Source of the DNA: a virus
IMG/VR virus record: IMGVR_UViG_3300009034_000051
Location: 1 to 53,768 of that record
Reading direction: 5' to 3' (one strand)
DNA length: 53,768 nucleotides
The position numbers were made by a program, and so were the translations under genes. Positions within the stretch are counted from its first letter, which is position 1. Each line of letters starts with the position of its first letter. The notes under the pieces were generated by a model. That model was not told the DNA's origin and searched no databases. It was given only the letters and a program-made list of their open reading frames with translations. Of this stretch, positions 1 through 53,768 are shown one piece after another.

Positions 1-119
1 CCATCAACATAGAGCTCCAATGTGTCTCCCTCTCGCAAAAAAGCGAACCAGTGCCAAGCGTCGTCTTCGACGCCCACACCAGAATACAGATTACGGTAAG
101 CGCCATTATAGATAATGGC
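1..119. repeat. Terminal direct repeat, left copy (contig overlap)
   Basis: Identical to 53650-53768. The repeat lies inside an open gene that stays in frame when the two ends are joined, so it marks closure of a circular molecule and is not a biological terminal repeat. The length of 119 is a usual assembler k-mer. Confidence 0.9.
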
Positions 120-2507
120 CCGCAGCTCTCCTTCGTATGGATTCCCCGTTCGGCTTTCCACGTAGACCACAAAACCAATTACTGTTATCACTGACTGTTG
201 TGAGAGAAGTCCATAGTAATCGTTGCCGAGCGCATCGGTCTTGAACCAGCCAGCAATAGTAAAATCATGGCTATCGGCCAGAATTGGATTCAGCGCGCCG
301 GAACCGCCAGATGTATAATCATCCGTTCCGTCGAAATAAAGAGCCGCGCCTACTTGTCCGTCGGTAGTATGGGCATCCGTGTTTGGATTACCAGTTGCGT
401 CGATAAATAAATGATGATAGATGCCAGTTGCATCGACGACAATGTGCGTTGATGCGTTATCATCCATAGGCAGATTAATCATCGTATCGTCGCAGATATT
501 CCACGGCGTAGGTTCGGGAGTTGGGTCTTCATCGCCATAGACAGAGCATAAACTGGTTCCTGCGCCTGCTGCATAGATGCTATCGATCTCGCTAAATGTG
601 AGCGGCCGATCAAAAAACCGTATGTCATCGAGCGTCCCAGCGAATGGATAAGCGGTATCTGGCCGCGTAGCAATACGAATATCGTCAAGATCGATATCGC
701 TTAGCGGGCCAGATGTTTCCGATATCCCATTGACGATCAGACTATAGGTCGAGGCTTCGTTGACCAATGCGACATGATGCCACTGGCCTGCAGATGTTGT
801 CGTAATAGCAGTTAGGCTTGTTGTGCCATCAAAGACAAATGGCATGGACCATCCAGCGGCCCCAAGACCTAAGCCAGATGTAGTAATACCGAGCCCAATG
901 GGATATTCTTCAAGTGTTGTCTGGCCGCGCCTGAACCATAATGCTAATGACCAATCGTCTGCGATCCCGATATCTCCAACGCTGATGGAGTCGTCATATC
1001 CATCGAATCCAATGGCAAGCCAAACTTGTCCTTGTGTCGTATGAGCAATCGTGTTTGCGTTGCCGGCAGGATCGTTAAAGACTTGATGATTGGCTTCCTG
1101 TGATGAATCGATTATCACTGGATCGTATTTGCGGTCGTCCAATTTGAACCACAGGACAGTATCGGGACAGACGACAAATGGTGTCGGCGTTGGCGTCGGC
1201 GTTGGTGTGTAGACCTCATAATATAGGTCTCGGATTTCGGAGAGAGAAAGTGCACGATAGTAAATACATATATTGTCAAGAAGTCCGTTATAGTACTGCT
1301 CTATGTTGAGATCATGGCGCGCGCCGACAAGAATCGGATCGAGCGGATAAAAAGCATCCCCGCCAAGGCCGCTTGTTGTGGCCCGAACTTGCGCATCGAG
1401 ATATGTTGTTGATGCCGTTGTCCCGCCCTCAGTGCTGACTGTTAGCGCGTACATATGCCAAGCGCCATCAAGCATATTGATACTACCAAACTCGGGATCA
1501 TTGTTGTAGATCAAGAGAGCATCTTGCGCAGGCTGATCAGTTGGATCATCGTCATCCGCAAACCGCGTGCGTAGCGCCCCTGGGAAAGGCCTATCGTTCT
1601 CGTGCATGAAGACATTAAGACTATGTGTGGTTTTGCGATCACCATGACTAAATAGATATTGGAACTGTGGCCCCTCGTTTTGCGTTGTGCTGAACCACAT
1701 AACAAGGCTGAATTGATCTCCATAATTGAAAGTATCGCGGCGGATATAGTCGCCGTTCTCGTCGAACTGTAAGGCGCCTTCTTGCGCGCCACCAGTTGGA
1801 TACCAGATCGGATCGCCATATATATCTCCATCGCGATTATTCGGACTGGAGTCATAGGCAATCGTTCCGCTTGTTTCATTCAGGCGCCAGCACATAGCTG
1901 GCGTTGGTGTTGGTGTTGGGCTGCCAACAATATGACCGATCTCTAGATATGGACGAGAGCCCGATTCCTTGCTGCGGTAATCAAGAAGCGCCGTGATTTG
2001 ATCGGTCTGGAGCCCAAAGGATATCAAGCCGTTGACCGTAACGTAGGACGTGACATCGAACGTCGCAAGAGTATTCGCAGACAGATTAGTTTCACTGGTA
2101 ATTATATCTTGCATCCCAGGGCGATTGTTCCATGTAATTGTATCTTCCGTCCATGTTGTATCTGATACCTCGTAGACATATGTATCGGGGATAGCTGTAT
2201 CATTGACCCAAATGTTCAGTGTGGCGGTTGTAATCGGACCGGTCACGCCACTAACAAGAAATTTCAAGTAGCTTCGCCATTCATTTACCCGGACGCGCAA
2301 ATAGGTTGCATCGCCATAGTTAGCATTTGGGAATGTGTCTCGAACGCCAGCATCATGAATAACGTAGAATATGACTGTTGTTGATTCTGGCGTTGGCGTT
2401 GGTGTCGGCGCGGGCGAAGGAGATGGAGATACGCTTGGCGTTACCCACGCCATTGCGCTTTGGCAAAGACAAAACACAATACAACCGAGGATCGCGATCC
2501 GCTTCAT
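1..2507 (-). CDS. Exported DNRLRE + triple LamG protein (N-terminal 835 codons; crosses the circle join)
   Basis: The reading frame is open from ATG 2507 to base 1 and continues after circular closure to the TAG at 53391, giving about 921 residues. Residues 1-20 form a typical Sec signal peptide ending SAMA. A Ser/Pro/Thr linker follows, then a DNRLRE-type beta-sandwich (about 40-200) and three LamG/concanavalin-like domains (about 205-430, 445-655, 668-900) separated by PTPTPTP linkers. LamG folds usually bind sugars or surface polymers. The gene sits at the distal end of the tail genes and its start overlaps the stop of the upstream exported gene (ATGA). It could be a receptor-binding or side-fibre protein, or a secreted or surface protein of the infected cell. 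The signal peptide favours export, while the operon position favours a virion role. Confidence 0.85.
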   Translation of the reverse strand, partial: MKRIAILGCIVFCLCQSAMAWVTPSVSPSPSPAPTPTPTPESTTVIFYVIHDAGVRDTFPNANYGDATYLRVRVNEWRSYLKFLVSGVTGPITTATLNIWVNDTAIPDTYVYEVSDTTWTEDTITWNNRPGMQDIITSETNLSANTLATFDVTSYVTVNGLISFGLQTDQITALLDYRSKESGSRPYLEIGHIVGSPTPTPTPAMCWRLNETSGTIAYDSSPNNRDGDIYGDPIWYPTGGAQEGALQFDENGDYIRRDTFNYGDQFSLVMWFSTTQNEGPQFQYLFSHGDRKTTHSLNVFMHENDRPFPGALRTRFADDDDPTDQPAQDALLIYNNDPEFGSINMLDGAWHMYALTVSTEGGTTASTTYLDAQVRATTSGLGGDAFYPLDPILVGARHDLNIEQYYNGLLDNICIYYRALSLSEIRDLYYEVYTPTPTPTPTPFVVCPDTVLWFKLDDRKYDPVIIDSSQEANHQVFNDPAGNANTIAHTTQGQVWLAIGFDGYDDSISVGDIGIADDWSLALWFRRGQTTLEEYPIGLGITTSGLGLGAAGWSMPFVFDGTTSLTAITTTSAGQWHHVALVNEASTYSLIVNGISETSGPLSDIDLDDIRIATRPDTAYPFAGTLDDIRFFDRPLTFSEIDSIYAAGAGTSLCSVYGDEDPTPEPTPWNICDDTMINLPMDDNASTHIVVDATGIYHHLFIDATGNPNTDAHTTDGQVGAALYFDGTDDYTSGGSGALNPILADSHDFTIAGWFKTDALGNDYYGLLSQQSVITVIGFVVYVESRTGNPYEGELRAIIYNGAYRNLYSGVGVEDDAWHWFAFLREGDTLELYVD

Positions 2508-3604
2508 GGGGTGATTCCTTCTTGGATAAGCCATCGCCTCGCATCGGCCGCGTGGGCCATCCCAGGCCATTCAGCGACCAACTGTTGCGCGGTCGTAATA
2601 GCTTCCGCGCGCCGAGTAGGCCCTAGAGCCACAAGAGAGCGCCACTTAAACCACAAGGTCCAACAGAACGTTTCAACCTTGTTGTTCCCTTTCCAGTCGA
2701 TACCTACAAATGTTGATAGGATATTATCGGCTTCATCGATAACAGCCTGATATTGATGTGCTCGATATAACGGAAAGAGTACAAGGTACTGCTCGAAAAT
2801 CCAGCCCTTACCGATACACATGCCGGCAAGCTCCATGACCCTCGCATTGTCTCCAAGCTTGACCGCTGTGCCCATTGTCTTCGAAAATAGGTAACGATTC
2901 GCCGTGAGCACTTCCGTTGTTAGAGTCGCCAGCGATACCCGATTATATAATGCCTCGACCAGCGCCTGGCCTCCTTGATTCCAGCCCATTGATTTGACGA
3001 CGAGATATAGATCGATAGATGTTGTGATCGGCGTAGTAAGGCCATCGCGCAAGTGGCTGAGACGGCGCATATGGTGTTGTGTTAGATCGAGCATCCCCTC
3101 TTGTTCGAGCTTATCGATCATAGCAATAGCACTCGATAGCAAATCATCGGATTTGCAATGACGCATTGTATGTGTCGCCATATCGCCCAAGAACCATCCG
3201 CGTCGCTCTTGTACAGCCTCCAAAGATGATGTCGTCGGAAGCCAATGATTCATGCTATAATAGGCATCAGCAAAAGCTTCTTCCGGCGAGAGCTGATCCT
3301 TCATGGCGCCAATCAAGGCATTGATCGCAATGCGACCATTGCCAAAAGCGCGATCTGCAAAACGTTCCGAGAGCACACTGGCCTCGATGACCTGACTGGG
3401 CTCAGCCAAATCATCGAACGAGTGTTCTTCCAAGACAAGGAGGGCCGCGACTGGATTAGTCGTCCCGCATTCTCTTGCGCTCTGCAGCCAATATTCGCCA
3501 GCGTCATAATCAAGAGCGCTTGACGGGTTCCCTGCTACTTGGCCGATTGCCTGCCCGACTTGCATGATCAAATAGGCGAAGATCAAAAACGGAAAGCGTT
3601 TCAT
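2504..3604 (-). CDS. Exported alpha-helical repeat protein, unknown function
   Basis: 366 residues. The N-terminus (about 1-22) is a hydrophobic signal peptide with a basic start (MKRF) and a small-residue cleavage region (AIGQ). The rest is predicted largely helical. The C-terminal part has TPR-like spacing of Ala/Leu/Tyr residues (for example YRAHQYQAVIDEAD and ALGPTRRAEAITTAQQ), so a tetratricopeptide-type fold is likely. No catalytic motif was seen. The gene lies between the beta-helix protein and the LamG protein, with a 1-base gap and a 4-base overlap respectively, so all three are co-translated. It may be a secretion or assembly partner of these two exported neighbours. Confidence 0.75.
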   Translation of the reverse strand: MKRFPFLIFAYLIMQVGQAIGQVAGNPSSALDYDAGEYWLQSARECGTTNPVAALLVLEEHSFDDLAEPSQVIEASVLSERFADRAFGNGRIAINALIGAMKDQLSPEEAFADAYYSMNHWLPTTSSLEAVQERRGWFLGDMATHTMRHCKSDDLLSSAIAMIDKLEQEGMLDLTQHHMRRLSHLRDGLTTPITTSIDLYLVVKSMGWNQGGQALVEALYNRVSLATLTTEVLTANRYLFSKTMGTAVKLGDNARVMELAGMCIGKGWIFEQYLVLFPLYRAHQYQAVIDEADNILSTFVGIDWKGNNKVETFCWTLWFKWRSLVALGPTRRAEAITTAQQLVAEWPGMAHAADARRWLIQEGITP

Positions 3605-3605
3605 T

Positions 3606-5408
3606 TTAATATACCGTCCTGTCGTAGATAATCAGCGGCCGCCAGACTCGCACGGTCCCGGTATTCGCATCGGGGACGCGCTTTAAAGCAAATGTCACAT
3701 TACTATCAGCCCCCCAGTCAGGGATAAGCTCATATGTTTGTGTGCGGGTCCATAGATTGGCCGTCGCATTTGGCGTAGTTGGTAAATCAGAAGACCATGT
3801 CAAGGTTGGCGCCAGAACGGCCCCGTCGGGATTATCGCATGTCCCAACCTGGAATTCGATTACCGAGCCGGTCGTCTGCGGTGAACTATACTGCAGGATT
3901 GCTTGGATTGTTGAAGAGCCGTCATATTGCGCAGTGTAAAAATGCCACTCTGCCCTGCCCGTTGCTCCATCGATATAATCGACGAGATATTTTGTGCCCA
4001 CCTTGTTTTTGGAAACGCCGGTCCCGGTAAGCTCGGCGCCTTCAGCTGTCATAAGATAGTAAACAACGGCGCCGCCTACCGGCGGATGATATTGTCCTTG
4101 AGAATCAATATAGGCTATCGTGTTTGCGTCTTCGTCCTTGATCTCAAGATATCGACCTGATCCACCAGTGCCGCTTGTAGTCCTAGTAATTGTTAGTGGG
4201 ACTGCTGGCGTATTATCCGATATAATCGTTTCGCCGGAAAACTTGGGCCTGAGAATAGAGCCAGGCGTAAATGTTACATTAGCATTGCCGCCAAGCTCCG
4301 TCGCCTTGATGCCAACCCCTGTTACGGTCCCGACAGATGAAGATGGATGGAACAATGTCTCGGCGCCTTCGTAGCAAGTCAGATTGTTGGCTGATAGTAT
4401 TCCGCCGCCGGCGGCAAAGAGGAAGGCGCCTTGTGTCCCGGCGCTGACAAGCGATGTATGCTCGACCGTCCACGATTTCCCGCTATCTCTGACGGTAAAC
4501 ATTTCCTCGGTTTTCGTTGGACTCCCGAAAATAAAACAATACCTAAGATAGGTGTAGCCCTTCGCGTAGATGATTTGTGAGCCAGCGATGACATCTGTTC
4601 GTCGCATCGTAAGGAAGCCAGCAGAATCATTGCAGTAGAACGCCCGCTGGCCCTGAGTTTGGTTGATCGCGCAATTGTAAACATAGCAATAACCAGAGTA
4701 AGCGATGATGGTGTTCATGTCGTCGGCGGTACTGGTATTCTCGATTCGCACTCCAGAAATAATATTATTGCCAGTTGCCGTTAGGACTGCGGCGCCTTGC
4801 GATGAGGTTGTAATGATGCACTGCTCGCTTCCGCTTGCGCGTCCAGCTACAAGATGAACATCTGTTCCAAGAGAAACTTGCTCTGTATATGTGCCAGGCT
4901 CAATTACAACAATCCCGCCTCCGACTGCGTCTGCAGCATCGGCCGCGGCCTGTATCGTAGCATAAGGGCCGTTACCATCGGCATAGACCGCATAAATATT
5001 TGACGGTTGAATAAAGTGAATCAGCGAATCGGAGAGGTGTGCGCCAAGCGTCGCATTGCCTCTGACTTCGCCCGAAATAGGCAAAGCGTTATCGAAGGAG
5101 GCGTCATGCGCGGATAAATGCCTTGCAGTGTTATGGTATTGCGTATGATCATCATCTGCAAGGCCAGTCAATGCGCCATGATCTGTAACGCCGCCCGTGC
5201 CAATGCCAAATGGGACGCCTGGAGTTGTATTGTCGTCATCGACAAAATATAGGATCGATCCTGATGTATATATGACCGTGTTATAATCGTATCCTCCGGT
5301 AGGATGCAAGTGTACCATCCTGCCACGTACTTCGCCTTGTGCCTTAGCGACATCCAAGCGAAGGCAGCAACAAAGAAATATCAGCGTTAGGCGCACGACT
5401 GTTCTCAT
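3606..5408 (-). CDS. Exported tailspike-like right-handed beta-helix protein
   Basis: 600 residues from ATG 5408, chosen because it overlaps the upstream stop as TAATG; the frame is open further upstream but inside that gene. Residues 1-24 read as a signal peptide ending VAKAQ. Residues about 70-90 hold the motif DHGALTGLADDDHTQYH, which is common at the head-binding end of phage fibres and spikes. Residues about 140-360 resemble a pectate-lyase-type beta-helix (GPYATIQAAADAA, then GIVVIEPGTYTEQ). The C-terminal 150 residues look like a beta-sandwich. Known phage spikes with this fold bind or cleave surface polysaccharide. A Sec signal on a protein with a fibre motif is unusual and leaves open whether it enters virions or is exported. 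Confidence 0.8.
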   Translation of the reverse strand: MRTVVRLTLIFLCCCLRLDVAKAQGEVRGRMVHLHPTGGYDYNTVIYTSGSILYFVDDDNTTPGVPFGIGTGGVTDHGALTGLADDDHTQYHNTARHLSAHDASFDNALPISGEVRGNATLGAHLSDSLIHFIQPSNIYAVYADGNGPYATIQAAADAADAVGGGIVVIEPGTYTEQVSLGTDVHLVAGRASGSEQCIITTSSQGAAVLTATGNNIISGVRIENTSTADDMNTIIAYSGYCYVYNCAINQTQGQRAFYCNDSAGFLTMRRTDVIAGSQIIYAKGYTYLRYCFIFGSPTKTEEMFTVRDSGKSWTVEHTSLVSAGTQGAFLFAAGGGILSANNLTCYEGAETLFHPSSSVGTVTGVGIKATELGGNANVTFTPGSILRPKFSGETIISDNTPAVPLTITRTTSGTGGSGRYLEIKDEDANTIAYIDSQGQYHPPVGGAVVYYLMTAEGAELTGTGVSKNKVGTKYLVDYIDGATGRAEWHFYTAQYDGSSTIQAILQYSSPQTTGSVIEFQVGTCDNPDGAVLAPTLTWSSDLPTTPNATANLWTRTQTYELIPDWGADSNVTFALKRVPDANTGTVRVWRPLIIYDRTVY

Positions 5409-8400
5409 TAGGTTGTCCCTTCCACATTGCCGGCGAGCTTCAAGACAGATGGACCGCTCGCAGCGTGCTCGAACTTGGCGACGGTATCGTCGCCGAAATA
5501 TATCCAGCAATTGCCATTAACATCGGCTGTGACACATTGCGTTGATGGAGGGCTCTCCGCGGATAGATCAACTCCCGTTTCAATATTGACGCCAGCAAAA
5601 TCTTCGATGTCAATATATGCTTCGCCGTCAGAGGCGCTATAGAAAGCCCGCGACCACTGAACCCATTCCGATTCTGCGGAGTCCCAATACCGGAAATATA
5701 TGCCATACCCAGCGTCATAAGTATATGCGATCGGGCCAACACCAAAACCGTCCACCCAATCGTGCCGAGGCGTTACTCCCGTTTGGATGTTATCGCTCTT
5801 GAGATTGCCGCTCGCAGAAAACGTGATAATGATTCGGCCGTCCATAACTCCGATAAGCGCTTGGTTCCCTGCGGTAATCCCAACCCAATTGTTCTGCGGC
5901 TCGAACGCATCTTCGTAACACGGAATGGTCCAATCCCTGACACGCAGAACAAATTGCAATCTATCTAACCCAGGTTGGCTAATTTGGTCGACGATCGCAT
6001 TGATGTATTTGAAGCCTTCAAATGGCAAATCAAGAACCACTGTGTCGGCACGCTCAATATGAATTGCTTCCAAGCTTGTTTGGATCCGGATTCTCGTTTC
6101 TGGTCTGCTATATATACTCGCCCAGAAGCTCGCATTATCGGTAGCGGCCTCGGTCTCTCTCAGCCAGCGAGCTGTTTTCTGCTCCGCTCTGATGCCCCAC
6201 GGATATTGCTGTGCGCCAAGATCGTCTGCTTGCACATGCTTGGCATATGCTGTCCCTGCTGGCCCGAACTCGGCGGTATAGTCTTCTTCGTAGCCAAGAG
6301 TAACGCGATTGATCAAGCGCTCGAGCGCTGTAGGCTCGCGCTGGAGCTCGATTGCTGAAACATTCGTGCTGTCAAAGACATAGACTGGCGTTCCAGGTCC
6401 CAGATCGCGAACCTGTAGCCGATAAGTTTCACCTTCTCGAACCAAACGAGTCCGCGAATCGTTGAGAGCTTGCGCAAGAAACCCACGCCCAGGGCCAATA
6501 GTAGCCATGCGACGGTCAAATAGGTACGGCGGGAGCTCGGGATAACCATCGACTGCATTGCCCGCCAACCTCTTGTAGGTCTCGGTCGCTTGGGCTTCAT
6601 CGATATCCGCCGCGGCTAAGCCAACGAAGTTCCAATCGTATGGTCGGCCGCCGCTATCTGTAAGCGCGTCACCCCGGAGTAGCACCCACGCGATGACAAG
6701 TACGGGATTATTTGCGTTGGACAGCAACCCAGAAACCGTGGCAGTAACATGGTTCCAATCGGTCTCGAGCGTCGCTTGCCTGACACCAAGTTCCAGGATT
6801 ACGCGCTGGACAAAGATTTCATTGCCGGGTGTTACGCTTGGCGACGAAACCTCAACGGCAAACTCTCCATCAAAGACCGACCACGGACCATCCGGGAATA
6901 GATCGCGGTTCCGGATCTGCGGTGTGATTACTACAGTCTGCGTCGCAATAGACGAGGACCCGGCAAGGATGCGAAATTCGCCTAGCAATCCAGTATCGCC
7001 AGATACCCCAACGTCTTCACTTTCAAGGCGCGCATAGAGCGGTGGCTCGATTAGCACTTCGATCCAGAGACCTGTGACTGTTGCGCCCTCTGAATTGACC
7101 GAATACTTCTGGAGGGGTGGCCCCTCCAGGCGTCCTACGATTCCGCGGACATAAAAGTACGTATCACTATTAGCAAAATCTTCAAGAGATATTCCGCGTT
7201 GCTCGCAATCGGCAATATCGAGAATAGTAATCTGTTCTGTCTCTTCATGTACGCCGGAATCGTAACCGGTTCCGGGGACATCGCTGTATGTCTCTATCTT
7301 GAATTCCGCTTGGTCAATGTTCGAGCCTCCAGGATGCGCAGGTCCGACTATGTGTAGTCCAGTCAGTACACGTATATCGGCCGTCGGGCCTTTTTGCTGA
7401 CAAGCTCGTATCTTGACGCGCAGTCGCTTGAGTATGCCACCCTTAACGCCAAACGTTGAAAAGAAGGCGCGTATCTCATCTCCAGCTACATAGTTAAGGG
7501 CGAAAAATGGCCCATTATAGAAATCATTGCCAGGGAGCCGTTGAATGCCTCCGATTCCTCCTGCAGTCGTATGGGCCGTAGCATATTCTGTGAAATGGGC
7601 TTCTCTCTCTTCGAGTGGTTCCGTAAAAGCTGGATCATTGGCAAGTTCGATATTAGGATTTGCGGCGCCGACGAGTGTCCCGTCGCCGTGCTTATGTTCA
7701 GGGACCGTTCCCCCTTCGCCTTCTTGAGGTAGCGCCGCCCGTAGTGGGACTTCTCGGATTGCTGTATTCCCGGCCCAGATCGTTATCGCGCTTCCTTCGG
7801 CGCTCTCAGTGCGTGTGAAATATTCGACAGACACTCTGGCGCTCGTAATGTCGCCGAGAGCCCCATCAGTTAAATCGGAAACAAGGCGCAGCTTGAGAAT
7901 CTCTTTCCCCGCCTCGAGAATCGCTCCGCTACGCGGATCTTCCCAGTCGATGACGCTCGCTGCGCCATCAGCTGTATTGCCGATGTGGACCTCCCAGTCC
8001 CAATCGGTATCTGATCGCTCGATGATCTGTATCAACGCCTCGAACGGAGAGACCGATGAATACTGGGGGGGCTTTGTCAGTCGCAATAGTTGTACATTAT
8101 GCCCCCTGATGATCTCTGTTGCCAACGTCCATTCGCTTGCCGGAAGCGCTCGACCGTTTATCTGCACATCATTGACTTCCGAACATTCATGGTCTGCGAC
8201 AAGTAAATCATACGTCCCTTGATAGACGCTGACTACGGCTCCATCCGCGTGCGCCGCGACTGCCGTTCCTGCGATTGCTCGTTGGACTGGGCTCGATAAT
8301 GTGCCGAGTGTTCGATCCTCATTGTGCTTTTCGTTATACTGTATATGTTCTTCGTCGATTACAACGATCCCCGAATCAGGAAATTCGGTGATAGTTGCGA

Positions 8401-9049
8401 CCCTAATGACATTATCGCCAGGATCGGCGCTAAGCGAACCATCGAGCGCGGAATGATGACCTGTGTCCACGGGGAGCAATGGCGCCTTAGGGACTGTACC
8501 GACTATTATCGGCATCGCTTTCCCGTATGTCTCGGTCGGCGCTCGCGGGAAATCCGCGTCGGTAATTATCCGTAGCGCATCGGTCTCGCCGAGAAGAAGA
8601 GTGGCATCGACGCAGGATAAGGTAACGCGCCGCCCGCTAAATGCTATGCTTTCGACGACATATGTTCCGATCCATATGATATCATCTTCGTCGACTCCGG
8701 AGATAGGCCCGAAGAGATAGCCGATAGCGATCTTGCTGCCTTCAAGGCGTTGCTCGTTGTGCAGTATTTCGATTTCGCCGCGACCGTCCGAGACGGCGTA
8801 ATTGCCGAGCATGACATTCGTACTATCGGCCACGCCGAATGGCTCGTGACCAAATGCTGTTAGTCTTGAGAGAGTACCGGGGCTCAAAAGAATTGACGAA
8901 TAGGTTTGGGGCGATCCACCATTATCGAGCGTAAGCGACCGCGTCGAATATCGATAGGTCGTGCCGTTGAGTTCCAGCCAAGCTACAACATAGAGGTCAG
9001 CAACTCCAGCTTTTCTTCGCGTTTCTTGTATTGCTGTGAGCGTTTTCAC
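5408..9049 (-). CDS. Tail tip / baseplate hub protein
   Basis: 1213 residues from a GTG start with GAGG 7 bases upstream. The N-terminal 350 residues resemble the tip-attachment proteins of long-tailed phages, with strands that describe an angle-bracket hub (for example IWIGTYVVESIAFSGRR). The middle 350-760 is rich in beta-strands and carries tandem carbohydrate-binding-like sandwiches. Residues about 850-1080 (from YLFDRRMATIGPGRGFL to LQFVLRVRDW) resemble the hub domain of gp27/gp44 type proteins. It follows the tape measure and distal tail genes, as the hub normally does, and overlaps the spike gene by one base. Confidence 0.7.
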   Translation of the reverse strand: MKTLTAIQETRRKAGVADLYVVAWLELNGTTYRYSTRSLTLDNGGSPQTYSSILLSPGTLSRLTAFGHEPFGVADSTNVMLGNYAVSDGRGEIEILHNEQRLEGSKIAIGYLFGPISGVDEDDIIWIGTYVVESIAFSGRRVTLSCVDATLLLGETDALRIITDADFPRAPTETYGKAMPIIVGTVPKAPLLPVDTGHHSALDGSLSADPGDNVIRVATITEFPDSGIVVIDEEHIQYNEKHNEDRTLGTLSSPVQRAIAGTAVAAHADGAVVSVYQGTYDLLVADHECSEVNDVQINGRALPASEWTLATEIIRGHNVQLLRLTKPPQYSSVSPFEALIQIIERSDTDWDWEVHIGNTADGAASVIDWEDPRSGAILEAGKEILKLRLVSDLTDGALGDITSARVSVEYFTRTESAEGSAITIWAGNTAIREVPLRAALPQEGEGGTVPEHKHGDGTLVGAANPNIELANDPAFTEPLEEREAHFTEYATAHTTAGGIGGIQRLPGNDFYNGPFFALNYVAGDEIRAFFSTFGVKGGILKRLRVKIRACQQKGPTADIRVLTGLHIVGPAHPGGSNIDQAEFKIETYSDVPGTGYDSGVHEETEQITILDIADCEQRGISLEDFANSDTYFYVRGIVGRLEGPPLQKYSVNSEGATVTGLWIEVLIEPPLYARLESEDVGVSGDTGLLGEFRILAGSSSIATQTVVITPQIRNRDLFPDGPWSVFDGEFAVEVSSPSVTPGNEIFVQRVILELGVRQATLETDWNHVTATVSGLLSNANNPVLVIAWVLLRGDALTDSGGRPYDWNFVGLAAADIDEAQATETYKRLAGNAVDGYPELPPYLFDRRMATIGPGRGFLAQALNDSRTRLVREGETYRLQVRDLGPGTPVYVFDSTNVSAIELQREPTALERLINRVTLGYEEDYTAEFGPAGTAYAKHVQADDLGAQQYPWGIRAEQKTARWLRETEAATDNASFWASIYSRPETRIRIQTSLEAIHIERADTVVLDLPFEGFKYINAIVDQISQPGLDRLQFVLRVRDWTIPCYEDAFEPQNNWVGITAGNQALIGVMDGRIIITFSASGNLKSDNIQTGVTPRHDWVDGFGVGPIAYTYDAGYGIYFRYWDSAESEWVQWSRAFYSASDGEAYIDIEDFAGVNIETGVDLSAESPPSTQCVTADVNGNCWIYFGDDTVAKFEHAASGPSVLKLAGNVEGTT

Positions 9050-9061
9050 CTCTGCGCCTCG

Positions 9062-9343
9062 TTAGAAATAGGTCGTATAGCCCCACAAGACCAGGACGGC
9101 GGAGATGCCCGCAGAGAACGCCATCTTCAGTAACCCAGCGCATAATAGGAATAATCGGCTATTGCCAGCTTCGTGCTCGGCTAGATGATGCCTAACTGTC
9201 GCCGATAGACCGTCAAATCTCACATTGGCCTTGCCCGTCTCGGCGTTCATGGCGTCCACTTTCTCAGCCAGAGCCCTCACCTGACCCTTAAGATCATTGA
9301 TCCCGGCCTGGATCATATCCAAAATGTATTCATCTGATCCCAC
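9062..9343 (-). CDS. XhlA-like small membrane protein (lysis-associated)
   Basis: 93 residues with a GTG start 9 bases after AGGAGG; the nearby ATG is followed at once by a stop. Residues 1-55 form an amphipathic coiled coil (INDLKGQVRALAEKVDAM), and residues about 62-90 form one transmembrane segment (LFLLCAGLLKMAF then SAVLVLWGY). This is the hemolysin XhlA-type arrangement. XhlA proteins act with holins or endolysins at the inner membrane. It is unusual for this gene to sit between the distal tail and tail hub genes. A virion-anchoring role cannot be excluded. Confidence 0.6.
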   Translation of the reverse strand: MGSDEYILDMIQAGINDLKGQVRALAEKVDAMNAETGKANVRFDGLSATVRHHLAEHEAGNSRLFLLCAGLLKMAFSAGISAVLVLWGYTTYF

Positions 9344-9361
9344 TACTTCATTCCTCCTGTC

Positions 9362-10003
9362 CTATGCAGGATACCCGTCAGCCAGATAGCGCATCAACAG
9401 CGAGGCCTGCGCTAATCCAGATATCTCGGTGTAGTCATTTAGCTGACCGTCAATCTTTACTTGCCATACAACCCGAGCATTATCTTCGTGGTCAAAAAAG
9501 GCGAGGACGGGATCGTAAAGACCAGAATCTAGGCCAGATGGAGCATCGTAGAAATCGCGAAGGGACTGCCAATCGTCTGGCTTGAGTCGTGGATACGATA
9601 ACCGAACCGCGATCGATGTGTCACGGAGGCGAGTCCGAAAGAGTCCCCCGTCTCTCATCTCTATTTGTTCGATACCGTCATCCCGAACCTTCCCGGGCAT
9701 CCCCCCCTGTGGCGATTGCGCTCGCCAGTAGAGCGTTGGTTGCCAGACCTTTGCGCTAGCCGACTTGGCCGCAACGAGCGGATATTGGATGGTGATAACC
9801 AACCCAACTTTTTTAGTGACGGCTCCGAGATGCTCCGTTTCTGTGTCGTCGGATTCGCTGACAAACACGAGATTCCCGACAACATACGCCGACGCGTCTG
9901 CGAGCGTGAGAGTGGTGGCTCCTGCACTCGCAGCTGACGCTGTCGTTGGATTTGATCGGCCAAAAGCCAATACAGGCCTTGTCCATTGTGGATCAACTGT
10001 CAT
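9362..10003 (-). CDS. Distal tail-type minor tail protein
   Basis: 213 residues. It lies directly after the tape measure gene and before the hub gene, the position of the distal tail (Dit/gpM-like) protein. The sequence is beta-rich with no catalytic signature. Residues 20-75 (TTLTLADASAYVVGNLVFV) look like a small strand-rich domain of the kind also seen in the 13654-14259 product. The C-terminal half (from LSYPRLKPDDWQSLRDFYDA) resembles baseplate/Dit C-terminal regions. The call rests mainly on synteny. Confidence 0.6.
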   Translation of the reverse strand: MTVDPQWTRPVLAFGRSNPTTASAASAGATTLTLADASAYVVGNLVFVSESDDTETEHLGAVTKKVGLVITIQYPLVAAKSASAKVWQPTLYWRAQSPQGGMPGKVRDDGIEQIEMRDGGLFRTRLRDTSIAVRLSYPRLKPDDWQSLRDFYDAPSGLDSGLYDPVLAFFDHEDNARVVWQVKIDGQLNDYTEISGLAQASLLMRYLADGYPA

Positions 10004-10019
10004 TTCGGTTATCCGTCAA

Positions 10020-12020
10020 CTATGCGAATGCTGGCGCTCTTTCGATCGCCCCGCGTCTGATGGCCTCATTGATGACGCTGACGATCTGTCCAGGATCGCC
10101 ACCGGTGATAGTGATTGGGATCGTAATATTCGTCTGGCCCATTGGCCGTATCCCTGCCGTTTCTGTCGGTTCTGGCGATGGTTCAGGGGTTGGCGTTGTT
10201 GGCTCCCCAGGAGGTTCTGTTCTTGCTCTCCAGCGGATGAGCCCCCCAGGGTCTTCTGTGCCAGGGGGTAACGCCGGAAGCACGCCATAAAAAAAGTCCG
10301 TAAATGGAGCAAACATCCGCGCAGTCCAGGCGGCAACGTTCCGCATCCAAATATTTTTGAATGCTTGCCAAGCAGCTTCGCCCATTGCCGTAAAAACGAT
10401 CTCTATTGTCCTGACGAGCTCGGGCTTAATCCTATTCCACCCCTCTTCGATTCGCTTAAATATATCGCTCTCAATAAACTCTCCCCACTTTGCCTTGATC
10501 GCAGGCCATGATTCGTCTATCCATTCTGCAACGATCTGATCCATTGGTTTATCTCGACGCAGTATTGCTAGTATACTATCGGCAAGCGTTGTGCTCATCT
10601 TCTCGGCAAGTTGCCAGAGCGGGCCGCCCTTTTCCTCTTCCTTGGCTTTCTCAATCTGGTACTTCACCATTTCGGCGTGCCAGTCCCAACTGGTTTCCTT
10701 GCTCCAGTCTGTCACGCCAGTCTCGACCGCCTGAGCCATTGTGCCGCCAAAAGCCCCATATTCTTTTAGTAGCTGCTCGCGACTTGGCGGAGGAATAGTT
10801 TCTTCGATCCTAAAGACCTTCATTAATATACCACTGAGTTTTGTAGCGACCTCTTCCCAAGGCTGCAAAATCCGTGGGATATGCCGAGTAGATGCCTCAA
10901 TAATGCCTTTGAAGAGCAAATTAAATCCGCTCATCATGGCGGCTCGCCAGTTCTCCCAGATGGTCTTTAGCCTCGCCAGCTGCCTCTTTGTCGTGTCGGC
11001 AATGCGTTCGTATGCGGTCTTGGCTGCCTTACTCGCGCCAGCAATCGACTTAATCGCCTTTACGGTTTTCTTCCCTTCGTCTTTTCCGAGCAACGCGAAA
11101 GCTGCATTCAACCCTTCGACATCTTCGACCAAGCTAGTCAAGACGCGTTCTTTTTGCGCTTTCTTAAGCAATCCAATAAGCCCCTCTTTCCCAACGCGCG
11201 TCCGAAGGGCATCGAGCGTTGTGCCCCAACGCTGAAATACCTCTTGCGCAGCTGCGGTCGGCTTAACCAGGAACTTTATCGCCCCGCGTAATCCAGTTAC
11301 GGCCTCTGCTGTCGCGATCCCGGTCTGCGTAATCCTGGCGATAGACGCGAACATCTCGTTGAGCGTCAGGCCAGCCGTCGCAGCAAGAGGCGCTATGCGC
11401 CCAATAACAGGCGCAAGCTCACCAGCTACAGTTTTTCCCATCTTGATTGTCGCAAAGAACTTGTCCGATACCTTTACTGCCTTAGAGACCTTCAAACCGA
11501 AGGAGGCAATAACCGATGATAGCGCATTGACCATCGTCTCTGTATCGGTCAGGCCAGCAATGGCTGACTTTGCTGCTGTACGCAAAAAATCCAGAACATT
11601 GACCTCAGGAATACCCGCACTAATCGCTTGATAAAGCGCCCGTATCATCTTGACCGCGTTCTCGCCGACTTCCTCCGAGACGGCGCGAACGCCCGCATAG
11701 AGCCGCTCCATGTTCTTCACGCCGAGCGTCCCAACTTCAGCAAGCGCGAGCTCTATGCTCGCCGCAGCTCTAGCGCCTGCAGCAATTTGACGCGCGGTTG
11801 CTTGCGCGGCGATCGCCATTCCGCGAAAAGCTAAGTCAACTGGTTTAAACAGAACGCGGGTCAACGTCTGGAATATGCCTATCCCCATGCCTTGAAATAC
11901 GCCTTTGATAATATTCGATGATGTCTTGGCGCGCCTGGGGATATCTCGCTCGAGTATCCTATTTAGCATACTCGCGTCGCCACGGATCGTTATAATGGCA
12001 TCGCCTATATCAATTGCCAT
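10020..12020 (-). CDS. Tail tape measure protein
   Basis: 666 residues. The N-terminus (IGDAIITIRGDASMLNRILE) and residues 80-330 match the TP901/lambda-H type core: long Ala-rich helices and repeated KAAKSAIAGLTD, TAGLTLNEMFASIARI and AVTGLRGAIKFL motifs, then tail-proximal membrane-like stretches. The C-terminus has a Pro/Thr-rich hinge (TPTPEPSPEP). The protein sets tail length; by the usual rule of about 0.15 nm per residue the tail would be near 100 nm. It follows the two-frame chaperone genes, the standard siphovirus order. Confidence 0.9.
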   Translation of the reverse strand: MAIDIGDAIITIRGDASMLNRILERDIPRRAKTSSNIIKGVFQGMGIGIFQTLTRVLFKPVDLAFRGMAIAAQATARQIAAGARAAASIELALAEVGTLGVKNMERLYAGVRAVSEEVGENAVKMIRALYQAISAGIPEVNVLDFLRTAAKSAIAGLTDTETMVNALSSVIASFGLKVSKAVKVSDKFFATIKMGKTVAGELAPVIGRIAPLAATAGLTLNEMFASIARITQTGIATAEAVTGLRGAIKFLVKPTAAAQEVFQRWGTTLDALRTRVGKEGLIGLLKKAQKERVLTSLVEDVEGLNAAFALLGKDEGKKTVKAIKSIAGASKAAKTAYERIADTTKRQLARLKTIWENWRAAMMSGFNLLFKGIIEASTRHIPRILQPWEEVATKLSGILMKVFRIEETIPPPSREQLLKEYGAFGGTMAQAVETGVTDWSKETSWDWHAEMVKYQIEKAKEEEKGGPLWQLAEKMSTTLADSILAILRRDKPMDQIVAEWIDESWPAIKAKWGEFIESDIFKRIEEGWNRIKPELVRTIEIVFTAMGEAAWQAFKNIWMRNVAAWTARMFAPFTDFFYGVLPALPPGTEDPGGLIRWRARTEPPGEPTTPTPEPSPEPTETAGIRPMGQTNITIPITITGGDPGQIVSVINEAIRRGAIERAPAFA

Positions 12021-12042
12021 TGTCTTAACCTAGCATGGATGT

Positions 12043-12764
12043 TCACGCTGCCTCGCCGCCGTCCTGCGCAAACATCGTCATAAGCCGGCTCTGTGTCGGA
12101 TGCTCATGGCCTTGAGCCGCCATTCGCATCGCCCGCATTTCTCTTTCTCGTCGCCTATTGATAAGAGATTGTATCAGACTGAAAAACGCGAATGACCACT
12201 CATTGAGAATGATTTGCGGATCGATCTTGTATTCGCTCGCGACTTCATCGAGAGATTCGATAATTGTCAAGAGCTGATAGTCGGCGTCGTCGACGCTTCC
12301 CCTAGGTCCGCCGCTTTCACCAACGCCTTCCCGATTACCCCTATTAGGGCAAAAGGGTCGTCCATGTTCTCCAATCCCAAGATAGTCCCCCAAGCTGCCT
12401 CGAGTTGATGGACAGACGCTTCTTCGAGTGGGGCGAGTTCGCAATTCAGGTAATCGCGAACTGCTTCTATCTTGGTCTCCATCGCTTCCACAGTTGTCTC
12501 GTGAAGCGGCTTGAATTCAGGGGCGTCTTTTTTCTTGCTTGCTCCTATCGCGCGGGCCTCCTTAGCGGCTTCCGTAGCCTTTTCGCCTCTCTCGACGATG
12601 CCCCATATTGTGTCTGATAGGCGTCGTCTCCACCGCAGACTCGCCTTCATTTTGAGTGGACGGACCGCAAACTCTTTCTCGCCAAGAGTTATCTTTGACG
12701 GATCGCCGATTGCGACGGTGATCTCCTCGCGGAGCGTAGATTTTGCCTCGCTAGCCTTAGCCAT
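12043..12764 (-). CDS. Tail assembly chaperone GT product (predicted -1 frameshift)
   Basis: The frame lying -1 to the shorter chaperone is open from inside that gene and ends at 12043 just before the tape measure gene. A ribosomal -1 shift would give a fusion of about 240 residues, as in lambda gpG-gpGT. The shift must occur before the TGA at 12267. The most slippery runs in the overlap are GGGGAA near 12297-12302 and GTGAAAG further upstream; neither is a perfect X-XXY-YYZ heptamer, so the site is not fixed. The extension (SEYKIDPQIILNEWSFAFF) has the helical look of gpT domains. Confidence 0.6.
12267..12764 (-). CDS. Tail assembly chaperone, short form (gpG-like)
   Basis: 165 residues. 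Highly charged and helical, with the conserved style EFAVRPLKMKASLRWRR near residue 35. It lies immediately after the tail tube gene and before the tape measure gene. The short product is made by normal termination; the long form arises by frameshifting into the 12043-12444 frame. These proteins bind the tape measure during tail assembly and are absent from virions in the studied phages. Confidence 0.7.
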   Translation of the reverse strand: MAKASEAKSTLREEITVAIGDPSKITLGEKEFAVRPLKMKASLRWRRRLSDTIWGIVERGEKATEAAKEARAIGASKKKDAPEFKPLHETTVEAMETKIEAVRDYLNCELAPLEEASVHQLEAAWGTILGLENMDDPFALIGVIGKALVKAADLGEASTTPTISS

Positions 12765-12797
12765 TATATGCCTCCAATTATTGTTGTGGCGCTCGGT

Positions 12798-13637
12798 CTA
12801 ATGCTCGGACGCCAAGTCGTGCCATGATTCGACCCAATGGACATCTGGTCCAGCGCCGATTAGGGTACAGACGAAGACGGCGATATCCCCAAGCTCCGCC
12901 AGTATAAGATCGGCGCTACCAGTCATAATAAATTCGTCGGCGACAATTCCAGTAGCGCCCAAGTCATCTTTGAGCGTAATATCGATAGCCCCATCGGCCG
13001 CAACAAGGACTAGCTTGTCGCCAGCAGTACCGCCAGTAACGCTCGAGAGATCATCTGCGGCGTCCCCTTCGCCCGCCAAACGATAGCCATTGATGTCAGC
13101 GGCCTTGGCAAACGTATCACTGGCAATCGCTTGGTTCTTAATCTTATAGAAGGCGCGCCAAGGAGGCGTGGAATCCTGCTTCATTGCGGTGAATTCGAGG
13201 GGCGAACCGAGGACCATATTAGATAACTGGAGCGTCACCCCGCCCGTCTGGGCAACCCACGGAAAGAAGAACTCGAGTACATCAACATCCGCGTTCGCCC
13301 TTGCCTCTTTGCGAATGACCATGCTCGCATATTGTTCGCGAGCGCTTCCAGCCTCGGCAACAGAACCGCTACGATCCATATCCGATAGCGCTTTTTGCAA
13401 AACGGCCATGTCGAATTCTTGGATTGTAAATGTTATCGTCGCGCCTGGCGCTGTCCGAACCGAGGCAAACGGCGGCTCGAGATACGGCTGGATTGGAGTA
13501 GTTGTCGCAACATCCGCGATTGACACGCCGTCCTCACTTGTCGCCCCAAAAGGAGTAACAAGCGACGGACGAAGACCAGCTGCGCCGACATAGAGAGAGC
13601 CATCTCCGCCAAATAATTTCTGGTAGTTCAGTCCCAT
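12798..13637 (-). CDS. Major tail tube protein
   Basis: 279 residues with a strong AGGAGGG ribosome-binding site. It begins with a short helix and a Gly-rich turn (YQKLFGGDGSLYVGAAG), then a beta-sandwich core to about residue 190, and a C-terminal domain (about 185-279) that may be a small surface domain. The position between the tail terminator and the chaperones is diagnostic of the tube protein. It should be the most abundant tail protein. Confidence 0.75.
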   Translation of the reverse strand: MGLNYQKLFGGDGSLYVGAAGLRPSLVTPFGATSEDGVSIADVATTTPIQPYLEPPFASVRTAPGATITFTIQEFDMAVLQKALSDMDRSGSVAEAGSAREQYASMVIRKEARANADVDVLEFFFPWVAQTGGVTLQLSNMVLGSPLEFTAMKQDSTPPWRAFYKIKNQAIASDTFAKAADINGYRLAGEGDAADDLSSVTGGTAGDKLVLVAADGAIDITLKDDLGATGIVADEFIMTGSADLILAELGDIAVFVCTLIGAGPDVHWVESWHDLASEH

Positions 13638-13653
13638 CGGACAATCCCTCCTA

Positions 13654-14259
13654 TTAAATATTCGTCACACTAATAGTAAAAAAGGCAAGAACGTAATGCC
13701 AGCCCTTCCCCTCGCCATCTTCGCTGACAAGGTCCTGCGGACCTGCGTCTTCTTGTGCCCAAAGAATTCGCTGCGTGCCTACATCGGTTGACGCCATACC
13801 CTGTAAGGCTTGATGCAGGCTCTCGTATGTCTCCCTTGCTGCCGATGGGCTTCCTCCATAACACTCAAACTGGATAGATGGTCGTCGCAGATTGGGAGTT
13901 GATCGGTCTGGCGCGCCTCCGCGACGGAAGAAAGCAATCGCTGGTTGATCTGGATCGTAGTCATCTGGAAAGACCGGACAGAAGATGTTGATTATCCTGG
14001 CCTGCGCGGCCGAATGCGCTACGCCGGCTGTCCCGTTGCATCCGCGAACGACGGTGATCTCTTTTGTCCCGTCGCTCGTCACGGCCGAAACAAATACCTC
14101 CTCGTCCTCAATCCGAAGTTGCATCTCAGCGGTTATTTCCCCTTCGGCGCTTACGCTGATAGTAGTAGATACGCCATCGGCCACTGTAAGCGTGGTCGTC
14201 GACAATGGACTGATCTGGCCGATCAAATATTTCCGAATCGTCTGTATGAGATCAGCCAT
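13654..14259 (-). CDS. Minor tail protein (tail-completion region)
   Basis: 201 residues. N-terminal helix (MADLIQTIRKYL) followed by a strand-rich insert (TTTLTVADG to VSAVTSDGTKEITVVRG), then a C-terminal half resembling DUF3168-type tail completion proteins (RRPSIQFECYGGSPSAARE, then HYVLAFFTISVTN). Synteny after the gp10-like gene and before the tail tube fits a tail terminator that caps the tail at the neck. Confidence 0.6.
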   Translation of the reverse strand: MADLIQTIRKYLIGQISPLSTTTLTVADGVSTTISVSAEGEITAEMQLRIEDEEVFVSAVTSDGTKEITVVRGCNGTAGVAHSAAQARIINIFCPVFPDDYDPDQPAIAFFRRGGAPDRSTPNLRRPSIQFECYGGSPSAARETYESLHQALQGMASTDVGTQRILWAQEDAGPQDLVSEDGEGKGWHYVLAFFTISVTNI

Positions 14260-14262
14260 CTC

Positions 14263-14682
14263 TCAAATCAATCCCTCAAGAAGCGCGCTGGCTTCCCGAA
14301 TCGCGGTATGCAGGGCTGGCGCTAGATACGGCCTAGCGCGCATCCCTCTCACGCTGCGCGCATAATGCCATTTACCCTTACGATCTTTCCACGCCAAGAC
14401 GCGTTTTGTCCTTGGTGTTATTCGTCGATGTTGCGGTCCGAATAAACCAGTTCCCAACTCGACATATGCGCCATAACCGCATTCCGTAAAGACCCCAGTA
14501 TGCTCCTGAAATGATTCCCATCGAATTGAGCGGCGTAAGGTTCCGTCTCGGACCGGCGCGTTCATAATAGCCAATTCTGTGACGCGCTCCGCAATCCTAT
14601 TAGCGGCGTCCTCATCGACTTCGAGCAAGCGATCTAAGGCCGATCGATCATACTTGAGCTCTAGCTTTGCGTCGATCTTCAT
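14263..14682 (-). CDS. HK97 gp10-family neck/tail-joining protein
   Basis: 139 residues. The family pattern is clear: NAPVRDGTLRRSI near residue 60, then YGAYVELGTG near 78 and RPYLAPALHTAI near the C-terminus. HK97 gp10-like proteins act at the head-tail joint or in tail completion. It overlaps the upstream head-tail adaptor gene as ATGA, so the two are translationally coupled. Confidence 0.85.
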   Translation of the reverse strand: MKIDAKLELKYDRSALDRLLEVDEDAANRIAERVTELAIMNAPVRDGTLRRSIRWESFQEHTGVFTECGYGAYVELGTGLFGPQHRRITPRTKRVLAWKDRKGKWHYARSVRGMRARPYLAPALHTAIREASALLEGLI

Positions 14683-15038
14683 TTGACTCGATCAGCGCCG
14701 CATTGATAGTGATCTGTTGATCCGTCTTCAACCCGCGCAGGAAGAATCAGGCCTATCGTATACGTGCCCGCGAACTCCCCGGAAGAGACAACAAATATGT
14801 CATGCTCTTTTGGACTCTCCGTGAAGACGGCAAAGATCATATACTCGTACTTATAAAGATCGGCCGAGATTCCTACTTGGGTTTCGGCTAATCCGCCGAT
14901 GAGGAGTTCAATGCGGCATGGGACATCCGAGGCGATTATGGTAGGCGCAGTCTTCCTTTGCCCGCCACCATCGATATCGGTAACGGTCTCACGCTTAAGG
15001 GTTCCTGAGTCGACGAGCAAGTCGCTTATGATCGCCAC
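14679..15038 (-). CDS. Head-tail adaptor (stopper-like) protein
   Basis: 119 residues from a GTG start behind GAGGA. Mostly beta-strand, in the style of SPP1 gp16/HK97 gp7-type stoppers (LVDSGTLKRETVTDIDGGGQ at the N-terminus and VPCRIELLIGG in the middle). It lies between the connector and gp10-like genes. The call rests on fold style and order. Confidence 0.65.
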   Translation of the reverse strand: MAIISDLLVDSGTLKRETVTDIDGGGQRKTAPTIIASDVPCRIELLIGGLAETQVGISADLYKYEYMIFAVFTESPKEHDIFVVSSGEFAGTYTIGLILPARVEDGSTDHYQCGADRVK

Positions 15039-15039
15039 A

Positions 15040-15402
15040 TCAATTCCTCATGTCGTAGTTCGCGTCGATTTCCCAGCGATTCGGATCGCTAACAGATTGT
15101 TCGGCGATCGCGAAAGCTGGAATCTTAGAATCGCTCTCGCGCAACTGGTTGGCGACGGCCAGTAGCGTTGCAGCCGCCTGTCGAGTATCCTGCGCGAAAT
15201 TCAGCGTCTTGACCATCTTGGCAAGGCGCGCGCTGTCGGCTGCCAGAGCCTCCAGCGCAGTCGCGGCGGCCAACCTCACATTGCTCTCGCTGAGATCGAG
15301 AAACGCGGTGATTTCTGGGTCGCTAAACAAACGCGCCGCATCATCCGTATCTTGGATAAGCAAACGCACACGGCCGATGTCGGTTGTTGGATCTAGGGCC
15401 AT
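15040..15402 (-). CDS. gp6-like head-tail connector
   Basis: 120 residues from ATG 15402, preferred over the longer frame because GAGGA lies 6 bases upstream and the protein then starts as connectors do (MALDPTTDIGRVRLLIQD). Helical, with DPEITAFLDLSESNVRLAAA near residue 33, the pattern of HK97 gp6/SPP1 gp15-type adaptors that form a ring under the portal. The start lies 3 bases past the stop of the upstream exported protein gene. Confidence 0.8.
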   Translation of the reverse strand: MALDPTTDIGRVRLLIQDTDDAARLFSDPEITAFLDLSESNVRLAAATALEALAADSARLAKMVKTLNFAQDTRQAAATLLAVANQLRESDSKIPAFAIAEQSVSDPNRWEIDANYDMRN

Positions 15403-15404
15403 TG

Positions 15405-16061
15405 CTAGTCCTCGGACCAGACGATCCAAAGAGATAGGTATGTTGCGCCGTTGTGTAGATTGGTTGCCTTGAGAGCATATCGTGTAGATGGCGTAAGGAT
15501 CCATCCAAGCCCATCCGAGAGGGCTCCAATTGGCTCATTGGCGGCAACAGCGCCGCCGCCAATGAATACTGTTTCGAGCGCCGTGCCGGTCGTTAGGGTT
15601 GAGTTCTGGAATACAGTCAGAGCTGATATTGCGCTAGGCCTGTTACGATTATAGGCGGTAATTGTTGTCCCTCCGCTTATCCCGCAGTTCTCAAGCATAT
15701 CGATTTGGCCAAGGCCGGCGCTGTTAAATGGCTGGTATGCAAGTATTTGGATTTCGCTGGTCGCAGGCGTAACAAAAGCGAGATTGATAGTCGCCCCAAG
15801 CGAGCCACTACTTATAGCGGATGCGACAAATAGCTCGCCGCTCGCAAGTCTCGCGCCAGACTGGGAGGTCACTGGCAAAGGAGTCTGGGCGTTACAATCA
15901 GTCGTCGCGTTGTCTGCGCCATGCTGGAGCTTGACTCGCGGATATTCGACGAGTCCGAAGGTGTCGCTTCCGAAAACATTGCTCGCATGACGATAGTTGT
16001 CGGCCGCGCTGACACGCGCTAAGAGCAAGGCGACAAGTAAGCATATCCCTCTAGCTTGCAT
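15405..16061 (-). CDS. Exported protein in the head operon, unknown function
   Basis: 218 residues. Residues 1-20 form a textbook signal peptide (GICLLVALLLARVSA then AD). The mature part is beta-rich, with a region PLPVTSQSGARLASGEL and an ending of alternating hydrophobic strands (RYALKATNLHNGATYL). Its location between the capsid block and the connector suggests a virion decoration or head fibre by position, but the signal peptide argues for export. No family recognised. Confidence 0.65.
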   Translation of the reverse strand: MQARGICLLVALLLARVSAADNYRHASNVFGSDTFGLVEYPRVKLQHGADNATTDCNAQTPLPVTSQSGARLASGELFVASAISSGSLGATINLAFVTPATSEIQILAYQPFNSAGLGQIDMLENCGISGGTTITAYNRNRPSAISALTVFQNSTLTTGTALETVFIGGGAVAANEPIGALSDGLGWILTPSTRYALKATNLHNGATYLSLWIVWSED

Positions 16062-16125
16062 AATGCCCTCCTATTTGCCTCTCTTCTCGGCGACCGGCGA
16101 GGCGTCCGATCGCCGGGAAGAGGGG

Positions 16126-16143
16126 GGAGGCCGATCGGCCTCC
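16126..16143. other. 18-bp perfect palindrome between exported-protein genes
   Basis: GGAGGCCGATCGGCCTCC is a perfect inverted repeat. Further GC-rich inverted segments (CCGGCGA and TCGCCGG at about 16094-16116) lie beside it. In the minus-strand transcript it could fold into a strong hairpin in the 108-base gap between two exported-protein genes. No U-tract follows, so it is more likely an mRNA processing or attenuation structure, or a protein-binding site, than a rho-independent terminator. Confidence 0.5.
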
Positions 16144-16169
16144 AAGCCGCCTCTTCGGTCGGGCGACGA

Positions 16170-16595
16170 TCAATTCCGCGTGATGGTGTAATACAGCGTC
16201 CCTGTACTCGCTCCGCTCAGCACGAAATCAACATGTGTCCCGTAGTCTACTACCGCGGCGGATGTTGGGCCAACGCTCAACGCAGTATCAATGGCTAGGC
16301 TGATCGCGTCGCCAGCATCAAAAACGATCGTGACCGTCTTGCTTGTCTCGTTGACGTAAGACAGGCTGCCAAAGACCATATCGGTGACGGTCTGACCTGA
16401 TGGCCAGACCGTCGTAGCAGACATCGTCGTCGCGCTAATGTCGTCAGCAACCAACAGCGAGGTCGTCGTAACCGTTTCGACGCTAGCGTTGTTGGCCCGC
16501 AACTTGACAAACGAGCCGAGAGGGTCCAGATAAGACGCGGCCACAGACAAGGCCACGAGACCGATCAAAGTAATCCCCAGAATGGTTTTTTTCAT
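16170..16595 (-). CDS. Small exported beta-rich protein in the head operon
   Basis: 141 residues. The signal peptide is about residues 1-20 (MKKTILGITLIGLVALSVAA). The mature region is rich in Thr, Ser and Val, with a fibre-like segment around residues 38-66 (VTTTSLLVADDISATTMSA) that resembles the shaft of tail or head fibres, and a C-terminal strand set ending TLYYTITRN. It is transcribed with the capsid genes. Function unknown; surface or virion fibre are both possible. Confidence 0.6.
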   Translation of the reverse strand: MKKTILGITLIGLVALSVAASYLDPLGSFVKLRANNASVETVTTTSLLVADDISATTMSATTVWPSGQTVTDMVFGSLSYVNETSKTVTIVFDAGDAISLAIDTALSVGPTSAAVVDYGTHVDFVLSGASTGTLYYTITRN

Positions 16596-16600
16596 CGCTC

Positions 16601-16951
16601 CTATTTCTCCCTTCTCTGTCTAGATGATGTACGATCGCGCCTAACCAAGCTTGGGAGTCGCCTTCTTTGCCCATTAGGACTATCCGCATTGCCCTCGGCG
16701 TCCCGTGAGGCTCTTGCTTTTGGTGGCTTGTTGGTCTTCGCTTCGGCGAGATCATTGCCTGGGACAAGTACAAGATGCCCAGAGTGTATTTCGCGTTGCA
16801 CGAGCATGATGTTCGAGTACATCAGCAAATCGCGCTTGCTGACAGTCCCGCGATCATCCATGTGTCGATGAAACTTTCGTTGGAAATATCCTCCAACAAC
16901 GCGAAAGCGCGCAATTGCAGGAAGACGCTGAAGCGAAATAGCATTTGTCAT
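16601..16951 (-). CDS. Basic hypothetical protein of the head operon
   Basis: 116 residues with AGAGG 7 bases upstream of ATG 16951. The middle section (HRHMDDRGTVSKRDLLMY, then MLVQREIHSGHLVLVPG) looks like a folded domain, while the last 40 residues are very basic and Arg/Lys-rich, suggesting nucleic-acid contact or disorder. It fills the gap between the major capsid gene and the small exported protein, with only 5 bases to the next gene. No family recognised. Confidence 0.5.
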   Translation of the reverse strand: MTNAISLQRLPAIARFRVVGGYFQRKFHRHMDDRGTVSKRDLLMYSNIMLVQREIHSGHLVLVPGNDLAEAKTNKPPKARASRDAEGNADSPNGQRRRLPSLVRRDRTSSRQRREK

Positions 16952-16995
16952 GATCGCACCTCTAGCGCAGGTTATCGATGATCACGCCCGAACAA

Positions 16996-17940
16996 TCAAC
17001 TCGTGACGCCGGTGATCCGGAAGCCAGCCGCCGCCAGAATCACCTTTTGATCGTAGTAGTAGCTCACGCGCAACACATCGCTCTTCCTTGGATCTTCGCG
17101 CCACTTCTCGACCAGCCAGGCCTGTACGCCGCCGCCTGGGTTCCAGGCGAATGTCGCGGCGAGCGTCGGCTGCCGAAGACCTACTCGCTCGGGGACCCAG
17201 CCGAGATATGCCGTTGTCCCCATGACAGCGCTGTTCGAGGCTGTTGCGCCCTTGGCGGCCGTATTTTTGTAGGCTTTGCCAACAAGCACGCGATCGACCT
17301 GGAAAACCTGCGCTAGCGCTTGCTCGGTAATGACCGCAGCCGATCCAGGAGCGCCGCCGTATTTGACCCGATCGAGGATCTCGGGATGGTTCGCTAACGC
17401 CTCGAAAGCTTCGAAACTGATTCCAAGGACATTCGGGACCGCGAGAATGTTGCGGATAATAGTAGCTCTGGCATTGCGGACGTCGGCGATCGGCGTACTC
17501 GTATCGAGCGACCATACACCATTAGAGACCGCGGCGGCGTTAGTAATACCCGCGTCGAGCTTCGCGAACAGATCGATCTCGCGGTCGAGCGTGATCTTGT
17601 CTGTCACGAACTCGGTTCCGTCAATATCTGCCTGAATCGCTGGATCGGCATTTTGCCGGATTTCGTCTGGCACGACATGCTCGAGGGCATGATCGTCGGC
17701 AAAATAGGAATCCGTTGTCGTTATGAAATTCGTTTCGTTGGCTCTTGCGCCTGGCGCTCTTGCAACGTCTTCTTGCCTGGCGCGCTCGTTTTCGACGTCG
17801 AGCTTATAGTATTTGTCGCTCTGCTTCATCACATTGACTTCAGGCGCCAAGCTCGCGGCGATAAAGCCCTGTCGCGCATAAGCGACGCTGACATTCGTGA
17901 GCGCGGCGTCTACGTGTACTTGACTTGCATTCGTGGGCAT
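16996..17940 (-). CDS. Major capsid protein
   Basis: 314 residues with AAAGGAGGG just before ATG 17940. The sequence resembles HK97-fold major capsid proteins of the Mu/P22-like group: an N-terminal arm (VDAALTNVSVAYARQGFIA), a spine helix region, LGISFEAFEALANHPEILDRVKYG near 170-195, and a C-terminal axial strand set ending SYYYDQKVILAAAGFRITGV. It lies after protease-scaffold and cement genes, the usual order. Confidence 0.85.
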   Translation of the reverse strand: MPTNASQVHVDAALTNVSVAYARQGFIAASLAPEVNVMKQSDKYYKLDVENERARQEDVARAPGARANETNFITTTDSYFADDHALEHVVPDEIRQNADPAIQADIDGTEFVTDKITLDREIDLFAKLDAGITNAAAVSNGVWSLDTSTPIADVRNARATIIRNILAVPNVLGISFEAFEALANHPEILDRVKYGGAPGSAAVITEQALAQVFQVDRVLVGKAYKNTAAKGATASNSAVMGTTAYLGWVPERVGLRQPTLAATFAWNPGGGVQAWLVEKWREDPRKSDVLRVSYYYDQKVILAAAGFRITGVTS

Positions 17941-17976
17941 GATTGCCCTCCTTTCAGAGTTGTGACGCTCTAAAGA

Positions 17977-18363
17977 TTAGAGCTTGGCCATGCGAATGCG
18001 GACTTTGATCGTCTGCGTAGCTGCCGAGCAGGACTCGAGCGCGATTCCACCGATCTCATCATTGGCCGTCGTCGTTTTGATTCCCTGTCCCGTAGCGTTC
18101 GACTTAAGGTAATCCCCGGCGGCGATTGCCGTCCCCGAACCATCGCATACGAGATAGCGATCACCGTCAAAGTAGACTCCGACGTTTCGGTTTGCGGCGC
18201 CGTTCGCGGCGGCGGTGATGCCCATGATCTGTCCGCCTGCGCCCGCCTGCTCGACAACGGTCTGTACTCCCGTACACTCTGATGTGTCGAGCTGGACAAA
18301 CTTGTGTGCGGCGATATCCGTTGTGCATTTGTAACTCAGCGGCTCGTTGCCTTTCCCTTCCAT
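17977..18363 (-). CDS. Capsid cement/decoration protein (DUF2190-like)
   Basis: 128 residues from ATG 18363, which has AAAGGAG 6 bases upstream; the ATG 27 bases earlier lacks one. The pattern is that of DUF2190-like cement proteins: AHKFVQLDTSECTGVQ, then GGQIMGITAAANGAAN, GDYLKSNATGQG and IGGIALESCSA. These trimers clamp the capsid lattice in phages of this type. A second, distantly related copy lies at 47251-47985. Confidence 0.75.
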   Translation of the reverse strand: MEGKGNEPLSYKCTTDIAAHKFVQLDTSECTGVQTVVEQAGAGGQIMGITAAANGAANRNVGVYFDGDRYLVCDGSGTAIAAGDYLKSNATGQGIKTTTANDEIGGIALESCSAATQTIKVRIRMAKL

Positions 18364-18409
18364 GATATTCTCCTTTATGTAAGATGCCAACTAAGCTGCC
18401 TGGGAGCCT

Positions 18410-18907
18410 CTACCTGCTGGCTACTTCTTTTGCGACTTCCGCGAGCGCAACCCCAAATGGCTTCTTCGTCTCTTCCGCCCTCGTCTTCGCCGCGGCCGCT
18501 AGGCTTTGGCTGTCGGACAAGTCCTGTGAGTCGCCGAGGTCCTTGACGCCAGAGCTGCCTGCGAATTTGCCAACATACTCGAGCTCCTGGCCGATAACCG
18601 TCTTCACGGTTTCGGCAAGCCCGTCAGCATCGGCGCAATCCACAAATCGCTCTCGCACGCGCTCACCGAAAGCCTTCATCGCGTCTTCGCCTAGTGCTTT
18701 GATGCGCTCTGGCGTTGTCGCTTCGGCCAAAGCGGCGGATACGGTTGCGGCGATTTCCTCTTTGATCTTAGCTCCCCTCAGCTCGGATAGCTCTTTCTGA
18801 GCAGCATCGAGCGCGGTCGTAGCTTCCTTCAGTTTCGTCGTCAGAGATTCTTTCTCTCCTTCGCTGGCCTCCAGTTTCTCTTGGAGGGCGGCAAGATCTT
18901 CTGCCAT
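18410..18907 (-). CDS. Candidate nested scaffold protein (in-frame internal start)
   Basis: An in-frame ATG at 18907 within the protease-scaffold gene follows AAGGGGGA about 8 bases upstream and would give 165 residues that start with the coiled coil (MAEDLAALQEKLEASEGEKE). Mu and lambda both make the scaffold from an internal start inside the protease gene. The sequence supports the same arrangement here but only expression data can confirm it. Confidence 0.5.
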   Translation of the reverse strand: MAEDLAALQEKLEASEGEKESLTTKLKEATTALDAAQKELSELRGAKIKEEIAATVSAALAEATTPERIKALGEDAMKAFGERVRERFVDCADADGLAETVKTVIGQELEYVGKFAGSSGVKDLGDSQDLSDSQSLAAAAKTRAEETKKPFGVALAEVAKEVASR

Positions 18908-19921
18908 CGGCTTGTCCCCCTTGTCAGATGATTTATTTTCGACCTCCGAGAGATTGGAGGCGTTCGCTCCGCCCATAAATGCCCGAAGATCGGCAATCGC
19001 AGCTATAACCCTGCGCGCCCAACTTGGGGTATCTTCCGCTTCCGCCGCTCGGATCACGGCTGGCAAGTCTTCCGCCTCGACGCCAATTTGCCGGTACAGG
19101 CCGCGCAATTTCCGCTTGACGACCGCCACCTGGCCTGGCGGTAGTTCGACGCGGCGGCCACGAAAGCCGCCAGGTGATAAGGCGGCAACGGCGCGCCCTA
19201 ACTGCGCGCGCGTTACCTTGTCTTCGAGGTTATCCCAAATTCGCAATTTCCAAGTGCTTGGTTTTTCCTTGTCTGGGACATAGAGGTAAGCTTCCGCTGG
19301 ATAGCGGACCCCGTCTTCTGTTTTCCGCACCTCTTGATATCTATTATATATCTCATCCATCACGGCAAAAGCGTTTGCGGGTTCATTGTCAATGGTCCGC
19401 ATTGCCGTCATGGCCGTAGCCAAATCCTCTTTCGTGATGTCATGCGAGCCACAGAATGCCAAGAACAATCGCACGCGATCCGACCGATCTGGCTCCTCGT
19501 CGATAGCAACATACTCTTCGTCGTCGCTTAGAACAATATCAGCCATGCCTTTTACGGCCGGGACTTGCGCGCCCAGAAACGAGAGCGCCCGAAGATAGGG
19601 TTGCCCCTTGCCCTGGAAATCTCTATAGATCTCGGCGCTGCGTTTGCGGAATGCGCCGGTGCGAATCGAGGACGCGAGCTCGGGCGCAAGATCCCGAATC
19701 GACGCGTATAGACTGTTGCCCACGCGCCAAAGCCGATCAACCCAACCCCGAGCGGGTCCCTCTTGCGCATGATCAAGCGTCACAGGCGCCTCATGTACGC
19801 TTTTGTCATAGGAGGTGGCAATCTTGTCAAGGTCCTCGGCTGTCCACGTCCCCTTGTCGCCGTAAGCCCCAGCCCGGAATATCTCCAACTCTTCTATCGC
19901 ATCAGGCAATTGCTCTGGCAT
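18410..19921 (-). CDS. Head maturation protease fused to scaffold (Mu gpI-like)
   Basis: 503 residues. Residues 1-130 match the Mu-I-like prohead protease domain (FRAGAYGDKGTWTAEDLD, then APVTLDHAQEGPARGWVD with the likely catalytic His, and FRKRSAEIYRDF). A middle domain (about 190-300) resembles a DUF6582-like segment (YPAEAYLYVPD, then RAQLGRAVAALSPGGFRG). From about residue 338 a coiled coil and a Glu/Ala-rich scaffold region follow. The domain order protease-linker-scaffold is normal for this family. It cleaves head proteins after capsid assembly. Confidence 0.75.
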   Translation of the reverse strand: MPEQLPDAIEELEIFRAGAYGDKGTWTAEDLDKIATSYDKSVHEAPVTLDHAQEGPARGWVDRLWRVGNSLYASIRDLAPELASSIRTGAFRKRSAEIYRDFQGKGQPYLRALSFLGAQVPAVKGMADIVLSDDEEYVAIDEEPDRSDRVRLFLAFCGSHDITKEDLATAMTAMRTIDNEPANAFAVMDEIYNRYQEVRKTEDGVRYPAEAYLYVPDKEKPSTWKLRIWDNLEDKVTRAQLGRAVAALSPGGFRGRRVELPPGQVAVVKRKLRGLYRQIGVEAEDLPAVIRAAEAEDTPSWARRVIAAIADLRAFMGGANASNLSEVENKSSDKGDKPMAEDLAALQEKLEASEGEKESLTTKLKEATTALDAAQKELSELRGAKIKEEIAATVSAALAEATTPERIKALGEDAMKAFGERVRERFVDCADADGLAETVKTVIGQELEYVGKFAGSSGVKDLGDSQDLSDSQSLAAAAKTRAEETKKPFGVALAEVAKEVASR

Positions 19922-19937
19922 GATTCCGCTCCTATCT

Positions 19938-20909
19938 TCAAAATCGTTGAGGCGCCATTCCGATGTGCATCCGTGGCGCTTGAGGGTCTACATATTGCGC
20001 GCCTCGATATGTTACAGTACAGCGGCAAGCAAAACCAAATGGCGTCGACTCGTGGCCCGTACCAGCAAAGTAGCTGCCAATCGCGATCCAGCCTTGCCCT
20101 TGATTTGCTTGGTGTGTTTCCCGTACTCGTTCGTCGTCGGCTGTTATTGCTCGCTTCTCGCGACTTCCCAGATCGCGGGCGCGCGCATAAGCGCCTGTGC
20201 TCATCGCATGATTGATCTCCATGTTGGCAATCAGCCGCGATCGCCAGTCGGATAGCTTAGGATATTGTTTGCGAAGTTCTGCTGCGGCCGCATCGACGGA
20301 AGCTCCGCGCGCAAGCTCGCCAGAGATTATGCGAGCTATGTCATCCTTGGTTGTGGTGTTGACGCCAGTCACATGTCGAGCAAGGGTTTCCTCTGCCCAT
20401 CGGATTATCTGCTCGGGGACGGGTCGCGTGAATTCTCCAGCGTAGTAGTCGCTTTCGGTTCCCGTGCCAATCACTAAGCGCGGGAACTCATCTCCTAAGT
20501 CCATGTCTTGACCTGTGATAGACAATTGTATTTGGTTTTGCGCCTCGAGGAATCCTTGGCCTGTAGGACCGATAAGATGCGTACTATATCTTGGCGCCAC
20601 GGCAATAAGTTCTTTGCCTATTGCCGGCTCAAGCGCATCGATCAAGGCTCGCTCAATCGCTTGTCTGCTTACTCCTGGCCCAAGTCTGGATAACACAGCG
20701 CGCACGCTCTCGACTATCTTCCGTTGGCTAAGAGCAACCCACAAATCGTCGAAATAGAGCCCTGCCTTTGATACTGCAATGCGCTCCAGCTGCGCCCCAT
20801 GTGTTGTAACAATGCTGCCAGGCGCTCGTCGCGAGATCGCAAAAGCAACGCATGTAGCCGCGAAGCGCATGATTGATCGCCGATATATGCTGTCATCCCT
20901 TGCGCGCAT
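19938..20909 (-). CDS. Minor head protein, Mu F/SPP1 gp7-like
   Basis: 323 residues. The C-terminal half carries the family signature: RLIANMEINHAMSTGAYARA, then ITADDERVRETHQANQGQ and FGFACRCTVTYR, with the conserved Cys/His residues. These proteins sit inside the portal region and take part in DNA ejection or head assembly. ATG 20909 overlaps the portal gene end by 17 bases; a second ATG at 20870 is possible, but neither has a clear ribosome-binding site. Confidence 0.8.
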   Translation of the reverse strand: MRARDDSIYRRSIMRFAATCVAFAISRRAPGSIVTTHGAQLERIAVSKAGLYFDDLWVALSQRKIVESVRAVLSRLGPGVSRQAIERALIDALEPAIGKELIAVAPRYSTHLIGPTGQGFLEAQNQIQLSITGQDMDLGDEFPRLVIGTGTESDYYAGEFTRPVPEQIIRWAEETLARHVTGVNTTTKDDIARIISGELARGASVDAAAAELRKQYPKLSDWRSRLIANMEINHAMSTGAYARARDLGSREKRAITADDERVRETHQANQGQGWIAIGSYFAGTGHESTPFGFACRCTVTYRGAQYVDPQAPRMHIGMAPQRF

Positions 20910-22368
20910 CGGCCAACCTATCGAGCTTATCTAGCGCATCTACCACGCCAGCAAGCGTCTCCTGCTCATTGAGAGCCTCGAGCGATGGCAATCCCAGCGT
21001 CTCGCGGATATTGCGACGCCCAGTCTCGCTCATCTGAGAGTCCTCGACCACCTCTTCCGGTCTGTGGACGCCAAGGATTTCTACGACGTAACGCTGCATC
21101 TCTTTTGCCGCGGCAAGCTCTGGCATCATCGGCAAGACTCGCGACAATGCGCCGATCAATGCCGGCGCGTCCCTCTCAACGATAGGCGGGGCCTCGATCT
21201 TAATATCGCTTGGCGTCACGCTGAGACCGCGGCTAATAGCAATGTACTCGATAATGTCGCGATACACTCCTCGCCATTGCTCGCGCGAGGCGAGGAATTG
21301 TTTCATCATCGGCGGCTCCATCGCCGTCGCGGTCGCTAATCTGTAAGCTTCGCCGCCACCCATGTAATGGCCAAACACACCGCCAGCTAATCCTATCATC
21401 TGCATTAGCTGATTGGCGTCAATAAGGGCATTCGAGGCGCCCGTCTCTGGCCTAATGGATTTACGCTCGATTCCTTCGTTGTGGACAAAGGTAGAGCCCG
21501 GCGCTGCAGGTGGATTGGTTTCCGTCGCGCCACCGACTTGTAACGACGATTGGATTGCCGCTTGGTGACGAGCCACATCGGTAGGCCCGCTCTTGACAAG
21601 ATCATCCCAAGCGAATTGTGAGAGTGATGCGACTAACGCAATTCGCGCTCTTAGAAATCGGCGATGCGCAACGATCCAATCTAGCGCTGGCAAGAGGCCT
21701 GATTCACCGCGATCGCCAAGACCATAACGGACATGGTATACAACGGCATCCTCTTGCAATTTGTATTTCTCCGGCGTTTCCGCGCCCGTCTGCCCTGCGT
21801 CAAGCGGCGAGTAGATTGCAGGATAGGCGATGTGATTGACGGAGCCCTTGCTATCAGTCATCTCGCGAAGCCATAGATAGACTTCCTCTTTGTCTTCGCG
21901 ATTGGTAACTCGACCCGTTATCTCTAGCGGATCAATTCTCCGAATTGCTATTGGCTTGGACTTTGGCCAGATCGCAAAGAACATCTCGCCATCGACAAAC
22001 GCCTTGGCGGCATTCTCGCGTTGCCCGGTCTGCGATGTCGTTGAGCGATTGCCTTTGGATAGAAAATCCTCATCGATAACTTTCTGGAGCTTCGCGTCAT
22101 CGCTTGAGAACGTGAATCCCGCACCAATAGGAAAGTTGGTCCATAGCGCTGTGAGCTGCCTTGCGGAGGCGTCAACGCGCGCATATTTCCTGGCCCGCCT
22201 AACCGAGTCCGTCCGACTTGCCTGCTGCAAGTTACGCCCATCGGCATCCATCTGATAGCCGAGTTGATCAGCGCGGCGCAATTCCGCGAAGGTCTCTTTC
22301 GCATATTCGGCAGCTTCTTCGCGAAGCTGGACAAAAACATCAGGTGTGTTAGTTAAGGCCACGCTCAT
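20893..22368 (-). CDS. Portal protein
   Basis: 491 residues. Length, position and features match SPP1/HK97-type portal proteins: an N-terminal wing with RRARKYARVDASARQLT and FPIGAGFTFSSDDAKL, then KSKPIAIRRIDPLEITG, VVYHVRYGLGDRGESGLLPALDWI and a stem helix near 330-360. The C-terminal crown is helical. It starts 20 bases inside the end of the terminase gene. Confidence 0.85.
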   Translation of the reverse strand: MSVALTNTPDVFVQLREEAAEYAKETFAELRRADQLGYQMDADGRNLQQASRTDSVRRARKYARVDASARQLTALWTNFPIGAGFTFSSDDAKLQKVIDEDFLSKGNRSTTSQTGQRENAAKAFVDGEMFFAIWPKSKPIAIRRIDPLEITGRVTNREDKEEVYLWLREMTDSKGSVNHIAYPAIYSPLDAGQTGAETPEKYKLQEDAVVYHVRYGLGDRGESGLLPALDWIVAHRRFLRARIALVASLSQFAWDDLVKSGPTDVARHQAAIQSSLQVGGATETNPPAAPGSTFVHNEGIERKSIRPETGASNALIDANQLMQMIGLAGGVFGHYMGGGEAYRLATATAMEPPMMKQFLASREQWRGVYRDIIEYIAISRGLSVTPSDIKIEAPPIVERDAPALIGALSRVLPMMPELAAAKEMQRYVVEILGVHRPEEVVEDSQMSETGRRNIRETLGLPSLEALNEQETLAGVVDALDKLDRLADARKG

Positions 22369-24040
22369 AATCCGGTAGAATGTCTGGGATTAAAGCAGTA
22401 AGGTCAACTGTGTGCCGCTTAGTAGGCTCGGGCAGCTTAGGACAAAGGGCCAGCGCCAATGCGTCTCCACGATCTGGAGACCTACCGAGACGCTTCTTCA
22501 GCTCTTCCTTGCTTTCCAGGCGCTCTTGACCCGTAGAAGTAAAACCACGCCGACGGATAGAGCCTAAGTCGCCCTTGAGCTTCTCGTCGTCGACGATCTT
22601 TCCCTTTTCCTTCACCCACTCACGCGCGCGCCACCAAGACTCGACGCGCAAATTCTGGTAGCGATCTTCCTGAAATGCTCTTTGCGCAAAGCTGACTCCC
22701 TGGACATTGGTCCGGCCTTGCCCTAAGAGGACATCAACTACGCCAGCTCCGATCCCTATTACGTCAATGCTGACAAGCGCTGGATTCATTTCATCTATTT
22801 TTGACGCGACAAAACCAGCAACGGTCATCAGATCATCCGTCGCAAGGGTCCACAGCCCAACCATCTGATCGCCTTGTACCGCGGCAAGAACACTCTCGTC
22901 GCCTGTACCTGGCGATCGCGCAACGTCGACGCCGAACCGCAGACCAGCGCTCCGATCTACCGTATCGCGCGCTACCGATTGCTCGAGCCAACTAAGATAA
23001 ATAAGATTATCGGCGCCCCCCTCTGGGAAGTCTCCCAGAACTCGGGCCTGCCACATAGGAGAATCCTCTCCCCAGTCGTCGCGACGATCGAGCAACCATT
23101 CCCGTGTTGCAATACCTGGGATAGCATTGCAACCTGTTACTATATTGGGCGAGTCCAGCGCGGAAAGATGTAGACGAGTCCATCGGCCCTTGCGAAACGA
23201 TTCGTAGAATGGACCATCAGTTGCCAAAGGATTGCCTATCAAGAGAATGCGCGATCCTTCCGTTGCGCACAGGCCATGAATGGCTTCCATGATCGTATCT
23301 GTCAATGCTGATGCTTCGTCGACTTCGACAAATACACCATGTTGCGTGCGAAAGCTCGCGAAGTTTTCCGGATCTGTGGGGCTGATAGCGAAGGCTTCCC
23401 ATTGCGTCCCCAGCTTCCATTCGGTTTCATTCGCTTGGCCAATCATAGTAATAGCTTTGATCGGCGCTTGCTCCCGGACCCTGCGAATCTCGGGCCACAG
23501 TCCCTTCCGTAAACCCTTCCAGGATGCGGCGGAAGTGATCACATAGCCAGGCCGCTGTATGTTAAGAAACCAAGGCACGAGGGTCGCCGCAGTAAACGTT
23601 TTGCCAGCTGCATTAGACGATCGGCACGTTACCATATTGCGCGTGGCGACAGCCTCGATAAGATCTCGCTGAGATTGCCGGCTCTTCCGCTCGCGAACGA
23701 AGCGAATCGTATCGTCAGAGAATCCCTCCTCTGTCAACCATGCAATTAGGTTAGTGGGCTCGGCGAGCGGCTTATCCCAATAGGTAGCGCCTAGGACTCT
23801 ATGCGCCCAACCTAATGGGCTCACCCTTGTGTGCGCCTGATAGTAATAGCGCTTTACGGCCAACGTCGCGTCATCACCAAAACCAGCCGCTTCAAGATCT
23901 TTGACTACTTGTGACCCGGGGACATTGGCGGCAAAGCGCGAAGCAATCCACGACCTAAAGTCCGAGTAACTCCGAATCTCACGCATGAGAGCATCTATGG
24001 GCTTTTGCTCGCTACCTATTGCGTCGGCTTGGAGGATCAT
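22349..24040 (-). CDS. terL: Terminase large subunit
   Basis: 563 residues. The ATPase domain has Walker A SSNAAGKT at about residue 140 and Walker B GVFVEVDEAS near 235, followed by a coupling motif (LLIGNPLATDGPF). The C-terminal nuclease domain starts with LRFGVDVARSPGTGDES, whose Asp residues are the likely metal ligands, and continues with ALVSIDVIGIGAGVVD. It packages DNA through the portal. ATG overlaps the small-subunit stop as TAATG. Confidence 0.95.
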   Translation of the reverse strand: MILQADAIGSEQKPIDALMREIRSYSDFRSWIASRFAANVPGSQVVKDLEAAGFGDDATLAVKRYYYQAHTRVSPLGWAHRVLGATYWDKPLAEPTNLIAWLTEEGFSDDTIRFVRERKSRQSQRDLIEAVATRNMVTCRSSNAAGKTFTAATLVPWFLNIQRPGYVITSAASWKGLRKGLWPEIRRVREQAPIKAITMIGQANETEWKLGTQWEAFAISPTDPENFASFRTQHGVFVEVDEASALTDTIMEAIHGLCATEGSRILLIGNPLATDGPFYESFRKGRWTRLHLSALDSPNIVTGCNAIPGIATREWLLDRRDDWGEDSPMWQARVLGDFPEGGADNLIYLSWLEQSVARDTVDRSAGLRFGVDVARSPGTGDESVLAAVQGDQMVGLWTLATDDLMTVAGFVASKIDEMNPALVSIDVIGIGAGVVDVLLGQGRTNVQGVSFAQRAFQEDRYQNLRVESWWRAREWVKEKGKIVDDEKLKGDLGSIRRRGFTSTGQERLESKEELKKRLGRSPDRGDALALALCPKLPEPTKRHTVDLTALIPDILPDYERGLN

Positions 24041-24633
24041 TAAGATGGCTGCTCCTTAGGTGGCTCTGGAAACCCACCATCCATAGCGGCGCCCATGATA
24101 TTGGCAAACTCTCCCGGCGCGCCGACCTCTTGTCGATCGACAAGCCAACCCTGCAAGCGCGCCAATAATTCCATCGCCCGCAATTTAGGCTCGCATTTAA
24201 CTTTGACGAATATCCCATCACGTGTCGTCCGCGATGTGACCTCGCTCACTCGGCGGCGTTGCTCGAGGGAGAGCCCCTTGCTCTGTTTAATTTGTACTCC
24301 AGCTGGCCCCCAAGCCATTAGCTCGCCGGGATCGCCATAGATAATATTTTCCAGTTCGGCGACCATACGCTGCCGCTTATTCTCGGTTTTCTTGCGCGCT
24401 TTTTGGTCGGCTTGATCGATCGCGGTTTTGACGTCATCGCGTTGCATCAGCCGATAGCCTGCGGTACGCGCGGACCGCGGGCTATACCCAACTGCAATTG
24501 CAGCATGACAACTATTGCGTTTTGGATCTGAGATCAGCGCGTGGATAAATCCAGTGACACGCGCATCCATATCACGCGGTAGTTCGCGTGCCCGTTTTTT
24601 TTGATCCTTTGGCCGTGCTTTTGGTCTTGACAT
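24040..24633 (-). CDS. terS: Terminase small subunit (Terminase_2-like)
   Basis: 197 residues. A basic N-terminus is followed by the DNA-binding helix-turn-helix region (HAAIAVGYSPRSARTAGYRLM and RDDVKTAI) typical of Terminase_2 proteins, then coiled-coil helices (QADQKARKKTENK) for ring assembly. It lies directly upstream of the large subunit and next to the repeat-bearing intergenic region that could hold the packaging site. Confidence 0.85.
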   Translation of the reverse strand: MSRPKARPKDQKKRARELPRDMDARVTGFIHALISDPKRNSCHAAIAVGYSPRSARTAGYRLMQRDDVKTAIDQADQKARKKTENKRQRMVAELENIIYGDPGELMAWGPAGVQIKQSKGLSLEQRRRVSEVTSRTTRDGIFVKVKCEPKLRAMELLARLQGWLVDRQEVGAPGEFANIMGAAMDGGFPEPPKEQPS

Positions 24634-24660
24634 TTTGTGCGCATCTCGGTTGCGCGAAAC

Positions 24661-24690
24661 TTAGTAACCGAGCGTAATCAGATCTGTCAA
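24661..24690 (-). promoter_or_regulatory. Candidate late promoter upstream of terS
   Basis: On the minus strand TTGACA (24690-24685) is followed after 18 bases by TACTAA (24666-24661), which gives a perfect -35 and a weak -10. It lies 28 bases before the terS start. A weak -10 would suit a promoter that needs an activator. Confidence 0.4.
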
Positions 24691-24885
24691 GTCACTTTCG
24701 CCTTCTTTGCGCAAATGTCACAACTGCCAACCTAGGTTAGCGATGGCCGCGCTAGGTATTATCGCGTAGCGCGGTTTCTTTCTTTTCTTGGTTTCTGGTA
24801 CGGTTTTTGCTTTTCGTGCGCGCGCGCTTTAGCTTAGTTTAATTTAATTAAGCTTTTAATTTAAGGCGGATTTCCGCGCCGATTG

Positions 24886-24926
24886 GGATCCGATTAGGAT
24901 CCGATTAGGATCCGATTAGGATCCGA
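24886..24926. repeat. Phased 11-bp repeats (GGATCCGATTA)
   Basis: Three exact tandem copies of GGATCCGATTA plus a partial fourth (GGATCCGA). The 11-bp period places the same face of the helix towards a bound protein, and every unit carries the palindrome GGATCC. Such phased arrays are typical of iterons or terminase and replication initiator sites. Confidence 0.9.
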
Positions 24927-25099
24927 GTGGAGGGTATGCCTCTTAGTCATGTTAGTTAACGTAAGTGGGCGTCGATAGATCGTATCGTGTTGCGTAACCG
25001 CTTGTGCCGCGACGATGGCCAGCGCCGGGCAGGGCGTCGACATCTTTATCAGCGTCGATCAACCCGAAACGATCCAATCTATCGTTTTCGCCGTCTGTT

Positions 25100-25121
25100 C
25101 GCCTCGCCGTGTTGCGAGGCG
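25100..25121. terminator. Hairpin, possible weak terminator
   Basis: CGCCTCGC-CGTGTT-GCGAGGCG forms a perfect 8-bp stem with a 6-base loop, followed on the plus strand by TTGTTGCTG. It could stop plus-strand readthrough from the intergenic region before the early promoter; the T-tract is broken, so termination would be weak. Confidence 0.35.
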
Positions 25122-25213
25122 TTGTTGCTGTGGGCCTCTGCGCGCCGCGTCGATCCCTGATATTACTGGGGATACAGGCCACAAAAAAAAGCACAAAAAA
25201 AGATACGGTGGGG

Positions 25214-25242
25214 TTGACAAGCCGATCGCTAATGTCGATAAT
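25214..25242 (+). promoter_or_regulatory. Early rightward promoter, sigma-70 type
   Basis: TTGACA (25214-25219), a 17-base spacer and GATAAT (25237-25242) form a near-consensus promoter 32 bases before the first rightward gene, which itself has GAGGAG as ribosome-binding site. This is the strongest promoter match noticed in the window. Poly-A tracts at 25183-25202 upstream could act as an UP element. Confidence 0.8.
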
Positions 25243-25274
25243 ATTACCAGACTGAGAGACGAGGAGCCCAGAAA

Positions 25275-25979
25275 ATGACAGCGACAACCAACCAACCCAC
25301 CGAGATCAAGTTCAAATTGAACGATGGTCGCGAAGTAACGCTCACAGTGCGCGGGCGCGAGCAACTCGATCTAGTAGCTCGCACTCAAGATGGCAAGGTC
25401 TTAGGTTGTGGTCACAGCATCACTCCGCTATCGCCACAACAGCTGGCTGCTTGCCCAGCTCTTGGCGCGGCTAATCGGACACATTGTCTCGGCCGTCTAG
25501 CGCTTACAGCCGAGATCGCCAAGCAAGCAGAGCGTATGCTTACGGCATCTCAGGGTCGCGCCGATGCAGCTGCAACGCTCGCGACAGTCGAGGCGCGTGC
25601 CGAGGCCAAGCGTCTAGCGCCAGCTGACACGGTGATCTGCCAGCAAAAATGGTCAAACGGCGACCTGATGTCGGCCTGCTACGTCACAGACGACGACGTA
25701 GAGATCATCGCAAGCGATCAGTTAGAGCCAATCCACCATCACTACTATACGCTCCCGCGTGCAGACTACGAGGCGGCCAAGACTAAGCGCGATGCCAATA
25801 TCAAGTCTGCCAGGAGATATCAGGCAGAATTAATCGCAATGGACATCCCCGCCTCGGCGCGAGCAGATTATCGCCGATATAATGGCGACGCCGAAGCGGC
25901 TTGGGAGCGCGCCGATGAGGCCGCCTGGGCAGCAATCCGTAAGTATGGCGAGGCCATCGAGACTCAAGCCAAACGGTAA
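25275..25979 (+). CDS. First early protein, unknown function
   Basis: 234 residues, read from the strong promoter just upstream. The N-terminal part (about 1-80) is beta-rich (TEIKFKLNDGREVTLTVRG) with two Cys and a His (LGCGHSITPL, CPALG, RTHCLG) that may bind metal. The C-terminal half is helical and rich in Ala, Lys and Glu, and contains HHHYYTLPRADYEAAK. No family recognised. As the first gene behind the early promoter it is a candidate host-takeover or anti-defence protein, but this is inference only. Confidence 0.65.
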   Translation: MTATTNQPTEIKFKLNDGREVTLTVRGREQLDLVARTQDGKVLGCGHSITPLSPQQLAACPALGAANRTHCLGRLALTAEIAKQAERMLTASQGRADAAATLATVEARAEAKRLAPADTVICQQKWSNGDLMSACYVTDDDVEIIASDQLEPIHHHYYTLPRADYEAAKTKRDANIKSARRYQAELIAMDIPASARADYRRYNGDAEAAWERADEAAWAAIRKYGEAIETQAKR

Positions 25980-25990
25980 AGGCGACAAAT

Positions 25991-26020
25991 CACAAGCCCC
26001 CTGCGCGGGGGCGGGGAGAA
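25991..26020 (+). repeat. Hairpin-RBS leader, copy 1
   Basis: A 30-bp element found three times. It holds the hairpin GCCCCC-TGCGC-GGGGGC (25996-26012) followed directly by GGGGAGAA, which acts as ribosome-binding site for the gene starting at 26026. Copies 2 and 3 are at 26371-26400 and 26858-26887, identical over the 30 bases. Confidence 0.95.
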
Positions 26021-26025
26021 ATGAG

Positions 26026-26358
26026 ATGAACAACCACAAAATCGACATCCAGTACGACCAAGGCAACCCGCGACGTTACGGCAAGCCGTGGATTGCCAGG
26101 GTCACCGCGTGGCCAGCAAACGGGCGTCCGGAGCTTGAGTGGGGCCAGTGGTACGACGGCGCCAACGCCTACCTGCAGATCAGCGCGGCGAGCGGCGACA
26201 TCATCCGGTGGGGTATATTCGGTGATCGCCGCGGAGACAGAACCGAAGCCCTGTGGGGTATCGTGGAAGACGACGGCTCCGTCACCGAAACCGATCAGGC
26301 GGAAGCCCGCCGGCACTGGGAATCGCAACATGAAAGAAGCGCAAGCGTCGCGCAGTAG
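26026..26358 (+). CDS. Early protein of unknown function (behind hairpin leader 1)
   Basis: 110 residues. ATG 26026 is chosen because the hairpin leader's GGGGAGAA lies just upstream; the frame is open further left but within the upstream gene. It resembles a small alpha/beta protein with many Trp residues (PWIARVTAWPANGRPELEWGQ, then RWGIFGDRRG). The sequence has phage-typical features (YLQISAASGDIIRWG, EALWGIVEDDG) but no named family was recognised. Confidence 0.65.
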   Translation: MNNHKIDIQYDQGNPRRYGKPWIARVTAWPANGRPELEWGQWYDGANAYLQISAASGDIIRWGIFGDRRGDRTEALWGIVEDDGSVTETDQAEARRHWESQHERSASVAQ

Positions 26359-26370
26359 TGCGACGGATTA

Positions 26371-26400
26371 CACAAGCCCCCTGCGCGGGGGCGGGGAGAA
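26371..26400 (+). repeat. Hairpin-RBS leader, copy 2
   Basis: Second copy of the 30-bp element, identical to the copy at 25991-26020. The gene start follows 7 bases later at 26407. Confidence 0.95.
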
Positions 26401-26406
26401 ACAAAA

Positions 26407-26838
26407 ATGAACCACACTAGATATGCCATCGTCAGTTGCACAAAGTACCGCGGCTCGAGGAGCGACTATCGGTTGCTGGCAATTGCCGATGATAACGCAG
26501 CGGCTGATCGTCTCGCTAAAGATCACAATCCTGATTATGATCCGCACGTCGACTGCCGTCGGCTGCGCTACAATCAAGCATCGGCAACCTATGGCTCGGT
26601 TGCCGAAGTGGTGTGGCAATCGGCAATTTCTCCTCACGAGGATTGGGGGGCCACGCCCACGGCGCTCAATGCCAAAGCCTGCGAGATACACGACCAAGAA
26701 GGCGAGCATGACGGCATTTGGGACGCGGACGCCGTCATGGATAGCGCAATCGACGCCTTGGGCTGGGTTTTGCTTGTAGGCGACGGGCAGCCAGGCACAA
26801 CCGCTGGCCAGTACTACTTGGTTGATCTTGATCAATAA
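26407..26838 (+). CDS. Early protein of unknown function (behind hairpin leader 2)
   Basis: 143 residues. Begins with a strand and a helix (RYAIVSCTKYRGSRSDYRLL, then AIADDNAAADRLAKDHNPDY), ends with IDALGWVLLVGDGQPG. Acidic overall. No family recognised. It is separated from its neighbours by copies of the same leader, so each of the three genes has its own hairpin and ribosome-binding site. Confidence 0.6.
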   Translation: MNHTRYAIVSCTKYRGSRSDYRLLAIADDNAAADRLAKDHNPDYDPHVDCRRLRYNQASATYGSVAEVVWQSAISPHEDWGATPTALNAKACEIHDQEGEHDGIWDADAVMDSAIDALGWVLLVGDGQPGTTAGQYYLVDLDQ

Positions 26839-26857
26839 AGAGACGATCACACCATCA

Positions 26858-26887
26858 CACAAGCCCCCTGCGCGGGGGCGGGGAGAA
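26858..26887 (+). repeat. Hairpin-RBS leader, copy 3
   Basis: Third copy, again immediately before a start codon (26893). After the element copies 1 and 3 also share ATGAGATGA, which includes the start codon used. Confidence 0.95.
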
Positions 26888-26892
26888 ATGAG

Positions 26893-27330
26893 ATGAATAG
26901 TGACACGCAAAGGGAGCAAAGCGCCATGATCAAGACAATTACATTCGCAAACCACGCCCCGTTGCGCTCAGACCCAGAATCATGGGTCTGGCTATGGGAT
27001 GGCGGAGATTATTTGGGATACGAAACCATCTTTTTAATTTCCGGGAAAAAACAGCACCTGGTTTCCAGCTATCACATATTAGACGACGAAGATCGTCAGG
27101 CGCCCAGGTCAGGGTATCATCACCCTGTTAGCGAGTACAGTCGTGCAAAACATAGCGGTGGCGACGACGCCCGAACGTCAAGGTATATGCTTTGCACGGC
27201 TAATAGCAAGAAGGAGATAATCGCGTGGGCGCTGGCGGAAGCCCACAAACCGCGCCAGTGCAGGCGAATAACGAAATCTTGCCTTTGGGGCATCGCCGTC
27301 GCGCTAGGTTGGAAGGGCGAGGACGCCTAG
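26893..27330 (+). CDS. Early protein of unknown function (behind hairpin leader 3)
   Basis: 145 residues from ATG 26893; a second start at 26926 with GGGAG 8 bases upstream would give 134 residues. The core (WVWLWDGGDYLGYETIFLI, then KHSGGDDARTSRYMLC) looks folded, and the end is basic with Cys residues (RQCRRITKSCLW). No family recognised. Confidence 0.6.
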   Translation: MNSDTQREQSAMIKTITFANHAPLRSDPESWVWLWDGGDYLGYETIFLISGKKQHLVSSYHILDDEDRQAPRSGYHHPVSEYSRAKHSGGDDARTSRYMLCTANSKKEIIAWALAEAHKPRQCRRITKSCLWGIAVALGWKGEDA

Positions 27331-27402
27331 ATCGCCGCTCAGCGGGACGCCGCCTGGATCGCCTGGGCGTCCCGCATAGAGCCGAAGAAAGAGGACGAAA
27401 CG

Positions 27403-28095
27403 ATGAAAATGGTACCGATTCTTGCGGGACATTTCCAAATGGGGAGCTCGCCAGATGAAGACGCATTCTACGCCGACGAAGCTCCTGCGCACAATGTCAC
27501 CCTTGCCGAATCGTTCCGGCTTGGTACAGCGCCGGTAACGCAGGCGCAGTACGAGGCGGTGATGGGCAACAACCCTTCTGACTTCAAGGGCCGGGACCGC
27601 CCAGTCGAGCGTGTCTCGTGGTACGATGCGATGGCCTTTTGCAAGAAACTGTCAGATCAAACGGGGCAAAAGTTCACGCTCCCGACCGAAGCACAATGGG
27701 AATACGCCTGCCGGGCGGGGAGCCTGGGCTCATTCTGTTTTGGCGAAAATGAACTGGGCGACTACGCCTGGTATTTCAGAAACTCCGACGATGAAACCCA
27801 TCCGGTGGGCCAGAAGAAACCGAATGCTTGGGGTCTCTATGACATGCACGGAAACGTCCGGGAATGGTGTCTAGACCACTGGCACAACAACTACAATGGC
27901 GCGCCGGAGGATGGCAGCGCGTGGTTCCGACCAGAGAGATCCGACCGCATTACTCGCGGCGGCAGTTGGTACGACGACGCAAACGAATGTCGGGCAGCGT
28001 GCCGCCTCGAGAGGCCGCCGAGCCATCGGGATGCCGCTACTGGATTCCGCGTTCTTGCAGTTGCGGCGGGGGCTAAACAACGACGACTCCATTAA
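27403..28095 (+). CDS. FGE-sulfatase-fold (C-type-lectin-like) protein 1
   Basis: 230 residues; a complete formylglycine-generating-enzyme-like domain without extra domains. Motifs: GHFQMGSSPDE, APVTQAQYEAVMGNNPS, LPTEAQWEYACRAGS, NAWGLYDMHGNVREWC, then TRGGSWYDDANEC and GFRVL. The fold often serves as a display or binding scaffold, including as the target protein of diversity-generating retroelements. The copper-site cysteines of genuine FGE are not apparent, so catalysis is unlikely. A paralogue at 46464-47240 shares long stretches at DNA level, which suggests duplication or exchange. Confidence 0.8.
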   Translation: MKMVPILAGHFQMGSSPDEDAFYADEAPAHNVTLAESFRLGTAPVTQAQYEAVMGNNPSDFKGRDRPVERVSWYDAMAFCKKLSDQTGQKFTLPTEAQWEYACRAGSLGSFCFGENELGDYAWYFRNSDDETHPVGQKKPNAWGLYDMHGNVREWCLDHWHNNYNGAPEDGSAWFRPERSDRITRGGSWYDDANECRAACRLERPPSHRDAATGFRVLAVAAGAKQRRLH

Positions 28096-28157
28096 CGAGG
28101 AGGCTCGCGATCTGCTACAGCAGACGCGATAGATTGCCTCAGAATCCTGAGGGTGCG

Positions 28158-28457
28158 ATGATGGCCAAAAAGACACCAAAAACGATCCATGAGCTGTTGG
28201 CCAGCAAGCTCCGAGCCGCAAATCGCGACCTGGAGCGTATAGACCTGTTATACGAGGACGCCCTCAAGCGAAGACTTGATCCCGATCGCCTCGAAAACAT
28301 GGCCGCCCAACTGGCTGACCACAAAGCTGTAATCGAGGCGATCGGGAGAATGATAAAGTCTACACCTGACCCCCGAGACACGGCCGCATGGCGCGCCTCC
28401 CCCGAGGGGAAGGCGCTCGAACGCGAGCGCGAAAGAGATCGGATGAATCGACAGTAG
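28158..28457 (+). CDS. Small coiled-coil hypothetical protein
   Basis: 99 residues from ATG 28158, which follows GAGGG; a TTG 24 bases earlier is less likely. Two helices with heptad-like pattern (IHELLASKLRAANRDLERID, RLENMAAQLADHKAV), then a basic end with RERERDRMN. No family recognised. It precedes a HTH gene in the same operon. Confidence 0.5.
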   Translation: MMAKKTPKTIHELLASKLRAANRDLERIDLLYEDALKRRLDPDRLENMAAQLADHKAVIEAIGRMIKSTPDPRDTAAWRASPEGKALERERERDRMNRQ

Positions 28458-28480
28458 ACCAGCACAAGAAGGGGAAGGTC

Positions 28481-28741
28481 ATGTCTAAAACCATGTCAAA
28501 GGCGCCTTTGCCGTGCGAGTTTGACCGCGGAAAAGTACGGGAATTGATGATCTCGCGTAAGTGGGAGATCCACGATCTCGTTGTAGCGATGTCTGAATTG
28601 GGAGGGCGAATAGGGGAGAATACTATTCGCGCGTGGTTCTCGCACGCCATACCCAGCGTGGAACGAGCAGCCCTCCTGGCGCGGGCATTGGAAGTCCCGC
28701 TTGAGAAGGTGATCCGTTGGAAAAAGGAGGCCGAGCAATGA
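28481..28741 (+). CDS. Small HTH (XRE/Cro-like) DNA-binding protein
   Basis: 86 residues from ATG 28481 behind AGGGGAAGG. The five-helix pattern is visible: LMISRKWEIHDLVVAMSELG, the recognition helix region ENTIRAWFSHA, then IPSVERAALLARALEVPLEKVI. It probably controls early genes. The start of the next gene overlaps its stop (ATGA). A degenerate partial copy of the same sequence lies at 29430-29500. Confidence 0.65.
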   Translation: MSKTMSKAPLPCEFDRGKVRELMISRKWEIHDLVVAMSELGGRIGENTIRAWFSHAIPSVERAALLARALEVPLEKVIRWKKEAEQ

Positions 28742-29172
28742 GGTATAAAGTCGATGAGCGACGTTGGAACAAAAACATGTGGCTAGAAGCAACTGGCGAC
28801 GTAGTCGTCGGCGACCTCATCCGCTACCAAGAAAACGTTTTCCACGGCAGCCACCGCCGCCCACAACATGTCGGTAAGCGTCAAATTGTCGCGGAAATCC
28901 TGCGCGACAGTTATGGGGAAGACAAACAGCAACACACATTGACACTTCTCGTTCTCGGCTCGGCAGGCACAGAACCGATCGAAACCGGGAAGACCGTCCG
29001 CCGCAAAGCGCGGAATGTCTACCGAAACGGAACTGAGCGGCTCATGTGGCGAGACGAAGCCGCGCGCGAACTGGCCGCTGAAGAGAAGCACGATCGCGGC
29101 GATGACGCTCGCGAAGCCCGTTATTTCCGCCGGCAACGTGCTGAGGAGGCTGGGCCACATGCTATCTGGTAA
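28738..29172 (+). CDS. Hypothetical protein with basic C-terminus
   Basis: 144 residues from ATG 28738, with AAGGAGG 8 bases upstream. It starts with a beta region (WLEATGDVVVGDLIRYQENVF) that resembles a Hint/SH3-type strand set and continues with HTLTLLVLGSAGTEPIETGKTV, then a charged helix tail. No family recognised. The start of the next gene overlaps its end by 14 bases. Confidence 0.55.
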   Translation: MRYKVDERRWNKNMWLEATGDVVVGDLIRYQENVFHGSHRRPQHVGKRQIVAEILRDSYGEDKQQHTLTLLVLGSAGTEPIETGKTVRRKARNVYRNGTERLMWRDEAARELAAEEKHDRGDDAREARYFRRQRAEEAGPHAIW

Positions 29173-29425
29173 ACTGCCTCTCCACCTCCATTGCGAGGAC
29201 GAAACTGGCGCCCGCCAGTTTATTCTGCGAACCGCTGCCCCGCGCGTCTTGGCCGAACTATTCGACGAGCCATCGCTCGCCCCCCTCGAGCTCGGGCTGG
29301 ACAACGGCCAAACGGCTGTCCCGGTTGTCTGGTTCGGCGACAAAACCCACGACACATCGGCCCTCGAAGCGTTAGCTCGCGAGATGTCTGCATTTGTCGA
29401 TCGGTACGACCTGGGTCACCTGTAG
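29159..29425 (+). CDS. Small acidic hypothetical protein
   Basis: 88 residues from ATG 29159, preceded by GAGGAGG at 9 bases; the frame's upstream part lies inside the previous gene. Sequence LHLHCEDETGARQFILRTAAP, then ALEALAREMSAFVDRYDLGHL. No family recognised; last gene of the early rightward block before the convergent island. Confidence 0.5.
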   Translation: MLSGKLPLHLHCEDETGARQFILRTAAPRVLAELFDEPSLAPLELGLDNGQTAVPVVWFGDKTHDTSALEALAREMSAFVDRYDLGHL

Positions 29426-29429
29426 CCTA

Positions 29430-29500
29430 GAAGAAACCACTGTGCGCGCATGGTTAAATTTCGCTGTGCCCGGCATCGAACGAGCGGCCCTCTCGGCAGG
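29430..29500 (+). pseudogene. Remnant of the early XRE HTH gene
   Basis: The segment encodes EETTVRAWLNFAVPGIERAAL, which matches ENTIRAWFSHAIPSVERAAL in the gene at 28481-28741 at both protein and DNA level. The N-terminal half and the end of the HTH are missing, and no start or ribosome-binding site is attached. It is a decayed second copy, left between the convergent ends of the early operon and the leftward island. Confidence 0.6.
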
Positions 29501-29770
29501 TCACACATTCTTGCGCCCTCTGCGTTTCTCCGGCGCAATCTCGACAGTAGCATTAGATAGCGGGACAAACCATTCAGCAAAATGATTAACGTGGGCGAAT
29601 CCCATCTGCTTCGTCGGCCATACTTTGCCCGAACCATCATGGTCGGCGAGCCATAGATTAACAATGTCATATGATGTCACGCGCTCGAATATGTAGAGCC
29701 CTGGCTCAAAAGATAAAAAAGGCCTGAACAACGCAAACAGCGCGCCTCGCTTGATGTCGCGAATACCCAT
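29501..29770 (-). CDS. Small hypothetical protein downstream of the beta-helix protein
   Basis: 89 residues. Its ATG overlaps the stop of the beta-helix gene as TAATG. Residues 10-75 (ALFALFRPFLSFEPGLYIFE, then DIVNLWLADHDGSGKVWPTKQ) look folded; the end is basic. No signal peptide. Last gene of the leftward island, converging with the early rightward genes. Confidence 0.5.
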   Translation of the reverse strand: MGIRDIKRGALFALFRPFLSFEPGLYIFERVTSYDIVNLWLADHDGSGKVWPTKQMGFAHVNHFAEWFVPLSNATVEIAPEKRRGRKNV

Positions 29771-30933
29771 TAGCGTCTCCGTATTGCTAGCACGACATCG
29801 GCAATGTCAACTGCTTGATCACCATTGAGATCAGCCGCCTGGATGTTGCCATAACCAGCCAGGATAATACTAACGATGTTCTGGCTCGTCGCTCCAAGCA
29901 AAAATTTCCAGTCGCCGAAGGGTCCGCCATAAGCGCCTAGATCCGACCGCTCGGATCCGCAACCCTTAGCCGGACCATCGCAGTACTGCGGGTCGCCGGC
30001 GTCAATACAAATCGAATCACTAGCTAGTATATATGTGTCATCGGCGAAGCTCGGGCCTTGCGATCTGAAAATAATCGTCGGCCTGTCGCCACGCATCCCG
30101 TGGATGCTAAAGGAATACGCGAGATTGTCATTCCACGGTCCAAGGTCATCCCAAACAGTGCCGCTAAACGCAGGGTCGCCACCGCGTTGACCATAGAAGA
30201 TCGTATTCCTGATGTCTGCGGAAGAAAAACCGAGGCCAGGAAACGGACTCCCGCGATTGTCGAGAACCACATTCTGATGGAAAACGCCATTACACATATA
30301 TCCAGCTGGCCCATTCAGCGCCTCGCTCTGGTAGTCAAATAATAGGAAATTGTTTCGCAGGATTATGTTGTTGCTGACCAATCCATCGCAACCATACAAG
30401 CCCGCGCCATACATAGCAACGTTCTCATAAATCCAATTGTTCAAAATCAGCCCATCACAATCGTAGATACCGCCGCCTTCATGCGCGCGGCAATTATAGA
30501 TTCGGTTAAGCTGGATTGTAGCCATCGTTTTGTTACCTTGGATTCCGCCGCCATGTTCAGCGCTTCCTCGTGTCAAAGTAAAGCCCGCAAGGCCGCAAAG
30601 CGAAGTTTCGCCACCGCTGAACGTGACAACTGGCCCACGATAATCGCCGTCGATAATCGTCGCGGCCGTGATAGTATTGTCTTCTGGGTTGTTCGATCGC
30701 AGAACGATATTCTTTCCCAGGACGTTGATGTTCTCGCGGTAGGTCCCTGGCCTAGCGATAACGATGTCGCCATCGCGAGCTGTTTCGATCGCCGCCTGGA
30801 TCGTCCCGCTCGGATTGGCGATAATTGTGCCTGCTAATGCGCCGCGCGAAACGGCGAAAACCCATGACCAGAGCGCAGATCGGAACATCCTGTGCAAGAT
30901 GAATGGCGCGAGCGAAGCAATAATCGATCTCAT
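29770..30933 (-). CDS. Exported right-handed beta-helix protein with dockerin-like C-terminus
   Basis: 387 residues from ATG 30933 (AGGAGC upstream). The N-terminus has a long hydrophobic stretch (about 1-34, ending SRGALA), read as a signal peptide. Residues 35-300 form a pectate-lyase/NosD-type beta-helix: GTIQAAIETARDGDIVIARP, then repeated NIVLRSNN, GGIYDCDGLILNNWI and GAGLYGCDGLVSNNII rungs. The last 25 residues (DLNGDQAVDIADVVLA) are one half of a dockerin/EF-hand calcium-binding repeat. It is read leftwards downstream of the repressor, so it may be a lysogenic conversion gene that changes the host cell surface. It resembles exported host proteins rather than phage ones. Confidence 0.7.
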   Translation of the reverse strand: MRSIIASLAPFILHRMFRSALWSWVFAVSRGALAGTIIANPSGTIQAAIETARDGDIVIARPGTYRENINVLGKNIVLRSNNPEDNTITAATIIDGDYRGPVVTFSGGETSLCGLAGFTLTRGSAEHGGGIQGNKTMATIQLNRIYNCRAHEGGGIYDCDGLILNNWIYENVAMYGAGLYGCDGLVSNNIILRNNFLLFDYQSEALNGPAGYMCNGVFHQNVVLDNRGSPFPGLGFSSADIRNTIFYGQRGGDPAFSGTVWDDLGPWNDNLAYSFSIHGMRGDRPTIIFRSQGPSFADDTYILASDSICIDAGDPQYCDGPAKGCGSERSDLGAYGGPFGDWKFLLGATSQNIVSIILAGYGNIQAADLNGDQAVDIADVVLAIRRR

Positions 30934-30980
30934 TGTACGTGCTCCTTTCAGCGGTCGCAAATCGCTGGAAAAACTGAGCG

Positions 30981-31009
30981 CGCCTACAAAAAACATCTTG
31001 CAATGTCAA
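30981..31009 (-). promoter_or_regulatory. Weak candidate promoter for the beta-helix gene
   Basis: On the minus strand TTGACA (31009-31004), 17 bases, then TAGGCG (30986-30981). The -35 box is perfect and the -10 box is poor. It would read the beta-helix and the 89-residue gene separately from the repressor transcript. Confidence 0.3.
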
Positions 31010-31058
31010 GGACATGTACCTAATCTCCCGCGCTATTTTTCTTCTGAGGAGGGGAAAA

Positions 31059-31283
31059 ATGAATTTGTTCGCCGCCGCAGCCGCGATGACTCGACGTGTC
31101 AAAAACCGCTTGGAGCAAGACCGGGTTGAGCATATCCATGCGGTCCTTGTGCGCCTCGGCCTGCGTCCACCTGAGTCGGAGCCCCGGCCGAAAGAGTATC
31201 ATTTAAGATTAAATCTCCGTCTCTATTCCGGGCCTCGGCGCCGTCTATGGCGACGCCTGCGCATACGGTCTGCCAGGCGATAG
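31059..31283 (+). CDS. Very basic small protein, rightward within the leftward island
   Basis: 74 residues starting at ATG 31059 just after a strong AGGAGGGGAAAA site. Helical N-terminus (MNLFAAAAAMTRRVKNRLEQD), then PESEPRPKEYHLRLNLRL and a strongly arginine-rich end. It lies in the gap between two leftward genes on the opposite strand. The strong ribosome-binding site is the main support; the coding sequence itself is not recognised. Confidence 0.45.
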   Translation: MNLFAAAAAMTRRVKNRLEQDRVEHIHAVLVRLGLRPPESEPRPKEYHLRLNLRLYSGPRRRLWRRLRIRSARR

Positions 31284-31313
31284 CTGTGAGCCGTCAACTT
31301 TGAGGCCAGCGCC

Positions 31314-31955
31314 TCAGAATGATGAGGAGTATACTATTTCGACGCTTGTGATTTTCTCGGGGGCGATATTGTGCTCCCACAGACTCAGCGTCCGCGTTTG
31401 ACCACTAACAAAAGTCTCGATACTCTCCCGCGATGCGCTCAGGACCTCGTCGCCGCAGAATAGAGTTACATCAAAACAAGTGTAGGCAAACGTTTTCGGG
31501 CCATTATATGTAACCCGTATCAGGACATCGGACCCGCCATATGGATGCCCAGCAACGGTTGGGCGCGAGTACGTGAACATCTCATCGGAGACGCAAGGAG
31601 GATGTGGATCTCTCGCGGATCGTTGCAGAGATCGATCTGGGAGCGCAACGCGCGCGAACTTTTGCAAAGTCGCCGGCTTGGTTTTTGGATGACCAATGCG
31701 AGACCAATCGATAGGCTGGCGACGGATTCTCACAGACTCAAAGCCGGAAAAATTGCCCGATCGCGCCCCGGAAGATGAGCGATCTGTGGCAATAACCGTT
31801 ACGCAATATGTACCCGTCGTATCACGATAAACTCGACGGACCTCGACGCCTCGCCAGGTGAGCCCAGACTCCCAAGAGATGATGTCTGCAGGAGTTGGCT
31901 GCGCGATGCCAATGGCTGATCCGATCAACGCGCATGTTTTCAATAAGTTTTTCAT
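31314..31955 (-). CDS. Exported protein of unknown function in the repressor transcript
   Basis: 213 residues from ATG 31955 with GGGAG 9 bases upstream; two nearby in-frame Met codons exist further up. The signal peptide is about 1-23 (MKNLLKTCALIGSAIG then ending PTPA). The mature part is beta-rich with Cys residues (TTGTYCVTVIATDRSSS, AYTCFDVTLFCGDEV), resembling fibronectin-like or carbohydrate-binding modules. It lies directly downstream of the repressor genes, suggesting expression in the lysogen. Confidence 0.6.
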   Translation of the reverse strand: MKNLLKTCALIGSAIGIAQPTPADIISWESGLTWRGVEVRRVYRDTTGTYCVTVIATDRSSSGARSGNFSGFESVRIRRQPIDWSRIGHPKTKPATLQKFARVALPDRSLQRSARDPHPPCVSDEMFTYSRPTVAGHPYGGSDVLIRVTYNGPKTFAYTCFDVTLFCGDEVLSASRESIETFVSGQTRTLSLWEHNIAPEKITSVEIVYSSSF

Positions 31956-31981
31956 CGTTGCCATCTCCCGCAAGACAACCG

Positions 31982-32194
31982 TTACTCTCGGCCCGCGTCA
32001 ATCAAAATCGCTGCCCACGTTTCGGACACATCATCTTTGGTCCGGCCGCAGAAGACACCGCATTTTGCCAGAGCCAAAATCGCCTCGCGCTCATCGTCTC
32101 GGATTAGGTGTTGCACTAGTCGCGATGCGAAAAATTCCCGGACGCATTCCGGAAGATCTGTGTTCGCATCCTGAGTGGATGCCTCCGTCGACAT
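31982..32194 (-). CDS. Stand-alone paralogue of the repressor C-terminal domain
   Basis: 70 residues. Residues 13-69 match residues about 92-148 of the adjacent repressor: DLPECVREFFASRLVQHLIR against DLPECVKRFLGSAIVQHKIK, and CGVFCGRTKDDVSETWA against CGVFDRRTASDVEETWA. The HTH is absent. GGGGAGGG lies upstream of its ATG, 4 bases after the repressor stop. It likely oligomerises with the repressor and changes its activity, but this is inference; the fold of this domain is not one recognised here. Confidence 0.7.
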   Translation of the reverse strand: MSTEASTQDANTDLPECVREFFASRLVQHLIRDDEREAILALAKCGVFCGRTKDDVSETWAAILIDAGRE

Positions 32195-32198
32195 GAGC

Positions 32199-32645
32199 CT
32201 ATGCCCTCCCCGAATCGATCAGAATCAACGCCCAGGTCTCTTCGACGTCTGACGCCGTGCGGCGATCGAAGACCCCGCATCGCGCAAGCGCAATAATAGC
32301 GTCTCGCTCGTCGGGCTTGATTTTGTGTTGCACGATCGCCGAGCCGAGAAATCGTTTGACGCACTCAGGCAAATCGTCAATCGAATCAAATAACGCATGA
32401 TCGAGGACATCGGCGAGATCGATCCCATAGATCTCTAATATCCCGGCTAGCTCGTCTGCCCGTAAGCTCGTTTCGCCGCGGCAAAATCTTGAGATCTTGC
32501 CTTGTGATACGCCAGCAGCTGCAGCAAGGCTCGCCTGCTTGGGCAGCCTCCCAGATGTTTTGAGTCGGCCGAATAGAGCCACCAGCTTAGATAATAGATC
32601 AAGCCTGCCCTGGTCATCAGTCACCGACACATCATGATTGCGCAT
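32199..32645 (-). CDS. Repressor (XRE HTH, CI-like, non-cleavable type)
   Basis: 148 residues. An N-terminal XRE HTH (QASLAAAAGVSQGKISRFCRGETSLRADEL split over residues 36-65) is joined to a C-terminal domain of about 60 residues (DLPECVKRFLGSAIVQHKI, then RDAIIALARCGVF). There is no LexA/CI-type protease domain, so RecA-driven self-cleavage is unlikely. It is divergent from the Cro-like gene at 32845 across a 199-base gap with a promoter and dyad, the arrangement of a lysogeny switch. Confidence 0.7.
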   Translation of the reverse strand: MRNHDVSVTDDQGRLDLLSKLVALFGRLKTSGRLPKQASLAAAAGVSQGKISRFCRGETSLRADELAGILEIYGIDLADVLDHALFDSIDDLPECVKRFLGSAIVQHKIKPDERDAIIALARCGVFDRRTASDVEETWALILIDSGRA

Positions 32646-32760
32646 GAGCCAGCCGCAACCAAGAAAATATGACAGACCACATCGTGAGCCTCCCCCGATA
32701 CGCCGAGCTAATTAATCCAGACAAGCAGAGTATCGAGTAGTCGCCGCGCCCCTAAAAATA

Positions 32761-32797
32761 ATTACGCGCAAGCGCATTTTTTGCTTGACGCCGTAAT
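32761..32797. promoter_or_regulatory. Candidate operator: long imperfect dyad in the switch region
   Basis: ATTACG-CG-CAAGC on the left and GCTTGACGCCGTAAT on the right form an inverted repeat around a T-rich centre. It overlaps the -35 box of the Cro-side promoter, so a protein bound there would block it. The site is a natural operator for the divergent repressor and Cro-like proteins. Confidence 0.45.
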
Positions 32798-32811
32798 CGT
32801 CTGCGGATAAT
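32785..32811 (+). promoter_or_regulatory. Cro-side (PR-like) promoter candidate
   Basis: TTGACG (32785-32790) and GATAAT (32806-32811), with a 15-base spacer, shorter than ideal. The gene it would read starts at 32845 with AGGAAACG as weak ribosome-binding site. The -35 lies within the dyad described for 32761-32797. Confidence 0.4.
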
Positions 32812-32844
32812 CTCCCGCCCATAACATTTCTCAGGAAACGAAAA

Positions 32845-33141
32845 ATGAGCGAAAATACGATAGCGACGCCGATCCCATCGCCTGCGGACCTCAAACGCGA
32901 AACCAGGAAGATCGTGGCCCGCCTTCGCGCGCTCCCCCGCAACATCAAACAGACCCAAGTTGCATCCGAGACTGGTCTAGGAAATGAAGTGGTCTCACGC
33001 TTCTTTCGCGGCTTGTGCAAGGAGCCATCGATTGCAACGATCCACAGCATCCAGGCATGGCTCGCCGCTTACGATGCCAAATCCCAGGAAGATAGCGCGG
33101 CAACCCCAGCACGATGCGAGACATGCGAGGGCAAAAAATGA
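32845..33141 (+). CDS. Cro-like HTH regulator
   Basis: 98 residues. A Cro/CI-type HTH at residues 20-75: RETRKIVARLRALPRNIKQ, QTQVASETGLGNEVVSRF and PSIATIHSIQAWLAAYD. It ends with a short Cys pair (RCETCEGKK). It starts the rightward main operon opposite the repressor, so it probably promotes lytic growth. The next gene starts inside its stop (ATGA). Confidence 0.65.
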   Translation: MSENTIATPIPSPADLKRETRKIVARLRALPRNIKQTQVASETGLGNEVVSRFFRGLCKEPSIATIHSIQAWLAAYDAKSQEDSAATPARCETCEGKK

Positions 33142-33674
33142 CTGTCGGTCATACAGTATGTGCGAACGCGGCGAGAGAATCGCCGGAATCAGTTGACGAG
33201 TCATGTCACTTATCGATCGCGCCCAGTGACATCTTGGCATCTTTCGACGGCTGCGATCGTCCCCAGATCGCCAGCCGCATCCATGTCTCGCCGAACACGA
33301 TCAATCAACGGCTGTCCCGCATGGCTCGAGGCGAAAGCGGATCGACATGGTCACTCGAGGAGCTCGTGGCCGTTGCTGACCTGATCCCTGGCTACAGAGC
33401 TCTGCTAGACCACGCAAGCCATCAACGGCACGTGGATACCGAGCTCAACTATGATGTCGCGCTCGGTCAAGCCGCGAGCTTGGCCAAGCGCTTAGCCGGG
33501 ATCGTGGATCAGATCGTCCGGGCAACTGGCCCAAGAGATGACTCGCCATATCACCTGGATGCCGGCGAAATCGAGGATCTCCTGCGCTCAGTACCGAGGG
33601 CGAGACAGATGCTCTATAAGCTCTTGGACACTCTTGAGGCGATGCTGATTACGGAGCGGAGTCAGCTGCCATGA
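33138..33674 (+). CDS. HTH regulator of the lytic/lysogenic switch
   Basis: 178 residues from ATG 33138 (GAGGG upstream). The HTH-like region is RPQIASRIHVSPNTINQRLSR, at residues about 40-62. Helical C-terminal half with a heptad feel (LAKRLAGIVDQIVRATG, EIEDLLRSVPRARQMLYKLL). It might act like CII or as a second early regulator; no family was recognised. Confidence 0.5.
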   Translation: MTVGHTVCANAARESPESVDESCHLSIAPSDILASFDGCDRPQIASRIHVSPNTINQRLSRMARGESGSTWSLEELVAVADLIPGYRALLDHASHQRHVDTELNYDVALGQAASLAKRLAGIVDQIVRATGPRDDSPYHLDAGEIEDLLRSVPRARQMLYKLLDTLEAMLITERSQLP

Positions 33675-33889
33675 CTCGCTACAACGTTGTTACGCCGGGC
33701 AATCCACACCCTCATTGTGCTACCAATGATTTCGCGGTGGCGCAACTGGCCAAGGCCGCCCACCCAGGATCCATACTCGTTGCGCACCGCGCCGTCTATA
33801 ATCTTGATACTGGTCAATGGGGCGTACCCCCTCAGCGATCGAGACAACAGGCGCAGGCTTGGCCTCGCGGGACTGTCTGGAGACCATAA
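33671..33889 (+). CDS. Small hypothetical protein
   Basis: 72 residues. Starts inside the stop of the upstream gene (ATGA). Sequence with NPHPHCATNDFAVAQLAKAAHPG and a basic end; His and Cys residues near position 14-17 could bind metal. Its stop overlaps the next start (TAATG), so three genes are translationally chained. No family recognised. Confidence 0.5.
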   Translation: MTRYNVVTPGNPHPHCATNDFAVAQLAKAAHPGSILVAHRAVYNLDTGQWGVPPQRSRQQAQAWPRGTVWRP

Positions 33890-34143
33890 TGATCGACTCG
33901 CGCGATCCGTCGCCTGGCCAAATCAACCTTGCTCGCGCCATCGGTCTCCAAGGTCAGGCTGATCGTCGACGCATTGCCAAAGCTCGGCAACGCCGGCGAC
34001 GAAACATCACAGCTCTTGTGGCCATCATCGTTCTTGTGGCCATCATTTTCAGCGCCTTGGTTTGGCGCTATCGGAAGGAGATCGTCTTATGCCCCCGTGG
34101 TTTTCTGACATCATCGAGCCCGAAGACGCCAGCGTCCCCGTAG
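33889..34143 (+). CDS. Small single-pass membrane protein
   Basis: 84 residues. A basic cytoplasmic N-terminal half with RRRRN just before the membrane segment (residues about 40-62, ITALVAIIVLVAIIFSALVW), then a short end. Positive-inside rule suggests the N-terminus faces the cytoplasm. It overlaps the next gene by 55 bases. Possibly a host-membrane modifier or superinfection protein; no family recognised. Confidence 0.5.
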   Translation: MIDSRDPSPGQINLARAIGLQGQADRRRIAKARQRRRRNITALVAIIVLVAIIFSALVWRYRKEIVLCPRGFLTSSSPKTPASP

Positions 34144-35318
34144 GCTTGCCGCGCGCCGGCAAGATCGGCCTTGGAGTAAAAATCGTCAGCGAAAAAACGG
34201 GCAAGGAGTATCCGCGGGAAGTCGATTATTTCGTGCTCGATGACCCGTCGTGTAAACCGATTATCGAGGCCTCCGCCAAGGCAGGCCTGATCGACGAAGC
34301 CGCGGCTCAAGAATGGCGCTGCGGCAGAAAAGGGCCGAAGAAGCTGCCAGTCATTTTCCCGAGCCCGCACATCAGCGATGTCTTGACTCGCCAGTACGAG
34401 CGGTGGGGACGATCGAGGGCCGGAAACTCGATCTTGCGATGTCATGGGAATGGTCGAGTGGCCTATCGGCTAGAGGGCATTGGGGATGAGGCGCGCCAAG
34501 TCAAAGCGCCCTGCCCTTGCGATGATCTTGATGATCCGGATGGCTGCCGTCTCCAGTGCCGCCTCTTTTTCCTCGTTCCTGTCACAGTCGCAGGCTGCTT
34601 TCAGATCGATACGTGTAGTGTGGTTTCGATGCGGAGCGTTCGGCGCGATCTGGAGTATGTGCTAAGCGTTTTTGGCCAGATCCATATGCTCTGTCGCGAG
34701 GGCAAGACGACGGCGCTTTATCTCGAGCGCGAACCGTGGACATCGTCGAAAGATCAGCGGACCCACTATGCCATTCGCGTCCGTATCAGAGAGGGGATTT
34801 CTCTTCAGTCGGCCCTTGAAATTCGCGCGCAGGCCACCGCCCTGACTAGCCCTACTCAGAGGCCTGCGCTCCCGCCACCGAGCGAAATGCCTCGCTCGCA
34901 GGGCGGCAACTATACTGATGGGACGCCGGCGCCGCCTATCTCAGTCCCGCCCGATCCCCACCAAGCCGCCCTCGACGAAATCAATCAGATCCAACCAAAC
35001 GGACTTCCCGCGGGCCAGCCGCTCGTCGCTCCCATCTCTCAGCCAGCAGAAACCGCCCCTGAAAGCGCGGGGCCAACCTTTAGTGCAGGCGCTGGCGCCG
35101 ACATCTGGGCTGCCGAGACAACGGTTACCGAAGCCGTAGCCGACCCAGCGTATGCGGCCATCTGGCGCGAAGCCGAAATCTCCGAAGACACCGCCAAGGT
35201 TATCTGTCGCGATCTGCTTGAGGCCAATGGCGAGATTACTATTATGGCCTTCCGTGATGAATGCAATAGTATTCGCGCGCAACGGCAGCCGACCGCAACC
35301 CAAGCAAAAGGAGCATAA
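34089..35318 (+). CDS. Gp3-like family (recombination directionality factor-like) protein
   Basis: 409 residues from ATG 34089 (AAGGAG 10 bases upstream). Residues 25-230 match the phiC31 gp3-like pattern: GKIGLGVKIVSEKTGKEYPR, VDYFVLDD, KKLPVIFPSPHISDVLTRQY, GNSILRCHGNGRVAYR, then CPCDDLDDPDGCRLQCRLFF with several cysteines. Such proteins turn serine integrases towards excision, but this phage has a tyrosine integrase, so the role may be in replication or recombination. From about residue 260 a Pro/Ala-rich extension follows, with a helical end. It starts the recombination block with RecE-like and SbcC-like genes. Confidence 0.65.
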   Translation: MPPWFSDIIEPEDASVPVGLPRAGKIGLGVKIVSEKTGKEYPREVDYFVLDDPSCKPIIEASAKAGLIDEAAAQEWRCGRKGPKKLPVIFPSPHISDVLTRQYERWGRSRAGNSILRCHGNGRVAYRLEGIGDEARQVKAPCPCDDLDDPDGCRLQCRLFFLVPVTVAGCFQIDTCSVVSMRSVRRDLEYVLSVFGQIHMLCREGKTTALYLEREPWTSSKDQRTHYAIRVRIREGISLQSALEIRAQATALTSPTQRPALPPPSEMPRSQGGNYTDGTPAPPISVPPDPHQAALDEINQIQPNGLPAGQPLVAPISQPAETAPESAGPTFSAGAGADIWAAETTVTEAVADPAYAAIWREAEISEDTAKVICRDLLEANGEITIMAFRDECNSIRAQRQPTATQAKGA

Positions 35319-35321
35319 AGC

Positions 35322-36287
35322 ATGGACATCAAGCACGCTCCGCCAATATCCAGGATCGAGGATGTCCCGCCAACAGGTATCTACTCGGGGGTCCCCTGGG
35401 CCAAATATCTAGATTGGCCCGCCAACAACAACACGCTCCTGGGCCATGCGGCGCGTTCGCCCGCCCACGCGAAAGCCTACATGGATGGACTCCTCGAAGA
35501 CAAGGAGACGCCTGCCAAGCGCTTCGGCAGGGCCGCGCATATGGCCCTTTTGGAGCCTGACTTATTTAGAAAGCGGTATGTGGCGGAGGCAATCAATAGG
35601 AGAACTAACGTTGGCAAAACCCGCTATGCGAAGATCGAGCTATCGGGTCAAACAGTACTCACGCCGGACGAAGGCGCGATCCTCAAGGCGATGGTTACCG
35701 CCGACTATAACAATCCCAAGGTCGCCGCGTTGCTCGATAGCTACAGAGGGATTGGCGGCCCTAGCCTTTACGAGATCTCTCTTATCTGGTACAACTCCGC
35801 TCATGGCTCTGCCTTTCCGTGCAAAGCGCGAATCGATTTTCTGTGCCCCGCGCTGGATGCCGCCGCGCCTGAAACTCGACAGCATTCGATTATCGAGTAC
35901 AAGACGGCGGCGAGCGCCGACCACGATGTCTTCCAGCGCGACATGTATAAATACGGCTATCACCGCCAAGCCGCCTTCTACGCCGATGGGCTCATAGCTT
36001 GCGCCGATCTATCGACGGAACCGCTCGTGTGGTTCGTCGTCCAAGAAAAGACCCCCCCATACGCCATTGCCATCTATCTGCTGGACGACGAAGCGATAGC
36101 CGCTGGCCGAGCAGAGAACAACGCTTTGCTCACAACGCTTGCGACATGTACCAGTACTGGGGTTTGGCCCGGCTACAATGAAGACAAAGCCACAACGATT
36201 TCTCTTCCATCGTGGGTTCGTGCCCGCATCGCGGAACTCCCGGATGACATGTCCGAAACGGCCAATGAACCCGTGTCAGTTGGGTAA
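35322..36287 (+). CDS. RecE/PD-(D/E)XK-type exonuclease
   Basis: 321 residues. The fold is the RecE C-terminal (PF12684-like) nuclease: RFGRAAHMALLEPDLFRKRY near residue 62, LYEISLIWYN, then KARIDFLCP as the Asp motif and HSIIEYKTA as the E-x-K motif, RDMYKYGYHRQAAFYADGL after it. It cuts 5' strands for annealing-type recombination. No RecT-like single-strand annealing protein was recognised nearby; the Gp3-like and SbcC-like neighbours may substitute. Confidence 0.75.
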   Translation: MDIKHAPPISRIEDVPPTGIYSGVPWAKYLDWPANNNTLLGHAARSPAHAKAYMDGLLEDKETPAKRFGRAAHMALLEPDLFRKRYVAEAINRRTNVGKTRYAKIELSGQTVLTPDEGAILKAMVTADYNNPKVAALLDSYRGIGGPSLYEISLIWYNSAHGSAFPCKARIDFLCPALDAAAPETRQHSIIEYKTAASADHDVFQRDMYKYGYHRQAAFYADGLIACADLSTEPLVWFVVQEKTPPYAIAIYLLDDEAIAAGRAENNALLTTLATCTSTGVWPGYNEDKATTISLPSWVRARIAELPDDMSETANEPVSVG

Positions 36288-36312
36288 ACGTATTACCGAA
36301 AGGAGCTATCCA

Positions 36313-37620
36313 ATGAATGGATTGACAGAAGCTCGCGAGAATGGAGCGAAACATTTGGTTCTTGTTGAAGTTCAGGATTTCAAGCGCTTGGTCGGGCGCC
36401 AAGTTGTCCGAATCGATGGTAAGAGCGCCGTCGTGGGGGGGAAGAATGGGTCTGGCAAATCGAGTTTCTTCGAGGCGATGGAATGGGCTTTGCTCGGCCG
36501 CAAGGGTTCTAAACTTGCGAGACCGATCCGCGACGGCGCCAATGAATGCGTTGTCGGTCTCGAGTTTACAGACGGGGTTACGCTCCGTCGCGCAATGAGT
36601 CAGGGCCGGCAGGTCCTGACGCTGGTCAGGGCTGATGGTAGGAAGATTGCGCAGCCCCAGACCATCTTGCAGTACCTAACTGGGGGAGCCTCCGCATTCG
36701 ATGTGAGCGAATTTTTCGCCTTGAACGCCAAAACCCGCGCTGAGCTTATCCGCAAAGCGCTGGGAGTCGATGTCAGTGACCTGGACCAAGAACACGCGGA
36801 ACTCTACGAAAGACGAGCCGACATCAATCGTGCAACCAAAGAGCATGAAGGTCAACTCGCTGGCTACGCCGAAGACCCTGACGCGCCAACCGAGGAAATT
36901 GATATCTCGGCCCTCGCCAACCAACTGACGGCCGCCCACGCCCACAACAACGAAATCGAGCGAAAGCGCCGAGCCGTTGCCTCTGGCCAGAAGACCCTCG
37001 CCATGCAACGAACGGAGATCGAAGAGGCCCGGGCCAAACTTAAGGCTCTTGAGCAGATGGAAGCCGAGCACCGAAAAATACTTGAAGGATTGATCAAGGA
37101 CTCCAACGAGCAGGAGCCCATCAATACCAACGGAATCGGTCAGTCCCTCGCCGACGCACAGAAAACGAACAACCGCGTCCAAACAGCTTGCCAACGCAAA
37201 GCGATTCTCGGGCGCCTTGAAGAGAGCCGCGCCAAAGCCAATGACCTGAGCCAACGTCTCATGGAAATCAACGCCGAAAAGGAGCAGCGCCTTGCGGCGA
37301 CCGAGTTCCCGATTTCTGGCTTAGCATTCGATACAGGCGTCGGCATCACCTTCAATGGCCGACCCTTCAGCGATCTCGCTAATTCAGAGCAATGGCGAAT
37401 CGCGATGGCCTTGGCCGCCGCGCAAATTCCGAAAGATGGCGCCAGGGTTATTTCGATGAAGTACGGCGGCGCGCTTGATAACCAGAACCTCGCGAATGCT
37501 CTAGAGGTCGCCGAAGAAATGGACGTCCAGGCATTCATCGAGACGCCCCACGCGTCCAATCCTGACATCGAGATTGTCGATGGGAAGATCACGGTCCTCG
37601 ATAAGGGCGAGATTAAATAG
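36313..37620 (+). CDS. SbcC/Rad50-like phage ATPase
   Basis: 435 residues from ATG 36313 (AGGAG upstream). Walker A GGKNGSGKSS at residue about 43, followed by FFEAMEWALLG. A coiled coil runs from about 150 to 345 with no zinc-hook CxxC. The C-terminal lobe has the signature ANSEQWRIAMALAAAQIP and ISMKYGGALDNQNLANAL in place of the canonical Walker B, as in other phage ATPases of this group. It probably works with the neighbouring nuclease in DNA recombination. Confidence 0.7.
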   Translation: MNGLTEARENGAKHLVLVEVQDFKRLVGRQVVRIDGKSAVVGGKNGSGKSSFFEAMEWALLGRKGSKLARPIRDGANECVVGLEFTDGVTLRRAMSQGRQVLTLVRADGRKIAQPQTILQYLTGGASAFDVSEFFALNAKTRAELIRKALGVDVSDLDQEHAELYERRADINRATKEHEGQLAGYAEDPDAPTEEIDISALANQLTAAHAHNNEIERKRRAVASGQKTLAMQRTEIEEARAKLKALEQMEAEHRKILEGLIKDSNEQEPINTNGIGQSLADAQKTNNRVQTACQRKAILGRLEESRAKANDLSQRLMEINAEKEQRLAATEFPISGLAFDTGVGITFNGRPFSDLANSEQWRIAMALAAAQIPKDGARVISMKYGGALDNQNLANALEVAEEMDVQAFIETPHASNPDIEIVDGKITVLDKGEIK

Positions 37621-37634
37621 AGATTGCGGTGGCG

Positions 37635-37778
37635 ATGATATGTATGGCCAACACATACATCGAAAAGACTGGACCTGGGAATGTGCAAAGGGACGACTTT
37701 GTAACATGTAGTGGTCTACATGCAGCCTTCTCGTTCGACCGCTGCTACGCCCACCGAAGGGTCCAGCCACCGCAATAG
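37635..37778 (+). CDS. Possible small protein between the ATPase and next gene
   Basis: 47 residues from ATG 37635 (or 38 fewer bases later from 37644). Reads MANTYIEKTGPGNVQRDDF, then CSGLHAAFSFDRCYAH. Its stop TAG overlaps the AGGA that serves the next gene. The upstream ribosome-binding site is weak, so the gene is uncertain. Confidence 0.35.
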   Translation: MICMANTYIEKTGPGNVQRDDFVTCSGLHAAFSFDRCYAHRRVQPPQ

Positions 37779-37788
37779 GAATATGACT

Positions 37789-38025
37789 ATGACTCTCATA
37801 GTGTGCGAAACTGATGATGCGATCGCATATCATATACGCCGCGGCAATTGGCAACCATGCGGCCATCAGGATACACAGACCCTATGTGACAGAAGGGCAG
37901 CGTGGGATACTAAGATTGCGCTGGCCGCTGTCCTTGTCGAACGCGAGAGAGGGGCGGAAGATAAGGTACGATGCTGTGCTGAGTGCAGAGAAAAAGGCAG
38001 AGCGCTCCTTTTGGAGGACACATAA
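37789..38025 (+). CDS. Small Cys-containing hypothetical protein
   Basis: 78 residues from the ATG at 37789, chosen because TAGGA lies 8 bases upstream; the ATG at 37783 is too close to it. Cysteines at CETDDAIAYHIRRGNWQPCG, TLCDRR and RCCAECREKG suggest zinc binding. It ends directly before the next gene. No family recognised. Confidence 0.45.
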   Translation: MTLIVCETDDAIAYHIRRGNWQPCGHQDTQTLCDRRAAWDTKIALAAVLVERERGAEDKVRCCAECREKGRALLLEDT

Positions 38026-38433
38026 ATGAGTGAGTCAATTAATATAATATTCGACGGCCCGCCAGGACCATCGGCGGGGAGATTCGTTGAAATCGAGCGA
38101 GACGATGGCACAGGAATATCCATCGGCGAATGGACGGAACGCCCCAATGGCTTCTGGGCACTGCGCATCTGCGCATTGTCGCAGGAGGATAACGAACAAT
38201 CAAGTATCGAGGATTGCGAGAACGATGATGCCCTATGCGCGATCTGTGGGGAGATGTGGCGTGACCATTGCTTTTTTGTGCCGGAACCGAAAATGCCGCC
38301 CGGATGCGCATGTCCAACGGCAGAATGGGGCGACTGTGAGAACATTCCACCGCCTTGCAAGAAGTACGTTGGCGATGGAACGACGGCTTGCAAAACATGT
38401 GACCACGACGAAGCGTGCCATAAGAACATATAG
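38026..38433 (+). CDS. Phage small protein with a cysteine-rich C-terminal domain
   Basis: 135 residues. The N-terminal half (NIIFDGPPGPSAGRFVEIER, then GEWTERPNGFWALRI) matches a short phage motif seen beside many replication modules. The C-terminal half (from residue about 70) is cysteine-rich: CAICGEMWRDHC, CACPTAEWGDCENIPPPC and DGTTACKTCDHDEACH. The spacing recurs in the 48894-49163 product, so a zinc-binding domain is probable. Function unknown. Confidence 0.6.
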   Translation: MSESINIIFDGPPGPSAGRFVEIERDDGTGISIGEWTERPNGFWALRICALSQEDNEQSSIEDCENDDALCAICGEMWRDHCFFVPEPKMPPGCACPTAEWGDCENIPPPCKKYVGDGTTACKTCDHDEACHKNI

Positions 38434-38443
38434 GAGACGGACA

Positions 38444-38614
38444 ATGCCTACTCCCAAGAGACGATGCCTCCATGACGATACGCGCATTTTTGGCCGCGCT
38501 AAGGCCTTGATCGAGTGGTGTTCTTTATGCGGCGCGGTGCGCCATGTCAAAGAGAGCGCGCAGGGCCTGGTCCCTGACACAGATTGGCTAGAGCCTAGGG
38601 CCAGGGGGCTTTAG
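38444..38614 (+). CDS. 56-residue zinc-ribbon-like protein
   Basis: Starts at ATG 38444, with AGGAG 9 bases upstream. Basic N-terminus (PTPKRRCLHDDTRIF), then WCSLCGAVRHV with CxxC. Such single-ribbon peptides are common in phage early regions. Ends shortly before the next gene. Confidence 0.5.
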   Translation: MPTPKRRCLHDDTRIFGRAKALIEWCSLCGAVRHVKESAQGLVPDTDWLEPRARGL

Positions 38615-38619
38615 AGATT

Positions 38620-38886
38620 ATGAGCCCAATCCCTTTTGTTCTTGATCGTCCGAACTCGCCATTGGCTGACGAGAATGGACAGATCGAAATAGAGATCGAT
38701 GGCTTCATCGAAGAAGGCGAGGCGCCAACATTCGATTGCCCAGGCTCGCTACCATATTTCGTTCCAACTACTATTCGGACCGTCAACGGCATTGAGATGG
38801 ACCCCGACGACACATTAACCGACGACGAGCTTGAGGATGCGGAAGCTCTGGCCTTCGCGCAAATGAGGGAATATGAAACCGCCTGA
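38620..38886 (+). CDS. Acidic small hypothetical protein
   Basis: 88 residues; PFVLDRPNSPLADENGQIEI, then a run of Asp/Glu in the second half (DDTLTDDELEDAEALAF). Beta-rich start and acidic helical end. No family recognised. It overlaps the HAD-like gene by 14 bases, suggesting translational coupling. Confidence 0.5.
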   Translation: MSPIPFVLDRPNSPLADENGQIEIEIDGFIEEGEAPTFDCPGSLPYFVPTTIRTVNGIEMDPDDTLTDDELEDAEALAFAQMREYETA

Positions 38887-39259
38887 TTTTCCTGCTGTCA
38901 TTGCCGTCGATTTCGACGGCGTGATAGTATATCCTGATCGATATCCAGACATCGGCGAACCGAATGTCAAGATAATCGAGGCTCTCAATGCTGCTCAGCG
39001 CGCTGGCATTGCCCTTACGCTCAATACCGCGCGCGAGGGCAGATTTCTTGTTTACGCATTGGCTTTTTGTAAGCGCCACGAGCTCGTCTTCGATTGCGTA
39101 AACGCAAATCACCCTAACTGGGTTCGTCGATACAGAAACGATCCCAGGAAAATAACAGCGACGCTTTATATCGATGACCACGCAGCGGGTTATTCTGCCA
39201 CTACGGCAATCGCGTCTATCCAGCAACTAATAGATAGTATTGATAAGCCGAGGTCATAA
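38873..39259 (+). CDS. HAD-superfamily hydrolase-like protein
   Basis: 128 residues. It starts with the HAD motif I, VIAVDFDGVIVYPD, with the nucleophile Asp and the acid/base Asp two residues on. Motif II is likely in LTLNTAREG, and motif IV in LYIDDHAAG near residue 100. Small size and the absence of a cap domain fit the phage HAD proteins that process DNA ends or nucleotides; the exact substrate is unknown. Confidence 0.7.
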   Translation: MKPPDFPAVIAVDFDGVIVYPDRYPDIGEPNVKIIEALNAAQRAGIALTLNTAREGRFLVYALAFCKRHELVFDCVNANHPNWVRRYRNDPRKITATLYIDDHAAGYSATTAIASIQQLIDSIDKPRS

Positions 39260-39260
39260 G

Positions 39261-39821
39261 ATGACACTCAGCAGGCGGATCATTTCGCCGGATCGTTTTG
39301 GATCACCAATCTTGGCTCAATTGTCAATACATGCCGAGGATTTGTTTTGTCGGTTACTACATATGGCTGACGATTACGGCGCAATACCAATGGACACGCG
39401 AAGAATAGTCGCTGAACTGTATTCTAATCGTGATGGTGATGGTGATACCGTATGCGCAGAGGAGATAACCGAGACTCATATTAATGATTGGCTGACCGAG
39501 ATTATGAATGCCAGAAGCAGCTACCATGAATTGCCGCTGCTCGTGCGCATTGAATATAGAGGCCGTCGCTATCTCATAGTCCGGTCCTGGAATACCCATC
39601 AGAAGATCACCCCAACGAAACGCAGGAAGCATAGAGCAGTCCCTTGCGAAGAGCAAGAGCGATTGCTTCGCGAGGCTCTCGCCCCTAATACGCCGGAAGA
39701 TGACCCGGGATGGGTCTCGGAATTAACGCTAGGCAATGCGCAAGCTAATACTATGAGGGATCGACCTCGCGCCGAAGCGAGTCAAGCTACGGCGGACATG
39801 CTTAAGCGGTCGCGATCATAG
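39261..39821 (+). CDS. Replisome organiser / replication initiator-like protein
   Basis: 186 residues from ATG 39261 (GAGG 8 bases upstream). The N-terminal winged-helix-like section (IISPDRFGSPILAQLSIHAE, then DLFCRLLHMADDYGAIPMD, RRYLIVRSWNTHQKI) is that of phage replisome organisers. A basic tail follows. It lies just before the helicase loader and DnaB genes, so it probably binds the origin. Confidence 0.65.
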   Translation: MTLSRRIISPDRFGSPILAQLSIHAEDLFCRLLHMADDYGAIPMDTRRIVAELYSNRDGDGDTVCAEEITETHINDWLTEIMNARSSYHELPLLVRIEYRGRRYLIVRSWNTHQKITPTKRRKHRAVPCEEQERLLREALAPNTPEDDPGWVSELTLGNAQANTMRDRPRAEASQATADMLKRSRS

Positions 39822-39859
39822 TATATGCTTGACGCAAAGACTGAGGGCGAGGAAGACCA

Positions 39860-40576
39860 ATGACTCGTGCGGCGAATCATACGACAGATCAAAAGCCTAT
39901 TGCCAAAGGCTCATGTAAGATGACCGCTGCGGACCGGGAACGCTATCGCGAAGAACGAACAGCTAGCAGCATTGCCGCCGCGCAGATCCCAGAACGTTAT
40001 CGTCGGCATGGCGCCCTCGAAGACTATGATCTTCTACCAAAAGTAAAAGCCCAAGCGGTAAAATGGTTCTGTGTCTTCCGTCAGCGCGCCGTGGCTGACC
40101 ATGACGGTCTCTGGGATGTTCCGAATCTTGTCTTGGCTGGCCCGATTGGCTCCTCAAAAACAACGGTAGCTTGTGCTGTGCTTTTAAGCGCGCTGAATCT
40201 CAATCGGCTTATAGAGCGACGCGCCAATCTCGATGGTCAATTTTTTCACACGCTTGATCTCTTTGATGCGATCATGCGTGGCTATGATAACCCTGATGCT
40301 GATGACATCGTAGGGCGTGCTCAGAAACCAATGCTCCTCGTGCTTGACGATATCGGCGCGCCGCGATCGCGGAATCGCGATGTGGATAAATGGGCGCAAG
40401 GAGTCTTCCTTCGGATCCTCGATTATCGCCATGACAACGGACTCCCGACGATCGTTACTACCAATAATCTCGCGACAGAGGAGCTGATCTCCCAGATCGG
40501 TGAGCGCGTCGAGTCTCGTCTGTTTGGCGGGGCGACATGCGTCGAATTTCCTAATAGGGATTTTCGCGCCCTATAA
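39860..40576 (+). CDS. DnaC/DnaI-like helicase loader
   Basis: 238 residues. AAA+ module: NLVLAGPIGSSKTTVACA as Walker A with an unusual Ser pair (GPIGSSKT), MLLVLDDIGAPRS as Walker B, TIVTTNNLATEELIS as sensor I, and RVESRLFGGA with the arginine finger. The N-terminal helical region likely contacts DnaB. Followed by dnaB after 21 bases. Confidence 0.85.
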   Translation: MTRAANHTTDQKPIAKGSCKMTAADRERYREERTASSIAAAQIPERYRRHGALEDYDLLPKVKAQAVKWFCVFRQRAVADHDGLWDVPNLVLAGPIGSSKTTVACAVLLSALNLNRLIERRANLDGQFFHTLDLFDAIMRGYDNPDADDIVGRAQKPMLLVLDDIGAPRSRNRDVDKWAQGVFLRILDYRHDNGLPTIVTTNNLATEELISQIGERVESRLFGGATCVEFPNRDFRAL

Positions 40577-40597
40577 GATTGATGACAACAAACGACC

Positions 40598-41977
40598 ATG
40601 AGCGATCCTAAGACAGATTTGGCTGTGTCGCCGCATGATATCACCGCCGAGCGCGCCATATTGGGCTCAATCATGCTCGACAACACCTTGCTGCCCACCA
40701 TTCTCAACTATGTGGAGACCGATCATTTTTATGACGCTGGCCACCGGGCTATTTTCTCGGCCATGATCGATCTTGAATCCAAGACGGTTCCCATCGATCC
40801 CGTCACCATCTGCGAGACGCTCAAGCGAGATGGCCAGATCGAGTTGGCGGGAGGCCCGACTTACATCGTCCAGCTCGAGAGTTACGTCGTTTCCACGCGC
40901 AACGCGGGCGATCACGCGCTTATCGTCCGCGACAAGGCCCTCAAACGCCAGCTGATACGCGTCGCCGGCGCCGTATCCAAAAGCGCTTACGACGAGGACG
41001 CCGCCGCTATCGAGCTGATCGTAGCAGCGCAACAAGCGATCTATGATCTACAAGCTGGCAAGCTTGGCGATGGCGTTATCTCCATCGCCGAAACCGTGAC
41101 CGAAGTACTTGATGCTATCGAGCAACGCCTTAGCGATTCTGGCGCTTGCGCCGGGACGCCCTATGGCTTTGCCGATCTCGATGCTATTACCTCCGGCTTA
41201 CAGCGTTCGGATTTGGTTATTCTCGCTGCCAGGACTGCCGTTGGCAAGACGGCTTTCGCCCTCAACGTCTTCGCGAATATCTGCCTTCACAACGCGATAC
41301 CAGCACTGTTCTTCAGCCTCGAGATGAGCCGACACCAACTAATTCAACGTCTAGTTTCCATGATCGGACGATTCGATTCGCGGGATCTTCGTGAACCCCG
41401 GCAAGACACTAGAGCCCGTTGGGATGATCTCTACGCCGCCGGAAGCGCTATCGCGCGCTCGCCTTTTCTCGTTGACGATGCGCCTGCTCTGGATATCGCC
41501 GATCTACGAAGCCGCGCGCGATACCATAAGACGATGCAGCCAAAGCTCGCCCTTATCGTCGTCGATTACCTTCAGCTAATTACTACTGGACGTCACGGCC
41601 AACGCCGCAGAAACGAATCTCGACAAGAAGAAGTCGCGCGCATATCCGCCGCGCTCAAGGCGCTTGCGCGTGAGCTGAACATTCCTGTCCTCGCTTTAGC
41701 TCAGCTCAGCCGCGAAGCCGAAAAGCGTGCGCGAAAGAATGCTCGCCCGCGACTGTCTGATCTTCGCGAATCTGGAGCGATCGAACAAGATGCAGATGTA
41801 GTTCTGATTCTTCATCGGCCGAATTACTACTCGCGCGATCTAAAGCAAGCGCACGATCTTCAGGAGATTGAAGTTATCGTAGCCAAACACCGCAATGGAC
41901 CAACTGGACTTGTCGATCTTCTCTTCGATCCGAAAACGACCGCATTCAAAGCCCCCTTCTGGGATGATGAAAAATAG
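40598..41977 (+). CDS. dnaB: Replicative DNA helicase DnaB
   Basis: 459 residues. N-terminal domain ITAERAILGSIMLDN; RecA-type motor with Walker A AARTAVGKTAF near residue 210, SLEMSRHQLIQRL, Walker B ALIVVDYLQLI, and the C-terminal LSDLRESGAIEQDADVVL and VAKHRNGPTG. Length and motifs match bacterial DnaB, so it unwinds DNA at the phage replication fork. Confidence 0.95.
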   Translation: MSDPKTDLAVSPHDITAERAILGSIMLDNTLLPTILNYVETDHFYDAGHRAIFSAMIDLESKTVPIDPVTICETLKRDGQIELAGGPTYIVQLESYVVSTRNAGDHALIVRDKALKRQLIRVAGAVSKSAYDEDAAAIELIVAAQQAIYDLQAGKLGDGVISIAETVTEVLDAIEQRLSDSGACAGTPYGFADLDAITSGLQRSDLVILAARTAVGKTAFALNVFANICLHNAIPALFFSLEMSRHQLIQRLVSMIGRFDSRDLREPRQDTRARWDDLYAAGSAIARSPFLVDDAPALDIADLRSRARYHKTMQPKLALIVVDYLQLITTGRHGQRRRNESRQEEVARISAALKALARELNIPVLALAQLSREAEKRARKNARPRLSDLRESGAIEQDADVVLILHRPNYYSRDLKQAHDLQEIEVIVAKHRNGPTGLVDLLFDPKTTAFKAPFWDDEK

Positions 41978-42004
41978 CTCTATGTCATTAAGAGGCGATA
42001 TCGC

Positions 42005-42436
42005 ATGACTCAAATCTGCTCCTTTTTCGTTCCTGGTATTCCGCGCCCACAGCCTCGCACGCGCGCCTTTGTGCGCGGCAAACATGCAAGTGTTTATAAT
42101 CCAGGGACCGCCGATGATTGGAAGGGGATAATAGCTAGCATAGCGCGAGACTATTGCCCAAATGAACCGATCGCTGGCCCTGTCTCGGTTGATATTACGT
42201 TTTTGCTCAAACGCCCCAAACGCCTTTATCGCAAAAAGGACCCTGATGGTATTATCCCTCACGCGGCTAAACCGGACCGCGACAATCTTGATAAAGCTGT
42301 CCTCGATGTGCTCACCACGTTGGGTTTCTGGCGCGATGATGGGCAGATTTCGGCTGGCAGGATTGATAAATACTATCATGCTAAGGGCGATAAACCAGGA
42401 GCGCGGATTACTATCAAGAGAATCGATGCCAAGTAG
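42005..42436 (+). CDS. rusA: RusA-family Holliday junction resolvase
   Basis: 143 residues. IPRPQPRTRAFVRG near the N-terminus and the catalytic core KPDRDNLDKAVLDVLTTLG plus FWRDDGQI near residues 90-120, with the Asp residues that bind metal. It resolves branched intermediates before packaging. Confidence 0.9.
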   Translation: MTQICSFFVPGIPRPQPRTRAFVRGKHASVYNPGTADDWKGIIASIARDYCPNEPIAGPVSVDITFLLKRPKRLYRKKDPDGIIPHAAKPDRDNLDKAVLDVLTTLGFWRDDGQISAGRIDKYYHAKGDKPGARITIKRIDAK

Positions 42437-42470
42437 GAACATATCATATCCTATAAAAAGGAGTCGTCAC

Positions 42471-43310
42471 ATGAGTGCGACAGCGACAGCGACGAAGACC
42501 GAAGGCGACAAGGCCACGAAAACCGAGGAGGGCAGCAAGGAAGTTGTGCTTGCGGCACATGAGATCGCGGCGCTACGAAACTACCTCGCCGCAAGCCGAG
42601 AGATCGCGACAATCGGCGCGGAGCGCGATTTCTGGCAACGGGTCATGCCCTACATGCCCGAACTCCGGCAAGCCGGCTTTTTCGGTACCCGCCTGCCGAA
42701 AGGGCTCGAAGACACGCCCTTGACCAGACTGCTCATAGCAATCGCCACCAAGATCAATAAAGAAACTATCAATCTCCGCGACGAAGTCGCGGACAAGGAC
42801 CTCAAGGCCGAGCGACAGAAGACTCGCGCGCGCATGTGGGCCTTGGGCGAATTCCGCCGGCACAACATTGAGATCGAGGATGCTCTTCGCGATGCGCTCG
42901 GCCGCCGGACGGCGATCAAGCAGAATGAAGCCTTGGTCTTCGCTGCGCTGGAAGACACGGTCGATCCCGACGATCCCGACGCGCTCGAGGGTTTCGTCGA
43001 ATCGTATCTCGATGATCATCCTGACGCCGTTCCTGACACCGAGGCCATCGCGGAAGAGAACGACCCCCTTGAAGAAGAAGGAGATAATCATGGGGAGGAA
43101 TCGCAAGACGACCTCAGGACGGAAGCCGACGAAATCACGATCACGTTCTGCCAGGATCTGGACAAGCAGACCGAAGGCAAACTTCGCAAGGCTGGCTTTA
43201 TTCCGGTGGAAGAGGACAACGTGTGGATCGGGGGGAATACGCCCAAGAACCGAGCGCTGGCCGAAGAACTCCTTGATAACGACCTGGCGGAGGATATTTA
43301 TTGGAAATGA
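42471..43310 (+). CDS. Hypothetical replication-region protein
   Basis: 279 residues from ATG 42471 (AAAGGAG). The N-terminus is Thr/Lys-rich (repeat-like ATATKTEGDKATKTEEG), the centre helical (VVLAAHEIAALRNYLAASRE, KTRARMWALGEFRRHN) and the C-terminus very acidic, ending WKs. No catalytic motif. It sits between rusA and the helicase gene and overlaps the latter as ATGA. No family recognised. Confidence 0.55.
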   Translation: MSATATATKTEGDKATKTEEGSKEVVLAAHEIAALRNYLAASREIATIGAERDFWQRVMPYMPELRQAGFFGTRLPKGLEDTPLTRLLIAIATKINKETINLRDEVADKDLKAERQKTRARMWALGEFRRHNIEIEDALRDALGRRTAIKQNEALVFAALEDTVDPDDPDALEGFVESYLDDHPDAVPDTEAIAEENDPLEEEGDNHGEESQDDLRTEADEITITFCQDLDKQTEGKLRKAGFIPVEEDNVWIGGNTPKNRALAEELLDNDLAEDIYWK

Positions 43311-44794
43311 CTTATCGCCTCCGCCCATATCAAGAGACGGCGGTCGCTCGCGTTCGCGCGGAGCTGGCCGCCGGTAGACGGTCGTGCCTGATCGTCGCGC
43401 CGACTGGCGCGGGGAAGACGGTTATCGCCTGCCATATCATCGAGAGCGCCCTTGGCAAGAACACGAAAACCTTGTTCGTGGCCCATCGCAAAGAGCTCAT
43501 TGATCAATGCGCCGCCAAACTCGCCGAGAATGGTATCTCGTATGGTTTTATCAAGGCTGGGCGCGCCCCCAGCCCATACGAGCGCGTCCAAATCGCCAGC
43601 GTCCAGACGTATGATCGCCGAATCGATAAGCTGCATCAGGGGTATGGCTTGATTATCTTCGACGAGGCCCATCGAGCAGCCGCGAAATCCTATCAGAAGA
43701 TCGTCAATAGGAACCCGGGCTCGACGATTCTGGGTCTGACGGCGACGCCATATCGGACCGATGGTCAGGGCTTGGGAGAACTTTTTGGTAGCCTAGTGCA
43801 GGTGGAAAGTACCGAAGCCTTGACCGCTGAAGGCTACCTGGTCCCAACGCGCGTTTTCGCTGGCGCGAGAATCAGTCTACGGGGGGTACATCTCCGTAGC
43901 GGCGATTATCGGATCGACGAACTCGCCGAACGAATGAATCGCCCTCGGCTAGTTGGCAATCTCCTGAGTGCCTGGCTCAAACACGCGAACGGCCGAACGA
44001 CCGTAGCGTTTGGGAGCGATGTCGCTCATAGTCAAGCTATCGCTGCGGTTTTTCGGGCTTCCGCGATCCAAGCCGAACATCTCAACGGAAATACGCCGAG
44101 CGATCAGCGTGCGGCGATCCTGCGCCGCCTACAAAATCGTGAGACGCAAATCGTTTCGAACTACGGCGTCCTGACCGAGGGATGGGACTGCCCACCATGC
44201 TCTGCTATCATCTTGGCCAGGCCGACCAAGAGCCGCGGGCTCTGGAAACAAATGATCGGCCGCTGCCAGCGGCCATGTCCCGAAATAGAAAAACGAGATT
44301 GTGTGATCTTGGATCACGCTAACTGCGTTGCTGAACATGGCTACATCACCGACCCAGACGACGTAAGCCTGGATGGTGGCCTTCGCGCGGCGAAACCAGC
44401 AGCCGAGTACCGTTGCCGGTCATGTGGCGCGGTAGCCAAGAGCCAGCCGCGCTATTGCCCGGCGTGCGGTGTCGATACGCAAGGCCCGCGGCAACTAGCG
44501 ATGAATCTTGCCACGCCAACGGAGGTCGCCATCGGCTGGGAAATGATCGAGGTCAGGCCCGAGACAATGCCGCGCCGTCCTCGCCAGCCGATGCCCGAGG
44601 AAGTTGCCGCCATGCTCTACCTCCGCGACATGGAGACAGCGCATGAGCGCGGCTACAAACCCGGCTGGGCCGCCGCGCGATACAAGGCGCGAATGCAGCG
44701 CTGGCCAGAGCCATCGCTCAAACGACAATCGCCGTTTCGGACCCGTTTTGCAAGGGCGTCAAACGACTCGAAGATGACCGAAGTCTGGGTATAA
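43307..44794 (+). CDS. SF2 DEAH-type helicase with zinc ribbon
   Basis: 495 residues from ATG 43307 (the TTG at 43301 is less likely; the ATG overlaps the upstream stop). Motif I APTGAGKT near residue 32, motif II IIFDEAHR, motif III LGLTATPYRTD, motif VI KQMIGRCQRP. Residues about 365-390 hold a zinc ribbon, CRSCGAVAKSQPRYCPACG. The order and ribbon match UvsW/RadD-type restart helicases of phages. C-terminal tail basic. Confidence 0.85.
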   Translation: MTYRLRPYQETAVARVRAELAAGRRSCLIVAPTGAGKTVIACHIIESALGKNTKTLFVAHRKELIDQCAAKLAENGISYGFIKAGRAPSPYERVQIASVQTYDRRIDKLHQGYGLIIFDEAHRAAAKSYQKIVNRNPGSTILGLTATPYRTDGQGLGELFGSLVQVESTEALTAEGYLVPTRVFAGARISLRGVHLRSGDYRIDELAERMNRPRLVGNLLSAWLKHANGRTTVAFGSDVAHSQAIAAVFRASAIQAEHLNGNTPSDQRAAILRRLQNRETQIVSNYGVLTEGWDCPPCSAIILARPTKSRGLWKQMIGRCQRPCPEIEKRDCVILDHANCVAEHGYITDPDDVSLDGGLRAAKPAAEYRCRSCGAVAKSQPRYCPACGVDTQGPRQLAMNLATPTEVAIGWEMIEVRPETMPRRPRQPMPEEVAAMLYLRDMETAHERGYKPGWAAARYKARMQRWPEPSLKRQSPFRTRFARASNDSKMTEVWV

Positions 44795-44817
44795 GCGTAA
44801 TCAAAAGGAGCCCCTCC

Positions 44818-45528
44818 ATGAGCACTACAACACGACGAGTTGTAACCACAGAAGAGCTGGAACGCACCCAACAGCTACATCTATTATGGCAAGAAGGGAA
44901 AACAGAAGGCAAGCGCGCCGACCTGCGCGACGCCGACCTGAGCAACGCCGACCTGAGCAACGCCGACCTGAGCAACGCCGACCTGCGCGACGCCGACCTG
45001 AGCCGCGCCGACCTGAGCAACGCCGACCTGAGCAACGCCGACCTGCGCGGCGCCGACCTGAGCAACGCCGACCTGCGCGGCGCCGACCTGCGCGGCGCCG
45101 ACCTGAGCGGCGCCAACCTGCGCCGCGCCGACCTGCGCGGCGCCGACCTGAGCTACGCCGACCTGCGCGGCGCCGACCTGCGCGGCGCCAACCTGCGCAA
45201 CGCCGACCTGAGCTACGCCGACCTGAGCTACGCCGACCTGCGCTACGCCGACCTGCGCTACGCCAACCTGCGCTACGCCGACCTGCGCCGCGCCGACCTG
45301 CGCGACGCCGATCTGAGCGACGCCAACCTGCGCGACGCCGACCTGCGCTACGCCAACCTGAGCCGCATAATGTGGTGCGGCGCCACAATAGATGGCATTA
45401 TTTTATCGCCGTCCGCTGTCGGCGGCCCAGGACATATCCTATCTGCGCTAACCGACGAGGAGGCGAAGATTATTCGTCAGAGGCGTGAGGGAAAGCAATC
45501 GAATGACAGCCGCGTGCTCGTTTCTTGA
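44818..45528 (+). CDS. Pentapeptide-repeat protein
   Basis: 236 residues. An N-terminal helix (TTRRVVTTEELERTQQLHLL) caps an uninterrupted run of about 30 A(D/N)L(R/S)x repeats from residue about 36 to 180, then IMWCGATIDGIILSP and a basic tail. Such right-handed quadrilateral beta-helices mimic DNA or act as spacers; MfpA/Qnr types inhibit gyrase. The underlying DNA is a 15-bp tandem repeat with extreme codon uniformity. A target cannot be named from sequence. Confidence 0.8.
   Translation: MSTTTRRVVTTEELERTQQLHLLWQEGKTEGKRADLRDADLSNADLSNADLSNADLRDADLSRADLSNADLSNADLRGADLSNADLRGADLRGADLSGANLRRADLRGADLSYADLRGADLRGANLRNADLSYADLSYADLRYADLRYANLRYADLRRADLRDADLSDANLRDADLRYANLSRIMWCGATIDGIILSPSAVGGPGHILSALTDEEAKIIRQRREGKQSNDSRVLVS
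44923..45370 (+). repeat. 15-bp tandem repeat coding for the pentapeptide helix
   Basis: GCCGACCTG plus six bases (GCGC/AGCA/CTAC types) recurs about 30 times with very few substitutions, mostly in the fourth and fifth codon. Because of the 15-bp period, the other frames on both strands also stay open; these are not separate genes. Confidence 0.9.
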
Positions 45529-45756
45529 TGTGCGACTGACCCAGAGCCCAACAGAGTGTTACTGCCTACTTGGCGGCCCTGATGGCGAGGAACGACTACG
45601 TGCTATCGAACCGAGCACTGCCTGGCAGTGCAGAAGGCGGCAACGCTCGCCGAATACGTGATCAAGCCGCCCGCCACTATCGTGACCAAGAGTTTTATCC
45701 GGCAGGTCGAGACATGTTGCGAAGACCAAGAGCCCCAGCATGGTGGATTTGGTTAA
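45503..45756 (+). pseudogene. Possibly frameshifted small gene
   Basis: ATG 45503 opens a frame reading CSFLDVRLTQSPTECYCLLG and PDGEERLRAIEPSTAWQC, then out-of-frame residues to a stop at 45661. The frame in -1 then reads natural-looking QKAATLAEYVIKPPATIVTK, SFIRQVETCCEDQEPQHGGF to a TAA at 45756. Together they look like one small protein broken by a single base. A sequencing error or true decay cannot be told apart. Confidence 0.35.
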
Positions 45757-45777
45757 CGACAAGTATTGGAGAGTACT

Positions 45778-46467
45778 ATGCCGATCATCGATGAGCAGGT
45801 TTGGCAGGCTGAAGTTTTAAAAAATGCCAACAAACCTACTAAGATCCTCATCGATGTCGCCCGCCGCGTGATGTCGAATTTGGACATAGAGCCCTCAGAC
45901 GACATACATGCTCGCGCTTCAATTACATCGGCCGAGCACGCGGCCGATGTAACCCTTTCAAGAGCTGAGAAAGAATGTGTAGCACGCATAGTTTCTCGCC
46001 ACCACACCAAAGGCGAGACTTTTTGGTGTACCTGGCAGTATAAGTGCTGGACGCGCGAGGCGCGTCTCCGGCAATTTTACCACCAACAACAGACGCGCGA
46101 CTGTGACGTGTTAAGATATGACCCCGTTAAAGAGGACGCAAGAGCTGGAAAGACGGAAGAGGGAACACCCCAAACACGAAGGAAGACACAAAGGAAAACC
46201 GCCAAGGAAATACGAGAGGCAATGTCCGAAGACGAAATACGCGCCTTGGATGAAGGGCAGCTGCTAGCGACGCGCCAGATTTGGTGTCCACGCTGCAACG
46301 GCACAGGGACTTACCAAGACGAGACGCCGCTTGGCATAGTTCATAAGATGTGCCCGACCTGTCTCGGCAGTGGCATTGCCGCTCAATCAGTACCATTGCG
46401 AGACGCTCTAGTAGAACTATTAACCGGGAAAGAGCCTGGAGAGGAGCCGAAGGAGGCAGACAGATGA
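45778..46467 (+). CDS. Hypothetical protein with DnaJ-like zinc-finger end
   Basis: 229 residues from ATG 45778 (GGAG 7 bases upstream). The N-terminal 110 residues are helical (IDEQVWQAEVLKNANKPTKI, then ETFWCTWQYKCWTREARL), followed by a charged linker. Near 175-210 two CxxCxGxG motifs (CPRCNGTGTYQ and CPTCLGSGIA) form a DnaJ-type zinc finger. Its stop overlaps the start of the FGE-fold gene (ATGA). Confidence 0.6.
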   Translation: MPIIDEQVWQAEVLKNANKPTKILIDVARRVMSNLDIEPSDDIHARASITSAEHAADVTLSRAEKECVARIVSRHHTKGETFWCTWQYKCWTREARLRQFYHQQQTRDCDVLRYDPVKEDARAGKTEEGTPQTRRKTQRKTAKEIREAMSEDEIRALDEGQLLATRQIWCPRCNGTGTYQDETPLGIVHKMCPTCLGSGIAAQSVPLRDALVELLTGKEPGEEPKEADR

Positions 46468-47240
46468 CTAAGCTAGAGCAAGCAAAGATCACGTTCATGC
46501 TTGGGCCAAGAATAGAGATGATTCGTATCTCGCCGGGCACGTTCGAGATGGGGAGTCCGCCAGAAGAGGTCGGGCGTCTTAGAGATGAGGGTCCTATACA
46601 TACAGTGACCATTTCTGACCCCTTTTTGCTGGCGACGACACCTATCACACAGGCGCAGTACGCAGCGGTGATAGGCAACAATCCTTCTGCTTTCAAGAGC
46701 GAAGACCATCCGGTCGAGTGTGTGTCCTGGGATGATGCAATGCGGTTTTGCGAGAAGATCTCTGAGCGTATGGATTACGAGCTCACGCTCCCGACCGAGG
46801 CGCAATGGGAATACGCCTGCCGGGCAGGGAGCCAGACACGCTATTATTTTGGAGACGACGAAAGAAACCTAGGCGACTACGCCTGGTACGGCGAGAACAG
46901 CGGTGGGGAGACCCATCCAGTGGGCCAGAAGAAGCCGAACGCTTGGGGCCTCTATGACATGTACGGAAACGTTTGGGAGTGGTGTCGGGACAACTGGCAT
47001 GGCGACTACAAAGGCGCGCCGACGGACGGTTCGACATGGGAGGACGCCGAGGGCCGGGCTTCGGGCCGCGTGGTTCGCGGCGGCTCCGGGGGCAGCACTG
47101 GCAGGAGTTGCCAGTCGGCGTACCGTTACTACGGCGCTCCCTCTATCCGAAGAAGCGGTCTTGGTTTCCGCATCATTGCGCCGATATACACCAGCAGCGG
47201 GCGAATAAGCGCAGGCCAGGAGGCCAGAACAAAGATCTAA
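46464..47240 (+). CDS. FGE-sulfatase-fold (C-type-lectin-like) protein 2
   Basis: 258 residues from ATG 46464 (AAGGAGG). After a 22-residue N-terminal extension (TKLEQAKITFMLGPRIEM) the domain repeats the motifs of copy 1: GTFEMGSPPEE, TPITQAQYAAVIGNNPS, LPTEAQWEYACRAGS, NAWGLYDMYGNVWEWC, then VRGGSGGSTGRSCQSAYRYY and GLGFRII. The last 40 residues differ strongly from copy 1, as in variable C-type-lectin targets. It is followed after 10 bases by a cement-type gene. A third, truncated N-terminus lies at 52650. Confidence 0.8.
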   Translation: MTKLEQAKITFMLGPRIEMIRISPGTFEMGSPPEEVGRLRDEGPIHTVTISDPFLLATTPITQAQYAAVIGNNPSAFKSEDHPVECVSWDDAMRFCEKISERMDYELTLPTEAQWEYACRAGSQTRYYFGDDERNLGDYAWYGENSGGETHPVGQKKPNAWGLYDMYGNVWEWCRDNWHGDYKGAPTDGSTWEDAEGRASGRVVRGGSGGSTGRSCQSAYRYYGAPSIRRSGLGFRIIAPIYTSSGRISAGQEARTKI

Positions 47241-47250
47241 GGAGGTAGGT

Positions 47251-47985
47251 ATGTCCAACTGTATTCTCGACAAGGCTTACACGGTAACCGAGACAGACGG
47301 CGTGGCCGCTTATCGCGTCGTGGTCCAAGGGGCCAACGCCGGCGAGTGCGCTCTGCCCGGCGCGCAGAACGCCGACAAGATCCTGGGCGTGACGACTCAC
47401 GCTCAAGATGTCAGCATCGTCAGCGTCCGCAACATCTTTGTCCGCAAGTCGGGTATAGCGCGCGTCGAGGCCGCGGGCGCGGTGGCCGTGGGCGACGCCG
47501 TCAACGTCGCCGGGACCACGGGCAAGATCAAATCCATCGGCGACGAATCCATCGGCACGAAGGTCAAAGTGTTGGGTTTCGCCGAGACGGCCGCTCAAGC
47601 CGACGGCGACATCATCGAGGTGTTTATCGCGATGCACGAACGAACGATCGCGTCTGACAAAGGTACCAATGAAAATGAAAAGGAGCCAGCAGAAATGACC
47701 GCTTTAGAGGGCAGCGCGAAAGCTAGAGTAGGTGAGCCTGTGTCAGCAAAGCATAACGGACGACGCATTGTATATACATTGCGAAGCGCAATGCGTCCAT
47801 GTTGGATTGAAAGTAGTAAAACCTTGTGTGTTGGGGGTAGTGACTGGGAGCTCAACAAGCTCGCAGTTACAATACCAGCCCAACATGCCGTTGCCGTTCT
47901 TGAGGGCATTCGTAGATACAACGCTATGTTTGCAGAGGAGTCTTGCATTAGTTCAGAGTCCCCTCAGATGGCAATTGTGGGCTAG
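47251..47985 (+). CDS. Cement-type (DUF2190-like) protein fused to a small C-terminal domain
   Basis: 244 residues, AAGGAGG upstream. Residues 1-131 match the capsid cement pattern (KAYTVTETDGVAAYRVVV, GVTTHAQDVSIVSVR, GDAVNVAGTTGKIKS, TAAQADGDIIEVFIAMHE). From about residue 149 a different domain follows, whose end (VTIPAQHAVAVLEGIRRYNA) is paralogous to the gene at 49160-49519. An internal ATG 47695 with AAGGAG 9 bases upstream stands exactly at the domain border, so the second domain was probably once a separate gene and may still be made alone. Confidence 0.7.
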   Translation: MSNCILDKAYTVTETDGVAAYRVVVQGANAGECALPGAQNADKILGVTTHAQDVSIVSVRNIFVRKSGIARVEAAGAVAVGDAVNVAGTTGKIKSIGDESIGTKVKVLGFAETAAQADGDIIEVFIAMHERTIASDKGTNENEKEPAEMTALEGSAKARVGEPVSAKHNGRRIVYTLRSAMRPCWIESSKTLCVGGSDWELNKLAVTIPAQHAVAVLEGIRRYNAMFAEESCISSESPQMAIVG

Positions 47986-48089
47986 GCCTATTCCATTGAC
48001 GGATGCTCCTAACAACTTATCCCGAACAGCCTGGGCGACACGCATACGCGCGGAAGCAATTCGGGCAGCAAGCAGGAAGGGAATCGATC

Positions 48090-48317
48090 ATGAAAGCTCT
48101 TGAATTGTGGCGAATTACGGTCCGGCGCGAAGCAGGCGTAGGGCTTCCTGTCCAAGAGAAGTTCTTCGTGAATATACGGCGCGATGTCGCCAGCCCTGCT
48201 ACGGGGCTTCCTGACTTCACGTCTTTTCTCCGCGAGCAGTTTGGCGATAAAGTCTCTTTGGTAAAGGTTATCGCCGCGAAGAAGATGAATCGTGACGTAT
48301 GGCTACTAGAGGGGTAG
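48090..48317 (+). CDS. Small hypothetical protein
   Basis: 75 residues from ATG 48090 with GGAAGGGAA upstream. One beta-alpha-beta-like unit: LELWRITVRREAGVGLPVQE, FFVNIRRDVASPATGLPDF, then SLVKVIAAKKMNRDVWLL. No family recognised. Confidence 0.5.
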   Translation: MKALELWRITVRREAGVGLPVQEKFFVNIRRDVASPATGLPDFTSFLREQFGDKVSLVKVIAAKKMNRDVWLLEG

Positions 48318-48327
48318 GGAGAGAAGC

Positions 48328-48429
48328 ATGAAGGTCTATGAGGTCTTGATCCTAGGTTGCGCGACCACCTGTATTATGGTCGCGCTTATCACGGCGATTG
48401 TAGTACTTATCATAAAGCTAATGCTATAA
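48328..48429 (+). CDS. 33-residue membrane peptide
   Basis: GGAGAGAAGC directly precedes ATG 48328. After five polar residues the rest is one hydrophobic segment (TTCIMVALITAIVVLIIKL). The ribosome-binding site and lack of gap to the upstream gene support translation. Possible holin-like or regulatory micropeptide; function unknown. Confidence 0.5.
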   Translation: MKVYEVLILGCATTCIMVALITAIVVLIIKLML

Positions 48430-48436
48430 GAGCGAT

Positions 48437-48472
48437 GTAGAAGATTACATATCAAAGGAGACACAAGAAATG
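48437..48472 (+). repeat. 36-bp leader repeat, copy 1
   Basis: GTAGAAGATTACATATCAAA followed by GGAGACACAAGAAATG. It ends at the start codon of the 48470 gene and contains its ribosome-binding site. Copy 2 at 48861-48896 differs at five positions and ends at the start codon of the Cys-rich gene. Confidence 0.85.
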
Positions 48473-48685
48473 AGCGTACAGACACACCCAGACAGCGAGG
48501 TACAGCAAGCCCTAACGCGCCTGTGCGACGCCCTAGTTACCTGGGAGCGCAACACAGGGCGAACCTCGGTTCTCGTTTTGCGCGAAAAGGGCGGTTTCGT
48601 TTTTCGCGCTACATCTGGAAAGCCTATTGACGAAGCCACCCAGGACGATATTTCCGATGAGACGCTGACGCAACTAAATGCGTAA
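48470..48685 (+). CDS. Small hypothetical protein behind leader repeat 1
   Basis: 71 residues. QTHPDSEVQQALTRLCDAL, WERNTGRTSVLVLREKGGFV, then PIDEATQDDISDETLTQL. Soluble, acidic helix at both ends with a central strand pair. No family recognised. Confidence 0.5.
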   Translation: MSVQTHPDSEVQQALTRLCDALVTWERNTGRTSVLVLREKGGFVFRATSGKPIDEATQDDISDETLTQLNA

Positions 48686-48860
48686 GGACTAGCGCAGCTA
48701 GGCGCGCGTCAAAGATGATAGGTTGGTAGATTGTCGAGAGGGCTAGGAGAATCGAATTGCGGCGGCGGCGTGACGCGCACGAGAACATGAGCAAGGCATA
48801 TTGGTCCCAAGCATGTTCGCATAATGAGCACGGCCGGACCCAGCCGGCCCGCCGCAAGCT
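48686..48860. other. Gap without a supported gene
   Basis: No gene is well supported. A 25-residue frame from ATG 48787 (MSKAYWSQACSHNEHGRTQ) exists without a clear ribosome-binding site. A hairpin GGCCGG-ACCCAG-CCGGCC (about 48831-48848) lacks a T-tract. The second leader repeat follows. Confidence 0.4.
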
Positions 48861-48896
48861 GTAGAAGATCACATATCAAAGGAGGCCCAGGAAATG
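48861..48896 (+). repeat. 36-bp leader repeat, copy 2
   Basis: Second copy of the leader at 48437-48472, carrying the GGAGG ribosome-binding site and start codon of the Cys-rich gene. Confidence 0.85.
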
Positions 48897-49163
48897 GACA
48901 CTCATCAGTCAGGAGAGGTCTGCCGCTGGTGTGGCGAACCTGAGGAAGAACATTGCCAATCGGCATTCCGTCAATTTGAGCCTGTTGTGCGGCCCGCAGG
49001 ATGTGAATGTCCGCCAGCTTCATGGCTAAACCCAGAATCTATCCCGCCGATCTGCGACGAATTCCATGAAGACGGGACTAATACGGATCGCTGCGCGCGA
49101 TGCGAACACGGCCTAGGCTGCCATACTCAGGAAAAGAAACCCGAAGGAGAGAAAGAAAAATGA
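48894..49163 (+). CDS. Cysteine-rich domain protein, paralogue of the 38026 gene end
   Basis: 89 residues. CRWCGEPEEEHCQSAF, then GCECPPASWLNPESIPPICD, DGTNTDRCARCEHGLGCH. The order C-x2-CG, HC, GCxCP, IPPxC, DGTxxC-x2-C, CH is the same as in residues 70-133 of the 38026-38433 product, so both have a zinc-binding domain not recognised as a named family. Its stop overlaps the next start (ATGA). Confidence 0.6.
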   Translation: MDTHQSGEVCRWCGEPEEEHCQSAFRQFEPVVRPAGCECPPASWLNPESIPPICDEFHEDGTNTDRCARCEHGLGCHTQEKKPEGEKEK

Positions 49164-49519
49164 AGCATATCAAAGTAGCCTACACCTATCTGCCCTCTGG
49201 CGATCTGCTGCTGATGATTCTGGAGCAAACGCATACGGAGGAGGGTTTCGGACGGGGAAGGCCCTACTCTTTCGGGCACGAAGGATATAGCATAACCAGT
49301 CAGGCTAACCCAGAGTGGGACAGCGAGGACCGTCGCTTCTTGCTTAAGGGTATGCGTTTGTACGTTCGCGGCGCCTTGTCTGATCGAGATCATACATGGG
49401 TCAAAGTCCCGCGCGAACACGCCTCCGGAGTCCTCGCAGCCCTGAGAGCCTATAACGCCGAATTTGCCGATCACGTCGCTGACCCGGCCGGTCAACCGCA
49501 AGCTGGAGTCATCGGCTGA
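49160..49519 (+). CDS. Small domain protein, paralogue of the cement-fusion C-terminus
   Basis: 119 residues from ATG 49160. Beta-rich N-terminal half (KVAYTYLPSGDLLLMILEQ) and a C-terminal helix (VKVPREHASGVLAALRAYNA, then EFADHVAD and QAGVIG) that matches the end of the 47251-47985 product. It lies directly upstream of the methyltransferase. No named family. Confidence 0.6.
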   Translation: MKHIKVAYTYLPSGDLLLMILEQTHTEEGFGRGRPYSFGHEGYSITSQANPEWDSEDRRFLLKGMRLYVRGALSDRDHTWVKVPREHASGVLAALRAYNAEFADHVADPAGQPQAGVIG

Positions 49520-49602
49520 GGAGGTTCGGAATACAGCGGAAGGTGCCTTTAATATCGACAGGACAGACGCAACAAGCGCCGCCGCCTGGCTTACCCGCGG
49601 CC

Positions 49603-49619
49603 GAGGCCACGCGATGAGT
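49603..49619. repeat. 17-bp direct repeat, left flank of the methyltransferase
   Basis: GAGGCCACGCGATGAGT, containing GAGG ribosome-binding site and the methyltransferase start codon. The identical 17 bases occur at 50730-50746 across its stop codon. Confidence 0.9.
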
Positions 49620-50744
49620 ACAGTTGAACGACATTGTCTCAATAACGGGGTCCTTTACCAAGGGCATGTGCTCGACGCGCTTGCGCAGATCCCCGAACAG
49701 TCAGTTCATTGTGTTGTCACTTCGCCACCCTATTGGGGCCTTCGTGATTATGATCTTCCTGCCGTGATCTGGGGGCACATCCCCGACTGTCACCACGATT
49801 TCGAGCCTACGCTTGAACCAGGACGGAAAATCCGCTCGAAGAGATCGGAAAGCCGGTCGCCGCCGTGCGGGAATGGCGGGCGACGCCAGCCTGGGACATG
49901 CCGACGATGTGGCGCATGGCAAGGTTCCCTCGGGCTTGAGCCGACACCTGACCTCTACGTTGCCCATATTTTAGAAACGTTTAGGGCCGTCCACCGGATC
50001 CTACGTGACGACGGAACGCTCTGGCTCAACCTAGGCGACTGTTACATTGGTGGCGGACGTGGGGGAATTGGGGACAAGAGCACGCTACAAGGCGTTGGCT
50101 TTGCGCTCAAGCAGAAAAATCTGGTCGGAATCCCTTGGCGCGTCGCTCTCGCCATGCAGGCCGACGGTTGGATCCTGCGCTCCGACATTATCTGGGCTAA
50201 GCCCAATCCAAGGCCCGAAAGCGTTCAGGATCGCCCGACGCTCGCCCATGAACATCTGTTCTTGTTCTCGAAGCAGGGCAAATACTATTATGACGCCGAA
50301 GCGATTAAAGAAGCAGTACGGCAAAACGCATCATTTTCTCGCGCCATTGCGGGCATTGTTAACGCGCGTAACTGTCGATCGGTCTGGAATATCAATATCG
50401 AGAACAATCGATGTTCAGATGCTCATTTCGCAACTTTCCCGTCTGAACTGCCCAGACGGGCGATCTTGGCTGGCACATCCGCTCATGGTTGTTGCGGTAG
50501 TTGCCTGACGCCCTATGAGTGGCCATGTAGCTGTGTGGCCAGGGACGCGATCTCGGCCACTGTGCTTGATCCTTTCATGGGCAGCGGTCGCACTGCCCGT
50601 GTCGCGTTGGACCTTGACCGGCGCTGGATTGGCGTAGAGATAAATCCTGACTATTGCCAATTGATCGCCGAAGTCGTCGCGCAGCAAACATTCTCTCTGA
50701 GCCCTCGCGCCGCGGGGCCATCTCTTACCGAGGCCACGCGATGA
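49614..50744 (+). CDS. Orphan beta-class DNA methyltransferase
   Basis: 376 residues from ATG 49614. The catalytic motif IV (VTSPPYWGLRDY) is near residue 38 and the cofactor motif I (VLDPFMGSGRTARVAL) near residue 327; this order defines the beta class, which methylates adenine N6 or cytosine N4. Between them is a target recognition part with a Cys/His segment (GTCRRCGAWQG) and LWLNLGDCYIG. No restriction enzyme partner lies nearby, so it probably protects phage DNA or regulates genes. It is bounded by 17-bp direct repeats. Confidence 0.85.
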   Translation: MSTVERHCLNNGVLYQGHVLDALAQIPEQSVHCVVTSPPYWGLRDYDLPAVIWGHIPDCHHDFEPTLEPGRKIRSKRSESRSPPCGNGGRRQPGTCRRCGAWQGSLGLEPTPDLYVAHILETFRAVHRILRDDGTLWLNLGDCYIGGGRGGIGDKSTLQGVGFALKQKNLVGIPWRVALAMQADGWILRSDIIWAKPNPRPESVQDRPTLAHEHLFLFSKQGKYYYDAEAIKEAVRQNASFSRAIAGIVNARNCRSVWNINIENNRCSDAHFATFPSELPRRAILAGTSAHGCCGSCLTPYEWPCSCVARDAISATVLDPFMGSGRTARVALDLDRRWIGVEINPDYCQLIAEVVAQQTFSLSPRAAGPSLTEATR

Positions 50745-50746
50745 GT
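50730..50746. repeat. 17-bp direct repeat, right flank of the methyltransferase
   Basis: Identical to 49603-49619. Here the bases encode the last codons of the methyltransferase, its TGA and the overlapping start of a 17-residue frame. Confidence 0.9.
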
Positions 50747-50794
50747 GACCTATCGCCGCGTATTCTGCTGCATCACAAGGAGCCACCAAAATGA
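50741..50794 (+). CDS. 17-residue leader-like frame
   Basis: Begins with ATGAGT overlapping the methyltransferase stop and ends overlapping the next ATG at 50791; it contains the AAGGAG site of the next gene. Probably couples translation rather than making a functional peptide. Confidence 0.35.
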   Translation: MSDLSPRILLHHKEPPK

Positions 50795-51102
50795 AAACAA
50801 TTAGCGTCAACATCGCGTGTAGCGATCTGTTTTGCTGTAGCTGTAAGTGGAGAAACAGCGGGAAAGTGTTTCTCGGAATCGTGGAAAAAGATTGCCTGCT
50901 CTTTGAGCGTCCCTTGCAGGGGTATTCCAATCCAGCAGGCGCCTGGCGCTGCAGAGAATGCCTCGCCGCGGAAACGCGGAACTACGCTGAGGTAGTGAGG
51001 CGCCTACACTATTTTCTGTACGAAGCAGCAGGCGAGGACGCAGCCACTACTGAAGAGATTAGGCGTCTGCTCGAAAGCGAAGGGCTGGACGTCTGGACAT
51101 GA
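50791..51102 (+). CDS. Cys-rich hypothetical protein
   Basis: 103 residues with AAGGAG upstream. N-terminal cysteines (NIACSDLFCCSCKWRNSG, then WRCRECLAAET) suggest a zinc-binding module; the C-terminal half is helical (RRLHYFLYEAAGEDAATTEE). Last gene before the excision/integration genes. No family recognised. Confidence 0.55.
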   Translation: MKTISVNIACSDLFCCSCKWRNSGKVFLGIVEKDCLLFERPLQGYSNPAGAWRCRECLAAETRNYAEVVRRLHYFLYEAAGEDAATTEEIRRLLESEGLDVWT

Positions 51103-51203
51103 TCGAGAAAGCCCGGGTCCAGGCCCGCGGCCAGGCTCATGGTCCAGCCCCGGCCGATCCATCCTGACGAAAGGCTTGACTCGCCACCTCGCAGAGCGCA
51201 GAC

Positions 51204-51590
51204 ATGGAAACGACCGTCACATCCGAACCCACCCACTTGCTCACCGCTCGAGCTCTGGCGGCCGAGCTGGGCATTTCTGTCGGTACGATCGGCCGGTTGC
51301 GCCGACTCGGCAAGATCCGCTATCATGCTTTCGGCACGACTTACCGGTACGATTTGCAAGAAGTCCTGGAGGATACGCATCATGGCCAGCGTCGTAAAGC
51401 GAGGATCGAGATGGTCCGCAGTCCTGCGCGATCCGGACTCAAAGAAACAGGTCTGGCGCGCGCTGCCTCGATCAACTCAGACCAAGCGAGCCGCAATGAC
51501 CATCGCGCGAGAACTGCAAGACGATCTAGATCGTCAACGCCTCGGGTTGATGCCGCATTCAAACGATTCTTCGAGCGCAAATTGGACTGA
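51204..51590 (+). CDS. Excisionase-like HTH protein overlapping the integrase
   Basis: Frame of 128 residues from ATG 51204. Residues 12-58 form a MerR/Xis-type winged HTH (LTARALAAELGISVGTIGRL, then RYHAFGTTYRYDLQEVLED). The part after about residue 60 overlaps the integrase in another frame by 209 bases and is strongly basic, so it may be a non-selected reading. Small HTH proteins in this position often act in excision. Confidence 0.55.
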   Translation: METTVTSEPTHLLTARALAAELGISVGTIGRLRRLGKIRYHAFGTTYRYDLQEVLEDTHHGQRRKARIEMVRSPARSGLKETGLARAASINSDQASRNDHRARTARRSRSSTPRVDAAFKRFFERKLD

Positions 51591-52458
51591 CACGGCTCGC
51601 ATTATTCTTGGAGATCTCGAAACTGGCGGAGCAAGCAGAGGCTGGTTATCTTCGTGTTTGTGGTTCACAATGCGCTTCCATGACTTCGTTGGCGATGTCC
51701 CAGCCAGCGAAATCACGGAAGCGCAATGCCGCGAATACATCGCCAAGCGTCGCGCCTCTGAGAGTCGCCCTTCCCCTGCAACCCTGCGAAAAGAGATCAC
51801 ATTCCTTGCGCGTGTCCTAGCCCGCGCTGGCAATGACTGTTGGCGAAATATTCCTCGGCCGAGAGAAATGATCCGCCCGCCCGTCTACCTAACCCCCGAA
51901 CAGTTCGCCAGTCTCCTTCTTGTCGCCCCACAAGAGCGCGTTGTGCGGTATAGCCTACTCGTCTATACTGGAGCCAGGAGAGGAGAGGCGCTGGCTCTAC
52001 GCTGGCGCGATATTGATCTCGATCAGGGGACCGTCAGAATCCGCAATGCGGCCAAAGGCCGCGGCCATCGCCACATCTATCGCGTAGTCCCTCTGTGCAA
52101 CCCATTGCGTCAATTGCTCGAGTCGATACATGGCGGCGCTGACGATGCGGTGATCTTGCCATCTGCCAACTGGGGGCGCCACATGCGTACAGATTGCCGC
52201 AAGGCCGGGATCAAAGGACACTGGCGGCCACACGACCTACGGCATACATTCTGCTCCTGGCTCGCCCAGGCCGGGATTTCACTTCAGGAAATTCGCGATC
52301 TCGCTGGTCACAAGTCGATTACAACAACCGAGCGATATGCCCATTTGGCGCCTGGTGTCAACATACGGATCGTCCACGCGCTCAACGCGACAGACGTTAG
52401 CAAAACGTTAGCAAACAATGAGGAGAAGAGATCGGCGACAGGCTCGCAGGCATCCTAA
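51382..52458 (+). CDS. int: Tyrosine integrase
   Basis: 358 residues from ATG 51382, with GGAGG 9 bases upstream and a normal integrase start (MASVVKRGSRWSAVLRD). Core-binding SAM-like domain about 70-165 and catalytic domain with Arg in TGARRGEALALRWRDID, Lys in RNAAKGRGHRH, HDLRHTFCSWLAQAG for H-x-x-R, GHKSITTTERYAHL with His and the nucleophile Tyr. All five catalytic residues are visible. It recombines attP and attB. Confidence 0.9.
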   Translation: MASVVKRGSRWSAVLRDPDSKKQVWRALPRSTQTKRAAMTIARELQDDLDRQRLGLMPHSNDSSSANWTDTARIILGDLETGGASRGWLSSCLWFTMRFHDFVGDVPASEITEAQCREYIAKRRASESRPSPATLRKEITFLARVLARAGNDCWRNIPRPREMIRPPVYLTPEQFASLLLVAPQERVVRYSLLVYTGARRGEALALRWRDIDLDQGTVRIRNAAKGRGHRHIYRVVPLCNPLRQLLESIHGGADDAVILPSANWGRHMRTDCRKAGIKGHWRPHDLRHTFCSWLAQAGISLQEIRDLAGHKSITTTERYAHLAPGVNIRIVHALNATDVSKTLANNEEKRSATGSQAS

Positions 52459-52633
52459 CTCGCCTATTCTGAGTCATGCACGCAAAGCACAGAGCGGCAA
52501 TAAGAGCCGCCCATGAGGCGGATTTCTACATACTGAGACACCTGGAGATACCTCAAAGCATTGTGCTTGAGAAGCCCTGAGATGGCCTGAGATGCCCAGA
52601 AATGCAGAAAAACGTTAGCACAGCGTTAGCAAA
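52394..52633. other. Candidate attP with paired 11-bp arm-type repeats
   Basis: ACGTTAGCAAA occurs twice in tandem at 52394-52415, at the end of int, and again as ACGTTAGCACA-GCGTTAGCAAA at 52612-52633, each pair with an 11-bp period and 218 bases apart. CCTGAGATG repeats with a 10-bp period lie between them (52576-52594). Paired, helically phased sites beside int are typical integrase arm and excisionase sites, so the core crossover site is probably within this segment. The core cannot be identified without the host sequence. Confidence 0.5.
52494..52526 (+). terminator. Alternative hairpins after int, possible terminator
   Basis: GCGGC(52494-52498) can pair with GCCGC (52506-52510), or CCGCC (52507-52511) with GGCGG (52517-52521); the second is followed by ATTTCT. 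The two stems are mutually exclusive. Termination would be weak because the T-tract is short. Confidence 0.35.
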
Positions 52634-52649
52634 AGAAAGGGACGGACAG

Positions 52650-52739
52650 ATGAATAATCCAGAGCAAGCAAAGCTCACGCTCCTGCTTGGCCCAAGGATT
52701 CTGCGCTGGGCGACTTGGCGCGCGCGCCCAATGATCTAG
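52650..52739 (+). pseudogene. Truncated N-terminus of a third FGE-fold gene
   Basis: ATG 52650 to TAG 52739 reads EQAKLTLLLGPRILRW, which matches EQAKITFMLGPRIEM at the start of the 46464 gene; the DNA match covers about 55 bases and includes the GACAGATGA start region. All following FGE motifs are missing. It is a relic left beside the candidate attP, perhaps by recombination with a related prophage. Confidence 0.65.
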
Positions 52740-52748
52740 TCCGCTTTT

Positions 52749-53030
52749 CTATTTGTCTTGGGCGGAGCGGTAGAAGATCCAGCCAAACGCTCTAACGGTG
52801 CGGTAGCGCGCCTCCGCGATGGCGTATACAAGCGCCTTGCGCCACCATGAGGATTTGTTCCCCATCATCCGGATGCAATCGCGGAATCTTTGGTCGGCTT
52901 CGAGACGGTCGATTCCTTCGGCGTAGGCCAGGTCATGTTCTTCGCAGCATGGCCCCATGTCGCCAATGCCAGGGAGCCAGTCCAGTGCCAGCGTACACCC
53001 ATTGCGCCGTTTCGTCTTGGTCTCGCTCAC
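52749..53030 (-). CDS. Phospholipase A2-like small protein, end of the late operon
   Basis: 93 residues with a GTG start that overlaps the upstream stop (GTGA). Residues 18-45 carry the PLA2 catalytic pattern: a Gly/Asp loop (DWLPGIGDMG), then PCCEEHDLAY with the His-Asp dyad and EADQRFRDC further on. The end is basic and amphipathic (SSWWRKALVYAIAEARYRT). Being the last late gene and next to a spanin-like gene, it may attack membrane lipid during lysis or entry; enzymatic activity is inferred, not shown. Confidence 0.6.
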   Translation of the reverse strand: MSETKTKRRNGCTLALDWLPGIGDMGPCCEEHDLAYAEGIDRLEADQRFRDCIRMMGNKSSWWRKALVYAIAEARYRTVRAFGWIFYRSAQDK

Positions 53031-53386
53031 GATGCAGCCACCCCGGTCAGGATGCCGAGAACCAGCGCCTTAACCTGATCGCCCAAGCGACCCCAGAAGC
53101 CACGCGCTTCGTCGGTGGCGTTCCCGAAATATGCGCGCGCCGTCCGCGTCGTAATCTCGCCGTCGGAGACCGTCTGAATCGAGGCGCCGAACGCTTCCTC
53201 GACAAAGAGCGGCGCCGGGCCGATCGATCGCATGGTCACCGTGGTCCCAACATCGTAGATCGTGACTTCATGGAGGCGCTGGCCGCAGAGAGTCAATCGC
53301 ATATTCGTCGATGCGTTACAACCCATTGTCCCAAACAAAACCGCGACGGAAAATCCACACCTTGTCACTGCGCGAGTTGCGATCAT
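53027..53386 (-). CDS. Lipoprotein with C-terminal hydrophobic segment (u-spanin-like?)
   Basis: 119 residues from ATG 53386, chosen because it lies 4 bases after the LamG stop behind AGGTAGG. The N-terminus looks like a lipoprotein signal (CGFSVAVLFGTMGCNAS), although the lipobox is imperfect. The middle is beta-rich (CGQRLHEVTIYDVGTTVTM), and the last 15 residues are hydrophobic (VKALVLGILTGVAAS). An outer-membrane lipid anchor plus an inner-membrane C-terminus is the layout of unimolecular spanins. It overlaps the PLA2-like gene. Confidence 0.5.
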   Translation of the reverse strand: MIATRAVTRCGFSVAVLFGTMGCNASTNMRLTLCGQRLHEVTIYDVGTTVTMRSIGPAPLFVEEAFGASIQTVSDGEITTRTARAYFGNATDEARGFWGRLGDQVKALVLGILTGVAAS

Positions 53387-53390
53387 TTGC

Positions 53391-53768
53391 CTACCTGATA
53401 ATCGCATCATCGGAGCTCCCTGGCGTAAATGGTAGGCCGATCGGTCCCCAGCAATCTGGCGTTCCTGCGCCGCCAGCAAATAGGCCTTCTATTTCAATTT
53501 CTGTCAAGGCTCGATCAAACACACGTATGTCGTCAATGGCGCCTTTGAAACCCTTGACCACATTGTAATATCTCCCGACATAGAAGATACCGTCACTCGC
53601 CAACGTATCGCTATTGCTGGTATCCGTGTCATCGTCAACGACTGTGGAGCCATCAACATAGAGCTCCAATGTGTCTCCCTCTCGCAAAAAAGCGAACCAG
53701 TGCCAAGCGTCGTCTTCGACGCCCACACCAGAATACAGATTACGGTAAGCGCCATTATAGATAATGGC
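53391..53768 (-). CDS. C-terminal part of the exported LamG protein (start at 2507 after the join)
   Basis: The end of the 921-residue protein described at 1-2507: last LamG domain and C-terminus, with strands such as AWHWFAFLREGDTLELYVDG, then GAIDDIRVFDRALTEIEIE (typical LamG final strand) to the TAG at 53391-53393. Bases 53650-53768 repeat 1-119, so the gene is complete only on the circular molecule. Confidence 0.85.
   Translation of the reverse strand, partial: AIIYNGAYRNLYSGVGVEDDAWHWFAFLREGDTLELYVDGSTVVDDDTDTSNSDTLASDGIFYVGRYYNVVKGFKGAIDDIRVFDRALTEIEIEGLFAGGAGTPDCWGPIGLPFTPGSSDDAIIR
53650..53768. repeat. Terminal direct repeat, right copy
   Basis: Exact duplicate of bases 1-119; see the left copy. 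The unique circle is 53649 bases. Confidence 0.9.

Follow-up and report, generated by a model that had tools for sequence, protein, structure and literature searches.

Six proteins encoded in the late operon of a temperate siphophage carry signal peptides that, as read from sequence, very probably direct their export. We hypothesize, with a probability of roughly 30%, that some tailed phages possess an extracytoplasmic branch of virion assembly, in which the outermost fibres and decoration proteins would leave through Sec, gain disulfides in the periplasm and be fitted to finished particles at lysis, and that the phage studied here sends out a whole set of them. The window, i.e., the whole stretch of DNA analysed (53,768 nucleotides), is a circular genome: its two ends carry the same 119 bases, 53650-53768 repeating 1-119. 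It encodes an integrase and an HTH regulator; a host search of genome_contigs with the portal and 29770-30933 as queries found no relative. The relevant features are the following:

1..2507, minus strand: N-terminal part of a 921-aa protein; signal peptide MKRIAILGCIVFCLCQSAMA with predicted cleavage before W; PTPTP linkers, CBM96/DNRLRE and LamG domains
53391..53649, minus strand: rest of this 921-aa protein (its C-terminal part), across the contig junction
2504..3604, minus strand: 366-aa protein; signal peptide starting MKRFPFLIFAYLIMQVGQAIG; no family
3606..5408, minus strand: 600-aa fibre; signal peptide MRTVVRLTLIFLCCCLRLDVAKA with predicted cleavage before Q, then an Mtd_N-like stretch and a likely right-handed beta-helix (below the Pfam cut-off)
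5408..9049, minus strand: 1213-aa protein of the late tail region; no signal peptide; its gene lies immediately upstream of the fibre gene and overlaps it
15405..16061, minus strand: 218-aa protein; signal peptide MQARGICLLVALLLARVSA with predicted cleavage before A, then a remote phrog_5335 domain; SD-like aggagg before the ATG
16170..16595, minus strand: 141-aa protein; signal peptide MKKTILGITLIGLVALSVAA with predicted cleavage before S
16996..17940, minus strand: major capsid protein (phrog_1005), operon landmark without signal peptide
29770..30933, minus strand: 387-aa protein encoded outside the late operon; signal peptide; weak beta-helix match
31314..31955, minus strand: 213-aa signal-peptide protein of no family, outside the late operon
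52749..53030, minus strand: 93-aa protein without signal peptide, last late gene; weak phospholipase A2 matches below the cut-off
53027..53386, minus strand: 119-aa candidate lipoprotein near the late operon end; lipobox ending in Cys23

Signal peptides were called with a home-made score of the von Heijne type, which was calibrated on 76 E. coli K-12 genes whose class labels we assigned ourselves. It detected 15/18 exported proteins and 3/3 lipoproteins, with false calls for 1/40 cytosolic and 1/15 membrane proteins. A first cut-off of 4.5, applied to 60 genes, recovered seven of the eight genes named in the original prediction (the fibre 3606-5408 scored 4.4) plus 24040-24633, which we read as a terminase small subunit and count as a false positive; the later cut-off of 4.0, with position and charge rules, was chosen after this outcome was known. 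All eight open reading frames lie where the prediction had placed them and are positive by this E. coli-calibrated score, including the 1-2507 gene, whose coordinates proved partial as it continues at 53391 across the junction. The set shows, by our own score, what Sec and signal peptidase I recognize: a positive n-region, a hydrophobic core and small residues at -3 and -1, near the start. Placement inside the virion operon holds for the six late genes but not for 29770 and 31314, which lie between the first virion-operon gene and the HTH (repressor-like) gene; 29770-30933 is called positive at its ATG and is weakly similar to the fibre (31% over 112 aa, E 0.003).

By the calibrated rule, 6/25 late genes and 2/35 other genes of the window pass (p = 0.057 within the genome), and none of the remaining 19 late genes does, capsid, portal, tail tube and tape measure included. 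If false positives are assumed to arise at rates of 1/40, 2/55 or 5%, six late positives have binomial p = 3e-5, 2e-4 and 1e-3, respectively, and shuffled N-termini of the six proteins pass in 0.2-4.2% of cases. Under a stricter rule for SD-started open reading frames, the window genome yields 7/39 vs 10/364 in 16 other viral contigs (p = 4.4e-4); under a relaxed rule it reaches 13.1%, barely above one other contig at 12.5%. Signal peptides are rare in loci retrieved by capsid or terminase (6/353 open reading frames).

Judged by sequence, the six late proteins are one lipoprotein candidate, a beta-helix fibre, a remote phrog_5335 protein, a CBM96/LamG protein and two orphans. The fibre carries the phage-fibre motif attributed to it, DHG-L-GLADDDHTQYH, and lies beside tail genes, as a tail fibre would; its start and the stop of 5408-9049 have a single base in common. 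The stretch behind its signal peptide matches an unsignalled Mtd_N-type fibre, one of the phage proteins with a DHG-L-GL-DDDHTQY motif, with 54% identity over 52 aa. The window fibre differs from that family in the signal peptide, which was accepted for only 2 of the 79 other motif-bearing proteins. A similar contrast is offered by 15405-16061, which sits between the genes for the major capsid protein and those for the head-tail connectors. Its residues 70-217 match positions 32-183 of the 191 of phrog_5335 (E 1.4e-4), aligning along the domain, and this C-terminal domain is homologous to proteins of Vibrio phage H188 and Aeromonas phage KLEA5 (gp10). The KLEA5 gene, too, stands between those for capsid and tail terminator, more precisely with the stopper on one side and the tail terminator on the other, whereas all ten sampled cultured-phage members, two of them near-identical, lack a signal peptide. 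Searches for phrog_5335 gave 0/50 viral records and no match in 14 control genomes either, which makes this negative uninformative. In viral_contigs, no relative was found of 15405-16061 or of 2504-3604, and 16170-16595 has no family and no phage homologue even at E up to 10. Single-sequence structure models reached pLDDT 34 for 15405-16061, which was left unused, and 43 for 16170-16595, too poor for use. Some members of the set resemble ordinary secreted bacterial proteins (CBM96, LamG and PTPTP linkers).

The predicted set of exported proteins stands for five non-lipoproteins of the operon, but 53027-53386 is a lipoprotein candidate and possibly an ordinary lysis lipoprotein. Signal peptides of the lipoprotein type are already known from phages, and unimolecular spanins combine an N-terminal lipobox with a C-terminal transmembrane segment. 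Like them, 53027-53386 has a lipobox, a mildly hydrophobic C-terminus and a position at the late operon end; unlike them, it has no segment that reaches the transmembrane threshold used.

Seven signal-peptide proteins are richer in cysteine than 46 distinct unsignalled relatives, which have a median of 0% Cys and no C-X3-6-C (68 unsignalled loci reduced to 46 with distinct N-termini; 67 distinct from the motif survey). Two distant signal-peptide proteins of other contigs, L165 and L198, have 14 Cys each and share 10 cysteine columns where 0.31 are expected. In the last 180 residues, 8/9 phrog_5335 members have no Cys and 15405-16061 has two. The low-Cys exceptions are L093 (one), L100 (two) and 16170-16595 (none), and the association of CGINQSC with signal peptides is biased, as CGINQSC was itself a search pattern. 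The enrichment and the columns common to L165 and L198 support an oxidising compartment outside the cytoplasm, and oxidative folding there is, on balance, probable. Arguments for export itself are signal-peptide ends that resemble cleavage sites, the positions of the starts, the lack of signal peptides in homologues and the cysteine pattern.

We hypothesize that, late in infection, these fibre- and adhesin-type proteins would be made together with the virion proteins, exported by Sec and cut by signal peptidase I, and would fold outside the cytoplasm, in several cases with disulfides. In a host with two membranes, as we suppose here, a soluble cleaved protein would stay in the periplasm until lysis and only then meet finished particles. 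Fibres and decoration proteins might then dock, at or after lysis, as the last-added outermost appendages; this step, though the likeliest reading, falls somewhat short of an even chance, and no tail-docking domain was identified in the mature parts of the signal-peptide proteins. The evidence at sequence level comprises the signal peptides and their start sites, operon position, unsignalled phage homologues, cysteine conservation and recurrence elsewhere.

The original prediction knew of no described phage with this pattern. Our literature text search also found no description of phages with signal peptides on fibre-like proteins, but single similar cases occur in several sequenced, undescribed phages, so that the trait, as called from sequence, is not unique to the window phage. 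Accepted signal peptides in other viral contigs amount to 2/79 and 2/70 fibre-family proteins plus a few more, from myo- and podophages, at least three of them directly behind a fibre gene. An exported fibre-like protein right after a fibre-type gene is seen in L165 (a myophage contig), in L198 and in Podoviridae sp. ct8d5349 (MW202898), whose "Caprin-2 domain protein" UOF83102.1 has fibre-type repeats and a signal peptide, like the window fibre, and follows directly a gene annotated as tail fibre. Its score of 2.9 is below the cut-off and it was accepted by eye; no homology to window proteins was found, and ct8d5349 has one such protein rather than a set. Homology links L165 with L198, L198 with L172, L172 with L100 and L199 with L172, all five with a signal peptide, that of L199 being weak and that of L172 below the score cut-off. 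L093, missed by the charge rule, and L172 were both accepted by eye, as a matter of judgement. The label "fibre" for L165, L198 and L172 comes from repeats and position, as PHROG gave no match for any of the three at E 0.01, and L054, with a weak amidase match below the cut-off (E 7e-4), may be an exported lytic enzyme. Flags were dropped by eye for L059, L083 (motif survey) and L217, whose starts lie far inside the open reading frame, and for the anchor-like L084. Signal-peptide proteins were also noticed in L005, L076/L079, L104 and L105. The same trait in a handful of phages unrelated to this one suggests that certain surface components of phages mature, or are active, outside the cytoplasm.

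Alternatively, the exported proteins could be free adhesins that never join the particle and act in the periplasm, at the surface or in the lysate, e.g., by masking receptors to prevent superinfection or by stopping progeny from binding to debris. This is a serious possibility, though well below even odds: the signal peptides, the carbohydrate-binding type domains (CBM96 and LamG) and the candidate lipoprotein of the same cluster all suit it. An exported phage protein acting outside the cytoplasm, by another route, is known in the periplasmic superinfection-exclusion lipoprotein Llp of T5 (PMC9586334); Llp is small, whereas five of the six window operon proteins exceed it in size or resemble fibres, and all five read as non-lipidated. 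On the other hand, a soluble protein freed by cleavage should not get to the outer surface of a cell with two membranes until lysis, and the fibre-type stretches are retained. A simple decoy copy is disfavoured in particular, since no exported fibre hits an unsignalled protein of its own contig at E 0.01 (open reading frames of 60 aa or more, from the window and eight other contigs, several of them fragments), so that no domain shared with an unsignalled virion fibre was found there.

It is improbable that the genes are host-derived cargo (morons), i.e., secreted bacterial proteins that a temperate phage has acquired, that benefit the lysogen and that happen to lie near late genes. The integrase and HTH regulator, the location of 29770 and 31314 outside the late operon, and PTPTP linkers and CBM96 that resemble secreted bacterial proteins fit such an origin. 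The tail-end signal-peptide genes, however, are tightly packed in the operon, with spacings of -4 to +5 bp, two of the proteins consist of phage-type modules, and exported fibre-like proteins are found in other phages.

The original prediction also allowed for uncleaved N-terminal anchors, which would tether fibres or virion parts to the inner membrane. The segments are hydrophobic and L084, a motif-bearing protein, is anchor-like, but the small cleavage-site-like residues behind the hydrophobic stretch, the short positive n-regions and the cysteine-enriched mature parts make this option very unlikely. Wrong start codons, with true cytoplasmic proteins beginning downstream, are scarcely credible despite an in-frame ATG at codon 31 of 3606-5408, given that all six late genes begin at ATG, mostly behind an SD-like stretch, that the first 70 codons hold no second in-frame ATG in 15405-16061 and one, at codon 58 without SD-like stretch, in 16170-16595, and that similar cases exist in other phages.

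The prevailing view is that tailed phages assemble their particles entirely in the cytoplasm. Prior export of fibre proteins would mean either that this rule has exceptions or that phages set free fibre-like proteins which serve another purpose outside. The combination of signal peptide and cysteine pattern offers a simple handle to search for such proteins in other genomes.

The claim that eight genes of the window start with Sec signal peptides proved right at the coordinates named. With a score of our own (a von Heijne matrix combined with hydrophobicity, charge and position), signal peptides were called in 6/25 late genes and in two of the 35 others (p = 0.057). Applied to 76 E. coli K-12 genes, which we classed by name, the same score called 15/18 exported proteins, 3/3 lipoproteins, 1/40 cytosolic and 1/15 membrane proteins; when the N-termini of the six late genes were shuffled, 0.2 to 4.2% still passed. 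The original prediction had placed the whole set inside the virion operon, which holds for six of the eight, 29770-30933 and 31314-31955 lying outside it. Recognizable late members are as follows:

3606-5408, minus strand: signal peptide, an Mtd_N-type stretch with the motif DHG-L-GLADDDHTQYH, then a weak beta-helix match (below the Pfam cut-off)
15405-16061, minus strand: signal peptide; residues 70-217 match phrog_5335 (E 1.4e-4)
1-2507, running on across the record junction, minus strand: CBM96/DNRLRE and LamG domains with PTPTP linkers

The stretch behind the signal peptide of 3606-5408 is 54% identical over 52 residues to the fibre of another phage, itself with an Mtd_N match. Weak similarity to this exported fibre was seen in 29770-30933 (minus strand), whose C-terminus (DLNGDQAVDIADVVLAI) reads like what we take to be a single dockerin-type repeat and has no Pfam match. 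Neither 2504-3604 nor 16170-16595 had a match in any search made (domain/family profiles, sequence relatives). The sixth late gene, 53027-53386, encodes a lipobox; its product may be a lipoprotein involved in lysis, which would be nothing unusual.

Along the phrog_5335 domain, 15405-16061 is 18–22% identical to nine cultured-phage proteins, and the member of phage H188 as a tblastn query matched 112 phage records. None of ten members examined (H188 and MAG7 near-identical) has a signal peptide; in place of the one on 15405-16061, most relatives carry about 80–100 residues at the N-terminus. Their genes lie between stopper and tail terminator in KLEA5, close to a putative major head protein in qdvp001, and near fibre, baseplate, lysis or terminase genes in the remaining phages examined.

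The IMG/VR record, a virus of 53,769 bases, has ends identical over 119 bases and was therefore read as circular. Judging from its genes, the phage is temperate and long-tailed: an integrase and an HTH, repressor-like protein accompany a minus-strand late operon encoding large terminase, portal, head morphogenesis protein, major capsid (phrog_1005, E 4e-66), tail terminator, major tail protein and tape measure. A protease match fell below its cut-off, and “terminase small subunit” is a label read from gene position. The nearest capsid and terminase relatives are distant (29–47% identity in viral contigs, <60% in cultured phages), and searches among genome contigs with the portal and 29770-30933 found no host. 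The frames 12043-12444 and 12267-12764 (minus strand), located between the genes for the major tail protein and the tape measure, overlap in the manner of a tail assembly chaperone made by frameshifting. The early region encodes two FGE-sulfatase (SUMF1-type) proteins (27403-28095 and 46350-47240, plus strand; Pfam E 1e-53 and 3e-53), which might be targets of diversity generation if a reverse transcriptase lay close by, and a pentapeptide-repeat protein read from translation (44818-45528, plus strand); 47251-47985, on the early (plus) strand away from the head genes, weakly matches a family of phage cement proteins (PF09956) at E 0.0024, which is below the cut-off. The product of the last late gene (52749-53030, minus strand) is small, contains the stretch CCEEHDLAY and matches phospholipase A2 weakly. 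Among the window genes looked at, no conventional endolysin was recognized.

SD-like stretches precede most of the six late starts (e.g., aggagg at 15405, ggaaggga at 3606), weaker ones standing at 2504 and 53027. The tail-end genes, from 5408-9049 through 3606-5408, 2504-3604, the junction-crossing gene and 53027-53386 to 52749-53030, are spaced by −4 to +5 bp; the gap to the preceding gene is 5 bp for 16170 and 108 bp for 15405. Given this spacing and these start sites, the six signal-peptide genes look like members of the late operon.

Under a stricter rule (ATG start, SD-like site, at least 110 aa), 7/39 qualifying ORFs of the whole window genome passed (five late genes, 29770 and 31314, without the lipoprotein), against 10/364 in 16 other viral contigs, some partial and all cut into pieces of at most 20 kb (one-sided Fisher p = 4.4e-4). 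Four of these contigs were chosen because each carries an exported fibre-like protein, so the contrast is conservative. A relaxed rule gave a weak contrast (8/61, one being an antisense ORF, versus 1.6–12.5% per contig elsewhere); in loci found via capsid or terminase, 6/353 ORFs were flagged.

Single cases do occur in other sequenced phages. A survey of the DHG motif (79 motif-bearing ORFs in 80 loci) flagged four, of which L054 was accepted; L093, which failed the charge rule only, was added by judgement. In the L054 protein (5641-7509), which has both signal peptide and fibre motif, residues 515-576 match Amidase_2 weakly (E 7e-4); it may be a lytic enzyme that is exported and has a fibre-like front part. 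In a further, AT-rich contig (L076, 2372-4517), two adjoining genes for signal-peptide proteins of 572 and 132 aa stand immediately before a DHGGLAGL fibre gene. Three more cases are:

L100, 1607-3541: 644 aa, signal peptide; BclA_C above its cut-off, phrog_13989 virion structural protein (E 1e-16)
L165, 6394-8460: 684 aa from an inner start, signal peptide; directly behind a short-tail-fibre-like gene
L172 (MW202898, 35733-38486): “caprin-2 domain protein” of podophage ct8d5349; directly behind the annotated tail fibre gene

The L100 protein has an identical copy in another contig (L170), the L165 contig carries a baseplate wedge gene, and the ct8d5349 tail fibre gene has a PHROG tail protein match (E 7e-37) and a T7 tail Pfam match below cut-off. 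The real start of the “caprin-2 domain protein” is apparently an inner ATG, 11 codons downstream of the annotated one; this ATG is preceded by AAAGGAG, and from it the protein begins MFNKILIAIVFIITCLNAFS. The annotation thereby hides its signal peptide. A scan with its repeat gave 70 loci, three of them flagged: we took L198 as a strong case and L199, which has a tail-fibre PHROG match (E 3e-9), as a weak one, and did not accept L217. We read L165, L198 and L172, which had no PHROG match in the profile search, as probable fibres from their repeats and position. Homology links L165 to L198 (27–30% identity), L198 to L172, L172 to L100 (33.8% over 93%) and L199 to L172. Since all five carry a signal peptide, L199's being weak, the signal seems to have been retained as these proteins diverged and passed between tail types.

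Cysteine content offers independent evidence that the proteins are exported. The seven exported proteins of other phages (L054, L093, L100, L165, L172, L198, L199), partly related and hence fewer than seven independent cases behind the p values, are richer in cysteine than 46 distinct relatives that lack a signal (median 0.00%; p = 5.9e-5), none of which has a C-X3-6-C. They are also richer than 113 unsignalled fibres pooled from the two surveys (p = 5.8e-4). L165 and L198 share 10/14 cysteine columns (0.31 expected by chance). In the window, mature exported proteins, including 29770, 31314 and the lipoprotein, contain 1.19% (2784 residues) versus 0.53% in 18 other late proteins (5828 residues); the last 180 residues of 15405 have two cysteines and those of 8/9 relatives none. 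Exceptions are 16170 (none), L093 (one) and L100 (two).

As to their role, we rank first, at a probability of about 0.4, that the exported proteins dock on particles at lysis. If the host has two membranes, a soluble fibre would, once cleaved, be expected to stay confined until lysis; in vitro, finished particles of model phages can take up spikes, long fibres and decoration proteins, which makes such docking chemically plausible. That the exported proteins are instead free adhesins, never joining particles, comes second at slightly lower odds. A mere decoy, copied from the fibre of the same virion, is disfavoured, since at E 0.01 no exported protein has an unsignalled relative among the ORFs of at least 60 aa of its own contig (window, seven queries; eight other contigs, of which several are fragments), the sole match being 3606 with 29770, both exported.

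The original interpretation, late surface or secreted proteins or virion parts added outside the cytoplasm, stands in part: cysteine supports export; the pattern is not unique to this phage. Its statement that no such phage is described agrees with full-text searches of open-access PMC papers, among whose listed matches none was recognized as dealing with signal peptides on tail fibres (most subscription papers and all bioRxiv preprints being outside that scope), if not with the single cases in other genomes. Signal peptides on phage fibre-like proteins, not found described, are from these comparisons a rare, recurrent and apparently conserved trait.

Follow-up and report, generated by a model that had tools for sequence, protein, structure and literature searches.

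A phage immunity repressor and a free copy of its own C-terminal domain: a candidate antagonist encoded in the same operon

The immunity region of a temperate tailed phage carries a repressor gene and, immediately behind it on the same strand, a small gene whose product repeats the C-terminal domain of that repressor as a free copy, without the DNA-binding half. This small gene is more than a chance reading frame: it is a real protein-coding gene, and its product, judged from the sequence, is an old duplicate held under purifying selection. We give a slightly better than even chance to the reading that this selected duplicate pairs with the repressor into one-armed heterodimers with weak or no operator binding, and so limits the active repressor and keeps the prophage inducible. 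The case draws its strength from gene structure, selection and the probable identity of the domain; we infer that heterodimers form, that the sign of their effect is negative and that the effect plays a part in the switch, and the same applies to how strongly the small protein binds and affects the repressor.

The repressor operon and its surroundings

The virus record analysed comprises 53,769 bases, in which terminase, portal, head protease, DnaB helicase, exonuclease VIII, methyltransferase and integrase families were recognised, and the repressor gene lies on the minus strand between two divergent operons. The features on which the argument turns are the following.

32199..32645, minus strand: immunity-type repressor of 148 aa, with an XRE HTH N-terminal half and a three-helix C-terminal half
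32409..32540, minus strand: repressor HTH domain, residues 36-79 (Pfam)
32205..32387, minus strand: repressor C-terminal domain, residues 87-147, probably a DdrO-like dimerisation fold (AlphaFold and structural match)
32204-32211, minus strand: Shine-Dalgarno GGGGAGGG of the small gene, within the end of the repressor gene
31982..32194, minus strand: small gene of 70 aa, encoding the repressor C-terminal domain as a free copy, without a DNA-binding domain
31314-31973 (likely ATG at 31955), minus strand: third gene of the repressor operon, 26 nt past the stop of the small gene
32845..33141, plus strand: Cro-like HTH gene, first of the rightward operon and facing the repressor (phrog_6223, transcriptional repressor, E 1.4e-6)

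The repressor exceeds the curated Pfam cut-offs for HTH_31 (E 3.5e-7), HTH_26 and HTH_3, its N-terminal half being an HTH of the XRE/Cro-C1 type that DdrO-like repressors also carry, and its PHROGs matches are phage transcriptional repressors. The S24 peptidase domain of self-cleaving repressors of the LexA/CI type is absent from it (Pfam, E up to 1); the C-terminal domain is all helical, with helices at residues 94-108, 111-122 and 131-145 in the AlphaFold model.

An earlier note on this DNA had described a 70-residue product matching the repressor C-terminal domain over nearly its full length, and both reading frames are indeed in place: BLASTP aligns residues 9-69 of the small protein with residues 87-147 of the repressor, gapless, with 39/61 identical and 47/61 similar positions (E 3e-27). 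The good ribosome-binding site that the same note ascribed to the small gene is there as well, GGGGAGGG ending 9 nt before the ATG, and the assignment of the two genes to a single operon agrees with their common minus strand and with the 4 nt that separate the repressor TAG from the small-gene ATG. A six-frame search of the record returned the small ORF as the sole second copy of the domain (E 1.7e-22). Similarity between the copies at the DNA level stops at the domain borders on both sides, and the small protein begins with residues that bear no relation to the repressor. The HTH is found by Pfam in the repressor only, and neither an HTH nor any other family exceeds the cut-offs of Pfam, PHROGs or NCBIfam in the small protein.

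Several neighbouring elements deserve mention in their own right. A 16-codon ORF, MWSVIFSWLRLAHAQS, at 32632-32682 on the minus strand overlaps the repressor start in a different frame and is served by a very good Shine-Dalgarno, GGGGGAGG (32689-32696), the site at the repressor's own ATG being weak; its arrangement suggests a leader peptide whose translation is coupled to that of the repressor. The second gene of the rightward operon (33114-33674, plus strand) overlaps the Cro-like gene, and its product matches sigma-70 region 4 and PucR-type HTH slightly below the cut-offs. No consensus promoter was found. The third gene of the repressor operon has no family match over cut-off, and its N-terminus, judged by eye, reads like a signal peptide. 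Two apparently secreted proteins are encoded on the minus strand downstream of the repressor and its small companion (31314-31973 and 29770-30996), one of them a beta-helix protein with a dockerin-like stretch at its end (DLNGDQAVDIADVVLAI); their genes are possibly lysogenic conversion genes, and in our own judgement their style recalls Planctomycetota or related hosts.

Age and maintenance of the duplicate

The two copies differ at 22, 16 and 36 first, second and third codon positions, respectively, and at 13 of the 17 fourfold sites that can be compared; dN is 0.26-0.33 and dS is saturated (1.65 or more). In codon-position GC the small ORF agrees with the repressor as well as with the main genes of the phage. 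When neutral drift was simulated at 0.4 substitutions per site, a single copy in 4000 was free of stops at the observed identity, and at 0.6 or 0.8 substitutions per site none was. Saturated synonymous sites, a dN of about 0.3 and the simulation together reject a neutrally drifting copy, and by the same token they indicate that the duplication is old and that both copies have been kept as proteins.

The scans of sequence collections that we carried out rely on short conserved peptides and detect close relatives only; within that reach, neither the repressor nor the small protein nor the alignment of the two found a relative in the viral_contigs, genome_contigs, phages and plasmids collections. 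Two degenerate DNA patterns covering the C-terminal domain retrieved 6 and 21 stretches, none of which is a relative. Terminase relatives of the phage were found at 12 loci, the best at 43% identity, and three of the longest terminase-related records held no match to the repressor; the terminase profile yielded no stretch in genome_contigs, and no relatives of the exonuclease or of the Gp3-like protein were found. A weak match of the repressor to a Porphyromonas phage (26.9%, E 0.06) was discarded, the small gene downstream of it being unrelated to that phage's repressor. A single known case of this kind is what one might expect of an untranslated or functionless duplication remnant; given the open frame, the purifying selection, the codon-position composition and the ribosome site of the small gene, however, we regard such a relic as very improbable.

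Nature of the C-terminal domain and inactivation of the repressor

None of Pfam, PHROGs and NCBIfam names the C-terminal domain, and a PDB sequence search with it gave nothing credible; the C-terminal domain of DdrO is likewise unnamed by Pfam. AlphaFold models, built from two-sequence alignments only, are all helical in the C-terminal part of the repressor (pLDDT 77-89) and show a three-helix domain in the small protein, modelled independently (mean pLDDT 83.6). VIA-align ranked Deinococcus DdrO first and second for the repressor model (6rnx, Z 6.4, 2.6 A over 55 residues; 6jq1, Z 5.8), with unrelated rows at 4.3 and below, and DdrO again came first for the small-protein model (VIA-align Z 5.9; Foldseek with a poor E-value of 4.2), a Z of about 6 lying in the range of chance matches for small helical domains, so that structure scores alone are insufficient. 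Foldseek with the whole repressor model returned noise only. Because structure scores are too weak for a small helical domain, profiles were compared with DdrO-like proteins, five of which had been collected from plasmid records. The repressor profile is colinear with four DdrO-like proteins throughout HTH and C-terminal domain (P 4.4e-5, to which the HTH contributes much), the C-terminal domain alone reaches an hhalign E of 0.15 against four such sequences, and its profile scores 18.0 against the five, a value attained by none of 300 column shuffles (mean 9.1, maximum 17.5). The C-terminal domain is probably homologous to that of DdrO and is probably a DdrO-like dimerisation domain.

In DdrO, the C-terminal domain dimerises by itself in solution, in two-hybrid assays and in crystals, and the full-length protein requires it both to dimerise and to bind DNA; dimerisation is harmed by the D96R change or by cleavage in the loop preceding the last helix, and the cut made by IrrE, which prefers the monomer, falls in the loop joining the last two helices (PMC8072749). 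The phage repressor resembles DdrO and the ImmR/DdrO-like repressors (PMC8072749, PMC7907104) in joining an XRE DNA-binding half to a three-helix C-terminal half, and its fold and profile comparisons point to DdrO in particular as a probable relative. The aspartate on which DdrO dimerisation depends is also retained, D96 aligning with D112 of the repressor and with D34 of the small protein; the phage repressor differs from DdrO in a longer N-terminal extension.

The usual neighbour of DdrO/ImmR-type repressors is an M78 protease. A search of the 53,769-base record, which is possibly incomplete, returned no match to this family (PF06114, COG2856, IrrE/ImmA-type) at E up to 10; unlike in the DdrO/ImmR systems with IrrE/ImmA, it is a free copy of the C-terminal domain that follows the repressor. 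An unannotated record of a Kovacikia minuta plasmid encodes, at 1288-2541, a DdrO-like XRE repressor and, three bases behind it, an M78 (IrrE-like) peptidase (E 4.7e-10), a cyanobacterial DdrO/IrrE-like pair, and in the phage the small gene occupies the position that the M78 gene holds there. We hold it possible, while rating it clearly below an even chance, that this is a lysogeny module with no protease next door, in which a DdrO/ImmR-type repressor has as its built-in antagonist its own dimerisation domain, encoded a second time on the same mRNA as a free-standing protein.

The repressor may be inactivated either by the small protein or by a host protease, in which latter case the free domain might be a decoy; of these we favour the antagonist. 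As a decoy or shield, the free domain would soak up an agent that attacks the repressor at its C-terminal domain, such as a host protease of the IrrE/ImmA type or the antirepressor of a competing phage, and would thereby protect lysogeny. Such a role would suit the fact that IrrE attacks C-terminal domains of the DdrO type (PMC8072749), the place of the small gene in the operon, just noted, and the loop CGVF..RT, kept in both copies; we nevertheless think it unlikely, as no M78 peptidase is encoded in the phage record and the Leu-Arg at which DdrO is cleaved is replaced here, by alignment, by Val-Phe.

Proposed mechanism, known counterparts and meaning of a possible built-in antagonist

The mechanism that we propose would begin with a repressor of the XRE type that requires its C-terminal domain to dimerise and hence to bind its operators. 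The small protein, translated from the same mRNA, would pair with the repressor through the common dimer interface, and the resulting heterodimer, having one DNA-binding arm, would bind operators weakly or not at all; at high repressor levels the small protein would thus limit the active repressor and keep the prophage inducible. A free folded copy of a DdrO-type dimerisation domain should heterodimerise with the repressor unless the interfaces have become exclusive, and an identity of 64% between the copies leaves room both for exclusivity and for separate partners, which counts against the antagonist reading. The small protein might, for instance, have become specific for the repressors of rival phages, for a host regulator or only for itself, the duplication being old, with 22/61 residues replaced and time enough for exclusivity to arise. 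That most residues are kept, including the aspartate equivalent to DdrO D96, and that the gene is co-transcribed with the repressor of its own phage make such a change of partner rather unlikely in our view.

The earlier note had further regarded the small protein as a modulator of lysogeny made in fixed ratio to the repressor. The ratio itself is plausible from the operon; what does not follow is a switch, for in an equal-affinity dimer model with the small protein at ratio r the active homodimer falls to about 1/(1+r) when levels are high and is less lowered when they are low. In this model the small protein at fixed ratio would cap repression and by itself would make no switch, and a trigger would need either proteins of unequal stability or an additional signal. 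An antagonist made at fixed ratio with its repressor has no obvious trigger, which again counts against the antagonist reading. A single operon and a good ribosome site would equally fit a subunit made in ratio, that is, a positive partner that stabilises higher oligomers or cooperative operator binding, and hetero-oligomers that alter binding without abolishing it do exist (FleT/FleQ, PMC11655674). DdrO, the closest structural relative, dimerises via this domain, however, and a one-armed dimer should therefore bind DNA worse; moreover, operator dyads between the divergent genes show no excess over shuffled sequence and no operator array was recognised, and we consider a positive partner quite unlikely.

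As to precedents for an antagonist, the statement in the earlier note that no counterpart had been described has to be withdrawn, for regulator homologues without a DNA-binding domain are on record in SinI/SinR (PMC3163267) and in TrlR/TraR, CerN/CerM and FleT/FleQ (PMC11655674). SinI is a 57-residue homologue of the SinR C-terminal domain that draws SinR out of its tetramer into a heterodimer without DNA-binding ability, and the resemblance of SinR to phage repressors has long been noted, according to work cited in that same source (PMC3163267). The phage pair shares with SinI/SinR of Bacillus subtilis an XRE-type repressor and an adjacent gene for a small homologue of its oligomerisation domain that lacks an HTH, a layout that makes the small protein an analogue of SinI and not a member of its family. 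The SinI/SinR interaction relies on a two-helix hook of fewer than 40 residues, whereas the phage domain has three helices and about 60 residues; sinI is under Spo0A control, whereas the small phage gene lies downstream in the repressor operon. Searched against Pfam at E up to 1, neither the repressor nor the small protein matches SinI, and this, together with size and helix number, rules out membership of the SinI/SinR family. TrlR is a TraR without its DNA-binding domain that forms inactive heterodimers, and CerN/CerM and FleT/FleQ are similar (PMC11655674). Here too the full-length regulator is under the control of a homologue that has no DNA-binding domain and acts through hetero-oligomers or as an antagonist, but the proteins belong to other families (LuxR type, FleQ), are plasmid-borne or chromosomal and, in the LuxR cases, depend on a ligand. 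Trans-acting antirepressors of prophages are expressed from separate, damage-controlled promoters and are not known to duplicate a domain of the repressor they act on. What they have in common with the proposed antagonist is that a small phage protein inactivates a phage repressor (PMC3121763).

Word searches of the literature in an incomplete library found no such pair described in a phage immunity operon; an antagonist copy in this setting appears to be new, the type of mechanism being known from bacteria. If our reading is correct, the phage would tune or open its immunity switch with a second, free copy of the domain through which its repressor dimerises, as bacteria have come to do with SinI/SinR and TrlR/TraR. 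The pair would provide a two-gene part of about 660 bases with which the effect of a co-expressed dominant-negative partner on the lysogeny decision may be tested, and it would widen the known range of DdrO-type dimerisation domains to include phage repressors that have no partner protease.
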